DNA of 64,000 nucleotides from Tribonema minus (taxonomy: Eukaryota; Sar; Xanthophyceae; Tribonematales; Tribonemataceae), in the NCBI GenBank assembly GCA_017506865.1, contig JAFCMP010000068.1:434001-498000 (forward strand). The letters are read 5' to 3'. The number at the start of each line of letters is the position of its first letter. Positions within the stretch are counted from its first letter, which is position 1. The notes beneath the pieces are model-generated. The model saw only the letters and a program-made list of their open reading frames with translations, was not told the origin of the DNA and made no database searches. Both the position numbers and the translations under genes were made by a program. Of this stretch, positions 1 to 64,000 are shown one piece after another.

Positions 1-391
1 GCCCGCTGTGGACGCTGCGCCGCCGATGCGTGCGTTCTCGGCCAGCGACTGCAATGTTGACAGATAGCTCCAGCAGCATCGGTCGTCAAGCGCCTATGCC
101 ACATCCAACTTTGCTTCAGAGTCTGACGCATGTTCGAAGTGAAATCTGTTTGGCAATGTGCGGCTTGTTGGAGGTGACGACTGCCGCCCCGCTGAAGTGC
201 GACGGCGCTGCGAGCACATCCCGCATATACTTTCATCCGCTTCACAAAAGTATCACCATCCTACGGCACCATATGGATGGCGCGTCTTCTGAGCTTGTCC
301 GAGTCGCAGCTGCGACGACGTAGCATACCCCCCCGCAAAAACTGAAACTGTAACGCCATCGAGATTGCAACTGCGTCTTGAAGTGACGCAC
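1..391. other. Intron sequence at the left edge, downstream of the last visible P5CDH exon
   Basis: On the minus strand this lies 3' of a donor (GTGCGT) that splits the Trp codon of the conserved Asn-His-Trp motif of ALDH12. No exon matching the expected C-terminal segment of the family was found here, so the last coding exon is probably outside the window. Nothing else was recognised. Confidence 0.55.
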
Positions 392-3300
392 CAGTGGTTC
401 TGCGGCGCGCCCGTCGTGCGCGCGCGCGCGCCGCAGTACGTCGTGCCGTTGACCGTGGCGCCGAGCACTGCGCGCTGAAACGCGCGGTTGCTGGACACGA
501 CGGCCGCCGTCAGGTGCGCGTCGAGCGCCTCGCACGCCGCCAGCACCAGCGGCAGCTCGCCGTCGCCGTAGGTGGTGACCACCTGTAATGCAGGTGGGCG
601 CGCTGCGTCAATGTTCATGCGCTGGAGCGATAGGGGGGCACGCCAAACGGTGAGTCAATGTTGATGCGCGAAGTGTGCGTACTGCAAGCGCACATAGCTC
701 TCAAGGCAGGTGAGTATGTAGCTCGCCGTCGCCGTGGGTGGTGACCACCTGGGGCGATGGGGGTGGCGCGCTGAGTCAGTGTTCATGCGCCGAGTGCGTA
801 CCGCAAGCGCGCATAGGTCTCATTGTGGTGGGGAGTATGTAGATTGCCAACGCCGCAGGCGGTGACCACCTGAAGCAAAGGGGCGCGCGCTGAGTCAGTG
901 TTCATGCGCGAAGTGTGCGTATCGCAAGCGCACAGAGCGCTCGAGTAGGTAGTGAGTAGGGGGGCTGAGGTGTGGCGTGCGCAGGACACTGCACCTGTGT
1001 TGATATGCATGGGCGGCGTGTGATTGCAGGTAGCACCAATGCATAGGCTGCGTCGGGCATGCAGTACGGAGGGGGGGAGGGCATTCATTAACGAAGCGTG
1101 GTCTGTCAGACGCGTCCGGCTGTGAGCGTGCCATGCTTTCACTGCAGGTGACGACTGACCGCCTGGCGATGCGCTGCCGGAAACATCGCGCCGCTGCGCC
1201 GCAGAGGCATGCCCGACCGTTGTCGCCGTACATGTACCTCCTGGATAGCCAAACGAAGGCCGCGAGGACTGCACTCTGGTGCCTTGCAATGTGAGAATGG
1301 TGCCACATGTGCGACAGCACTGCGCACGTCAAGCTTGCGAGCACATGGCGCCGGTAACAACACTTGTACAGCGCAACTGCGCCAACTCCGCCATTCAGCA
1401 AGCGCTGGCTCCACAGTATGGGAGCCCACACGCACCACCACGGACGCAGCGAGTCACAGCCTTCTCGGAGACACAAAAAAGAGACACCGTAATTGCCTGC
1501 ATCGGACCGAAGAGCACAGCTGCGCGAAGTCCATCATTCGACAAGTGCCCCCTGCATCCATACACACCACCACGCGCGCAGCGAGCCACGGCTACAGGAC
1601 CTTCGCAAAGACAAGAGAAGGCTTCAAACTCGCCTGCATGGGTCCAAAGATCTCGCGCGTGCACACCGGCAGGTGCTCCGGCTTGAGCAGCTCGCGCAGC
1701 GGCACGCGCACCGCCGTCGGCTCCCACGCGCCGTAGCAGCGCGGTATGCGCGGCGCATCCAGGGGCTTGCCCCCGAACAGCACCTTGCGGCGGATGGCGG
1801 TGCGTGAGAGGGCGCGTAAGAGCACTGGATAATGACTCATTGATGAGCTAGCGGCGTGACTTGAAATCTTTGGTGGCACAGTGGGCGCGCTTGCGCGGCG
1901 CGAGAGGGCGCGTAAGAGCACTAAGTATGCGCGGCGCATCCAGGGGCTGCCCCGAACAGCACCTGGAGTCAGCGGCAAGTGGGGTGCGCGAGAGAGGGCG
2001 CGCAAGGGCACTGGACGATGAGCTAGCGGCGTGGCTTGAAGTCTTTGGTGCAGTGGGCGCGATTGCGTGGCGCGAGAGGGCGCGAATGAGCACTAGGTAT
2101 GCGCGGCGCATCCAGGGGCTTGCCCCCGAATAGCACCTGGAGTCGGCGGCGGGTGTGTGTGTGCGCTAGAGCATTGAATGAGGCCGCGGCACACCAACGT
2201 GCGTCATGGCGCCTGCCGCGGAAAACATGAGCGCGTGCACGCAGCGCGCGATGCGACCCGCGCTGCCAGTGCAATGCACGTTTCGTGAGTATGTCAACCA
2301 CCATCGTACGTGCTCGCAGCACGAGACAACGCGTGCACTACACAGCAGCGAACCGTTGCCGCTCAAGCGTTGACGTAGCTAGCGCGCAGCGTCGGGGCGA
2401 GCGCTTCGTGCGCTCATCCACGCGGATGCACGCAGCACGCAATGGAAGGAGCGCGGGCAGCGCAGTGCACGTTTCCGGTGCGGGAACTGCCCCAGCCCCC
2501 ACCTCTGAGCCGGGTAAACATGATGCACGGTAAACATGATGCATGGGGTGCGCGCAGCCCTAACCCTAACCCTAACCCTAACCCTAACCCTAACCCTAAC
2601 CCTAAGATGCAGGCGGCGCCGGCAGCGCGATACACACGTTTCTGGCGCGGAGCACCAATCGACCCCCCACCTCTGCGCCGGGCACGCACAGCAGCGCGTC
2701 GACGTGCGCCATGGCGCCTGCCGCGGTACACATGAGCACATGGTGCACGCAGCGCGCGATGCAAGCGGCGCTGGCAGCGCGATTCACGTTTGCGGTGCAG
2801 AGCGCTGAACCGAGAACCCACCTCTGCGCCGGGCACGCGCAGCAGCGCGTCGACGTGCGCCATGGCGCGCTCCGTGGTCACGGTCAGCACAGGGCCGACC
2901 GTCAGGTCCTCGAGGCTGCGGCGCATGGCGAGCGTGCGCAGGCGGTCGAGCAGGCCAGCGCGCACCCAGCTGTCGTGCACAAACAGCAGCGACTGCGCGG
3001 AGCACTTCTGGCCGCTGAACGCGTACGCGTCCTGGTCGCACACCCACGCCGCGTAGTCGACCTGCGGCGAGGGGGGGGGGGGGGGGGGAGGGCGGAGGGG
3101 GGGGGGCGGGGAAGGGGGTGGAGTGGGCAGCCGCAGGCAGAGCGTGCGTGGCTCGGGCACTCTCGGTGCTGATGCTAGGTGGCAGTGGCACGGAGAAGAA
3201 GGGAGTGGAGAGCTGCTGCGAAGACTCTGGTGGCGAGCCCCTATCCTTTGCGCGCAGCTGTGCAGGCACCGCTGTAGAGCTACGTGGCACCTCCTTCGGT

Positions 3301-6300
3301 ATGGTCGTGGCGTGATCACGCATCACATGAGCACGCTTCCTCGCGACGGCGCTGTGTCACGACCCCTCGACCGCAACCGTGCGCGCACGCAAAACAGCGC
3401 GCTACGACCCGATCGTCAGCGCGCGACGGCAGCTCCACCCGCCGCCTCTTCGCGCGCGCGCGCATACCAAAACTTCAACTCACATTGCCGACGTCCGGGC
3501 CCAGGATCTTCCAGTCGAGCCCCGCGTCCTCCAGCCGCACGCGCCCCCCAAGCGCCGCGCTGAGCGCCTCCCCCACAGTGCTCGACCCCGTGAACTGCGT
3601 GACGCGTGGGCGCGCCGCCTCCAGCAGCCCCTGCATGACGGCGCCCTCGCAGGCGACCATATCGAGGTCGGCCGGCGGCGCGCCGCACGCGTGCAGCAGG
3701 CGCAGCGCCTGCTCCATGACGACGCTCACGCGGCTGTCGCCCTTGTAGACGACCTGCGGCGGCGCGCGCGCGCGGGTTGGGGCGCATGTCGGGGTCAGGC
3801 GCAACGTCCATGCTCACTACGCGAGCGTCATGGCGCTGCTGACTGGTACGGCAGCTGCAGATGTGGGCAGCGCCGGCGCGCCAGCTGCATGCCATGCATC
3901 ACAGACGCATGTGGCAGCTGGCCCCAGGATCTGACATGTAGGCACTGCTGCACGCACAGAGGTGTTCATAGCGAGTTGAAGTTGCGCTGCGGGCGCAGAC
4001 GGTGCACGGGCGCGGCTCGTTGTCAGCCAGCGCGTGAGGCGACCTGCCGCTCAAAGCCCAGGGGTAGGTACGCTATAGCGGTTGTCAAGGTGCAGGCGCT
4101 GCGCGCGGCGCCGCTCACCTTGTTGCCCATGAAGAGGGCGCCCATGGTCTGCAGAAGCGGTATCTCTGCGGCGCGCGCACACGCGAGGAGCACGGGCAAC
4201 AGCACGAGGGTTCCCTTCAGCGGATGGAGTGATCGTCACAGAGAGCTGGCGAGGCATTGCCGGTCGATGGACATTCGGCGGTGTCTGATGTCCGTCGACA
4301 GCTCCAATATAACGCTGACCATGCAGCAACGATGCTCAGCACGTGGATGTGCCAGGGTGAAGTGATACACTGCGCTCAGCGCTCAGCATACTGCTGCAGC
4401 ACACACAGGGCGCCGCACCTCTCACTGAGCGGGGACTTGAACGGCAAGGCAGCATCGGATGAAGCGCAGTGCTGCATTGATGCAACAATAATTTCTGCAG
4501 TGGCGGTGCTACTCCGATATGCAGTCACTCTACTTCAACCTTCAACTTCATCACTACTTCAACTTTACCCCTCCGCGAGCGCACGCCCGTACTTCAAGTC
4601 GGCACGCAACCCCCACGTCGCCCCCCGCGTCGCTCACCGAGGGGGAAGTTGAACAGCGAGACCACCGCCACGGGCCTGTACGGCCACCACCAGCCGCTGC
4701 TGTGCTGGCCCTGGTGGTCTCCGGGGTCACCGTACTTCAACCTCTGACTTCCATGCAACTTCAACTTCCCCATTGGTGACGCACACCTGTACTTCAAGTC
4801 TGCACGCACCCTCACGTCCCCGACCGCTCACCGAGGGGGAAGTTGAACGGCGAGACCACCGCCACGGGCCCGAACGGCCAGCGCCAGCCGCTGCTGTGCT
4901 GGCCCTGGTGGTCGCCGGGGTCGCTGAACGAGCGCGCAAGGTAGCGCACCTGGTCGCCGCTGAAATTCTCCAGAAACCGCCGCGAGACCACCACCTCGCC
5001 GAGCGCCTGTGGTCAACGAACGCGTTGCACAACGAGTCTCTCTTTGTGTGCGTGAAGGAGCGCTGAAGGGTCATTCTCAAAGAAGATAAGAACTCGGATT
5101 GGTACTTCTGAACTCCCGTGAGACTCACCTAGACTGCCAGTGAATGTCTGCCACAAGCGCTGCGACACTGCCATGCTGCTGGGTTGCTGCCGTAGAGCGC
5201 CGCAGTATTCACTACTGCGCATGGACCGTTTTTGACACTTCAACAACAGGTAGCGTGCCTGGAGCAGCAAATTGACGCTCAACTTGAAGTTGTGCAACAC
5301 CGTTACCGCCCCAGGTGCCTGCGGATAGTGAGCATGAAAAACTTCAACGCAAAACTCGTTGATAAAATGAGCGCTGGAGTGGGCCCCCGTGGGAAAGTGA
5401 GCATGAAAGTCCAACTTGATACTCGGTGATGCAAGCTCATGCCTGCTGTGACACCAGACTCAGCTGTCAATTGCAAATGCAGCTGTAGACATCTGTTGTG
5501 GCCCAGCAGTTTACGGCAACAACGACACAGCGCATGTCGGCCTGATGGCTACTTTCATTGGATGTACCAGACTGCGCCTTCAGAGCGGATGCGCTTCCCT
5601 GCACGGCTGCGACACCGTTCAAGGCAAAGACCACATCATGCGCAACCGTAGATGTGCAGCGACACCGTTGAACGTAAAGGCTACATCGCCTGCAACACGA
5701 GATACCTCCGTCCACGTCTCCACTCCACAGAGGTCACCTAGATAGGCGCAGGGGTACCGACCTGAGCATAGCTTTTGGGGGCGACCCTCTGTATGAGCCG
5801 CGCAAAGAACCGCTCCACCTCTGGCTTCCGCATTTCCGCGCTCGCCTTGGCCGACACCGCTCCGTAGGTGACGTATCTGCGCATGTTGAGAAAAGGGCAG
5901 CTGATGACATCGAGAGCAATTTGCCAGCATTCACGCTCGTGTGGCCAGTGGCGTGCTTCATGCCAATCGCGAAACACCAGCGCAGGCGGGCAAATTAAGC
6001 GCCTGCTGTCTTTACCGATTCCTCTCGTGCAGATGTTCCTCATGCGGTTGCCTGATGGCAAGCAGACGGCTCAACGACATGCCCTGGCGGCGCAGCGGTA
6101 ATCGCCAATGTGTGTCGGTGGACGCGGGAAGTCAACTTTCGTGCACTTCAACTCTTTCAAAGGCGCAGCAGCCCCAATGCAAAGCTCATATGCCCCAGCA
6201 CACCATGAAGGTACGCCACAACCGCGCATATCGGCAACTGCATGCCTGTAGCAATAGGTGCAGTCCATACCGGGCACGCACCGCTCTGGGTTCTTGAACG

Positions 6301-6580
6301 GGTTGTGCAGGCCCGACTTGGGGCACTCCTGCAGGCTCTTCACAAAGGGCTGCGCCTCTGCAGCACCAATCTCGGACACTCGCATAAATGTGCCGCCATT
6401 CAGCGGGTCGGGGAATGGAGTGGCGGAGGCTGACTCCTGCCACTTGCCTCCAAGCAGATTGAGGACGTGATGTGGAGCGTCGGCGCTGATGGCATCAGGG
6501 TCAACTGTGAGGAAAGCAAGGGCAGAAGGTGCTGCCTGAACGCCACTCAAAATCGCAAGGATTGCCGAAAAGTAGCACAT
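392..6580 (-). CDS. P5CDH: Delta-1-pyrroline-5-carboxylate dehydrogenase (ALDH12 family), 8 exons, 3' end outside window
   Basis: Oxidises glutamate semialdehyde/P5C to glutamate, the second step of proline catabolism. Exons on the minus strand: 6282-6580, 5762-5876, 4832-5006, 4119-4165, 3484-3753, 2822-3061, 1634-1783, 392-582; all phases agree. The translation follows plant ALDH12 collinearly: QPFVKSLQECPKSGLHNPFK, then FFARLIQRVAPKSY, FLENFSGDQVRYLARSF, a PFNFPL segment, a GSS loop, SGQKCSAQS with the catalytic Cys near residue 322, LEDLTVGPVL, EIFGPMQ and NGTTYCGARARTTGAPQNHW. About 496 residues are visible; roughly 50 C-terminal residues are missing. The ATG at 6580 opens a hydrophobic signal-like leader ending in ALAF, which resembles an ASAFAP plastid-import site, whereas this enzyme is usually mitochondrial. 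The intron after exon 7 uses a GC donor. Four exons have degenerate copies of their splice junctions in adjacent introns. It is divergent from the ABC1 kinase gene. Confidence 0.93.
560..900 (-). repeat. Copies of the acceptor/exon-8 start of P5CDH
   Basis: The real exon start, at 582 on the minus strand, follows an acceptor CAG and encodes VVTTYGDGELPL. Decayed copies of the same junction lie upstream in the intron around 724-752 and 850-872; both keep the CAG|GTGGTCACC-type core or a close variant. Each is followed by a shared stretch containing gagtcagtgttcatgcgc near 772-791 and 891-908. Confidence 0.7.
1735..2160 (-). repeat. Three copies of the acceptor/exon-7 start of P5CDH
   Basis: The authentic exon starts at 1783 (minus) with VLFGGKPLDAPRIP and continues into conserved sequence. 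Two upstream copies, ending near 1963 and 2135, repeat VLF-G-(K/Q)-PLDAPRI and then diverge. Both decoys are preceded by CTCCAG, a better acceptor than the AAG in front of the authentic exon. Confidence 0.85.
2190..2870 (-). repeat. Copies of the exon-6 donor region of P5CDH
   Basis: The real exon end (VDALLRVPGAE then GTGGGT, low end 2822) is repeated downstream in the intron at about 2671-2745 (VDALLCVPGAEVG, nearly intact) and 2490-2525 (partial). Shared flanking sequence recurs at 2190-2240. The unit is roughly 150 bp, and a telomere-like array sits between two of the copies. Confidence 0.8.
2558..2605. repeat. Interstitial telomeric repeat (CCCTAA)8
   Basis: Eight uninterrupted CCCTAA units lie inside the P5CDH intron between junction copies, so in the gene's own orientation they read as TTAGGG. 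Confidence 0.95.
4632..4735 (-). repeat. Copy of the 3' end of P5CDH exon 3, including its donor
   Basis: About 89 bp that repeat the last part of exon 3 (4832-4918), offset by 194 bp. It still encodes DPGDHQGQHSSGWWWPYRP and a PFNFPL-like end (LFNFPLGE) and carries the same GTGAGC donor. Frame is preserved with only a few substitutions, so this copy is recent. Confidence 0.9.
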
Positions 6581-7963
6581 CGTGTCTTTTTGATCAAGGA
6601 TGGCGGCAATTCAAACAACACCGCAGCACATTCCTATCGTGCTTGCTGGCAGGTTGCCCGCAGATCCCTGGGTGATTGCCCAGACAAAAGGGCATCATGC
6701 GCAGAGCGGTAGGCGCAGGGCTGTATGCTGTCGAAAGGCAACACAAGCAGTCGAAAGGAGACGCAACGCTGGCGCGCTTGCTCGGGATATCCAACGTTGC
6801 AGTTGAAGGTCTTTCACCTGTTGCCCAGGAGGGCAGGGAAGAGGCCAGGCGGCGCTGAAGTGTCCTGCCTGTCAATCTCAACGGCCCTCTGTGCAGCAGA
6901 GCAAGGCTCCTGCGTTGAGCGATCATGGTCTGTGTTGGGGCTGGATCGGGTTCAGAACTTACACTTGAAGGTGGCAGTTGAAGCTGCAGGTAATAAGGCG
7001 CTTCTGGAACTCGACTCATCATCCTGCGCTGGCGCTATGATGGCGTAACAGTAGGCGCCAGCCTGAAGCACTTGTGATGAAAGACGCGGCTCGAAACCGC
7101 CTTGCGGGCCGGCCGTGGATGGTGGCGAGGATAGCTGTGCTGGGTGAGAATCGAAGTCATGTTTTGTAACTGCGAGGATTGAGCTCTTCAGCTTGTGTCA
7201 GGGCCACTTGTGTACCATCGACTACAATCAGCAGTCAGTCCATTTGACGTAATTGCTTTTGCACAGCCTGAAGATCTTCGCCAACAGCCTTTTAGGGCTG
7301 CTGATGACATATGCATTTACGATCAGAATCACTTCAGCAACATGCTGGCGGCAGCAATCGCCTTGCAATCTGTTGCAAGAGATTCAGCAATGCGTGCTTG
7401 CCTCTACCTCTTCTGGCGCTTTCGTGATTCATTGTGCTGCTGCATTCTTGCTGGCGACCACGTGGACCCTATTTACGCGACGCAGTGATTGAGGTATACA
7501 CTGTTGACTTACAAATCAGCAATCAGCATTGCAAGCTGGTGGCATATTTGCTGGGTGACTGCTCTGAAAGCTGCTACAATGCAGCGACATGATTTCAATG
7601 TGCAATCCTGATGCCATCAAGAACAGCAGCAACATCAAAAAATCCGCCTGACGCACCTGTAGAATGCCGTCCTGCAAATTGTGCCCTCCATGAAAAAGTC
7701 CCACGTTGCTCGGTGCAAGCAGCCCTTGACTTTTGCAGCCCGTGCGATACCGCCGCTGCCGCGAAAGCAGGGGACATCTCCTTCAATCCTCATGGTGCTG
7801 GCTGAGTCAGTGAGGCTGACACACACATTGCTCCCAAGCCCAATCTGTCACGCGGCAGCTGCACAGCGCCCTCAGCCGTCACTGAAGCACAGATGCCTTT
7901 AATAGGCAGTTCTGCACAAGACCATCACCGCTGTGCACCATCAGCAGCGCTCAGCAAACAGTC
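6581..7963. other. Divergent intergenic/promoter region, no gene recognised
   Basis: About 1.4 kb separates the divergent P5CDH and ABC1-kinase starts. Short ORFs occur on both strands but none has a recognisable family, codon bias or convincing splice structure. No TATA box stands out. An upstream 5' exon of the kinase could lie here. Confidence 0.5.
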
Positions 7964-10900
7964 TTGTTCGCTGCCGCGCTAGTCGCAGCCCTGGCGCTGT
8001 CCCATGGCGCCGCTGCGCGGCGCGCCATCGGCGGCGGCAGCACCACGCTCGCCACACCCTCATCTGCGCCGGCGGCGACAGCATGGATAGGAGTCGGAGT
8101 CCCTCAGCACAGGGCAGCAGCGCACAGGGCGCGGGCGGGGGCGCCACCGGCATCATCACGGACTCCGCTGATGGCGACTTGGGAGCAAGGAAGCGGCGGC
8201 GGGAGGGCGCATGCAGCGGGCGTGGCGCCGGCGGCGAAGGCGTACATGGAGGCGAAGCAGACGTGGCCGCTGCGGCGCTACAACGGCACCGCGGTGGAGG
8301 AGCACTACGCGAAGCGGCCGTGGGAGGTCGCGGAGCGCGTCGGGCGCATCGGGCCGCCGCTGCTGGGCTGGTACCTGCAGACGCAGGTGCGTGTGTGTGT
8401 GTGTGTTGTGTTTGTGTGTGTGGGGGGGGGGGGGGGGGGGGGGTTAGCTTTGGTATGCAGAAGCGACAGGGCTTATGGCTGGCATTTGGAATTCAACAGG
8501 GCAGAAGCGCGGCTGCGTTAGGCAGGTGCGTGTGTGTGTGCGTGTGTGTGTGTGGGGGGGGGGGGGGTTAGCTTTGGTACGCAGAAGCGACAGGGCCTAT
8601 GGGTGGCATTTGGAATTCAACAGGGCAGAAGCGCGGCTGCGTCAGGCAGGCGCGCTGGCTGATGACCGGCGCCAAAAGCTTGCGGTGTTGGTGCAGGCTT
8701 GCCATGGTCACGTGCAACGATTTCTTGAGCGCAAGCGGTGCGTCGCCAAGTCTGGCTGAGCAAGCAGCTTTTGTGTTCAGGGTGTGCCATACACCGTGAA
8801 TGCATGTATCATGGATTGCAGGTTTGAGCGCGGGGTTGTGCATGTTGAAGTGACGCTGCGCTGCCTTCGCGCTCGACACACCGGCCACAGTGTCAGCAGC
8901 AACTGCCCTTCACTAGGTTCAGCAAGCGGTCGTGTGCGCAAATAGTTCAGGCGGTGTTTACTAGATTCAGCAGGCTCCTGTGTACACATGAGCTAAGTAG
9001 TAATTCTTGCTGTAATGCGGAGCGTTTCGCAGACCAAGATGCTCTGGCAGGTCGGGGGGGTGCGCCAGCTGGTGCTGGGCACAATACCTGAAACAACAAA
9101 TACTAGAGCACACACTCAATGCGCCTGAAGTGGGTTCCCCCGCGCACACAGTGGGGACATGATTACACCGCACAAAGGTTGAAAAGTACAGTTACAAATG
9201 CAGTAAGCAGATATGTTTCGAAGCACCACATCAAGGTAGCCACCGAGGCCATGTTGAAGTTTGCCAGAGATGTAATGTTTGCAGATTCCCCACTGAGAGT
9301 TTGGTCATACCTGCAAAGTCTCAGCAACAGAAGCCTCGACACGTACTTTAACCAGAGTCTCGTGCTTCAGGAACATGCGCAACTTGCAAACCCCAAGAAA
9401 CAGCGCAGGCGCAACCTGTGCCGCTCCAGTGCCCGTGACTGAAGCCAGTGGGTGACTGATCTTGACGCCAGGCGGCGCAGCTTCGTGTCTCATCACAGCA
9501 TTTGATGCATGTGATGAGCGACTTGCTGCATGTGATGAGCCGCATCTGTTGGCCAACCATGCAACCGCCGCGCAAGTGGCGCGGAGCAGCGACGTGTCAC
9601 CCTTGCGCCCCCTTCTGTGTGTATCGATGACATGCAGTCTGCAGGGACGTGCAGCCATATTGGCTGTCATCACGTGCAGCAGCACAGCTCAGCCAATGTC
9701 GCCCACCAGTGCATGTCCTGTGATCACAACGGCTCATGCACAGTCCTGTCTTCAGCAGGCCCCTGGCTGATGAGGCGCACCTTGCAAGATCTGTCTGCCA
9801 GCGCGGCGCATAATTGCGGGTGCTCTCTCGTGCTATGCGTCAGCGCAGCTGTTGTGACCAGCTGAACACTGAGCGCTCATCAGCAAGTCGTGGCTTTCAC
9901 CTGCGCGCGTGTCAATCAGGCTGCACAGGCTGCAATTAATCTCATGCAGCACTGACCGGCAGCCCGTGGCTTCCACGTGCCCCGCCGCGCCAATCAGCGC
10001 GGCGACTGGTGACACAAAGAAACGCGGTGCCTACATGTGTACTTTCAAGTAATTTGTCCCTTCCGCCCCCCCCCCCCCGCCGCCCGTCAAAGCGCAGGTG
10101 GACAACCGCACACGCAACCTCGTCCCCGAGGACGTGGCGCGGACGCTCAACCTGCAGCGCGCGGACCAGCTGCGCGAGCTGCTGGCCAACAGCGGGAGCG
10201 TCACCTTCATCAAGAGCGGACAGGCGCTCAGCCTGCGCCAGGACCTCATCAAGAACGCGGAGTACGTGCGGGAGCTCACCAAGGCGAGCTGCGCGTGATG
10301 TATGCATGAGCTTACACGTGGCGCGTGGGCACTTCGGGCATAGCTGCTGGGCATATCTGTGTGGCGTATCTGCGTGAAGGATCCGGGGGGGGGCTTGCTC
10401 TGCTTTGGTGCGCTGTAAACACAAAGGCGAGCGAGCCGCGCACGCACGGCACGGCAGCGGTGCTCTGCAGATGCATGCGCGTGCTGATACGCGGCACGCG
10501 GGCAGTCTGGGCGTATCTGTAGAGCACGGCTGCGTGGACGCTGCAGGGGCCCGTGCTCTGCTGCGGCGCGCTTGCGAATCAACAGCAGATGCATTTCTTT
10601 CTGTGTACTGCGAGCAGCAGAGTGCTTGACCGCATACGTGTCGATTGTAGCAGCGTGAATGGAGTGCGCATGCTGGATCGCAGTCATCATGTCTCGAGGC
10701 TGGCCTGACTGTGCACCGGCAAGACAGCGTCGCACCGCTGCGCAAGACACACCTCAGGGTTGACAGTTAGGACTAGGGCGGCTGTCATCACGGTTTCGCC
10801 CTGCCTTGCGCTGTCCCTCGCCCGCCGCAGCTGCAAGACGCCGTGGGCACCTTCCCCAACCCCATTGCCTTCAAGATCATCGAGGAGGATCTGGGGCGCC

Positions 10901-13900
10901 CCGCGCACGAGATTTTTGACTTCATATACGAGGACCCCGTGGCGAGCGCCAGCATCGGCCAGGTGAGATGATGTCATGAGGTTGATGGCGATGCTACGCT
11001 TGTAGTAGCTGGTGTGCTAATCGGTCAGGTGAGGCGATGCTCATCGCCGATGGCAGTGCTCTACATGTAGTATTTGGTGTGCTGAGCGTTGCGCAGTGCT
11101 AACCCTAACCGTAACCCTAACCTTAATTGTAGCCCTCAATAGTCACTTCCTTGACGTCTGTGGTCGAGTGAATTGGCCCTGACGGTCGTTGGCTGTCCTG
11201 TGGCATCTTGTGCACGCAACACCTCTGTGGCCAGGTTCCGTGTGCTCGTTGGCATGGTTGAGAGTGTATCAGTAGAGAGGGCGCTGCATGGCATGCACGT
11301 GCAGGGGTAAGGTTATGACTAGCTTTACTTTATCATATTTCTTTGTCAATGTGTGCGCAACTTACTGGCTTGAGGTGCTGAATGCCCTCTCTGTTTGCCG
11401 ACTGCTGGTGCATGTCTCAATTTCCCTCACTCTTGCAGCTCTGTGAATGTACCGATGATCGATGTATCCGTTCAAGCAGTGCTCAAGTCCTCAACCCTCC
11501 CCCCCCCCCTTCCCCCCAGGTGTGCAAAGCGATCGTGAGAGACGGCAAATGTCTCGTCCTCCCTCACTCCTTGCAGGGCTGTGAATGTAACAACGATTCA
11601 TTCATTCCTTCAAGCAGTGCTCAAGCCCTCAAACCCGCCGCTGTTGCCCCCCCCCCCCCCCCCTCCCCCAGGTGTACAAAGCAATAGTGAGGGAGACGGG
11701 TAAGGTGGTGGCGCTCAAGGTACAGCGCCCGGAGGCCTTTAGCAGCGCGGCTGTGGACATGTTCATATTGCGGCGGTTCGCCGCGTGGTTCAAGGAGTGG
11801 AAGAAGCTGCGGAGCAACCTCGTGGGCATCGCCGACGAGTTCGGCGCGCAGGTGCGTCACACTTGAAGATCGATCAGATCATTGTGCCGCCAGTGACAGC
11901 TGGTGTAACTGCCAATGCTCTGCACATGTCTGGACAACAATGTGGTCAAGCTGATGTAGCTGCTGGTGCTGCTCTGCTCTGGACACCAGTATATGCATAC
12001 TTGAAGGAATCATGTATGCATCCATGTCTGATGCAGCAGTGTGAAGCAGTTAGCTTCTGCCCTGCTCTGCAGCCCACAGGCCGTCTTGTCTTGCACTGGC
12101 CCATGAATCCTTGTCAAGTATCAGTATGCCTGCACGCGTCTGCATCGCAGCGCATTCCAGTGCGCTGTTTTGACGCCGTCAGCAGGACCATGGCGCTGGT
12201 TCCACACTTCAACACTAGTGCCATGAACTTAAACATCGTGAACGTCAATACTGCCCTCAGGAGGCGCCACGCTAACTCCTCTCTGCTGCTGCTATTGCGC
12301 AGCTGTTCGGGGAGCTCGACTACGTGCAGGAGGGCAGGAACGCTGTGCGCTTCAAGGAGCTCTACGGCAACATCCCCGGCATCTACGTGCCGGACATATA
12401 CTTTGACCTGACGTCGAGGTGCGCGCGCGCTGCTGAGCAATGACATTGTCGCCTTCAGTGCCTGTTGCGCCCGTCAATTGCATTTCAGTAGCCCGCGGCT
12501 CCGACATGAGTGGTGTGCAGTTTCACGTGCTGACTGTGACATACCCGCAACATCCCCGGCATCTACGTGCCGGACAAATACTTCGACCTGACGTCAAGGT
12601 GCGTGCGCGCTACTGAGCAATGACATTGTAGCCTTCAGTGTCTCTTGCGCCTGCAAATTGCATTCAAGTAGCCCGCGGCCCCACGATGAGTAGTGTGCAA
12701 TCTCACGCGCTGACTGTGATAGCTGCCTAGGCGATGCAGCAGCTGCAGCAAAGTTGAAGTTCCTGCATCTGAACCATGAACACGGCTAGTGGGCCACCGA
12801 AGCTGGACTTTTCCTCTGCCCTTTATCGCACCGCGCACACTCTGCGTGCACACGCTCTGGACGGCGGGCACATGCATCGTTATAAACATGCGTGCACATG
12901 CGCCCCACACACATCTGTACAGTTGAAGTTGAACAATCTATGTCCTTGGTGGGGTTTGCGCATCCTGCCCACCATCATTGAAAACCTGCGTTTTGTGAAG
13001 GGTTGAAAGGGCTCAAGTAGGCATATGACACATGAGGGGGGGGCCTCTCGCTGTTCATCGAGTGCCATGTACTACAACCTATCATCACAACCTATCATCA
13101 TGAGCACCTTCAACACTCAGCAACAATACAATCCCGCTGCGCTCCGCATGCAGGCGCGTGCTCACCATGGAGTGGGTCGACGGCGAAAAGGGCCCGTGGC
13201 TGCAGGACGGCAGGCGCCTGCTCACCGTGGGCCTGCAGTGCTCAGTCATGCAGGTACGTAGGTATACGCGCGCGAAGTTGCGCAACAGAAAACTTCAAAT
13301 CATGAAGTTCCTGCTCACTGTGGGCCTGCAGTGCGAATTCTGGGGGTTGCGTATTTGGGGGGCCTGCATCGCGAACTTTGCACACCTTAGACGACGGAGC
13401 AACGTAGACGACGGAGTCGCGACGGTCCGTCGCGACAGCGCTAGTGAAATCTCTGTCGTGAACCTGTCGCATACGAGTGCTCCACTTGCTGTCGTCTGCA
13501 CGACACCGTCGCACAAGGATGGTGCACTTTCCGCCGTCTGCACGACGTCTGTTGCGCATGGTTGTCGCAGCTCCGTTCCATTCCGTCGAACCAAAAATAA
13601 CGCTTACTTGAGTGATTGCGGCATTGTTGCATAGCTGGCAGCGTATAGACGTATCACAGCCTATGCGTGCCTTTGCGTGCTCATATGATTGTCAACACAT
13701 AACTTCAACTCCGTCAACTGTCCGGTTCGAATCTCCGTCGTGTCTGCACGACACCGTTGACTGCTGCTGCTGGATAATACTGTTGCCGTTGTCAGCACTG
13801 TCGCACACGGTCACACCAGAGTCCGTCGTTATGGACGACTCCGTCATCACACCTCTGTCGGATTAGCCGTCGTGCTGCTCGACTCCGTCACGACGGACCG

Positions 13901-16291
13901 TCGTCTAAGGTGTGGAACTTTGCACAGCAGACAACTTCAAGTCATTCAGTTTGCGCAAGAGACAACCTCATCTATAAACTGCAGACGCAGGGGGATGCAT
14001 GCGTATCGGTGTGGGCCTCTGCACAGCGCAGCGTCAGTGCTCAACCGCCGCTGCCTGACCATTGTGACTGGCCCCTCAATGGCATATGCGTGCCCACCTG
14101 GCTTGGCGCCTCCAGCGCGTCACGCGGTCATAGATTGTGTGGTACCGCTGCCGTTCATTCGCATGCCCCTGCCACCGTGGTCATCCCACCTCTTCCGTCG
14201 CTCTCACCGTTCAGTCTTTGAAGATGTCTTGCATTTGTACAACGACTGCCATTACGCCCCCCTTTTCATGTCGCTTTCGATGTGATTGCACTTCAACTCT
14301 ATCCTTCTCACGTCTTTCCATGTGATTGCACTTCAACTCTTTGCCCCCTGCGCCGCCGCCAGGTTCTGGACACGGGTTTCCTGCACGCAGACCCGCACCG
14401 CGGCAACCTGCTGCGCATGCCTGACGGGCGGCTCGCGTACCTGGACTTTGGCATGATGTGCAGGTGGGATTGTAGGGTCAGGTTTAGGGTTAGGGTTAGG
14501 GTTAGGGTTTGAAGCAGTAAAAGCGCATAGTCGCGTGTGTGCGCGCGTGTTCTCCGCGCGCGCAGCAGTGCGGGCAGTCGAAATTGGTCTGACGCAAACC
14601 TTAACCTCAATCCGTCTTCTGCGGTGTCTGCCGTCACACGAGCTGACTGTAACTCTAACCTTAACCCTAAGGAGTGAACGGCAGCGACGTGCCAGCATGC
14701 AAGCGCGCATGGCAGCGCCCCGTCGGACTGCGGGGCGAGCGCGGCTGCGCCGGCTGCATTCACCATCGTCACCGTGATGCAGCGGCGTGTCGGAGGCCGC
14801 AAAGGCAGTCATGACAAGGCATTGCATTAGGGCACCGTGCTCCGCTGCAGCTCCTCACACAGAGCATATGATGGCCTCGCTGGGACCCTTGCCAGCTCCG
14901 CGACCGTGCTTACTGTGATTCAATGGCGTGTAGGGCACTGCAATTCTGTGATTCAATGGCGTGTAGGGCACTGCAAAGGTGACCCTGGGGTGCCACTGAC
15001 GGTGCACACACCGAAGCGCTCAGAGCGTGACGCCCTTGTCAAGCATACATGCCCACTACAGGACCTGGCGTTTGTGTACGCGACGCGCAGCGGCTCCCGC
15101 TACTACTGTACACCCTGCTACTGCCTTAATGCCCCCTACAAGACCTTTGGCGCTTGTGCTTGTGCCTACGACGCGCAGCGGCTCCCGCTGCAATGGTACC
15201 CCCTGCCGATTGGTGGGGGGGGGGGCAGTATCACTGTGGTGCGCTGGCCATTTATCACTGGCACTGGACACGCTTGCAGCATGGCGTGTGAGTGCTCTAG
15301 GCTGTGCACATGAGCAAGTGCCTGTGGGCGCTGGCGATCGCGTGCGCCCTGCAACGCCATGCTGTTGACGCCCAAGCGTCACCAGCTGCACACGCACGAT
15401 GACAGATAGCTCTCATGTTGTGCAGCGCATCCAGGCATTGCTGGCGTAAGAAACTATTTGTGCAGCTGAACGCAAAGTTTTATTTAAAAAAAAAGCATAC
15501 TTCGAAGTATCTCAAATTACTGCCCAAAGTGAGCCAAAAACAATGAAAAAATCCCTGATAAATATATTGACCGAAACAGAATAAACGATCCTGAGCTAGA
15601 GATTATCAAAAGCTGAAGTGTTTGCATCCTCACATCTGCGCCACGCTCGCCCCTGACAGCATGCTCACTGTCGACACGCGCTTGCGATCCCTACCAGAAT
15701 CATTCACAAACACAGTCGCGTGTACTATTTGTGCGTGTTGCAGCGTTCCTGCGGACCAGCGGTACGCGCTCGTGGGCGCCACGCTCGGCTTGCAAAATAA
15801 GGACATCGGTGAGTTTGAGCTGTGCACTGCTTCGCGCTGTCGCGACCTTCTGACCTTCTGCTGTGCAATGTGTGACGGGTGGAACGTGCGCACAGGGCGC
15901 CTGCAGCACCAGCGCCCACCAGATGAACTTCATACTTGAAGTCAGGCCCCCCATGTGCTGAATGGCAGAGCACGCGTGCGCCATGTGCTCCTGCGCTGCA
16001 GCCCCATGCTGAGCACTGACGTGACCGTGTGTCGTGCGTGAGCGGCGGCACGCGCCAGCAAGCCGTGACGCGCCGGCCGCTGACAGGCCAGGAAGCCAGC
16101 GCTACTCCATGTCTGCCAACCGCGGCGTCTGACTCATTCTGCAACTACCGCGCAGGCATGGTGGCCAACAACCTGGTGAAGCTGGGCTTCCTGCCCGACG
16201 AGACGCGCCTGGACATCGTCGTGCCCGCGCTGGAGCAGGCGGTGTTTGAGGTGCGTCCGCGCGTTCGCGCACGTGCGTCACAGCTGTGTGC

Positions 16292-16322
<31 letters not shown>

Positions 16323-17092
16323 TGTGTATGCAGTGCGCCTGTGGCTTCCGGCACAGACACGGAAGGCAACACACAGTTTGCGCGTGGTGCAAGAAACGCG
16401 CGCGCGCCATGAAAAAACCCTGGATGACATGCCTTGGTGAGCAGGATAGGCTTACCCATCCTAAGGACTTTGCCTGCCGTGTCCCCCGTGAACGGCAGCG
16501 CTAGCTGCGTCACAGGTGAACGTACACTTCAAATACATCCGGCACCCCCCGTTCGCACAGGCGTGCCACGGGCAACGCGCGAGCCGCCTCAACCGCCAAA
16601 GTGTAAGTGCGTCGCAAGTGAACTCAAACCTCAACATGCGTGCAACACCCCCCGGTTTCGCGCGGGCGACCGACGGGCAGGGCGCGAGCCGTTTCAAAAC
16701 TACCAAAGAGAGTAGGGCACGAGTGAACTCAAACTTTAACATGCATCCGCCACACCCCTGATTTCACGCAGGCGAGCGACAGGCAGGGCGCGAGCCGCCT
16801 CAAGCACCAAATAGTAGGTGCGGTAGGTGCGTCACAAGTGAACTCAAACTTCAACATGCGTCCGTCACCCCCCCCCCGTGTTTGCGCAGGCGAGCGACGG
16901 GCAGGGCGCGAGCCGCCTGAACTTCCAACAGTAGGCATGTCACAGATGAACTCAAACTTCTATCATGCGTCCGTCACCCCCCCCCCCCCCCCCCACTCCC
17001 GCTTTTGCGCAGGCGAGCGACGCGCAGGGCGCGAGCCGCCTCAACTTCCAAAGTTAGTAGGTGCGACGCACGTGAACCCAAACTTCAACATG

Positions 17093-17123
<31 letters not shown>

Positions 17124-20100
17124 CCACGCAGGCGAGTGATGGGCAGGGCGCGAGCCGCCTCAACTTCACGCGGCTGAGCGCGAGCATCAGCGAGCTCAGC
17201 GACGAGCTGCAGTTCCGCGTGCCGCCGTTCTACTCGCTCATCGTGCGCACGCTCACGATACTTGAGGGGCTCGCGCTCGCGGTGGACCCCGACTTCCGCC
17301 TCATCAAGGGCGCGTACCCGTTCATCGCCAAGCAGGTGAGAGAGAGAGAGAGAGAGAGAGAGTGCCGCGCTGTCGTGTGATCAGTAACGCCTGTCTGCGA
17401 GACTGTTGACTGTCGTTGCGTCAAAACGGAGACGGTTGTGGTTGGCTCGAGGCTTTTGAACGTGCAGGCGAGCTAGCGCAGCCGACGGTGACCGTCAAGC
17501 CACAACTGAGGTATGGCGCGGAATAATCAACGAGAGATACTCCACTTACCCCTGCATACCATCGCCATCGCGAAGGGCGCGCAATACGCCTACCTACTGC
17601 ATGTTTGAGGAAGATGATGCGTGCTGCGGGTCGTTCGGCGCCGGGCCGCTCATGCATGCCAGCTGGCGGTGCCATCAGGTTACCCATGTCTCCACGCTCT
17701 TTTGTGGCGGCTGGCTGCATCCATCCCATCGCACAGCGGCAGCCGCCGCCACTGGCGAGACGCCGCGCTCGCGCGCAGTGCTCGACGCCGCGCGCGCCAC
17801 CGGCGCTGAGCGCTATCCATGCATTTGCCACTGTGTTAACGGCCGGCGACAGCACGCGACGCACGCATGAGCTGCGGTGTTGCCTGACCCAAGCCCAAAC
17901 TCTTGCCCGGCATCGCCGCCTAGCGTGGATGCTCGCTAGGTGCGCTCAGTTTCTGGGGCCGCCGCACCCACACACACGGTGATGTGTGGAGCAACAATCT
18001 GGCATCTTGGAAGGGGAGGGCACCACTCCCCTTGTCACTGTGTCCTCACCTCGTTTCATTCTTGTTTCATTCGTGACCGCCCATCGTCGATGTAAGGGCT
18101 GCGTGCCATGGTGCCATCCACTCGGAAGACACAGGCACCCGGCCCGTGGCCCTCCCAAGGCTCCCTGGAGTGCGCACTCACTCACACGTGCAGGGCGCAG
18201 CACCTCCTCCCCTGCCAGAACTGAGTCGTCTGGCGCTGCTGACTCGACCCGCTGAGCATCATCACCGTGCCTGTGCCGCGCGCGCCGCCCGCTTGCAGGT
18301 GCTCAACAGCGACAGCGGCGAGATGCGCAGCCTCATGAAGGCGACGCTCCTCGACAGGCAGGGCAAGATCAAGTGGCGCCGCCTCGAGGAGCTTGTCAGC
18401 ATCGCCGGCGCCGCCAAGGTGAGCGCTGCTGCCGTGCCTGAGCGCTGCTGCAGCTTGAAAGCGCGCCCGCGTTTGTGCTATGTACTTGAAGTAAGCAACG
18501 CACGCTCACGCGACAGGCAGGCGCGGGCAGGCTTAGCGCTGTTGCGGCTATCGCCGGCGCCGCCAAGGTGAGCGCTGTTGCACCTGAGCGCTGCTGCAAC
18601 TTGAAAGTACGCTCGCGCGGGCCGCCCGGGGTCGCGCGCGTTTGTGCTACTTCAAGCAAGCAATGCTCATGCGACAGGCGGGCGCGGTGGGCTTGGCGCT
18701 GTTGCGGCTATCGCCGGCGCCGCCAGAGTGAGTGAGCGCTGCTGCCACGACTGCTGTTCAGTCGTACTTCAAGTAGGTGACGTGCGCGCTGGCAGGCGGG
18801 CGGGGGGGCGCGCACACCGCTGCTGGGGTTGTCCGTCTGACACTTGCTGTTCCGTGACCGCCGGGTCGCTCACCATCTGCAAGTGGCAGTGCACATTGAA
18901 GAGGGCAGCACCTGTTGAAGAGGGCAGCATCTGCTGCTGCTGGCGCTGGGGTCTGGTAGTGCCACCGGTTGTCGTCATTTAGGCAGCAGGTGCCACAATC
19001 CATGCATCTCCTTCCACCAATTCTTTTCCGTTCCCTTGAAGCGTACCACACGCCCTGAGAAGGTGGCAAACGCGCGTTGGGCGCCGAGACGGCTGCTGGC
19101 GTCGACGCTGCCGCAGTGAGATAGCGCATGCGAGCAGGGTCCCGAGTCTGCTGCAGGAGCACAGGCATTGGTGCTGTGTGTAGAGCAGGCCTTGGAGATT
19201 ACGCACGCAACGGGCGTTGCAGAGCTCGTCAGCATCGCCAGTGCTATCAAACCGCCATTGTACTTCTATGCTTGTATGTGCGCCGTGCAGGACGCTGCCC
19301 TTGGCCTGGCTGGGGCCATGCGTGTGATGATCTGCGCTTGCAAATGATGTGTGTTGTTGACACAGGAAAGAGGCCCTGAAAAGTCTTGTCTTTGCAGTTG
19401 CTTTGTTGTTGTTGTGTCATCACGCTGCCTGCACAAGTCTTTGGACGACTGTCGCTGATGGACAAGACACCCAGGAATGATATGCAGAAAATTGCACCAA
19501 GTCACCCTGCAGCGTCACCAGAGCGCTCGTAGCGGAAGTGGAGGCATGAAACTGGCCATCTTCCAGCAGCACTGCAAATGCCCACAATGCACACACGACG
19601 GACATGGCCTTTCATTCGCCCCCCACCTGGCCTCAGCCATCGGAGTGTCAGCAGCAGACTGAAGTCCTTGCCCCGCTTGCACTTCGCTTCCACCCTGCTG
19701 CGAGTATCAGCTGCTGCTGCTGCTGATGCTGCACTTCCTGCCTCTTATTATAATTACTTTGAACGCCTTGCCTCACGCTGAGCACTGGTGCTTCTGTCCT
19801 GCGTTGCCCAGGTCGCCGACACGGACACCCAATTCGATGACCTGCGCCGAGCGCAGAAGCGCAGCGATCTGAGGGTCAAGGTGAGCCGGCCGCGCGCACC
19901 GTGCACAACATTCAGCGAGATGCAGCAGTGCTCAACACTGCAAGATAAAAACAGGAGGGTCAATGCAGAGGGTGCTGCTGCGCGCGCGCACTGCGGATCG
20001 TGGTGGCGATGTCGTTGGCGGCAGTGCTGGGCCCCACTGTTTTGTGCCTGAGCCGTTCTGGTCACGCGGCGCGGTTGCAGCGCGCACGGCACCAGCGGGC

Positions 20101-23100
20101 GCAGCAGAGGTGAAACAGCGCTCAGCATGGGGGGTCCCCTTGCGGACGGGTCAGCTCTGTGGCGCCCTCTCCCTCATTCCATGCCGCCCCCACAACACAG
20201 CGCCCTCTTCACGGGCAGAGCCCTCGTGCTACCGCCGCCTTGCTTCACTCGATGATGAACATCCCAGTCAAAACGGCCCTCATTTCGCGTGCTGCTCATG
20301 CAGCAGCGCTCCCCCTTCACCGCCAGACGCGCCAGACCAGGCTCAGCTCTGTGACACTACATACTGCCGTTAACTTCACGCCTGCGCTCAAGTGGCAACA
20401 GCGCGCGCCTCACCGACACCCTTGTGCGCGCCCATCTCGCCAGTACGAGTTGCAGGATATAGCTTGTTTACTGGTGCAGGCATCAACGCTCAGTAGCCAT
20501 TTGCCACGCGTTGATGACATACAAGGTGTACCGCCCCCAAACTGTACACGGCTTCAACGTCATGTGATTGTGAACCTACTGCCGTGCCACAAGGTTCCAC
20601 GAAGGTTTCTCAGTACTGCGCTCCTGCTGCGCTGCTTCGCGCCTCGTGCCTTCACAGGTCGGGCTGACGGGCGCCAGGCTCAGCTCTGTGGCACCACATA
20701 CTCCCATTACCTTCACGCCGCTCAGGCAGCAGCGCTCATGCAGCAGCAGCAACGCTCGCCTCACCGGAACCCTCATGTGCGTTTCTGCTGCGCTCCTTTG
20801 TGCCTCGCGCCTCCGCAGGTCGGGCTGACGGGCGCGCAGGTGGAGGAGATCCCCAGCGAGGTGACGCTCGACCTGACGCTCGCGATCCTCGACTTCATCC
20901 TCAGCGAGAACGGGCGCTTCCTGCGCGAGCCGCTGATTGACGTGAGTGCCGCCGCCGCGCTGCGCCGCAGTGCGTCGTCGTCACGTTGAACTCGTACACG
21001 AGGAATTGCCGCTATCTGCTTGCCGCGATTTCGCTCCGCTCACTTGGCTCACTGAATGCGTGAGATGGATGTGATCGTTGGAAGGTGTTTGGCGCGGTAT
21101 GTTGCCGCGCCACTGCGCGTCGTCGAGTTGAACTCTGTACACGAGGAATGGCCGCTACCTGCTTGCCGCGACGTCGCCCTGCTCGCCCAAGGCCTGAGTT
21201 GGGTGTGATCGTTGAGGGTGTTCTGCGCAGTTGCCGTTGGGCATGCTGTCGCCAACCGTTAGGGTTAGGGTTAGGGTTAGGGTTAGGGTTAGCCTGACCC
21301 TAACCCATGAATCGTGTACATATGCGCGTGGTCTGCACCGTAGGCGCGCACAGCCTTCTTTCACCATGGGTTAGGGTTAGGGTTAGGGTTAGGGTTATTC
21401 ACCATGTACACATCACGCTGCAGAATGCGGGTTCAATCCCTGGCGTTGGTGAAGTTGCGAGCGGGGCTGTGCACGCACCACGCAGGAGCTGCTGGACACA
21501 GCGGAGGCATTTCTGGGGAGAGCACCAGCGCTGCGCTGGCTTTCGCAACCCTAACCCCAACCCTCACCCTAAATCTAACCCCTCACCTGTATACTCACCG
21601 CCATCTACTCACCGCTTCGCCCCACTCACCTCGTTACCTCAACGCGCAGGAGCTCCTGGACACGGTGGACTCCATCGGCGGTCTCGCCGTCGAGTACGCC
21701 AGCGCCAACTCGCGCGGCCTCATCTCCGCGCCGCAGTCCGCGCCCGACAGGGAGCGCCTCGCCACGCTGTGGAACATCGTTGTTCAGGTATGCTACGTCC
21801 ACTCGTGCGCCCCCCTCCTGTTTCTCGCTGCAAGCGCGGGGCGATGCTTCTTTGTGCTCCGTGCTGACGGTAGCAGCGGAGATGGGGCTTGCCGAGCGCG
21901 GCGCTCATGTGCTGGCTCCAGCAGTGCTCAGCAGCACTGGTGGTTTCAGCATTGCTCAGTACTGGCTGCAGCATTGCTCAGCACTGGCTGCAGCACTGCT
22001 CAGCAGCAGCTTCAGCAGTGCTCAGTGCTGGTTTCAGCGTCGCTCAGCACTGGCTGCAGCATTGCTCAGCAATGGCTCCACGTGCGCTCAGCGCTGGCTC
22101 CGACGGCGCCCTGCTGCTGGGCCAGCTGTATGCGCGCACGCCACGTGAACATTTCTTAGCTCAGTGCCTGGCTTGGAGGAAGAGATGCTGTGATGGCAGT
22201 CCTGGCGTGCTGCACTTCGCTGAGTGCGCTCGTTGACGTGCGCTTGCCCGCTCCGTCATTCCGACTTCATGAGTGGGAATGCATTGAGAGTCACCGTGAT
22301 GAGCACTATCCGCCGCGCAACCGCAGGTGGCGCAGAGTCAGCGCCGGAAACTGGCGGTCGAGGAGCGCGCCAACGGGCTGGCGATCGCGGACGAAGGCCT
22401 TGACTTCCCAACATTGAGGTGAACAACCCCATTTGTCAGTAAAAGCGGCAATGAAGGTGCAATAATCACATCTTCGATGGCAGCGCGCCGTGGTTCAGTG
22501 AGTGGGGCACATGTACATGCAAGCGGGTTCATGCTTGAGGAGCGGGGGCGCAGAGCTCGCACAGTCTGTGTGCTGCTGAGCCGACATGGCACGGGCACAA
22601 GACGAGATCTGCCGCCTGGTTCAATTGTGTACTTGAGAGGGGGAGAGCAAGATTTTTTCCGCATTTTCGCACTATGAGTGAGGTCTGTGGTGCCCAGCCG
22701 CCCTAGAGGCTGGCGCAGCAAACCCTCATGCTGCCACTCGCGTGCTTTTTCATGGGCTCAAAGTCTTGACGGCTGTTCAAGTTCTGGTAGCACACAAAGT
22801 AATACAGCCTGGCACATCGAAGATCGCTTCACCCTGACACGCTGATGGACCCGGCCTCAACTGGGCCTCACCGCCCCCCTCCCTTGTGTGCTCTCGCAAT
22901 GCATGCCTCGCAACGCATGCCTCTCCCTGCAGAGCAACGCGACGCCTTCAAAGGCCCGGTCTCGGCCTCATCGCCCCCCCCCCCTTCCCCCTTCGCTTGC
23001 CCTCGCAACGCATGGCTCGCAACGCAGAACCCCATCTGCTTAGTGTGGGTCCCCCCCGCCAGTCTCGGCCTCCCCCCCCCCCCCCCCACCCCGTTCCTTC

Positions 23101-24400
23101 CGCTCAAACGCAGAGCGATGGCGCTGCGCGTGCGCGACGCGTTGACGGACCCGGTCCCAACTCAGCCTCACTGCTGCCCCCGCCTTCGCTTGCTAACCTG
23201 CTGCACCGCTGCCCCCCCACCCCTTCGCTTGCTAACTCCCCCCCCCCCCCCCCCCCCCCTCCCCCGCCTTTGCTTGCTCTCGCAACTCGTAACTCGCGTT
23301 GCAGAGCGATGGCGCTGCGCGTGTGCGACGCGCTCACGGACCCAGAGCGCACAGCGCTGTACCTGCCCGTGGCGCAGCGCCTCGCGGGGCTCGCGCGCGA
23401 GATCGCCGCGCAGGTGGTGGAGCGCCAGGCCGTGCGCGTCGTCAACGCGGCCATCAGCCGGACGGCCGGGGTGAGTGAGCGCTGCTGCTGCGTCTGCTGC
23501 ATCCGTCCGCGACATTTTTTGAATACTTGACGTTTGCATCCGTCGAGAACATGACGGTAGTGGAGCGGCACGTTGCGCGCGCTGTTCACTTGGCCAGCGG
23601 CGGACTGCATGATGGAGCGCTGGTGCACCTTGCACGTTATCGATGATGCAGCACTCGATGCGCTCGCCAGGCGATCCATGCGCCAGTAGCGCAGCGCAGG
23701 CGATGGTGCGGCAGATTGCACGGAGAGTGAACACGTCTAAACCTAACCCTCACCCTATGGCCGAGCTACGATTACAGTGCAGCTGCCCTGCTCTGCCACG
23801 TGAGTTTGCAGCTGATGTTGATGGTTGGCGTGACGCGTGCACAAATTTCAGGGATGGCAATTTCTTGCGCCTTCAGCGCTGCCATGCTGACGCCTCGCAG
23901 CAACGTGTTGTCGTAGTGGTCTACTCTGCCATCTCGCGGTTTGCAGCAGCTGTACTCTCCCTTTACGGTTCGTTACCATTCTGCAGCAGCAGACACGCAC
24001 GTGGCTGCCGTTGAAGTGCGTGTTGCTGAACGTACCCATTCTCGGACGTGTTCGGCGAGCACGTCGGCTCTCTTTGCGCACATGCATTGCAACTGCGCTG
24101 CCGTGCCGCTGAGCATCTGCGTCCAGAGACGCCCACGCGGTTACTCACGCCGACACAGACGGCGCACACGTCCCCTCATGCGCATTTGCCCGCTGTCCTG
24201 ATCCCCCGCCACAGGTCTTCCCGGTGCTCATCAACGCCGTGGATGCGGTCAACAGGTTCAACCTCGGCCGTCCGAGCGACAACAGCGCGGAGACACGGCG
24301 CAGGCAGCAGCAGCAGCAGCCGGGGCGGCGAAGGGGGGGTCCAGGGGATCCGCCGCCGCCGCCGCCGCCGCCGCGGGGACGCGGCCGCAGTTCGCAATGA
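7964..24400 (+). CDS. ABC1/ADCK-family atypical protein kinase, 17 exons (about 831 aa)
   Basis: Exons: 7964-8386, 10098-10283, 10831-10962, 11672-11851, 12303-12418, 13154-13253, 14363-14463, 15744-15808, 16156-16250, 17132-17335, 18299-18418, 19812-19880, 20819-20941, 21650-21787, 22327-22418, 23305-23470, 24215-24400. All phases join; the sum is 832 codons. Diagnostic ABC1 motifs occur in order: KSGQ near residue 180, an [11 protein letters not shown] Ala-rich loop, VALK near 263, HADPHRGN near 387-394 (Arg in place of the usual Pro) and DFG near 406. The C-terminus is Gln- and Pro-rich. The family acts in plastids and mitochondria on prenylquinone metabolism; the long C-terminal extension resembles plant plastid ABC1K proteins. 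The start is uncertain: the signal-like [16 protein letters not shown] has no in-frame ATG, so translation may begin in an unseen upstream exon or downstream. The intron after exon 2 has a GC donor. Confidence 0.93.
8386..8670 (+). repeat. Tandem copies of the exon-1 donor region with GT/G-run
   Basis: The donor CAG|GTGCGTGTGTG followed by a 22-G run (8422-8443) and a ttagctttggta...gaattcaacagggcagaagcg block is repeated starting near 8522, with its own CAG|GTGCGTG and a 14-G run (8554-8567), and the trailing block recurs to about 8650. The unit is about 135 bp. Confidence 0.9.
11099..11130. repeat. Degenerate CCCTAA telomere-like repeat in ABC1-kinase intron 3
   Basis: Imperfect CTAACC units (accctaaccgtaaccctaacc) lie between exons 3 and 4. 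Confidence 0.8.
11388..11700 (+). repeat. Tandem duplication of the acceptor region and exon-4 start of the ABC1 kinase
   Basis: Two units of about 160 bp. Each has ccctcactc-ttgcag, gctgtgaatgta, ttcaagcagtgctcaag, a poly-C tract and CAG|GTGT(G/A)CAAAGC. The first copy (acceptor near 11519) drifts out of frame after [10 protein letters not shown]. The second (11672) continues into [16 protein letters not shown] and is the authentic exon. Confidence 0.92.
12367..12725 (+). repeat. 180-bp tandem duplication of the exon-5 end, donor and intron
   Basis: Unit 1 (from about 12367) includes the real exon end [17 protein letters not shown] and its donor. Unit 2 (from about 12547) repeats [17 protein letters not shown], the donor and the next roughly 120 nt of intron. 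The offset is exactly 180 bp. Confidence 0.95.
13160..13345 (+). repeat. Partial copy of the exon-6 end of the ABC1 kinase
   Basis: The exon segment around 13217-13243 (cctgctcaccgtgggcctgc...) is repeated at about 13310-13336 inside the following intron, directly 5' of the transposon at 13381. Confidence 0.75.
13381..13914. mobile_element. Non-autonomous DNA transposon (MITE) with 8-bp TSD in ABC1-kinase intron 6
   Basis: Perfect 17-bp terminal inverted repeats CACACCTTAGACGACGG (13381-13397) and its complement (13898-13914) are flanked by identical GAACTTTG at 13373-13380 and 13915-13922. The inner 534 bp is rich in CCGTC/GACGG words that extend the inverted repeat imperfectly, and has no transposase ORF. 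An 8-bp duplication is typical of hAT and P superfamilies; the termini do not allow a firm assignment. Confidence 0.9.
14282..14345 (+). repeat. Short tandem repeat upstream of ABC1-kinase exon 7
   Basis: Two copies of a 20-odd-bp unit containing atgtgattgcacttcaactc lie just before the acceptor at 14362. Confidence 0.8.
14481..14510. repeat. Interstitial TTAGGG array at the start of ABC1-kinase intron 7
   Basis: About four GGGTTA units start 18 nt downstream of the donor of exon 7. Degenerate CCTTAACCCTAA recurs near 14660. Confidence 0.9.
14918..14981 (+). repeat. 32-bp direct tandem repeat (2 copies)
   Basis: Tgtgattcaatggcgtgtag followed by ggcactgcaa is repeated back to back within intron 7. 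Confidence 0.9.
15466..15620. other. AT-rich island in ABC1-kinase intron 7
   Basis: About 150 bp with A- and T-runs (a nine-A run near 15487) inside otherwise GC-rich DNA. It contains the palindrome acttcgaagt at 15500-15509, also found in the foldback element of the importin gene. No ORF; its origin is unknown. Confidence 0.6.
16540..17170 (+). repeat. Six-copy acceptor/exon-start array before ABC1-kinase exon 10
   Basis: Units of about 100-120 bp each comprise gtgaactcaaacttcaacatg, a C-rich tract, GCAG and an exon-like start (GCGAGCGACGGGCAGGGCGC plus GAGCCGCCTCAACTTC). Copies lie near 16562, 16660, 16771, 16889, 17012 and 17132. Only the last (17132) continues into conserved kinase sequence ([15 protein letters not shown]). 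C-runs lengthen toward the real exon, reaching about 27 C at 17093-17119. Confidence 0.93.
18395..18790 (+). repeat. Three-copy donor array after ABC1-kinase exon 11
   Basis: The real exon end atcgccggcgccgccaag|gtgagcgctg (donor at 18419) recurs near 18550 and 18709 with the following gagcgctgctgc-acttgaaag intron sequence. The period is about 150-160 bp; the third copy has an extra AG. Confidence 0.9.
20290..20835 (+). repeat. Acceptor/exon-13-start copies in ABC1-kinase intron 12
   Basis: The authentic junction cag|gtcgggctgacgggcgc at 20819 is preceded by a near-identical copy at 20659 and a degenerate one near 20325. The latter two are followed by a common ccaggctcagctctgtg and ttcacgcc block. 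Confidence 0.85.
21259..21397. repeat. Pair of TTAGGG arrays in ABC1-kinase intron 13
   Basis: TTAGGG runs at 21259-21292 and 21371-21397, with an opposed CCCTAA stub at 21296-21306. Degenerate CCCTAA units follow at 21549-21590. Confidence 0.93.
21480..21665 (+). repeat. Copy of the exon-14 start of the ABC1 kinase
   Basis: The junction gcag|gagctcctggacacggtgga at 21650 has a copy at about 21483-21505 (caggagctgctggacacagc) after the telomeric repeats. Confidence 0.8.
21915..22110 (+). repeat. Minisatellite of GCTCAGCACTGGCTGCAGCA-type units
   Basis: Roughly eight degenerate units of 16-33 bp based on ttgctcagcactggctgcag lie in ABC1-kinase intron 14. Confidence 0.9.
22840..23330 (+). repeat. 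Acceptor/exon-16-start array of the ABC1 kinase
   Basis: The authentic start gcag|agcgatggcgctgcgcgt (23305) is preceded by a close copy at 23111-23155 (through gcgacgcg-tgacggaccc) and by more decayed copies near 22842, 22930 and 23020. Each copy is associated with a C-run of 8 to about 30 bases. Confidence 0.88.
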
Positions 24401-24796
24401 CCTCGCATTGCGCTCGAAATCATTACTTTCTTTTTATTGTGACTGCATGTGGGGTACGCTCGTCATTTGTGTGTTTGCTGGCGTGTCAATCTTATCTAAA
24501 GACTACCGTCGGTTGGCACGTCTGCGTGGTTGAAAACAAAATCAATGCTGTGCATTTTGCCCGTTACCCTTTTAGCAGATTGTGATGGGGGAAATGTTCG
24601 TCTGCTCATCAAGCATGTCAGCAGCAATGCGCGCAGCTGCTGGTCGACTGAAGCTGTGTGTGGCTAGTGAGCGGTCTGCTGCTTTTCCTCAGGCAAATCT
24701 GCTACCTCAGTCACACACGCTGTGTGAGAATTGCACATGAACTTCAAATCTTCGAGTTGAAGTTGAAGTGAAGTTGATGAGTTGGAAAAACACAAA
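24401..24796 (+). promoter_or_regulatory. Short intergenic region with TTGAAGT cluster upstream of Arp10
   Basis: About 400 bp between the ABC1-kinase stop and the Arp10 ATG. The last 60 bp (24739-24776) hold four close TTGAAG/CTTCAA words (acttcaaatc, gagttgaagttgaagtgaag), the densest cluster of this motif in the window. A promoter or 5'UTR role is inferred from position only. Confidence 0.35.
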
Positions 24797-27235
24797 ATGT
24801 CGTTCCCAGCTTACATGAAGCCTTGCGTGGTGGTAGATCTGGGGAACGCCTGGGTAAGATGTGGCTTCGCAGGCGAGTGCAGACCTCGTCGCATACTCAG
24901 ATCCCCTCTAGCGGAGCACCCTGCGACAATGTCACAGCAGAGCTGGCTGGAGATACTCTCGCCGTTTCTATCCTCCATGTACTCCAAAGAGCTGCTGTGT
25001 AAGCCTAAGGAGCGAGGTGTTGTCATTTGTGAAAGCATGACCATGCCCAGAGCCATCCGGCAGGCGGTAACGGAGGCCCTGTTTACCCATTTGCAAGTGC
25101 CTTCTGTGCTTATGGTGGCGGGCCCCGCTCCTGCGCTGTACTGCATTGGGCACCCTGACGGCATTGTGCTGGACATTGGGCTGAAGGAGGCGCGGGTGAT
25201 TGCTGTGTACAGAGGAGTGCCGCTGCTGCACACATATCAAGGTGAGCAGCCATCTCTCCCACGGGCGGTGTCAGAGAGTCTGCACTCCCAAACCGCCTGC
25301 CGTGCAGTCGCTGTTGGGCAATCTCCGAATTCCTGGCAGAACACCACTTCTGATGCTGGGCACACTGCACAAGCGTTCGTTGATGCCTAGCTGGCCATTT
25401 GGGCTTACTCCTGGTGTAGCTCGTGAAAGCATCCCATCAACGGAGAGCCAGGGCATCTGTCAAAAACTCAGAGCAGGTGTTGGAGTGGGCGCCTCAGGTT
25501 TTCTAACGATGAGGTGCAGTCAGGTTGATTACTACTGCATCGTGAAAAATCACCGGGCAGTATGCCGCTGCCTGCCACGCTGAAATGTCAGTGCCGGCAA
25601 CAAGCCGCATGTGGCGCTGATCTTGAAGTGCGTATTTGGCGATGTGCATCCTGCAGTGTATGCAGTGATGCAATCGTCAGGTGTGGCTGGCAAACTTCAA
25701 CAGCTGCTGACCACTGCCGATTACGAGATTTTTCGGATGCCGCCAAACGTACAAGTGCACACGGCTGCATAGATCTTGTCAACATGTGTTGGCCTGAACC
25801 ACTGTAGGTGTTGTAGGGAGGCCAGGGTGACCCGGAGTGAGGCGATTGCCATGTGCGCATTACTCACTGCGTACCGCCACATTCACCTGCAATTGCAGCA
25901 TTCACTTGAGAGGCGCACGCTCTTGACCTTCCCACGTGCTATCGCTCGTCAGGATTGCGACGCTGGCACTGTGTATGTAGCTGTAGCCGCAGCTGCTACT
26001 ACTTGGGGGTTCATCCAGAAGTATGTACTTAAGCTGTCTCTGTGGGACCCCCTACATTGACTGGTTCGCTGTCCGTGGTGCCAGGGATCAGCCAAACCCT
26101 AACCCTAACCCTGACCCTAACCTAACCCTAAGCACCTGTCTCAACTGGCTCTTGCAAGCTGACAGCTCAGCGTGAGCGTTCGCGCATGCATGCAACAGCG
26201 AAATGAACACGCTGCGCAGCAATCACACGTCCGCCAGCTACACGCAGCGTCGTGCGGAGGCCAGCGCCACCACGCAGGCGTATGCTGCTGCGCACCGCCG
26301 CACGCCACCCGCCCGCACCGCGACTGACAACTTACATACTTATCGGAAGTACTGATTTCATGTACACCATCAAAGTTCATAACATCTGAGCGCTGCCATC
26401 GCGTGCCCCTCCCTCGCGCGCGGCAGCCGCGCCCCTGGGGCTCGAGGCCGTGCACGACCGCCTGCGCGCGCTGCTCGGCCTGCCCGACCTCCCCCCCGCG
26501 GACGCCGAGAACATCGTCGCGCGCGCGTGCTTCGCCGCCACCTCCTCCTCTGCGGACGACTCCCCCGAAGAAGACGCCGCCGCCGCCATGTCGTGCACGC
26601 TCAGCGGCAGCAGCAGCGGCGCAGTTGTCGTGCCGCCGGCGGCGCGCCGCGGTGCCGCCGACGCGCTCTTCGGCGCGAACCCCGAGCGGCTGAGCGTCGC
26701 CGCGCTCGTGGCGGCGTGCGCGCGCCGCTGCCCCGTCGACGCGCGGCGGCACCTGGCGGCGCGGCTGCTGGTCGCCGGCGGCGGCGCCGCGGCGCTGTCG
26801 GGGCTGTGCGCGCGGCTGCAGCGCGAGCTGCGCGCGGCGGCAGCGGCGCCGCCGGGCGGCGGAGCGACGGCGGCGGCAGCAGCAGCGGTGGCGGCGCCGG
26901 CGCCGGCGCCGGCGGCAGCAGCGGCGGCGGCGGCGCCAGCGGTGGGTCCCTCGAGTGCCGCAGGGTCACCGCAGGGCGCGCATGTGCCGCTGCTGAGCGA
27001 TGCAGCAGCCGCGCCGCCGGCAGAGCTCCAGGGCGCCTGCGTGGTGTCGACGCCGCTGCCGCGCGCGTGCCTGCTGTGGGCGGGCGCGTCGATACTGGCG
27101 GCGCAGCCGGCGGCGGCGCGGCGCGCGTTGACGACGGCGGCGTGGCGCGAGCGCGGCGGCGCGCTGCCGGACTGGGCGTCGCTGTCGCGCAAGGATTGGG
27201 CCTTTGAGGCACCCATTGATGCGCCGTATCAATGA
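24797..27235 (+). CDS. ARP10: Actin-related protein 10 (dynactin pointed-end subunit), 2 exons, 417 aa
   Basis: Exons 24797-25241 and 26427-27235, joined in phase 1. The N-terminal half shows the actin-fold signatures VVVDLGNAWVRCGFAGE, VVICESM, VPSVLMVAGPAPALY and GIVLDIGLKEARVIAVYRGV. After the junction, AAPLGLEAVHDRL and ENIVARACFA align with animal Arp10, then CPVDARRHLAARLLVAGGGA matches its phosphate-2 region and LPDWASL its conserved C-terminus. The total length equals that of human ACTR10 (417 aa as I recall it). Arp10/Arp11 caps the Arp1 filament in dynactin and supports dynein transport. The second exon carries long Ala/Gly-rich inserts (around residues 280-340) that drive GC content above 75%. 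The ATG at 24797 is preferred over an in-frame TTG at 24782. The 1.2-kb intron contains CCCTAA repeats. Confidence 0.9.
26094..26131. repeat. CCCTAA telomere-like array in the Arp10 intron
   Basis: About six CCCTAA units with one CCCTGA variant, about 300 bp upstream of the acceptor. Confidence 0.92.
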
Positions 27236-28788
27236 CAGAGGTTGTTGCACGGTGTCACGCGGCTGCTGCTGATGAGTGCCGCTTCTCTGTGTGCGTTGGT
27301 GCTCGCGGGTGTGGTTTGACGGTGCAGCGCTCGCGCGCGCGCGGCGTGGCATTGCCATCACTTTGCAGAAGTGTAATGAAGAGCTGACAAAGACTCGACG
27401 GCAGCCGCGAACATGCCTGGCGCGAGAATGCTGACGCTGCTGCGGGGATGTCGCCACGCGGCATGAGGCGCACTTCATCTTGAAGTACCATTTGGCGCCA
27501 ATCTCGCTGGCGTGGAATTGCGCACGCGTTTGTCAAGGTTCAAGTTGATGCGTTCGTTTGAAACATCTTGAGCTCCTGATGAGACTGCACTGAACAAGGC
27601 TCGCTTCGGAAAGGTGCAAGGCTTGCTGCGAATTTGTTTGCTTCGGAAACCTGCTTGCAAACGAAAGCGCAAACTCAAGTTTGAACTGGCGAGCCTTTGG
27701 GGAGCAGCTGAGCGCTGATTGGAAATGTCGAGATCCATGATCCGAGACGTATGCCAATGCCAGTGTAGTTGCGCAATGCTGCAGGTCTCTCTGACACGCC
27801 TGGAGCCTCCAGCTGCAGCGTTGCACTTGCAGAGCACTCCGCCACACACACACAGTCGTCACAGTGCTCAGCTGTTGGCGTCGCCGCCGCCGTTCTGAAT
27901 GCATGCGCCGCTACAAGTACTGCGACATGTCGGTGAATCATGTTTCTCATTTGCTGCCGCCTGCACCTGAGATGCAACCCACGATGCGGAAACACAATCA
28001 CAGCCTTGCTCCAGCAGTTCCGCAGTCTGCATCGCCGCATTCAGCGCAGCTCATGCTGGCACGGCTTCAGCGCGGGGCATGCCACAAGCGAGCAGAGGGC
28101 AACGCTCAGCAAAAAGAAAGGAACACGTCGCAAGGAAGCGCTCAGGCGGCAGCGCCAATCGCAGAGTCTCAGCACAGTCTATTCACAATGATGTACTCCA
28201 ACACCTATACTTCAAAGTGTGATGCTTGGTGCGTGTCCCAAGATGCTGTTGCTTGGTGAGTGTCCCAAGATGCGGGGAGCGAGGAGCGCTGCGGCGTGCA
28301 TGTGGCACTGCTGGTGCATTCGCGGACGCAGTGGTCCCGGGTCGCTCCCCCTGGCCCGTCGATATTTTATGACTGTAAGTGCGCTCATATGGTCATCGCA
28401 CTTTGCACTGGTACACTGTTTACTGGCGCACGACGACTGTCGCTACATCACTGAGTTTAAGCATCATGTATGTCTACGATAGAGCACTGAGGCGTGTGCA
28501 TGCGCGCGCGCGGCTGCCCCGCGCCGCTGCTGCTGCTGCACTTCTACGGGGGGGGGGGGGGGGGGGGGGGGGATTGCTGATAACATTTGGCGGTTTGTGT
28601 GCGCGCGCGGGTTGCGCTCACACAAGGCGCGCGACACTAATCGTCTGCGTCTACGTCAGAGAGTCTAATGTGCGTGTGCGTCGCATCCTGCGGCGCACAC
28701 CGACGAGCGGCACGATCACTACATAGAACTCGCTGCGCCAATACGTTGTCAACTGTGTCGTCACGCACGCAGCGCGGCATCATGATGA
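27236..28788. other. Convergent intergenic region (3' flanks of Arp10 and DUSP)
   Basis: About 1.55 kb without a supported gene. It holds a 25-G run at 28548-28572 and a two-copy repeat (gatgctgttgcttggtg-type, 28218-28275). The ORFs are short and unrelated to known families. Confidence 0.6.
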
Positions 28789-30363
28789 TCACATCAGGCA
28801 GGAGGCCGTCGCCGAAGAGCACGACCAGCGACATCGCCCCTGCGGCAGCCACGAGCACGCGTCCTCGTCGCAAGGGTCGTCAATATCATCGGCGGCGTCG
28901 CTGTCGCCGTCGCCGGCGCTCTTGCCGCCCTGCGCGAGCTCCGTCGTCGTGGAGAAGCGGTCGAAGCGGTACGCGGCGAGGCTGAGCGATGTGACGGCGT
29001 CGAACAGGTCCGCCTCGTAGCGCGCGAGCTCCGCCATGAAGCCGCTGTTGGGGCTGACGCTGGGGCGGCGCTCGCGCGCAAAGCCGAGCGCCTCTAGCAG
29101 CGACATGCCCTCGCGCTTCATGAGGTACGCGATGACGATGGACGCGGAGCGGCTCATGCCCGCGGAGCAGTGGACGAGGCAGCACGTGTCTGCAGCAGCG
29201 ATCCGCAGGAGCAGGGTGGGGGGGGTGGGGGAGTGGGGGGGGGGGGGGGTCAACGCGGGGTTCAGATGCAATGTGTGCCGTCGGCATGCAGCTGCACCCG
29301 TGGCGTTTCTCCACCTGGGCATAACATCATCTGTAAGAGCCTCTCCACTTGGGTGTTGTTTGCCCATTGTCGTGACGCACATCTTGGCGCGGAATGAGTG
29401 CTCGCAATCTGACGTCGTAACGCAACTTGAAGCGGAGTACGGCGAGGCGCCACATTTCTGCCGGCAGCAGCACATGAAGCGTCTTCGTTTGAAGTTCGTG
29501 CGCCCGTCAGATGATACTGCTGCGATGAACGGGTGGCTTGCGCACGCAACCTAGCCCGTGTAATAACTTATTGAATCAATGCGGCCTGGCATACCATAGA
29601 AGGCAGTGCCAACTTAAGTTAAACAATTGCAAACACACAAGCAGGCAAGGCTGCTGCAGAAGCAGCCGTGGGTGTCTGCAGCGCAACCGGCATGTCCATT
29701 TTGAGCACTGAAAGTGAAGCAGGGCACCGGCTCCTGATGTGGACAGCGGCGTTTCAGCTACGCTGGTGGTTGTCGATTCTGCGCTGCGTGCGTGCTCCAC
29801 TGTGACACCAGCGATGCCCCCTTGTTCAAGTTGCCTGGTGCCTGAACCAAAGCTCGAAGTGGTAGGTGTTGGGACCAGAACGGACTCTTGCAAACTTGGT
29901 CTAATCACTTGCTCATTTCGCTGTACGCTCTACTGGTAGCCAACACCGAGCACTGCAAGGTCACCAGTCTACACTTTGTAGCGGCTGTCGGAGTTGTGGC
30001 ATCATCATCCCGGCCTCAGGAGCCCAGATGGTGATTAAGGTGGAGGTTGCAGGTTCAATGGGCCCACTCAATACTGGAAGACTAGATCTTACCTTGTTCC
30101 CTGGCCTCATCGATGAGCTGGAAGCAGGACTCCAGCACCTCGCGGATGGGTTGGTCAGGGGAATCTCGCAAGGGTACGCACAGGTAGTTGAAATGCTCAG
30201 GAAAGTAGGGATGTCTGCTGGTGCAGTTGATGATGTGGCTGATACCATGCCGCCGTAGTGCATCCTGGTCAGCCGCGAGCGTCGCGGACCCCAGGAGCAG
30301 GGAGGGTAGGATGTGGTCGCCATCACTATCCTCCAGGTAAAGGGAACATGGCATGATGACCAT
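28789..30363 (-). CDS. Dual-specificity protein phosphatase, 2 exons, 223 aa
   Basis: Exons on the minus strand: 30093-30363 and 28789-29189, phase 1. The DSP fold is clear: ILPSLLLGSATLAADQDALRR, GISHIINCTSRHP, VPLRDSPDQPI with the candidate general-acid Asp, then the catalytic HCSAGMSRSAS loop (HCxxGxxRS) near residue 100, followed by YLMKREGMSLLEAL and RPSVSPNSGFM. It should dephosphorylate Ser/Thr and Tyr of phosphoproteins such as MAP kinases; the substrate is unknown. The C-terminal 65 residues after the domain are acidic and low-complexity (GDGDSDAADDIDD). The acceptor is preceded on the coding strand by a poly-C tract (G-run at 29231-29248 on plus). ATG at 30363. Confidence 0.9.
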
Positions 30364-30587
30364 ATTGCTTGCCCCTCGCAGTACCTAGCAAGCGAAGCTG
30401 CAGAGGAATCCAGCTGATGTGCCCTTGCTTCGGTGGCGACACAGCTTGGCGACACAGCGACACAGCTTTGCTTCAATCGCCAAAACACAGATATACGCTC
30501 TCTACGCCCACACAACACAACACGCTCGTAACCTCTCGGGAAGAAGCAAGTCGGCAGTTCAGCCCGCAAAGGGGCACAGCCGGAACT

Positions 30588-30596
30588 TATAAATAC
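30588..30596. promoter_or_regulatory. TATA-like element
   Basis: TTATAAATA (readable on both strands as a TATA-like word) lies 225 bp upstream of the DUSP ATG on the minus strand. Position alone suggests a core promoter; nothing else confirms it. Confidence 0.3.
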
Positions 30597-31544
30597 TCAA
30601 TAACCGCGGCGCAGTGGGGGCGCAGTGGGGGTGGGGCGATGATTGAAGTCTCGACGACGGAAAGAAGCCTCGGCCCAAGCCTAGCCCATAGCCAGGCAGC
30701 AACAAGCGCACTGCGCCTCTGTACACCAGGCGGCCCGACTCCTTTCGCTCTTCACGCCTGTCACAGGGAACGCCCGTGAGGCTATACTTCACCTTTTATA
30801 CTCCGAGAAGAATGATAAGTATGGCACAGTTGCTGCTGTTCATCTAGGCCTTTTTCGCAAGAGCAGCTTGCTCTCCTGTCAGCCGCATGGTACGCAAGGT
30901 ATAATAATGATAATGGAGGGTACAGCTCGCTCAGCCACAACTTGAAGTCTCGCACACTGAACATAATGTCCCGCCGACCGACAATCACCGGACCAGGCCC
31001 AGGAGAGGGCCAGATGTAACATCTGAGACCGACACAATGCAGAGAACTCAATGGAAATGAAGCCAGCGCACCAGCGAAACTGCTGAGCTGTCAATCATAC
31101 CTCGGGCCCCCATAGGGGCTTGAGGGCCGGCGGAGAGAGCAAGATTTGATTTGTTGAAGTGCACTCTTGACAGCAAATTGAAAACAGTTTAAGTTTGCAG
31201 TTACGTCGACAGTGGGCTCGCCCCCCACTGGCCAGCAAGGAGAGTCCCACTACAAGCATCCCAACATGAAAAGTGATTCACGGTGCAAGACAAGAGCACT
31301 AGTGCAGCGACACTCCAACTTCTGGCACTGAAGCCTCAGGCTCAGCATGGGACTAATATCACATATGCCCGACGACGACCCCTCCCCCCCGGCTCCGAGT
31401 CCTGCTGAGTCGCAATGAACCAGCAAGTTCGGGGGGGACTCATTGTTGCTACAAGTATATAGTTACGAAGCCTACTAGTATACATAGTAGCGACACTTTC
31501 AGACTGTCATACGACATGTAGATTCTTTACAGCTAGATGCCAAT

Positions 31545-31590
31545 CATCTGGGCTTGTTCGCGCCCTGAGCGAGAATCAATAAAAGTACAT
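31545..31590 (+). repeat. Dispersed conserved 45-bp element, copy 1
   Basis: CATCTGGGCTTGTTCGCGCC followed by CTGAGCGAGAATCAATAAAAGTACA. A short GGGC/GCCC hairpin stands directly before an AATAAA word. The second copy is at 57615-57665. Confidence 0.8.
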
Positions 31591-32598
31591 ACTATTCGCG
31601 CTGCTGGGGCTGCTGGCACACATGTGAAAATCCGGCAAATGTAGTATACGTACCACGTGGAGCATGCCAGAGGAGGCCCTGGCACAATACGTACACGTCT
31701 TTTTTCAGGAAATGGGCGGCTTCCGGGGGCAGATCAGGAAAATCAGGAAACGTGTGCTCCGAAGCCCAAAACGATCACAGAACCACTGAGCAAGGTGCAT
31801 GCATACATCCTGTGCCATCAAGCCTTCATTTACACAAGAATATTGTGCTCGTGGTGCTAACCTTTGGAGGTTGCAAGTGTCTCAGACACCTCTGAACTTC
31901 AAGAAAGAAGTTGAAGTAGCCTTACCTACTGACGCATCACAACAGGTTTTGTACCCCACACGTGAAAACTACATTCATATACATTGGCTAGAGGCCTAGT
32001 GAAGTAATAGACACATTTGCAGTGTATTGCAGCGCTCTCAGTGTCTATACAGCACAGATTTAAGCCTAGAATACATCAGGAAAAAGAGGATAAAAAACAG
32101 GAATTGGGGCGTTTTCAACAGGAAAAAAAAACAGGAAATAGGCTAGTGAAAAACACGTGTTGTGCCAGGGCCTATGCCAGAGCGCCCACATCAGCTGAAG
32201 TATGGTAGCTGTCACTACAACTGCAAGTTTGCTGTTGCCAGTGCTGGTAGACATACATGTGTGTGTATGCAGCGCGAGCGAGTACTACGCGCGGGTGACA
32301 CGCGCGCCCTGACGCAAGCACACTGTGGCATTGATGCTGCGCGTTGGTCGACGAGTGGGGGCATAAGCGTAGGCGTGCGCTCGCCTCGGTAATCGGAAAG
32401 TGAGCGTCAGCGTGCACTGTGATCGCAACACCGCGCGCCAAGAGAGCGTATGCGCGCGCCGCGACCTCAGCGCCGTCCGCCGCGTCCGCAACGGCGCGCG
32501 CTGCCAGCGCGGCGCGGCACACCCTGCCATCTTCTGAAAGTGATCGTACGCGCGCACCGCGATCGCAGCATCGCCCGCCAAAGTGACTCGCAGCATTT

Positions 32599-32724
32599 GG
32601 CGCCCAGGTGTTGTCGATACAACGAAGGGCGGTACCAGAGTTATAGTGTCGTACAGGTACGTCATGGAGCCGTCCTGGTAGAGCTGCGTAGTAGAGCTGC
32701 GTTGTATCGACAACAACTGGGCGC
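32599..32724. repeat. 25-bp inverted repeat (potential hairpin)
   Basis: Arms at about 32600-32624 and 32700-32724 (core ttgtcgatacaacg and its complement) match with a single mismatch around a 75-bp spacer. It could be a small foldback element or a hairpin RNA; there is no TSD evidence. Confidence 0.75.
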
Positions 32725-33035
32725 ACATGGTAGTAGGTGCGCGTTTGTGGCACCGCCTGCAGTGTCAGGTACGTGTAAGCGCGCGCCGCCAGTGCGACGC
32801 TGCCAAGATGAGCGTAGCTGCACGCTGCGACCGCAGCACCGCCCCCAACCACCACCTCGAGCACCGTTGCCCAACTTCAACACCGGCTCCCGCGCGAATT
32901 TGAATCCCGCGCGCCGGCAGATCGTGGTTGCAGCAAAAGGGGGCGTACCGCAGGGCGGCTGATCCTCGCTGCGTGAGTTTTTGCATCTGATTTACACTCC
33001 TGGCAGCCATAGCACTTGTAGGCCTCAGCTCAACC

Positions 33036-36000
33036 ATGTCTGGCAAGGCGGAGCTGGAAGGGCTGCTTGCTGCCTTCATGGGGCTGGACAATGAAGCAAG
33101 GAGGGCAGCCGAGGAGCGCTGGGCCAGCATAAAGAAATCAGCGCCTGATGGCGTGGCAGAGGGCCTGTGCATGATCCTCTCGTCAACGGGCGAGACGCAG
33201 CCTGCATACGAGGGCATAAGAGCTATGAGCGCGGTGCTGCTGAGGACGCTCTTCGGCATCAGGAGCGACTTCTGGTACAGGCTGCAGCCGCGTACGCAGT
33301 ATGCGGTGAGGGAGGTGCTGCTGAGGAGCGTTATGGAGGAGCCTGTGAGGCACATCCGGCTAAAGGTCGTCCATGCCATTGGGCAGCTGGCTTCGATCGC
33401 CTTTGGCTCACGGGTGAGTCGCGCTTCACTGTTCAAGCCCTGCAGCAGTCGTACATATCTATCAAGCATCTGCATCCGATTTGAACATCTGATGTTGGGC
33501 TATGTCAACACTGCAGTACGTTGACAACCAATTTGCTTGTGCATTTGAGACCCCTGCCCACGGGCTCCAAGGCGGCACAGCCCGAACTGCTGAGGCAGGT
33601 GTGACAGCAATAGAATGCTGTACTTACATAGACGCCGTGGAGTGGCAATCTGCCAGCCTCTCATAATTGCTACCCTCATTGGTTCAGCCTCTCCTATGCC
33701 CAAATTTGGGGTTGCACAACTCCGTATGCGTACTTAAGTACGGGGGCGTATATACGTACTTCTGAAGTATTTAAATACGTATCTGTGCGAGCAAATACGC
33801 CGCAAATACGGTGTTGTCGTAGACGTGTCAACTGCGCTCCTTTGCTGACGCTGACAGCAGCAGCGAGACGGCAGCACCAGGAACTGGCACGTATGCTTTT
33901 GAGCGACCTCATGTCTGACCCCTTTGCAAATTCCCACGGAGCGCTTGACAAGGCACTGTGGGCAACGCCGCATTTGTTGCCCTTGCTGCACAGGTCGGCA
34001 CGCCGCCCTTGCCCTTCCCTTCCTTCGACATTAAGCCGAACTTCAACAATGATCATTTATTCTTTTATGCACGCGCATTTTTATCGATACCGATGGACGG
34101 CCACACAGCCGATGGATGGCCGCACAAGCAGCAATGTTCGCTCGACAGGAATTGTTGCAGGTGCAGCAGCCTCGCCAGCACCGCTACCGCCATCATCAGA
34201 GGTGTCTGCCATCGCCACCTCACGGTTTGTGCACCGTGTAAACGCCACCCTCAGGCTCGTGGTCGTCGTGGCTGCTCGAGCGCCTACACCTTATCCTGAC
34301 CCTCATTCTAACCCTGCCCTTAACCCTGAGTGCCTACTAGTAAACGGCAGTAAGTGCGTCAAACCTCAACTTGAACTTGAGGTTGCACTGTGTCTGCTGT
34401 AGCTATACTGTGTGCCAGCATAATCCCAAGTACGCCAAATACGTCAAATACATACTGGAAATACGGCGTACTTCGAAGTATTTGAATACGGTGTAGTTGT
34501 GTGGGGAAATACGCTTTTTTGCAACCCTACCCATATTTCAGCCTTTGTTGAGGGTCTGCGGCCCTTGGGTTCAAACTACAGTAGTGCTCGAAATAAGAAG
34601 ATCATTTAATCCACCAGCAGCTGGCTTACAGAGCACCTTTCAGTGACGCACTTTGCAGCTACCTTCAATGCATACCACAACTGCTGGGCATGTGGCGCCA
34701 GCGTCATTCAGAACGTCCAAGCTCGGTTATTAAGTCACTTCTTAGATGTGATTGGAGCTCATCTGTATCTCATTAGATCCTGAATGAATGTGTGCAGTGA
34801 TCCGATCAATTCCGCTCGCCACGGTGTCACGCATCTCGGCGCGGCGCGCAGCACTGCTGGCCCGTTCGCGCTGCGCGCGCCGCTGCGTTCCCCGCCTCCG
34901 CCTGCGCGGACCCTGCTAACCCCCCCCTCACGCCACGCATTAGCACGCACTGTGAGATAGCCCGCGCGCGCAGCGCCGCCGCAGCGCCGCGCACGCCTCC
35001 ACGCATCCCCCGCCTTTTTCAAACCCACGCTTGGTTGGTCACATGCCGCCGCCGCGCCGCGCATCGCAGGACGGCGGCGGCGGCGGCGCCGCCGGGGGCT
35101 GGCCGGAGCTGCTGCCGCTGGTGACGGCGCTGTGCGCGCACGGCGACGCGCGCCACCTGGAGGCGGGCCTGATGCTGGTGGACAAGCTGTGCGAGTACGC
35201 GCACGGGCTGCTGGCGCCTCACGCGCCCGCGCTGACGGCGATCTTCGCGGCGGCGCTCGCGCACGCGGAGAGCGCGCCGGTGCGCGTCGCGGCGCTGCGC
35301 GCGACGGCGTCGCTGCTGCAGGTACGCGCGGCGCAGCGCGCGTGGCGTGATTGCTGGGGGGTGCGCACGCGGGCGGTATGCGTTGTCGTGGACTTGTGCT
35401 TCGGGGCATGTGATGAATAGCCTCATAGGGGAGATAGCATGAGCATTCGTGGTGCGAGTGCACGTGCTCAGAGGTACGCGCCGTCAGGTGCAGCAGCAGC
35501 AGCAGCAGCAGCAGTAGCAGCAGCGGAGTCACACGAGCTCGGCGCAGCATGAGCCTGCGGAAAAACACCATGCGCGGCTGCGTTTGCGCTTTGCGCATAC
35601 TCGGGGTCAAGTCGCTCGCTGTACCGAGGCACGCTCAGGAAGCCTGGCACACATGCTGCACGCCTCTGGGGCGGTGATCGCTCAGCGACAGCACAGCGTG
35701 CCGGCGCTCCTCGCCATGTCGCGCGCCACGGCGGCGCTGCTGCAAGCCCTGCTGCAAGCGCTCGCCTGCTCGAGGCGGCTGTGCGTCGTGAGAGGGTGCG
35801 CGCGTTTGCGCATGCAAATGCGAGCGTGCATGTGCAGCGCCGGCACGCGCCGCCATCACGCGCCGCCGCGGCCGCTCCACCAGCGCGCATCCGCATGCAT
35901 GCGGGCACTTTGGACGCCGATACTGTTGCCCCTCAAAGACCCCAAGCTCGAGCGTCACGGCAGCCGCATCAACGCGTCGCCTCGGCGGCGCTACCTCCTG

Positions 36001-38169
36001 TCGTCGGGCTGGCGTGATTTGAATGTGACGCACGCTGGGCCTGGCAGTGGAGCGCGACGGCAGGCCAGGCCCGCACGCTACAGCACAGTACGCCTTACAG
36101 AGCCGCGCCTTAGCTCAGTTGGGATTGGTGCTTTGCAGTGCATCTGTCTGTGCTCCAGCGCGCAGCTGAGAAAAGTTGTGCAGAAGTGAAGTTGCACCCT
36201 GCTCGGTCCGGACTGCACAGCACGCGCCCTGGACCCTATCTGCAAACCGCACCCCCCCCTGCTGCAAGCGCGCATGCACCAAGGTCAGGCGCAGGCGCAA
36301 GCACCAGCAGCACCGGCCCACGACCACATACGCTCCGCACCTGCGGTCTGTATAGCCATGCACACATACTATACTCCGCCAGGCACTTATCCCCCCCCCC
36401 CTCGCCCTGCATCATGCCTGTGCGCCAGACACAACGCCTGCGCCCATACACAACACACTCGCACAAACACCCCCCCCCCCCCCCTTCCCCGCAGGACGAC
36501 CTCACCCCCGCCGCCGCCGCCGCCATGGCGCCGCTCGTCCCGCCGATGCTCGCCGTCGTGGAGGCGGCGGCGCGCGGCGGCGACGAGGACGCCGCGTGCG
36601 CGGGCCTCGACGCGCTGCGCGCCATCGCCGACGAGCGCCCCGCGGCGCTGCGGCCGCACCTCGAGGCGGCGGCGCGCTGCGCGCTCGCGCTGGCGGCGGC
36701 GAGCGCGCAGCTGCGCGTCGCGACGCGCCAGCAGGCGCTGGAGCTGCTCGTGGCGCTGTGCGAGAGCGCGCCGGGCGCGGTGCGGCGCAGCGGCGCTGTC
36801 GCCGCCATCGTGCCGCTGGTGCTCGACATGCTGGCGCAGGTAGGCGCGGTATATGGCCATTGTCGCGCGTGGGCGCGCAGGGGGGCGTCTGGTGTGTCTT
36901 GTTGAAGTTTGAGTGTGTGACGCTCCGGGGTGCGCTGCCGCGGTAGTGGGACGCGGCGGCGGCGCGGGTGGCGCCTGCACGGCGTGTAGGTACCGTCTTG
37001 GGGAATGGGGGCTCTCGGGAGAAAGGTAGCGTGAAGGTGACAACATTGATGCAGCTGCAGCAGGAGAGCGACAGCAACTGTGCATCGATATATCAACGTG
37101 TCAGTGACTGTGCACGACGCCCCTCTGTGGTCGCGGCGCGCATGGGTGCTGACCATGCTCATGCCAAAATGATCTGGCCACCTGCGCAATGCTGATCTAG
37201 CCACCTGAGCAATGCTGCCGTAGCCAACTGAGCAATGATATCACCACCTGAGCAATGCTGACTGATCTAGCCATCTGAGCAATGATGATCCAGCCCCATC
37301 AGCGCTGACCTCCCCCCCCCCTCCCCCCACACCCCCGAGGTGGAGGAGGACGAGGACAGCGACGAGGTGGAGTGGGCGCAGCGCGCCGACCCCAGCCCGT
37401 GGTCCATCGAACGCGGCGACCAGGAGGAGAACGGCGACGAAGACGACGACGAGGTAAACTCACATACATGGCATAATCACAACCGTAACCCTAAGTCTGA
37501 CCTACCCTGCATCTCAGCTCTCAACTCTACCCCTACCTCTAAGGGGATTGGCGGGGGTACATTATAGAGGTATTGCATGCGGTCCCTGCATGTAGCAGAA
37601 CGCACAGATGCGCGCAGCGTGCATCTCGCCGCTGTTTGCATTAAAGCGTCACATGGAGAGAAGGAGGGCCTCTAGGGTGACCAGGAGACTCCCACTAAGC
37701 AGCGCTTCCAGATGCACGCCTCTCTCGCCGCCGGCCCGTCCCCTCTCCTCACGCCCCCCCCCCCCCCCCCTTCCCCCCCCCCCCTCCCCCCCTCCCCCCT
37801 CGCGCAGGTCAGCAACATCGCCGCGACGGCGCTCGACCGCATCGCGCTCGCGCTCGGCGGCGCCGCCGTCCTCTCCGCCGCGTCGCCGCTCGTGACGCGC
37901 TACCTCGCGGACGACGCCGACTGGCGCCGCCGCCGCGCCGCGCTGCTGGCGCTCGCGCTGCTGCTGGCGAGGGCTGCGCGGCGGCGCTGTACCCGCAGCT
38001 GGGGGGCGTGGTGCCGCCCGTCGTCGCGCGCGCCGCGCGCGACGTGCACCCGCGCGTGCGCTACCAGCTGTACCACGCGCTCGGCCAGATGAGCGCGGAC
38101 TTCAGCGAGCCGCCTGAAGATGGGCCCAACTTTCAGGTGCGCGCGCGCGTGAAGGGGGGGGGGAAGCGC

Positions 38170-38200
<31 letters not shown>

Positions 38201-41200
38201 GGGGGGGGGGCGCGACATGACGGGGGGAGGAAGGGTGCCATGACGCGTGTGACTGCCGTGTCCGCGGATGGGCCCAAGATTCAGGTGCGCGTGCGCGTAA
38301 AGGGGGGGGGAAGCAGGGTTATGCAAGGCAAATATCATACCTCCTCAATTACTGTAATAATAAAAATATGATGGCAGTCCTCAGCGTGTGCGTGTATGTG
38401 TGTGGGGGGGGGGGGGCGGGCAGGGGGCGCGGGATGAAGGGAGGAGGAAGGGTGCCATGATGTGCGTGTGACTGCTATGTCTATGTTCAGGTGGATGCGT
38501 GCATTGTGCCTCTCTGCTTCAGGCTGTTCAGCACGGATGGAGGTCGGGTCCATGCCTGTGCTAGCCGCTGGGCGCTCGCGCAGTTTGCAGGCCGGCGCCC
38601 GCGCGCTCACTTCTCTGCTCCCTTCGCGCACATCTCACAATGCTCCTCGATCCATGCACGCGCACGTGTGCATGCCTACCCCATCTCAAGCCCCCCCCGC
38701 TCCCCCCCCCCACCCCCATAGGCCTTGTTCCACGCGCAAGTCCTGCCCGTCCTCGCGGACGCCGTCGGCGCCGCCAACGCCGGCCTCCCGCGCCTGCAGG
38801 CGGCCGCCGCGGCGACGCTCACGCACTTCTGCCACCCGGAGCACTGCCGCGTGAGCTGGGCGCTGCCGTACGCGCCGGCGCTGCTGACCTCCCTGCTGGG
38901 GGTCATCCGCTCGCAGGGGGGGGGCGCGGGGCACACTGCGGCGCGGGAGGAAGCGCTCACCGCCGTCGCGCAGCTCGCGCAGGTGCTGGGGCCCGGCTTC
39001 GTGCCGTTCTACGCGCCCATGGCGGATGCGGTCAAGGCGCTCATGGCGGCGGCGCCGGCGGAGGTGCGCCGCAACTGCTCTGTTTATGGCCGTTTCGTGT
39101 GTAATTGTCAGATTGGATTTGCTCTCACGGCCGTCGCGCAGCTCGCGCAGGTGCTGGGGCCCGGCTTCGCGCCGTTCTACGCGCCCATGGCGGATGCGGT
39201 CAAGGCGCTCATGGCGGCGGCGCCGGCGGAGGTGCGCCGAAACTGTTTTGGTTGCGGCCGTTTCGTGCGTAACTGTCAGCTTGAGTTGCGCTCACGGCCG
39301 TCGTGCAGCTCGCGCAGGTGCTGGGCCCTGGCTGAGCGCCGTTCTACGCGCCCATGGCGGACGCGGTCAAGGCGCTCATGGCGGCGGTTGGGTTGCGGCT
39401 GTTTGCAGGTGACTGTCGGCCCGGTTCTGCGTGCGCCATCGCAGCTGCACGTGGCGCACATCGTGCGGTGTGTGTGATAGTGTGTGCGCGCGCAGCGAAC
39501 ATGCGCCTCATGTTATTCGCGCCATGAGCCTAACCCCTTTAACCCTTCATCCTATTTCAACTGCCAACCTGAACCTTATTCCCAACTCTAACCTCCTCAA
39601 CTTCAATCTGAACCTCAGCCAGTAATGATGCTCTGCCACCGTCCATTGCCCGCGGCGCAGCCATCGCGCGGCGGCCTGCTGCACGGCAAGGCACTGGAGG
39701 CGCTCGCGCTCATGGAGCAGGCCATGGCCGATCCTCAACCCTAGTACCAGGCTGACATCTGCAACAAACCGCTCACATCTCTGTGCGAGTGAATTTTGCG
39801 GCTCAGGCGGGATTCGAAGGCTTCAACCCCCAACCTCAAGTTCACTGTCAACTTCCATCTGAACCCCCAACCCTAGCCCCACCACTACTGATGCGCTGCC
39901 ACCTGCACCGCAGCCGTCGCGCGGCGGCCTGCTGCGCGGCAAGGCGCTTGAGGCGCTCGCGCTCATGGGGCAGGCCGTGGGGCTGGAGCTCTTCCGCGCG
40001 GATGCGCACGCCGTGCTACAGGCGCTCGTGTCCACGCAAGGCGCGCTGCAGCCAGGCGACGTGCAGGTGAAGCACGCCAGAGTTTGCTTATAGGGCTGCA
40101 ATGCGCACGAATCATAATGAATGGTACGGTGTGGATCGAACATACGTGGGACGTGTCGATCGCGCGTGTGGTATCTGCGCGTTTCACAGGCGCGTGCCGG
40201 CCGGACGCGTGTGTGCGGCGGGCACGGGCGCGCCCTCACGTACACGCGCGATGCGCTGCGCCGCAGCCGCGCGATGCGCAGGTAGAACGTGCCGCACACA
40301 CGCCCTCCGTTGCACCCCCCACGCCATGTGTGCGTCCATGGTACGGTGGGGTGTGATGTCATGCTCCGCTCTTGTCGCTCGCGGTGACATGCTGCTAGCC
40401 GTGGCTCTCATGAGCCATGCACAGTCCGAGCCTGACAGGCACTTGCTGCGCGCTCGCCGCTCAGGCACCGATACCGCACGCTCGCGGTTTGCCAGCATCC
40501 TTGTCCGCTGCCCGTCATCTGCCCACCAGGTCCTCACGCAGCGGGCACTGCCGCTGGAAACACTGTACAATTTAGCGGCCTCGTCAGCCCCGGTGTCGCT
40601 CCGTCCGCGCACACGCAAGGTCCTCACACACACCCCCTCCCCCCCCCCTCCCCCCCCCCCTGCCCCCCCCCCCCCCCCAGGCGCCCTTCTCGCTCATGGC
40701 GTGCGCGCGCATCGCCGCCGTCCTGCGCGCCGAGTTCCGGCCGTACCTGCCGCACGTCGTGCCGCCGCTCGTCGCCGCGCTGTCAGTGGACTCCGCGGTA
40801 AGGCTGCTCGACGCGCCGGACGCTGCGCTGCCGTCGTCGAGCGCTGCTGCTGCTGCGGCGGCGCAGGGCGTGACCGCCGTGGAGTGCGAGGTGCGCGGCC
40901 TCGGCACGCAGGTCCTCGGCATCAACACGGCGGCGATGCAGGAGAAGAAGGTCGCGCTGCAGGTGCGTGTGGCCGTGGGCATTGCGCCATGACAAAACCG
41001 CAGAGACAGACCAGAGAGAGAGAGAGCACGGGAAAGCGCCGCCCTTTGTGCAGCCTCCGCGTGCGCCTCTCGCTCGAGCGCAGATGAGCGGCACGCGCAC
41101 GTTGCAGTCGTCGTGCCAGACGCCCTCGACGCGCATGAGATACTGCACTTGCCATAGTCGGCGAGGTGATTATTGCTGCACACACGCTTGTCCCCGCCCC

Positions 41201-44200
41201 CCCCCCCCCCCCCCCCCCCCTTCGCGCGCGCGCGCCCGCCCCGGTGCTGATCCATCCGACTATAAACACTTGCACTCATGGCCGCGTTGCCGGCCCTACA
41301 AGTTCAGACCTCGCGCGCGCCTTTCCTCATGCGCTCCGCAGGTGCTGTACCAGTACACGGCGGATCTGGGCGCGGACATGGCTCCGTTTGCGCGCACGCT
41401 GCTGGAGGCAGTGCTCCCCGGCCTCGAGCGCGCCAACGCCGCCGGCGTGCGCGTCGTGTCGGCCGCCGTCGTCCCCAAGCTGCTCGCGGCAGTGCTCGCG
41501 GCGGGCGCCAGGTGCGCTTTCAACGCCACATGGCACTTGCGTAGGCACCTTGAACTAGTGGGGTAGTGGCGAGCGAATCCTAACAACGGTGCGATGAGCG
41601 CCAACGGCGCCGGCGTGCGCGTCGTGTCCGCCGCTGTCGTCACCAAGCTGCTTGCGGCGGCGCTTGCTGCGGGCGCCGGGTGCGCTTCAATGCCGCATGG
41701 TACTCGCGCAAGAGGAGCTATGGATAGGGTTGCCGGAATAGGAAATTGAAGTAAAAAGTTACGGTTAAACTTTACCGCCATAAGGCATGTCGTAAGTCTA
41801 GGGAGGCTTCGGGAAGACCGTAAGTTATGCCGTCGCAAGTTACGCTCAAGTGGCGCAAACTTGCGCTCGAATGCCGCGAATGCTTTCTAGCATGATTTCG
41901 TCAGCACAACAGCAACGAAAGCACGACGAGTCGATGCAAAATCATGTCGAGTCGATGCAGGCGTGGCAGGAAGGCTGTGGACGGTGTTGCCGCCGCCGCG
42001 AGCCCTGTTCTCGTCCCACCGCAACGCCGACGCGCGGAGCGCGGTGCTGGAACGAATATCTGCATCGCAGCGCGCTGCTGCCGTGCCACCTCCTTGTCAG
42101 AGTCTGCTGCTGCAGCCGTTGACAACTGTCTAAACCTCCCTCCTACTCCCCCCGCGCTCCCGCTGCCGCCGCCGCCGCCGCCGGCAGCGCCGACGCGCAG
42201 GCGCTGCTCGACGCTGCCGTGCCCGCGCTCATCGCGGCGATGCGCGCCGCGCCGCGCGACGGCGAGAACGAGGAGACCATGGAGTGCATCTGTGTCGCCG
42301 CAGACGCGCTGTGCGAGTGCCTGCGCCAGGCCCACGAAAGTGGCGGCGGCGGCGGCGGTGGCGGCAGCGGCGGCGGCGGTGGCGGCAGCGGCGGCGGCGG
42401 TGGCGGCAGCGGCGGCGGCGGTGGCGGCGGCGCGATCGCGCTGGCGGACGCGCAGCTGGAGCCGGCGGTGGCGGCGTTCGCGCAGGGGGCGGCGGCAGGG
42501 GCGGAGCGCTGCACGGCGCGCGCCGCCGCTGCTGCCGCCGCCGGCGCCGCCGAGGACGAGGAGGAGGCGGAGGCGCGCGCGGAGTCGCAGGAGCAGTTTG
42601 ACGAGTGAGCGCTGCCGCCGAGTGACAACAGTTGCATTTGGAAAGCACTGATGTGGCGTTGTACTGCCTGCATGACGGTAGGCTTGCGCAGTGCGGCGTT
42701 TGACCAAGCTGCGCATGCTTGTGGTTCGTGGCGCGCAAGCGTTGTGCTCTTGACGTGGACAGCGTGCAGCTGATTGCCGCGCCAAAGATGGTCATTCAAA
42801 GGGCCCACACGGACACACGACGCATGCGCGGAAACCTGCGTGAACAGGAATGCAGTGTTCACCAGGACTCAACGAATACATATGTTTCTTGCACTGCAGG
42901 TGGGAGTACGACATGCTCACGTCCTGCACCGACGGCCTCGGCTGGATCGTCAAGGCGCGCCGCGGCGCCGCCCTCGCGCTCTACGAGGCGCACGCGCTGC
43001 CGACGATGGGCGCGCTGGCGTCGCCGCCGCCGCAAGCAGGCGCCGCCGCCGGCGCTGCCGCCGCCGCGACGCCTGCCTCCCACCGCGCGCTCGCGCTGTG
43101 CTCGTGCATCGACGTCGCGGAGCACTGCGGCGGCGCCGCGCAGCGGCACGCGCCGGCGCTGCTCGCCGCCGCGCGCGCCGCGCTCGCTGACGGCGCCGCC
43201 GCTGATCTGCGCCAGGCGGCGGCGTACGGCTTGGGCGTGCTAGCGGCGCACGGGGGGGAGGCGGTGGCGGCGGGCGTCGCTGCGTGCCTGGAGCCGCTGC
43301 TGGCGGAGGCGGAGCGCGGGTACGCGGCGGCGGCGGCGGGCGACGCGGGGAGCGGCGGCGCTGCGGACAACGCCGTCGCCGCCGCGCTGCGCGTGTGCGT
43401 CCACAGGTGACGGCTGCGCGCCGCCTGCTGCATGCACGAATGTGTGATCAGCTTTCGCACAATGTGATGGGTGACCTGCGCTTCTTTGAGCAGGCTGCGT
43501 CGTGCTCTCGGCGGTGCCGTTGCTTGTGGCGCTGGGCGTCTGCGCGCGCGGGCTGTGCACTGCATATCACCCCCTGTGAATCGTACTGTACACCGCTGTA
43601 CAATAGGGTGCACTGCTGATCAGCTGCTGCGGGCGGCGTTGGAGGTAGTGCCGTCAGACCCTGGGGCAGTGGACACAATGCTCAGCAATGAAGAGACCAG
43701 ATGCCTCGTGCGCATTCTGGGAGTGTATCGCGGAGAACGCTGACGCTAGCACACACAGCTGCAGCACCGCAGCCTGCCTGCTTGTCAGCATACGGAATCG
43801 CCAGGCGTAAAGGGCAGTACGTTTCTCCAACGCGGCGCCACTGGAACCTCCTGGTACCGGTCACTGCCGCAGGGTGCGTGCGTGCGCTGCTGCCCGCACA
43901 GCCGCAGAGTTGTCATCACGGGCCGTATAGCTGCGCACAAATTGTGGCGCACCGCGAGTGCGCCCCGCGCATGGCTGCGATGGCGCCCGTGCGCTGACGC
44001 GAGACGACATGACCGCCGCTCACGGATGCTGCCTTCTCTGCCGCCGCTGCGCAGGGGCGCGGAGGCGGGAGCCGCGCGCGTCGCCGCGGCGATGCCTCGC
44101 ATCCTCGGCTGGCTGCCGCTGCGGCACGACGTCGCGGAGGGCCGCGCGGCGCTGCAGACGGTCGTGGAGCTCGCGGAGAGCAACGCGGCGCTGGTGGCGG

Positions 44201-44592
44201 CGCCGGCGTGCGCGGCGCCGCTCGCGCGCGCGCTGCTCGCCGCCATGGCGTTCGTGCCCCCCGAAGAAGAAGACGATGACGACGACGACGACGAAGACGA
44301 GGAGGGCGGCGGTGACGGTCACCACCACCACCACCACCACCACCGCGGCGGCGCGTGTCACGAGGGCCACGAGCACGGCGCCGCGTGCTGCGGCGGTGCG
44401 GACGAAGACGCGGATGAGATGTGGGAGCGGCAGTTTACGACGCGCGAGCTGCGGCCGCGCGTGGAGGGGCTGCTGCGCGCGCTGCAGGGCCTGCACGCGG
44501 ATGCCGTGGGCGCGGCATGGGCGGCGGCGGACGAGGCCGCGCGGCGCGGCGCGCAGACGCCGACGGAGGCGTTCGGCGCGCAGCACCGATAG
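33036..44592 (+). CDS. IPO5: Importin-5/karyopherin beta-3-like nuclear transport receptor, 12 exons (about 1275 aa)
   Basis: Exons: 33036-33413, 35070-35321, 36495-36839, 37340-37453, 37808-38136, 38722-39063, 39914-40066, 40681-40962, 41342-41511, 42188-42604, 42900-43406, 44055-44592. HEAT-repeat segments align in order with importin-5: LRPHLEAAARCALAL, an acidic VEEDEDSDEVEW loop, DPHPRVRY-like DVHPRVRYQLYHALGQM, LLRGKALEALALMGQAVG, GLGWIVKARRGAALALYE, LRQAAAYGLGVLAAHGGE and ILGWLPLRHDVAEGRAALQT. It should carry cargo such as ribosomal proteins and histones through nuclear pores with Ran. Exon 5 has an apparent one-base deletion near 37965, so the frame shifts before the conserved GEGC. 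Odd inserts: a (Gly6Ser)n linker in exon 10 and an acidic tract plus eight His in exon 12. Exons 5, 6, 7 and 9 have junction copies in neighbouring introns. Confidence 0.92.
33709..34527. mobile_element. Foldback/MITE-like element in importin intron 1
   Basis: GGGTTGCA at 33709-33716 faces TGCAACCC at 34520-34527. About 100 bp inside each end is rich in AATACG/CGTATT words in inverted orientation (acttctgaagtatttaaata vs acttcgaagtatttgaatac). The interior holds a non-GC-rich open stretch (33880-34010, reading ELARMLLSDLMSDPF) of unknown origin. No clear target-site duplication was found, so the exact ends are uncertain. Confidence 0.55.
37188..37300 (+). repeat. Minisatellite of (ga)tctagccacctgagcaatg units
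   Basis: About five imperfect 22-30 bp units in importin intron 3, just before the poly-C acceptor tract of exon 4. Confidence 0.85.
38118..38460 (+). repeat. Tandem duplication of the exon-5 donor region of importin
   Basis: The exon end gatgggcccaactttcag|gtgcgcgcgcg, a 27-G run (38184-38210) and aggaagggtgccatga are repeated from 38267 (gatgggcccaagattcag|gtgcgcgtgcg) to about 38460. Confidence 0.92.
38954..39400 (+). repeat. Triplicated exon-6 end and donor of importin
   Basis: Three copies of about 120 bp within periods of 168 and 167 bp. Copy 1 (38962) is the conserved exon end. Copy 2 (39130) is in frame and fully open, adding 56 codons if its donor (39232) is used. Copy 3 (39297) is shifted and carries a stop. 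Copies 1 and 2 keep the gag|gtgcgccg donor. Confidence 0.95.
39650..39980 (+). repeat. Copy of the importin exon-7 acceptor and start
   Basis: ggcgcag|ccatcgcgcggcggcctgct at about 39653 duplicates the authentic junction at 39914 (ccgcag|ccgtcgcgcggcggcctgct) for about 70 bp. Confidence 0.93.
41430..41695 (+). repeat. Copy of the importin exon-9 end and donor
   Basis: The exon segment encoding ANAAGVRVVSAAVVPKLLAA (41430-41511) is repeated at about 41598-41689 as ANGAGVRVVSAAVVTKLLAA with a GGGTGCGC donor. Confidence 0.93.
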
Positions 44593-45903
44593 CGGCATCG
44601 GAGGCGTGCTGCATGACTGCGGGAGGCGTGTCGCGTGGAGCTCGTGGCACCAGGGCGGTGTTTGGGCGCTGCTGGGTAGCAACAGCGGCAGCGCGCTTCG
44701 CCTCCATGAAGCGCAGTGCTGCCGCAGAGCGCCGCGAGCAGTGCGCCGGCAGCAGCTGACGGTGTGCCGTAATCGATGGCATCCTGGTGCAGCACGACGC
44801 CTGCACGCTGGCATTGATCGTGCACTTCCGCATACACCCGTGACTGCACGAGCGAGCGCTGCCGTCAGCAGCGCTTTGCGCGCGCGCCAGCTAAAGTGTG
44901 CGCGGACTGCATGGCGATCTCAGAGCGCACGTCAGTGCGTGTCACCATGATGCCCCGTGGCTCAGGTGCCTCTCCCGGCATGCGCATGACGCAGCTGGCT
45001 GCTAGCGCGTTGGGTCGCGTTGGTGCCAGGCGACAGCACTGCTCGTTGCGCAACCGTTGAGTGCCGCCGCGCAGTGTGGCATCTCTGGGTGCGGCGCCAG
45101 AGCATGCTCCTGCATGCGCCAGGTTCTCTTGGTGTGATCACATGGTTCCCCCCGGGGAGAGCCCCATTAACAATTTTGTCAACCGAGGACAGGTCGTGAC
45201 AAGCACAGTCTGTTTTCATGTCATGTGAATCATCTTGATGCTGTTATTCCATGCGTGTTCACGCGGTTGTAAGTTTGCTACGAAGTCATGTGCAATACAG
45301 TTCACGTGTGAGCAACACAGAAGGGATACAAGAGGTCATCGCCTGCCATTTGACTCCGCGCCCTATGTATTGGTCGTGGAGCTTCCCTCTGCACCCATCC
45401 ATGGGGGCTCTCGTTCTGCACTGCGAGGAGCGACCAGCGCCTGCAGCGTAGTTGCATGGAATTCTGCTGTGCTATGGCGGTGTCCTTCGCTCTTAGGTTC
45501 GCCGGTGTGGTGGCAGCTCAGGCCAGATCGGCCATCATCGCAGGAAAGCAGCCATCAGGGCGCCAATGGTGCTGTGCCGCGTACATTGCACTCAAGTTAC
45601 TATGCACATGCATCCAAATCGGTACGGATACCGCTTATCTGTCGCGCACTGGGGCACATGCATCCAGCGCTCTCAAGAGCCCACTTATGATGCCTGCCTG
45701 CGAGTCCATACAGCAGCCGCAGGCGGGCCCTCATGCCAGGGCTAATTGTGCACATCCAATCCATGTTTGGCATGACGACATCAGCCGGCTGCAAGCAGGT
45801 CAGTCTCATGGCAAGATCTGTTCACGCCGAGGAGCGCATCCGGTATCACGCCGAGGTGCGTATTCAATGCACGCGTACAACTATTGTGCCAAGTGGCAGT
45901 GCA
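44593..45903. other. Convergent intergenic region, no gene recognised
   Basis: 1.3 kb between the importin stop and the 3' end of the PH-domain gene. No domain, repeat family or RNA gene was recognised. Confidence 0.6.
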
Positions 45904-47541
45904 TCACTCGAGGTGCTTGGGCATCGCCGCGGCGTGGCGCTCGAGCGCTGTCGCGTGGCGCGGGTACCCGTACCGCGCCTGCAGGCCGTCCACTATCCAG
46001 TGCGCCTGCGCCGCACGGAAGCAGCAAGCACCACTGTCAAAAGCTCAAGTGACTGTTGAGACATGCTGCGCACATGTGTCATGACGCATGAAGCAGGCGA
46101 AATTGCGGCAGTCAAACAATGGTTAGGGCGCGCTGCTGCTGAGCGCTGACCAGCTGAATGTGCAGTGGCAACAGGCTAGCACAGCCAAGGACGACACGGA
46201 CGTCACCTGCTCTGTGAAAGCATTGGTGCACGTGTCGAGTGCACGTCGCGGCAGACACGCATGAGACAGATGCCCCAAACACCAACGTAGCTGAGCTGAT
46301 CGCAAGATGTCACTTCTTGAGGTGCTGCTCCTACAGCCATGTCTGTGCCTTTGCAAGCTCCTGCTGGACAACTCCTAGATCACGCGTCAACCAGCGCCGA
46401 AACCGAGGCGCAACACCACGGTTGGCGCGCATGCAGCGTGCAGCGCACACCGCGTCGGTTCGCGCTACGAACTGCGGCAAGGTGCTGCCGGCAGCCAGCC
46501 AAAGCGCTTCTGGATTGACCAGCGCATTGTGGCGGCCTACCTGCTCGATGTCCTGTGCTGTGAAGTCCACGGTCCGGTAGGCGTATATGAGGCTGAAAGA
46601 CTGCGGCAGCAGCTCTGCGGGACAACTCCGCCGCAGCGTTTCTGTGCCCATCAACTCCGGCGCCTTGGGGTCCGGATCCGTGCCCCAGCGTATCTGCAAT
46701 AAATTTACAAACGGCAAGTGCAGGGAAGGAGATCTTGCAGTGTCCGTGTAGGGGTATCTTGGCGTCGACCTTGCGTGACTAAGCTGCAATGATGTTTGAT
46801 GCAAAGGACAGACTGGCCTGCCGGTGCTCCTGTGCACCGGTGCATACCGACAAGTAGCGCTCTCATGCATGCTCGTTTGCACTCATCATCAGCGTCATTG
46901 CCATGTTCATGCCACGCCTTCTGGCGATGACTGCAGCAGCGAGCAAGGTGACCACCACATCAGGCTGGCGCATCAATACCTTGCATACCTTTTGAATATC
47001 ATGAACCAGCCAGCCCTTGAAAGGCATCCTGTTTCTTAGCAGCCTCCTAACTGCATCAGACACCTTAGCAGTGAGCGCCGATATTGCTGCATGGTGTGGG
47101 CGCTCCTCTGGACTGCTGCACCACAAGAAACGCCCGCCATGCGATCCCCGCAGCTTCCTGGGACGGGCATGCCCTCTGACACCGAGGAATAGCAGGAGCC
47201 ATCAGCTTCGATGAGCGAACCAGCTCAGCTTTCTTGCACGCGGCCGTGGCCAGCAAGCAATATGTTCATTCTCATGGAATGTGATCTTGATGGGGAGAGA
47301 CCCGCACCTCTGACTGTGACTAGCGAGATGCTTGCGGCATGACATCACTGGCGAAGACAAGCAATGGTATGGCGTACCTGCGGTCGTGCTTAATGAGGGC
47401 GATCCCATCCACAATCAAGGCTTGCAGGAACTCTGAGCTGCCGTGATTCACTTCTGGAGGAGGGAAGAAGCGCTTCTTTTGCTGGCGCGGTATGGGGGCC
47501 GCAAGGTGCTGATCATGGTCAGCTTCGTGTAGCTCAGACAT
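45904..47541 (-). CDS. Small PH-domain protein (PLC-type PH), 4 exons, 154 aa
   Basis: Exons on the minus strand: 47378-47541, 46989-47034, 46541-46693, 45904-46005; phases agree and the sum is 155 codons. The assembled protein has a single PH-like fold: FLQALIVDGIALIKHDRR, MPFKGWLVHDIQKIRWG, then QSFSLIYAYRTVDFTAQ and, across the last junction, AHWIVDGLQARYG. This follows the order of PLC-type PH domains: strand with KxGR, strand ending IxWG, FSLI..RTLDF, and a C-terminal helix WvdGL. It should bind phosphoinositides or a protein partner at membranes; no catalytic domain is attached. Exon 2 has tandem acceptors 12 nt apart; the shorter exon fits the fold better. ATG at 47541. The family call rests on pattern recognition, not on a search. 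Confidence 0.65.
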
Positions 47542-50157
47542 TGTTACGTTCAGGTCTCTGGCATGCCACGAACCTGTGTCTTGATGCGTGATGGTTCGGC
47601 CTCTCGCACTTCAACTTCAACGTCAGCTAGCTGCGTGCGGCATGCCCAGGCGTGCTTCGAAAATACTCGTTGCTGGGCTTAGGCTGCACCATAGTGTTAT
47701 TGTTTTGCCAGGACCGCACGCAACTGCAGCCCTTTCCCAGCTGTGATCGCTTCAAGAGCGCCGCGCTCTTAGTCTGCGATTGACTGCGCGGTTGTAATCT
47801 TGGACGGGCCTGAAGGCCGTTGTATTTGCTGGATTGTACGTTTGGCATTCACTTCATGCTGCTGGATATATCTGCTTTGCCTGTCTACTGCAGTGTCGAA
47901 CGTCCCTAACTTTTCGCAGCGACGACAGCCAAAGTGATTCTGTGGAAACGTGTGAAGAGAGAGCTGCACAACGTTGCGTGTTCACGAAGTATGTTTGCCA
48001 CGTGAAAGGAGAAGGTGCAGGTAACAGCTGTAATGCATGTGATGTGTGTGCAGCCCCGAAGTCACAATTGTGTATAATCAAAACGTCCAGGGCTGGTCAA
48101 GGTCCAGTCAACTCTATAACCGACTGAAGCCCTTGCACTCATTTGTGTCAATTCTTATAGCTGACATTTTGACATGTGGCGCGTGCATCATATTGAAACT
48201 TGCAGAGGGTCAGCAACAGAGCTGTTTTGTCACTGCAGCTGCCATGGGGCGAAACTGCCACAGCAGCGGCGACGTCGTGTGAAACGACGCTGCTGAGCTG
48301 CGCTGTTTGTGCTTCCCTTCGACCCTGCATTGGTTGGTTGCCATTGTCCAGCGCACGTGGTTAATAGAGCTCTTAGCACGCCAATGTCGATGTAGTCAGC
48401 ACGGCAGAATGGAGAAGAACGCTGAAACCCTCAGCTGCCACGCCCTCCTCACCCCTGCATCCTGCGGGCGCCAAAAGCAGAGCGTCGCGATGATCGAGAA
48501 AGGCCTCATCTTCTATGGTGGTACCTCTGTGTGCGCCACCGTCCGACGGAGTGCCACCAGGAGACGGAGGAGCACTGGACTGAAGCAGCCTGCTGCTGGC
48601 GACTTCATCGATGACAATACATACCCTCCATGTGCGCCACCACCCCCCAGAAGGTGAAGGAGCACGGGGCTGAAGCAGCCTGCGCGACTGTGTCAGGGTA
48701 TCTTGTCGTCGACATGGACGTCTCTGCCATCTCACGCAGCGCCGGGCTGTGCCTGCAGCAGCACAGGGTCGTTCTCATTGTTGCGGGAGTCCTGATTGCA
48801 AGGAGGGCAGGAGCAACCGCATCCAAGACTGTGCTCCTCGACAGATACCCGCAGCCCCACTTCAGGACCGCAAAGTTGCTTTGCCACAGCACTGAGAAAC
48901 CCAGTGCTGCATGACGCCTGTTGGAGCGCGGACGTGAAGCGCGCGGTTGTTGAACACGGGGCTGTCACTGTTCGGAGCCAGGCGCTTACGGGCGCGATCG
49001 GCGCAGCTCTGCTCTGTGCGCCCCATGCAGCAAAGCGCGCCTGAGACCTGCACGCACAATCATTGGCCAGATATTGGCGTCGATCAGCGGGCAGCGCGTC
49101 AGCGACATTTAACGCCTCTCGCTCTGGTGGCTGCATGCGCCACCCGTAGGTGATGCAGTGCCCCCAATGTTGGCATGGCAGCGGCGAAATAGATCCTGAT
49201 TGAGCGTGGCGGCGGCTGCTGCCAACGAGAATGCATGACACACCATCAAGGTGCTTCCATGATGGGACGCATGGTGCTCCTGAAATTGAGGCTAATAACA
49301 GCACTGTATCCCTTTTGTACCAGTGCTGCGTGGAGTTCATAAGACAGGCGACAGCGCAGGGGCGGCATCAAGGCAGCAGCACCGTTGTTCAGAGCTTGTC
49401 AAAACTCACATCCTTCCTATCACACGGCACTACGGTGCCGCTATAAAGCGCGCCTCTGACGGCATCCTGTGGTGCGTCATGTCCTCATCCCTCAGCCCGT
49501 ATGAGACCAGCAGCACTGAAGTTGGCAGTGCAAATGACAGGCTCTTGGGCGATGGTGTGCGCCAGCAGACAATGCGTGCAAGGCCCGGCCGGGGTGATTC
49601 AGCGTCCGAGAATGACGACGCGGTCAATGCAGCTCCAGGTACGCAGCCAACCAAGCGCCGGCACTTCAAACAGGCCCTCGATCTGCAATGCTTAGGCCGA
49701 AGAGGCCGCCGTGGTAGATGCTACTTCGGCAAGGTGTTCTTGGATACATGCGTTGTCGACCCCCATCCTACCGCAGGAGTCGTCATGAGCTTCACTCGGG
49801 GTTTGCAGCCTGCAAAGTAGTCTTCAAGTCCGACTCAACTTTCTCAGAATCCTTCAGCTGCTCCAATCCACTTACATAGCCCAGCCCGCAATTCCAGATC
49901 GGCCCTCGATCTGCAATGATTGGTGTCCGAAGCCGTGGTCGACGCAACTCCAGGTGAGGTCTGCTTGAACTCGATGCATTGTTGAACCACAACCTGCCGC
50001 GCAGGAGCCGTCACTAGTTTACTCAAGTTTCCCGTTCTATGTTTACCTACGTATATCTCTAATGTCTCTCTTTTTTTCACTCTTCAAGTTCAAGGCCGAA
50101 CTTCAAGGTGGTGTACTGTGAGGAAGCACCGCTTAGTTCTTCTGCTGTGGTGCGAAG
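47542..50157. other. Intergenic region with tandem duplications and one weak ORF
   Basis: 2.6 kb between divergent genes. It holds two diverged tandem duplications (48525-48690 and 49673-50030). A plus-strand ORF from ATG 49479 to 49820 (113 codons, no known domain) lies 31 bp after a TATAAAG at 49442-49448, but its 3' half is inside the duplicated block. I cannot support it as a gene. Confidence 0.45.
49673..50030 (+). repeat. Diverged tandem duplication (about 225-bp unit)
   Basis: Both units contain cggccctcgatctgcaatg, ccgaag-ccg(c/t)ggt, cgatgcattgttga/gcgttgtcgac and cgcaggagccgtca-like blocks, at 49675-49790 and 49898-50020. Confidence 0.75.
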
Positions 50158-53100
50158 ATGGATGCTGGAGCGTCACCAGCGCTAAATCAGGTGAGTTCAA
50201 ACACTCCTGTAAGTATCGCCAATTTGTCACATCCCTGAATGTCGCCTCTCGTCTTCAATGCTCCTGAGCTGGTGTTGTTGTGTGTCTTGTGCACATTAGC
50301 AGCGTGAATGTTTGCATTAACCAGGGACGGCTGATGGTGGGCGTTGCCTGCTGTGCCTGCTCGCATGTTGATGCATCTGGTTCCGCAGCAAGCGACTGCG
50401 GAAAGATGTTTTGACAACAGCAAGCGAACATGTTCAGTATCGAATAATCGGCAACTGGCAACACACCCAACACACACCCAACACACATCCTCTCAGTCTC
50501 TGCTCACTGGCCCTGGCCATGTGCCATGGCGTTGGCCGCTTGCAATCAGTGCCATCTGCTTCATTTTTTAACAGTAATTCTAAAATATCGCGCTTTCGTG
50601 CTTCCGGAGCAGGCGAGCGAAGGACCGGCAGTCGACGCAGCCGTGCCCGCCAGAGGCGACGAGGACGGCGATGAGAAACCAGCGAGTACTGCGCCAGCGC
50701 CATCACTTGACGCTGCTTCCGAAGCCGGAGCATCGCCCGCACTTGCCGCCACCGCCGCTGAATCGGCCGCCGAGGTGGAGGAGGACTGCAGCATCTGCAT
50801 GTGCCCGGTGACGGGCGACCCTGACGCGGCACGGCTCGACAGCTGCAGCCACCTGTACCACCTCGCGTGCATCACGCAGTGGGCGGCGGTGGGCACGGCG
50901 TGCCCGCTGTGCAAGCGCACGTTCGCGGCGGCGACGCGCGTCGCGGACGGCGCCGTCGCGCGCTTCACGCGGCGGCGGCAGCGCTACACGGGCGACGGCG
51001 GCGGCGGCGGCGGCGGCGGCGGCGCGCTCGCGGAGGACGGCTACGAGAGCCCCGACATCATGGACCAAGTCGTGTGCTTGGTGCGTCCGCGGGGACTGGC
51101 TGGCGCTGCCGCAGCGGTGTGGTTGTGCTCTGCGGCCGTGTCGTTGGACGCATTGGAAGGCCAGCGCTGAACCATGAAAGCTTGACATGTAATTGCAGCC
51201 TTTGCGCAGCACCAGGCGGACGGAGTGGTGTGCGTGGTGCACCAGTTGCAAATGTTCTCGACGTCAGTACTTGTTGAGCTCTTGTAGAACGCTGGTTGCT
51301 GCGCTTGGCCATGCGGTACATTGCGCGTAGATGACTGTGCCGGCGGGGGCACAGGCCCCTGCTGCCGTGTGTCACCCCATAGCCTATAGACCTGCTTTGA
51401 TGCAGGGCATAGTGCATCCTGTTCCACACCAGCGAGGCTCGATCGTCACTACAATAAGCGGGCGGGACGGCACGTGCCTGCCTGCCTGCCTCTGGCAATG
51501 GGCGCTTTCGGCAGTCAGACCAGCGCAACGCGGCGCCCTGGCCCTCACCTTGCAGCAATCCGCAGCTATGCACCGAGCGCGCCACGTGGCGGCGCACCAC
51601 ACACCAGCAGCGCTCAGATCACGCACCGTCGTCCCGCGTTCAGGTGTGCGGCAGCGGCGACAACGAGGAGGAGCTCGTGCTGTGCGACGGCGACGGCGAC
51701 GGCGCGCGCGCGCAACAGCAGCAGCCGCACGGCGCGCACTTCCGCTGCGCCGGCCTGAGCGCCGTGCCAGAGGGCGAGTGGCGCTGCGCGGAGTGCGCGG
51801 CGGCGGCGCGCGCGCGGCGCATGCGGCGGCAGATGCGCAGCGAGGGCGTGCTGGGCGCGGACGCCGCGGACGCGGCCGATCTGTTCACGGAGCGCGATAT
51901 GCGTTACAGGTACGTAGGTATGGTGCAAAGGAGGCGAGATGATGAGGAGGGGGGAGGGGAGGGGGGCGCGTGAATGGTGCGCGAGTGCAAACTGCGCTGC
52001 TGGCGTGTAGGTGGAATGAGATTGCCGTTCACTCATGATGGATTTCACCCTCGACGAACGTGTTTGTTCATCAAAATTTTCAATGGTGGCTGTTTCAACG
52101 CTGGCGAGCAGCTCATTGGAGGCAAGCGCTGCAGGCGGGAGCGCTGGGTTCTTGGGCCGTGGCTTACGTTACACGCGGGTAGCTGTGACTGCCGTTCCGT
52201 TGACTATGCGCCCAACACAGCGAGGGCGCGCCGGACGTGATCCCTGCAGGCGAAACCGTCCTGTACACGGGTTTCGATGAGCGCTGCTGCAGGTGCACCG
52301 GTAGGTATGCTGCCGATAGCTTCTTCGGGAGAGCTGCTGGAGAGGGTTAGGATTGTGAAGTTAGAGGCAGGAACGCACGTGGGCTGCAGATCGTGCTCTC
52401 AAAGCCTGCCGGCGATGTGGAAGCGGCTCCCGCCGCCATCATCTGCAGCGAAGTGCGTTCACACCACGAACGATGTATGCCCCATGCGCTGCGCCGCAGG
52501 AGGCGCGCGCGGCAGTCCATGCGCTCCGCCGTCCAGCCGGCGCTGGCGGACACGCCGTGGTCGCGCACGATGAGCGCTGCTGCCAACGTGGGCGACCGAC
52601 CTGTGCACGCCTTCCAGCACGAGCGGCCGCAGCACGCCGCGCCAGTGCCGCCGCAGCAGCAACGGCAGCAGCAGCGGCCGCGGCAGGCGCAGCGCGCGCG
52701 GCAGCAACGCGCGCCGTGGATGGCGGCGCCGGGCGCGCTGCCGCCGCGGCTGGCGCCGTGGGCGCGCGCCGGGCTGCCTGCGAGCAGCGCTTCAGCGGCG
52801 GAGGTTGACGTCGCGCCCGCCGCACGCGAGGGCAGCGCGGAGGCGTCGTTCAGGGACATGGAGCTGGCGCGGCAGGCGCTGGCGCAGCAGCAGGCGCGGG
52901 GGCGCGCCGCCGGCCAGCTCGCGCTGCGCGGCGCCGCGCGCAGCGGCGGCGGTGGCGGCAGCATCGGGGCGCGCATGGCGCCCGCGCGCTCGGAGTCGCC
53001 CACCAGAGACCGCGACGGCAGCAGCGTCGGCGCCAGCGGCGCGTCCGTAGCAGGGCGAGCACACAAACGGCCGCGCGTCCGCGACGCGGGCAGCGCCGCT

Positions 53101-54317
53101 GCCGCCAGCGTCGACCCTGCCGGCGGCGCGGGCCGCGGCGGCAGCGGCGGCAACGGCGCGCAGCCGCACGACGCGCGCGACCCGCATGGCCGCGTGCGCT
53201 CGTGGGTGACCATGGCGAACGCAGTGGAGGCGGCGGGGGCGGACAGTGCCGCGGCGCGCGCGCGCCTCAGCGCCGCGCTGCCGGCGCTGCTGGCGGCGCT
53301 CAGCGGCGAGGACGGCGCGGCGGCGCGCGCGCTGCTGGACGCGGGCGCGCTCTCTGCGGTGCGCGCGTGGCTGCGGTGCCCCGCGGTGGACGCGGCGGCG
53401 CGCGGCGCGCTGCTGCGGCGGCTGCGCGCGCTGCCGGTGCGCAAGGAGCACATACGGCAGAGCGGCCTCGGGCTGGCGCTGTCGGAGGCGGCCAAGGCGC
53501 CGTGGGAGACGCTAGAGAACCGGCACCTCATCAAGGGCGTGCTGCTGCAGTGGGTGCACCTGGCTCGTACGCATGGCGACGGCGGCGGCGGTGGCGGCGG
53601 CGGCGGAGGCAGCAGCAGAGGCGGCGCAGCCACCAATGGCGCACGTGCTGATATCTCTGTCGGGCGCGATGGGACTGCGGGTAATGGCGCCACTCAAATT
53701 ATATCTGGCGGCGGTTGCGGCGGCGCCGTCGCGTCAAGTGTACCGTTTGTGGTGCACCGCGGCAGCGCTCCGCCAGCAGTCACGCGGCGTGACTGGAGCG
53801 GCGCCGTAGCAGCGAGCGGCGTGCGCGGCGGCAGTCCTGGCGCAACGGCCGATCCAGCACGCAGGTATGTGGATACGTAGGTATGCAGGCATCCCTGTCG
53901 TCCCCCAATGTCATCGGGCACGCAGCCCCTCGTGCCACCTATGCGCCATCACCTCAAATGTGCGTGCCTACGCACAGAGGCCGTGCTTGGGCCGACCCTT
54001 CCATGACGCTGAAAGGGGCCACTGCAGTGGCACAGCATTGTAATGTACTTTGAGGAAGTACGCAACCCCTTCTGACTGCATCCTCTGCTTTCACCGCTGT
54101 CGTGATTGCGTTCGTCTCATTGCTCCAATCTCTGCTGCACGTGCGCAGGTATGGTCCAGTGCCGCCGTCCCATCCCACGTATGGTCTTGTGGTGCCCGCA
54201 CGTGCGTCCGGCATGGACAGGCCCCTAGACAATAGACCAGCTGCAGCGACAGCAGGTGGTGACAGCACCGCGCTACAAATACGGGCTCTGCAACGGCCTG
54301 CGCGGCCAGTGCGATGA
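50158..54317 (+). CDS. RING-H2 + PHD finger + Iws1/TFIIS-N-like domain protein, 5 exons, 783 aa
   Basis: Exons: 50158-50190, 50613-51080, 51644-51909, 52449-53864, 54149-54317; phases join to 784 codons. A RING-H2 finger lies at about residues 70-113 (CSIC, CSHLYHLAC, CPLC). A PHD-like finger starts near 166 across the exon 2/3 junction (CLVC, LVLCDGD, HFRC, WRCAEC). The second cysteine of its LCDGC pair is replaced (CDGD) and an Ala/Gln-rich loop is inserted, so one zinc site may be impaired. At about residues 530-630, LPVRKEHIRQSGLGLALSEA and HLIKGVLLQWVHLA match the Spn1/Iws1-TFIIS N-terminal fold. RING+PHD resembles PHRF1-type ubiquitin ligases; the third domain suggests binding to elongation factors. 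The rest is low-complexity. Exon 4 has an alternative acceptor at 52500. Confidence 0.88.
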
Positions 54318-54562
54318 TGTTGCACAGGATCACTATTCAGTTGACGCACGGCTGTGTTTGCGTTTTGATTGCTGTCTGATGTTTACTCATTACTAAAGTC
54401 TATGTGCAACAACACACACAGAGGCTCATATTATCTGTTTGCCAACTTCTCTCTGGAGGTGCGTCACTTCAAGCTCTTGAACCAACAATTTGTAGTTTTG
54501 CTGTGTCACCTGCCAAAACGAGACGCACCGCTACAACAACTGCGCATCTTCCTGCCTTCATT

Positions 54563-56779
54563 ATGCGGTGCGCATCTGCTTTAGTGGTGCTGGTGTGTGT
54601 GGCAAGCGTTGTGCAAGCCTTCACAGCCCCGCGCAGTGCATCGATCAGCCCACGCAGAGCCTGCAGTGCTTGCACCTTCAACGGCGTCAGAGCACCGGCA
54701 GTATGGAGACTGGCTGCAGTGGAGGAAAAGGACTCGGAGGCCGCGGAAAAGCAGGAGCAGCAGGAGGAGCCGGCGAGTGTAGATGAGCCTGTTGCGCCTC
54801 CTGCAGTTGACCTGATGAAGGTGGGAAATGGAACGCGGCTCGGCAATGTTTTTCTTTGTTGTTGCTCGGCGCTGTGGCTGACCTAACCATTGTGCTACAT
54901 TTGTGAAATTCAAAATAACTACGAGGTTGCACTGCAGTTAGCCTGCAACAAGAATTTTGCATCGCTTGGCCTCGCAGTTTAAACTTGGCACAACCCAAAC
55001 AATTACAAGCTACAGGTGCACTGGTTGTTTTTTTCAGCGACTGCATGTTCAGCTTTTGCCATGCATTCTAGTTGTGGCTGAGTATCAACCTGCAGTGCAA
55101 AGTGACTGTGGTGCGGTATGTGTCAACAGCCTTGTTGGGTTTGCACGGCTTGTCTCTGTAGTCTCGGTGTGCCTTCTAATGCGCAACGTATCAAAGGGAC
55201 CACATGTGCACACGCTGTTGTGGCGCGAAATATCGAGTGCGAAGCACCAGACTATGAGAAGCGACACCCCTGTTTCATTGACAGGTGTTGTCGGTATGAT
55301 GAGCATCAATCCCGGGTTCCGATAGAAGTACTTTGTTGTATGATAGCTGCCGAGCAGTCAGCAGCACAGCTGTGCTATTGTGCGGCAGCTGTGTCACTAC
55401 CTCAGCTTCAGTCGTTGGCGCTCTGCGTCTGGCTCAATGGCACATCACAACATGCACCTGTGTGTCACGACTGACCCAGTCGCCCTGTCAAATACGACGA
55501 ACGACGTGTATTTCACCAGAAGAGCCAGAGAGAGAGAGATAATCTCATCATATCTGCTACATGTTTTTGCACCCAATGTGCTGCACCCTCATGCCACTAC
55601 CACATCTTTGTGAAGACGTTGTCTCCGTTGAAGTGTCAGTGATGTTGCTGTTGCTGTGCTGTCCGCATGGGGCCGCTTCTCACCGTGCAAACACGCCGCC
55701 TACACCTGCTTCAAGCCCGTCTTGAGGATCCCTGCTGCGGATCAGACGTGGAGTTGACGCCAATGGCGCTTTCGCTTTGTGCCTGCTGCGTGCTTGCTGC
55801 TGCAGAGCGTCAACTTCCAGGCACCGGCCCCCGCGCCCGCAGAGGAGTCTGACGCCGTGACAAAGGCAAGTGACAGGCGTGCGCAGGCCGTGAGCTCACC
55901 GTGAAGTTCGTCAAGGTGGCGCTGCTCCAAGTAGTGACATGCCACTGCGCCACGCAGCGTCACCTGCGCACGTCTTCGATGGAGCGCTGTCTCTCCCACG
56001 CACAGAAAGGTTGCGAGGAGGTACTGAAGTAGCGGCCTACTTCAGAAGTATGAGAGTGGTGAATGCTCTGTCATGTGGCTCTTCCTTGGCACACTCGAAA
56101 AGGCGTTCACATGCAAAATGCCATTGCAGCTGGGCCTCTCGCCACCGCGCTGATTCCTGTCTGCCGTCGGCGTCTGTAGCCCAGTCCCCCTTAACACGCC
56201 ACTCACGGCCTGGGGTGATGCTCATCTGTCCATGTCAGAACGTCTGCAATCCTGCCGTTGCGCTGATGGGCCGGGCGTATCATCAGATGCATTGAAGCGC
56301 CGAGTCAGAGCAGGTGCGAACGCAACGTAATGCGTCCATACTATGCCATCAGAATCAGGGTTACTGTTAGGGTAAGGGCGTCACCCGTGTCGTCGTTCGC
56401 GCTGCCAGCACAATGGATTCACTGAAGCGCCAAATCCGGTCAAATGAATGTCACGCGAATCTGACGATTGTCTGCGAAACTGCCGTTTTGCTTGTGCAGG
56501 TGCACGTCCTCGCGTACATCGTTCTCTCCCTGGTGCCATTAATGAAGCTGCATTGAAGCGCCAAGTCAAGGCCGCTTTGAAGCTTTCAACGATGTCCCCA
56601 TCTGACTTCACCATTGCGTCTGCGATTTTGCCCGTGCCTTTTCGCGTGCGCAGGCGCGCGTCCTCGTGTACATTGTCCTCTCCCTGGTGCCGATCCTGTT
56701 CCTCCTGCCGCTCATGTCGTCCAAGGAGATGATCCCCCTTGACCCCGAGCTCCTGCAGCAGCAGATGCAGCAGCGATGA
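54563..56779 (+). CDS. Small plastid-targeted membrane protein, 3 exons, 147 aa
   Basis: Exons: 54563-54820, 55806-55865, 56654-56779. The N-terminus is a textbook bipartite leader for a complex plastid: signal peptide CASALVVLVCVASVVQA, an ASAFAP-like VQAFTAP at the cleavage site, then a Ser/Arg-rich transit stretch. The middle is acidic and Gln/Pro-rich; the C-terminal exon encodes one hydrophobic segment (VLVYIVLSLVPILFLLPLM) and a short polar tail ending QQQMQQR. It is probably a single-pass thylakoid or envelope protein; I do not recognise the family. The intron after exon 2 has a consensus GC donor (AAAG|GCAAGT). A decoy copy of the exon-3 acceptor lies about 150 bp upstream of the real one. 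Confidence 0.78.
56425..56700 (+). repeat. Tandem duplication of the acceptor and exon-3 start of the plastid membrane protein
   Basis: Unit 1 (about 56427-56540) and unit 2 (about 56557-56700) both hold gaagcgccaa(a/g)tc, cgatttt/gccgttttg, GTGCAG/GTGCGCAG and an exon-like start. The decoy reads VHVLAYIVLSLVP and then diverges; the authentic exon at 56654 reads ARVLVYIVLSLVP. Confidence 0.92.
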
Positions 56780-58596
56780 GCGACTGCGCCAACTTCAACT
56801 TCATGCTTCTGAGTAGATGCTTTTTAATGAGTCAGAGGCCAATTTGACAGCAGTGAAGTCGGTTGGAAGCAGGAGTTTCACACACGAGACACATGAGCTG
56901 CAAGGCAGGCCGCATAGACCGCGTTAGTTTTACATATCTGGTTACCTAAATGGCGCTGCTGTTGAGACATGCTGCGCGGACATCACACGAGACGGGGGGG
57001 GGGTGCGGCGCTGACGCACTGGTAACGACATGCAGCGCATGGCACGTATTATAAAACAGTTGACTGTGTATGGAGTGATGATTGTGCATGATGTTAGACC
57101 TTTTGTGCGGTGCATGCTTTGCCATCGCCGCTACGCACAACGCCGCGGCGATTGTTGCCGCGCGTGCTGCTGCGCTGGCACTCGTACCACTTGCTGTATA
57201 CCTGAATGAAGGCCAGGCTGTGCAGGCTCCGTGCAGCAACACATCCTGGTTGCGAGTGCTTGCTGGGCACTTCAACATCATGCCGCTGACAGGTGTTTGC
57301 TGAGGCAATTTGAAGGTGGTGGTGTGTCAACTGCCAGACGTGGCTATGATTGCAGAGGAGGTTATGAAAATATGTGTCTATATACTGGTGGCGCTTCGCC
57401 ATGCAAAATGCAGTGCTCGACGTGCAGCAGCGCTCAGCGTGGTTGCCCCTGCCAAACCACATGAATTGCACCTGGCATCTCGAAGGTGCATGCATGCTGT
57501 ATTGATTTATCTTACAAGTACAGTGTCATTGACAACCTGAGCGTTGCTGTGATCAAAAACACGTAATCGGACAGTGAAGTACAAACATGCAGTTCCGTAC
57601 AGCAGCATCAAGTTAGACCATCATCTGGGCTTTTTCGCCCCCTGAGCGAGAATTAATAAAAAGTACACTGGCAGCTATGAGCACATGTGCACATGACACC
57701 TCGCAAACAGCAGGGCACCTCAGCAATTCAAGACAGCGTGTACAACAACGCGCAGTTGTCATGGATACATGTGTTTTGAAGCCAACCACCGTTACCGGTG
57801 CGTTGGTCTGGTGGATGCGTGTGTACAGGCGCCACAGCAGTGCGGTGTGATTGTCTGATTGCTGCGTCACTGCAGCAGACGCACTTACATGCATCATGAG
57901 CACTGTGCAAGATCCAACAGCCTTGCTCAAACAAAACTGAGCCAGTAACCACGTATTTCTTGCAGGAAATATTCAGTCAGAGCAGTTGCTTTGCAATGTA
58001 AACACCCGTTCAGGTGGCCATGCGTACACACTAGTATACACCTTTGAGCCGCACCAGCAGTAGGACAAGCACACGCGCAGTAGCGATGGAGAAAGCATGG
58101 GAAGTGCATTGTGCAAGAATCGACAGCGGGTCTGCTGCACAGCGTCTGCTTGCTGCAGAGACGAAGGATTTTCACAGTGGCCATATGCCAGATCGACAGG
58201 GCCTTATTTCTGGGGGCTTTAGATGCGCCAGCCGAAGGCCACCATCAGCGCCTCATGCTGCGCCAACAAGTGCCTGACTCGGCAGTTTTCTTACACAACA
58301 CACACTTATGGAGTCTGCGCCCTTCCTGACAAGTCCTTTACTGAAAATGCTAGGGCGTGCTGAGGAGTGCGACACGACCCCCCACCTGCCCCCCCCCCCC
58401 TTCCCCTTGCGGTGCAGCTGCGAACTGCGCTCTCAACCTGTACTATACACAGTTCTGGCGGTGGTCCCCGCCCTGGCCAGGTATTGAACCTATCATATCT
58501 TCGCGATCGCGTTGCTTGCCGCCGCCGCCATGCGCACCGCTGAGCTGCCGCGGGTGACTGCAGCAGCGACGCAGCGCTTGCAGCGCACGACTGCTG

Positions 58597-58627
<31 letters not shown>

Positions 58628-58711
58628 GCCACTTGCACGAAGCAGGTGCGCAAAAAGAGCGCTGCTGCCACTGGCGTCCGGCCCGCGCGCTCGCTCGCGC
58701 ACGGCGCGCGC
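56780..58711. other. Convergent intergenic region, no gene recognised
   Basis: 1.9 kb between the plastid-protein stop and the 3' end of the His-rich gene. It holds the second copy of the dispersed 45-bp element. Short ORFs on both strands have no recognised domain. Confidence 0.6.
57615..57665 (+). repeat. Dispersed conserved 45-bp element, copy 2
   Basis: CATCTGGGCTTTTTCGCCCC followed by CTGAGCGAGAATTAATAAAAAGTACA. It matches copy 1 at 31545-31590 in all but about five positions, with the same hairpin plus AATAAA arrangement. Confidence 0.8.
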
Positions 58712-60391
58712 TTAGACGGCACTGCTCGTGCCAGGCACCTCCGGCGGCACGTACACCGACTCCTGCACCGCGCCGTGCGGCTGCGGCGCGGTGCCGGTCA
58801 TGGGCGCATAGCCCTGCTCCGCGCCGCCGCCGCCGCCGCCGCCGTCGCTGCGGAACCAGCTGACGACGCGGCCCTGCACGGGCCTGGCGGGGGCGGAAGC
58901 GGCGGCGGCGGCAGCGGCGGCGGGGGCGGCGCCGGGGTGGTCGTCCGTGGAGCGCGCTGCGGCCCTGAAGGCGACAAACACGAGGAGCAGTATGCCCCAC
59001 CAGAGGACGATGGCGAGGGGCATGAAGGTGAAGACGAACGTGCCGTCGTCGTCGTCGTCGCCGTCGTCGGAGTCGCCGGAGGCGTCGCTGCCGCTGCCGC
59101 TGCTGCCGCTGCTGCTGCTGCTGCCGCCGCCGCCGCCCGCGAGCGCGTCCACCAGCGCCATGATCATCACCACCAGGAACTGCAGCGCGAGCAGGCCCGT
59201 GAGGACGGCGACGACGCGCAGCACGCCGCGCGCGCACGAGCTGGCGCACTGGCCGGGCTCATCGCGCGGCGGCGGCGGCAGCGCCTCGCCCGCCGCCGCC
59301 TCCACCGACGCCTTCAGCTGCGGGTCGCGGTCGATGGCGCGCCAGAACTTGACGGCCTGCGCGGCGGCGCGGCGGCGGCGCACGGCGCGCGCGATGCCGA
59401 CCGGCACCAGCACGAGAAGCAGCAGCGCGGGCAGCATGAGCGCGCAGTCCGCGGAGGGCGGCGGAGGCGCGCCGTCCACCGCGCGCAGCGCGTCTGCCGC
59501 CGCCTCGAGGCGCAGCACGCTCGCCTGGCACATGTCGGACGCCTGCGCGGCGCGCGCGCGCTCCATGATGCAGCGCATCTGGGGGGGCTGCAGGGGGGGG
59601 GCGCCGGCGCGCGGATACGGGCGCGCCATCGCGTCGTGGCGGCCGCGCATGCCGGCGAAGCCGTCGCCGCCGCCGCCGTGGAAGGGCGGGAGGCCCGCGC
59701 GCATGCGGTGAGAGACGACGAAAGGCAGCTGCGCGCTGTCCTGCGCACTCTCAGCGTCCTGCGCGTCGAGAAGCCAGTCCAGGGACTCGATGGATCCTGA
59801 GTTGGCGGCGCCGTTGGCGTCGCCGGCCTGGAAGAATGACTCGTCGAGGGCGGGCTCCATCATGCGGGCGACCTCGACGGCGGGGCGCGAGCCCGCGGTT
59901 TCGGTGAAGGCGGGGCCCTCCACGTGGCTGACGGAGGAAACAACAGACTCCGCTGCTGCTGCAAGGGCTGCATCGACGGTCTCATAACTGGCCGTGCTGG
60001 AGCTGACCCAATCCTGCTGCATGTCCGGGATGGTCTCACTGGCCGGCCAGGGCTCGGCGATAGACTGGAAGGAGATGGCGCTGGTGCTAGCGGGAGTTGC
60101 ACCGCAGATGTCAACCAGCTCGGGGCAAGAGGCGATGGAGTCCGCCATCGCCGCGTCGAGAGCGGCACGAGCCTCCTCCACCTCAATCTCGTGAGCCCTG
60201 TCATCCTCATCACGCTGGCTGGGGAAGTCAGCGGCCTCGGCACGAAGCACCTGCGGCCTGGCCTTGTTGCAGGGCTTCTTCACCATGTCATCGTGGTGGT
60301 GCTTCTCGTCGTGCTTGGGGTGATGGTGGTGGTCGTGGTGCGGACCATGGTGGTGATGGTCTCCACGCTCGCCATCATGGTGATGAAACAT
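58712..60391 (-). CDS. His-rich N-terminus, three-TM membrane protein, single exon, 559 aa
   Basis: The family is not recognised. From ATG 60391 the first 35 residues are mostly His, Asp and Gly with runs of three or four His, a likely metal-binding tail. Then come an acidic Ala/Glu/Ser-rich region to about residue 300 and three hydrophobic segments near 317-338 (LMLPALLLLVLVPVGIARAV), 390-417 (VVAVLTGLLALQFLVVMIMA) and 450-472 (FTFMPLAIVLWWGILLLVF). Gly/Ser and poly-Asp linkers separate the second and third. The C-terminal tail is poly-Ala/Gly and ends in a PPEVPG-containing segment. Unlike the other genes here it has no introns. It starts 129 bp from the divergent AK7-like gene, so the two may share a promoter. 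Confidence 0.78.
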   Translation of the reverse strand: MFHHHDGERGDHHHHGPHHDHHHHPKHDEKHHHDDMVKKPCNKARPQVLRAEAADFPSQRDEDDRAHEIEVEEARAALDAAMADSIASCPELVDICGATPASTSAISFQSIAEPWPASETIPDMQQDWVSSSTASYETVDAALAAAAESVVSSVSHVEGPAFTETAGSRPAVEVARMMEPALDESFFQAGDANGAANSGSIESLDWLLDAQDAESAQDSAQLPFVVSHRMRAGLPPFHGGGGDGFAGMRGRHDAMARPYPRAGAPPLQPPQMRCIMERARAAQASDMCQASVLRLEAAADALRAVDGAPPPPSADCALMLPALLLLVLVPVGIARAVRRRRAAAQAVKFWRAIDRDPQLKASVEAAAGEALPPPPRDEPGQCASSCARGVLRVVAVLTGLLALQFLVVMIMALVDALAGGGGGSSSSSGSSGSGSDASGDSDDGDDDDDGTFVFTFMPLAIVLWWGILLLVFVAFRAAARSTDDHPGAAPAAAAAAAASAPARPVQGRVVSWFRSDGGGGGGGAEQGYAPMTGTAPQPHGAVQESVYVPPEVPGTSSAV

Positions 60392-60520
60392 GCTGCGAGT
60401 AGCTGCCTGCCTTAGTTTCTCTAGCTTTCTAGCACACCGAGTCAAGAACAAGTTTGACTCATAGTAACAGTCGAGTAAAATTAACGGAAAATTCAGTTCA
60501 TTCCTGTTTGCCGGCGCGCC
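60392..60520. promoter_or_regulatory. Putative bidirectional promoter between His-rich and AK7-like genes
   Basis: Only 129 bp separates the two divergent ATGs, so core promoters and both 5'UTRs must fit here or overlap coding sequence. The centre is AT-richer (taaaattaacggaaaattc). No TATA box is evident. Confidence 0.5.
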
Positions 60521-63500
60521 ATGGTTGCAAGCAGCAGCGGACACCACGCGTTTGTAGGCGGAGTTGACACTTTCATTGGGCGGAATATCGCCGCGCACCT
60601 GCAACAGCGAGGGTTTAGGGTGTCTGGTTGCTACAGCGGACGACGCAGACCCTCTGGTTCTGCCTACGACAGAGTAGATCTCACGTGCTGCACTCAGGAG
60701 GCGACGGTTGTGGGACAGGCGTTGGAGTGTGATCGAATCGTCCTCTGTATAGCGGAATCACTGGCCTGCGTGGATGCAATCATCACAGCACTTCAGTTCC
60801 AACAGCATGTCGGCAGACATCGCAAGCTGGTGTTGGTGTCCAACTTCGTCACGTGGGGCCGCACTCCCTGCTGCCAGCAACCCCACCAGTCGCAGCAGTC
60901 ACAACAGCAACACAGCAGCTCTTGCTCAGTGTCGGGCTCTGCAAAAAACTGTGGCACCTTCTTCCCTGCTGGCACCATATCCCCCCTCTCGGCCGACGAC
61001 TTCAATTCGAGGCGACCTCTGAGGGGTTGCCTTGAGCGCATGAGGTTGGAGCAGGCAGCGCTCAGGCTCTCGAGTCCGCCAGGGCTTCAGGTGCACCTGT
61101 TGTGCGCAGGCGTGCCGTATGGGCAGGGAGAAGGCCCTCTGGCCAGCCTGTTCCGGGATGCTTGGGCGGGCAGGCCCGTTGTGATGCCCACAATTGGGCA
61201 GGGCTTGAACAAGCCCCCGTTGGCGCACATAGATGACATCTGCGAAGCTGTGGCAGGGTTGCTGGCCAAAGCTTACACGGCAGATGCTCAGCAGGTGAGA
61301 GCTGCACTAGGCGCCAACTGCAGAGTCTATGAGTTGATGCTTGTGTCCACCTGCATTGTGCTGGCAGTTTCGTCCAACGCAGGCGCTGCCAAGCTGTGCA
61401 CGTAGCTGCATCAGCTGCAGAGTATGCAGCTCCTTGCGAGTAGCAATTTGGTGGGTACTTACATAACCAGCTTGCACAGAGCCTTGGCGTCATGTCAATG
61501 CTTTCGATGCTCTCTGTGTCATGAGAGCACGTCATGCCAATCCCTATGAATACCAAACGCAGTGACATAGACATGCTGGTGCCAGTACCAAACGGTCAAC
61601 ATGTGGCTTGCTGGAACATGCCAGCCAGCTCAAGGCTGGCACTGATCAAACCATTCAAAAAAAAATCAGCGTCGCCCCAAAAGCTCACACCGCATGCTCA
61701 AACAGCATGCACAGAATCAGAGCTTTGCTGAGCCAGTGGGGACTGGACAAAGCGCTTGCTGCACTGGCTGGTGCGGCGCCAGCATCCTTCCTTGCCCCGC
61801 CACAGTCAGCCGCTGGATGCTGCTGAAGTCTTGTGCTGCAGACTGTCGCTCGTACTACTGCACGTACATCCCATGATAAGATGCACGTCAACCATCAAGC
61901 TTGTCAAATCAACTACTCTCCCCGCGCCTCCGAGACCCAGCATCCCCCCCCCCGTTGCCCTCATACAACATGGTGTGCTGCGTTCCACTGCCGCAGGCGG
62001 ACGTGACCGTGGTGGCAGACTGTGGCGACGCTCAGCACACGCTCGCGGACGTCTGCGCCGCCATAGCGCGTGTCTTCGCACGTGGAGCGCTGCCGCAAGC
62101 CGCCGCGGCGATGGACGCGGTGGCGTTCGCGGATCTGCTGCTGGACCAGAGGCCCGGCTGCACGGCGCTTGCGGCACTGCAGCTGGACCTGCCGCTGAAG
62201 GGGGGCGGAGGGGGGGGGGGCGGGGTTTGCGGCGCGCGCCCTCGCGGTCAAGGCGCAGTTCCTGAGGGAGCGCAGGATAGAGGTACGGTATGTGCAGTTG
62301 TGCTTTGGCCTGGAGTTTAACGTTGAGGTGGGGAGCTCCTAGAATTGAGGTGCGCTGGTGGCGTTAGCGGGCGCGCGCTGCTGCATCGGGATTGCAGTCA
62401 GGGCTGGCGGGTGCGTGTCGCACGCATGTGCTGCGGCGACCTCTCGTGTGCTCGCTGACGCCTGCCCGCGCTGTGGCGCAACCGCCGCAGCACTGCTGCC
62501 GGTGCCACACTGTAGGAATATGGGGCATTCCTGGTAGTTAGGAAGGGCTCAGGATCTTTCGCAGGTTGCTCGTGGAAGCACTCTTTCAAACAAATGCTTG
62601 ACACCAATCACACTCCTGTCTCCATTGCGTGCGACGCCCCGCAGCCGCTGCGCGTGCTGGTGCTGGCGCCGCCGTGCGCGGGCGCAAGCGCGGCGTGCGC
62701 GGCGCTGGCGCAGCGCCTGCCGCTGCGGCACGTCACCCTCTGGAGCGCGGTGGAGTCGCTCCTGTTGGCCAACGGCAGGCCCCCGCTGCGGCTCGCCCCG
62801 TACCCCCCCATCGAAATCGCCGCGCCGCCCAAGGGCGGCGGCGGCGGCAAGGGCGCAGCCTCAAAGCCCGCGGAAAAGAAGGGCGCCGCCGGCAAGCACG
62901 CGAGCGTTGCGGCGGATGCCGCCGCGAAGCTGCCGCCGCCGGTTACGTTCGAGCAGCTCGAGGCTGGCGGCGATGGCGCGCTGCTGGCGGCGGTCGACGC
63001 GGCGCTGGCGCTCGCAGGCAAGCGCCGCGACGCCGCTGCGTGGCCCGCTGCTGCGCACTTGCATGCTGTGTGGCATATGAGTATGCTCACATGCGGCGAT
63101 CACGTTTTGACGCGCAGTTATGGCGTTGGTGTGGCTCAGCCGGCGGCGGCCGCGGAGGGCGCAGGGCGGTGCTTCCTCGGCGCGCTCGGCAACGCCCATT
63201 TTGCTGCTGCCTGCTGCTGCTGCTGCCATGCCCAGCAGTCGCAGCGCCGCGTGAGTGCCGCACACGGCGTGTCAGCCCTTGCCAGGGTGGCCGCGAGAGG
63301 CGCCGCTGCCCAGTGCGCACGCCTGAGCGGGTCGTGCGCACCTCCGGCTGCCATGCGCCGTGATCCACAAGATCAGTGCCAGTCCAGCCATCACCCGCAC
63401 ACACTCTGTTGTGTGCATCGGCTGAGCGCCCCATAGGACACTGCCCATCGCACTCGCACTGACACTGGAACGCGGGCCACCGCCTTTTGCAGGCGTCACT

Positions 63501-64000
63501 GGCGCAGCGGGGGAGCCGCCGATCGCCGCCGCGGCTCTGACGGCGGCGCTGCCGCCGCCGGTGGCCGCGGCCGTGCTGCGCCGCGCGCTGCGCGATCTGC
63601 AGTGCCTCCGCTACGGCTACGTGCTCGACGGCACACCCGCGGCAGCGCTGCTTGCGCGCATCTGCTTCGGAACCAGCGCCGCCGCCGCCGCCGCCGCTGC
63701 CGCCGCTGCCACAGAGTCCAGCGGCAGCAGCAGCGGCGGCGGCAGCAGCGGCGGCGGCGACCTGGATCCAGACCTCGCTCCAGCGCACATAGTCTACCTG
63801 CACGCGACCAAAGCGGAGCTGCTCGCGCGGTGGGACGCCGTGGCGGCGGCAGCGCAGCCTCCGGCGGGCACCGACAAGGCAAGCACGGCGGTGGCGGCGG
63901 CGGCGGCGGCGGCCATTGCCGCCGCGCGCGCTGCGTACGTCCCTCAGCTGGACGTGTACCTGGAGGACGCAGCGCTAGACAGCAGCGCTCAGCAACCGGG
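60521..64000 (+). CDS. AK7: Adenylate kinase 7-like protein (epimerase-like + adenylate kinase), 4 exons visible, runs off the edge
   Basis: Exons: 60521-61294, 61997-62282, 62645-63017, 63493->64000. The N-terminal half is the NAD(P)-binding epimerase-like domain of AK7: FVGGVDTFIGRNIAAHLQQR, LVLVSNFVTWGR, GVPYGQGEGPLASLFRDAW and PLAHIDDICEAVAGLL. Exon 3 begins the adenylate kinase domain, but the P-loop is degenerate: LAPPCAGASAA stands where GPPxxGKS is expected, so the ATP-binding Lys is lost. Exon 4 has RYGYVLDGTPAAA (normally GY-LDGFP) and IVYLHATKAELLARW. AK7 proteins maintain nucleotide balance in cilia. The intron after exon 3 has a GC donor (GCAG|GCAAGC) that restores phase exactly. 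Exon 2 carries one surplus base in a G-run near 62203-62224, which shifts the frame before RALAVKAQFLRERRIE. The C-terminal part lies outside the window. Confidence 0.88.

Follow-up and report, generated by a model that had tools for sequence, protein, structure and literature searches.

Tribonema minus is a yellow-green alga (a xanthophyte), and a stretch of 64,000 nucleotides of its genome (contig C68, 434001-498000; hereafter the window, from an assembly of 158 Mb in 554 contigs) raises the question of why sequence spanning an exon boundary should recur inside the adjoining intron. An initial annotation of the window described such arrays at about 18 of 48 introns, with copies of differing age, and took them to be a property of the genome. 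Here we ask whether the junction copies are real and widespread, whether junctions are favoured over the rest of the intron, and how such copies might arise and persist.

The genes named in the window are an aldehyde dehydrogenase 12-like (ALDH12-like) gene, an ABC1-family kinase whose product is 98% identical to a deposited Tribonema minus protein at 92% query coverage, and an importin-5-like gene. Actin-like and dual-specificity-phosphatase fragments are also present, and one further gene has RING-type matches slightly below the Pfam cut-offs. Introns were delimited with a gene finder that took the ABC1 and importin exons as its seed and was then retrained on the window plus 16 further loci (L002-L017); unsupervised training was dropped, having drifted toward many tiny exons. 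With a strict intron cost the seeded model recovered 16/16 ABC1 introns, these being part of the training, and the ABC1 exons are confirmed by the deposited ABC1 protein P0001 (16 introns). The ALDH model, with 8 exons, aligned without gaps to the solved aldehyde dehydrogenase 12 structure over 429 residues. For a helicase gene outside the training set (L018), 7/8 introns matched the deposited protein P0123 up to split codons, and the acceptor of the remaining intron was off by 15 bp. Independent checks of the authentic exons were provided by the importin-5 structure for the importin-5-like gene, and by P0123 together with eight homologues for the helicase. The finder misses some genes, and two of its 41 window introns (24390-26426 and 53641-56653) appear to fuse adjacent genes. 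Prior to counting, ten predicted exons that duplicated a neighbouring one were absorbed into introns, and a frame-broken gap within an importin exon was treated as exon. Two features of the gene models can be recorded alongside: the conserved importin exon 37808-38136 has an apparent one-base frame break, which the deposited model bypasses with an intron of ~80 bp, and the ABC1 intron 10284-10830 has a GC donor (GCGAGC), with which the deposited protein agrees.

Junction copies were counted in 254 kb of sequence, ~190 kb of it outside the window. Two of the loci L002-L017 flank the window and the others come from arbitrary places on 14 contigs; three additional loci (L018-L020) were selected for DEAD-helicase exons. 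After exclusion of 5 introns under 150 bp, 114 of the 119 complete introns were retained. A copy was called when an 80-mer over the junction aligned to its own intron with a score of at least 26 and the alignment crossed the junction. By this measure 41/114 introns contained copies of their own junctions (acceptor 22/114, donor 27/114, both 8), a count that supersedes a preliminary one of 14 acceptor and 15 donor cases among 95 introns, made without L018-L020 and with only the window decoy exons merged. The same queries aligned to the introns of other loci, as a chance control, gave 1/1140 for acceptors and 2/1140 for donors.

Within the window the strict count, restricted to introns of 150 bp or more, was 12/41 (7 with acceptor copies, 7 with donor copies, 2 of these with both), or 13/41 when an acceptor copy at 23110-23343, seen solely by its exon part, was included (Table 1). 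The arrays thus lie where they had been placed initially, with up to six copies including the authentic one (16506-17167), at fewer introns than the ~18/48 first proposed. Outside the window, 29/73 introns carried copies (16/53 in L002-L017 and 13/20 in the three DEAD-helicase loci), against one or two in 1140 in the control, which bears out the suggestion of a genome-wide property. Variation between loci was somewhat above chance (Monte Carlo p = 0.02), and among loci with several introns arrays were found in every sampled class, L008 and L016 being the exceptions. These counts confirm that the splice-junction copies are real and not peculiar to the window. The general difficulty of assembling repeats is the one consideration in favour of an assembly artefact, which is extremely improbable given that divergence between copies is ~7% in the exon part and 14% in the intron part, that contigs extend up to 2.45 Mb, and that the arrays recur across the sampled loci.

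Table 1. Junction arrays and interstitial telomere-like runs in the window (positions are those of the window)
Feature	Positions	Strand	Splice sites and remarks
ALDH12-like acceptor array	554..958	-	authentic exon start 582; decoy acceptors 748, 869, both with AG
ALDH12-like acceptor array	1743..2179	-	authentic exon start 1783; decoys 1962, 2136
ALDH12-like donor array	2197..2894	-	authentic intron start 2821; decoys 2670, 2502; telomere-repeat insertion 2558-2605
ALDH12-like donor array	4425..4922	-	authentic intron start 4831; decoys 4637, 4425
ABC1 kinase acceptor array	11412..11699	+	authentic exon start 11672; decoy 11520
ABC1 kinase donor array	12367..12719	+	unit 180 bp; authentic intron start 12419; decoy 12599
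ABC1 kinase acceptor array, six copies	16506..17167	+	authentic exon start 17132, the last; decoys 16561, 16666 (GG, not AG), 16772, 16890, 17013
ABC1 kinase donor array	18401..18746	+	authentic intron start 18419; decoys 18568, 18729 (18729: GT lost)
ABC1 kinase acceptor array	20617..20840	+	authentic exon start 20819; decoy 20658
ABC1 kinase acceptor-side copy	23110..23343	+	exon part 43 bp, 93%; authentic exon start 23305; below strict count
Importin-5-like donor array	38119..38314	+	authentic intron start 38137; decoy 38285
Importin-5-like donor array, three copies	38953..39387	+	unit 168 bp; authentic intron start 39064; decoy 39232
Importin-5-like acceptor array	39619..39980	+	authentic exon start 39914; decoy 39661
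Importin-5-like donor array	41430..41708	+	authentic intron start 41512; decoy 41680
Acceptor array, small gene downstream of RING gene	56481..56691	+	exon start 56654; decoy 56500; upstream part of intron model doubtful
Interstitial TTAGGG/CCCTAA runs, modelled introns	2558-2605, 14473-14509, 21258-21292, 21368-21397, 26095-26131		

Across the sample, 79 arrays were delimited in 56/114 introns. Many are head-to-tail with a gap near zero, and in the remaining ones a diverged stretch separates the recognised parts. The unit has a median length of 145 bp (10th-90th percentile 78-249), with no frame bias (lengths modulo 3 divide 21/27/31 of 79). The best repeat-pair identity per array runs from ~69 to 97%, and their ages therefore differ, as had been described. 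The copied exon part is short, with medians of 41 bp on the acceptor side (24 cases) and 58 bp on the donor side (29 cases); a 78-bp repeat in L016, placed in exon, accounts for three large values. No intron copy was found for 40-mers starting at least 60 bp into the downstream exon (0/81 at 60 bp), and longer exon copies may be selected against, as they might be spliced in.

Repeat units that are alike in size and recur in many introns could also be the mark of a dispersed mobile element or introner at junctions, a reading that has next to no probability here because the arrays of different introns are unrelated. Junction-centred 80-mers revealed no dispersed sequence shared over introns beyond the one or two cross-locus matches in 1140 noted above, and only 4/46 same-strand self-matches in the window, telomeric runs aside, join distant places. 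The arrays share with introners, as described in the accessible part of one account (PMC9860276), an effect on introns genome-wide, here without an element common to the introns. Among the few distant repeats of the window is a 48-bp sequence with an AATAAA-like end, present at 31543-31589 and, 26 kb away, at 57620-57667 with 92% identity.

The order of copies was as initially reported. Acceptor decoys lie upstream, with the authentic acceptor last, and donor decoys downstream, with the authentic donor first; the wrong side held acceptor copies (downstream) in 3/114 and donor copies (upstream) in 5/114 introns, against 22 and 27 on the expected side. The authentic pair consequently encloses the shortest exon. 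This 'first donor, last acceptor' rule is expected from survivorship, because the other choice alters the mRNA. Where an intron has both kinds of copy (8/8 cases), the decoy donor comes first and the decoy acceptor after it, and the two kinds therefore represent two separate duplication events; duplication of a whole intron was rejected on the same order. Poly-C tracts were likewise rejected as a cause of the arrays, a C-run of at least 7 being found in 4/22 acceptors with and 28/92 without arrays. As a separate feature of composition, G exceeds C toward the donor and C exceeds G toward the acceptor at 75-200 bp from the ends of the sampled introns.

The copies look neutral in their pattern of decay. 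In 26 junction alignments, divergence was 6.7% in exon-derived and 13.9% in intron-derived sequence, with 11 gap openings per 1350 bases of exon part and 91 per 2331 bases of intron part; in a wider set of 44 arrays, divergence was 8.3% and 16.9%, respectively. Differences at codon positions 1, 2 and 3 numbered 26, 25 and 39 (of ~450 each) in the 26 alignments and 52, 50 and 92 (of ~780 each) in the 44 arrays. Two constrained copies would be expected to show a third-position excess well above this 1.5-1.8; the divergence fits a pair in which one copy is constrained and the other free, and the units lack frame bias. Tandem exon duplication, as with mutually exclusive exons, also repeats exon sequence in an intron, whereas the copy here is a partial exon with one splice site, decaying as if neutral.

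The same data bear on whether selection retains the extra sites for alternative splicing, be it as splice sites or as exons. Most decoys do keep their dinucleotide (AG in 26/32, GT in 36/41), whereas AG and GT elsewhere in these alignments are kept at 0.70 and 0.67, respectively. Identity at decoy dinucleotides (0.90 for 39 acceptor decoys, 0.89 for 51 donor decoys) also exceeds that of flanking intron (0.72 and 0.82; p = 0.0008 and 0.08). However, the adjoining exon copy has the same level of identity (0.88), which is the outcome predicted if only the authentic site is constrained, and we read the better-kept decoy dinucleotides as probably reflecting that constraint; weak constraint on the decoys themselves may also operate. 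When purifying selection on the copies was assessed, both codon-position and splice-dinucleotide patterns fitted an unconstrained copy. Together with the low third-position excess and the absence of frame bias, this makes retention by selection improbable.

Annotated proteins point both ways on this question. The deposited Tribonema minus importin P0121 includes 39142-39231, 39661-39741 and 41597-41680 as exons, all three being decoy copies, which would favour their use. By contrast, the deposited helicase and its eight homologues omit the helicase decoys. The importin homologue P0122 is without the first two decoy exons, and where the third would be its low-complexity sequence is dissimilar; the decoy-free importin model can be aligned with the importin-5 structure through both introns. 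Judged from these alignments, the decoy exons of P0121 are probably a mis-annotation.

That copies should be commoner at junctions than elsewhere in introns was part of the original proposal, and it held in most of the tests applied, if not in every one. Intron-only 50-mers were compared at the lowest threshold between junction-adjacent and interior positions, intergenic sequence and the introns of other loci. The last 50 intron bp had an upstream copy in 15/84 cases (interior positions 250/3474), and the first 50 a downstream copy in 19/94 (interior 227/3474), against backgrounds of 16/1317 for intergenic sequence and 1/3026 for other loci's introns. At the strictest threshold, the donor side stood at 9/94 versus 2.2% in the interior and the acceptor side at 0/84 versus 2.6%. 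Profiles of 40-mers reached their maximum at the junction, where 40-mers straddle it (donor 27/105, acceptor 21/101). For wholly intronic 40-mers, the duplication ratio of those adjoining the junction to those in the interior was 2.40 (bootstrap 95% 1.64-3.41), with 2.26 in the window, 2.63 in L002-L017 and 2.06 in the DEAD loci. Simulated uniform duplication with neutral decay, at two rates, gave mean ratios of 0.85 and 1.02, with a maximum of 1.35 in 32 runs. At offsets of 20-60 bp, free of splice-site bases, the real ratio was 3.29, compared with simulated means of 0.80 and 0.99 and a maximum of 1.37. Interior positions were duplicated more often in the simulations (0.14 and 0.21) than in the real introns (0.065); the simulation therefore serves as a null for the ratio and does not fit the data.

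Array placement gave a milder picture. While 41 arrays cross a junction versus 19.7 +/- 3.5 expected, this excess is inflated because exon parts decay slowly; with exons masked, 22/54 arrays abut a junction versus 15.9 +/- 3.1. Repeat coverage near junctions has a shoulder of 0.14-0.26 within 300 bp and no spike, and of the youngest arrays, at 90% identity or more, 4/14 are at junctions versus 2.4 expected. The mild masked excess, the youngest arrays and the missing acceptor excess at the strictest threshold are what one would see if duplication were uniform over genes and junctions were no hot spot. Exonic duplications would then be purged, intronic ones and those over one junction would survive, and exon conservation would prolong the visibility of the latter. 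A unit of ~145 bp in introns of ~630 bp must also often hit a junction. Uniform duplication does not, however, account for intronic k-mers that are free of exon constraint and peak at junctions in all three subsets, with ratios beyond any simulated. Weighing the intron-only profile and its simulation highest, we consider uniform duplication possible but rather unlikely; the junction excess is of uncertain size, and firmer for donors than for acceptors.

Array-bearing introns are also longer than others (medians of 1044 versus 663 bp with and without an acceptor array, and 886 versus 679 bp for donor arrays), in line with the intron growth that the initial annotation had envisaged. Intron gain by tandem duplication fared differently. 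If introns were created by duplication of AGGT-bearing exon sequence, a copy of the upstream exon end should lie at the intron end and one of the downstream exon start at the intron start. This signature was present in 1/118 introns (null 0/1180 with the threshold unchanged), and that intron (L006 8157-8280) is read as a false one, a donor array miscalled as an intron. With the signature missing in 117/118, and with the exon copies in arrays bringing along old intron flank, creation of these introns by duplication is very improbable. The arrays have in common with tandem-genomic-duplication intron gain, as set out in the accessible parts of published accounts (PMC3443670, PMC2891723, PMC4974935), duplication near an exon, splicing that hides the extra sequence and AG|G-type sites. 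In the arrays, by contrast, duplication acts on a junction that is already there and lengthens its intron without creating a new one.

Clues to the source of the duplications come from telomere-like runs. Array density per kb is 0.24 for intron-only arrays, 0.55 when junction arrays are included, and 0.12 in intergenic sequence as modelled. Runs of at least two exact TTAGGG units number 14 in introns (134.6 kb), 1 in intergenic sequence (84.8 kb) and 0 in exons (34.6 kb), and the telomeric arrangement had 216 matches versus 0-2 for nine other arrangements of the same letters. Eight CCCTAA units (2558-2605) interrupt one donor-array copy, with a few bases lost, and the sister copy is uninterrupted; another run, 14473-14509, begins 9 bp past the donor at 14464. 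In mammals, interstitial telomeric runs have been read as insertions made during double-strand-break repair, as far as the accessible parts of two reports go (PMC2246262, PMC7215372); the short internal TTAGGG runs seen here, one inside an array copy, are similar, in an alga and mostly in introns. Staggered-break fill-in in mammalian cells yields tandem duplications (PMC8355091, in the part accessible) and is a plausible source, sharing the head-to-tail copy of one local segment. The duplications in that system are mostly shorter, with insertions <100 bp, whereas here the unit has a median of 145 bp and the duplications favour exon edges. Head-to-tail adjacency, which break-repair tandem duplication predicts, is a feature of the arrays, and we infer that break repair makes them.

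On balance, we lean toward the view that short tandem duplications recur in Tribonema minus genes with a preference for exon-intron boundaries, that break repair most likely generates them as a by-product, and that splicing hides the copies, which then decay neutrally. Tandem duplications of ~100-200 bp would arise repeatedly, break repair being their most likely origin. One that spans a single junction would give the intron a second splice site and a piece of exon. With the first donor joined to the last acceptor, the extra copy would be removed and the mRNA left unchanged, and the duplication would persist because of this; the spliceosome would be picking the shortest exon, presumably through exon definition. 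The copy would then decay neutrally, the intron would remain ~150 bp longer, and the cycle could repeat. The boundary preference might, as one guess, reflect nicks that accompany transcription or splicing. More tentatively, exon-intron boundaries could be mutational hot spots at which tandem duplications of nucleosome size arise, probably via transcription- or splicing-linked breaks. Splicing would shelter the products, introns would grow in ~150-bp steps from the ends inward, and their interiors would to a considerable extent be the decayed edges of their own exons.

A published account of such junction arrays was not found in the accessible parts of the open-licence literature. For annotation, the arrays matter in that gene prediction mistakes decoy fragments for exons, as our own finder did ten times and as happened in the deposited importin, and other public Tribonema minus protein models may thus hold spurious repeats. 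For the biology of the alga, the arrays offer a countable route to longer introns. Decoys of graded age beside authentic sites in the same gene form a natural series for studying how the spliceosome chooses among near-identical sites, and exon edges may be marked by the arrays as frequent sites of DNA damage.
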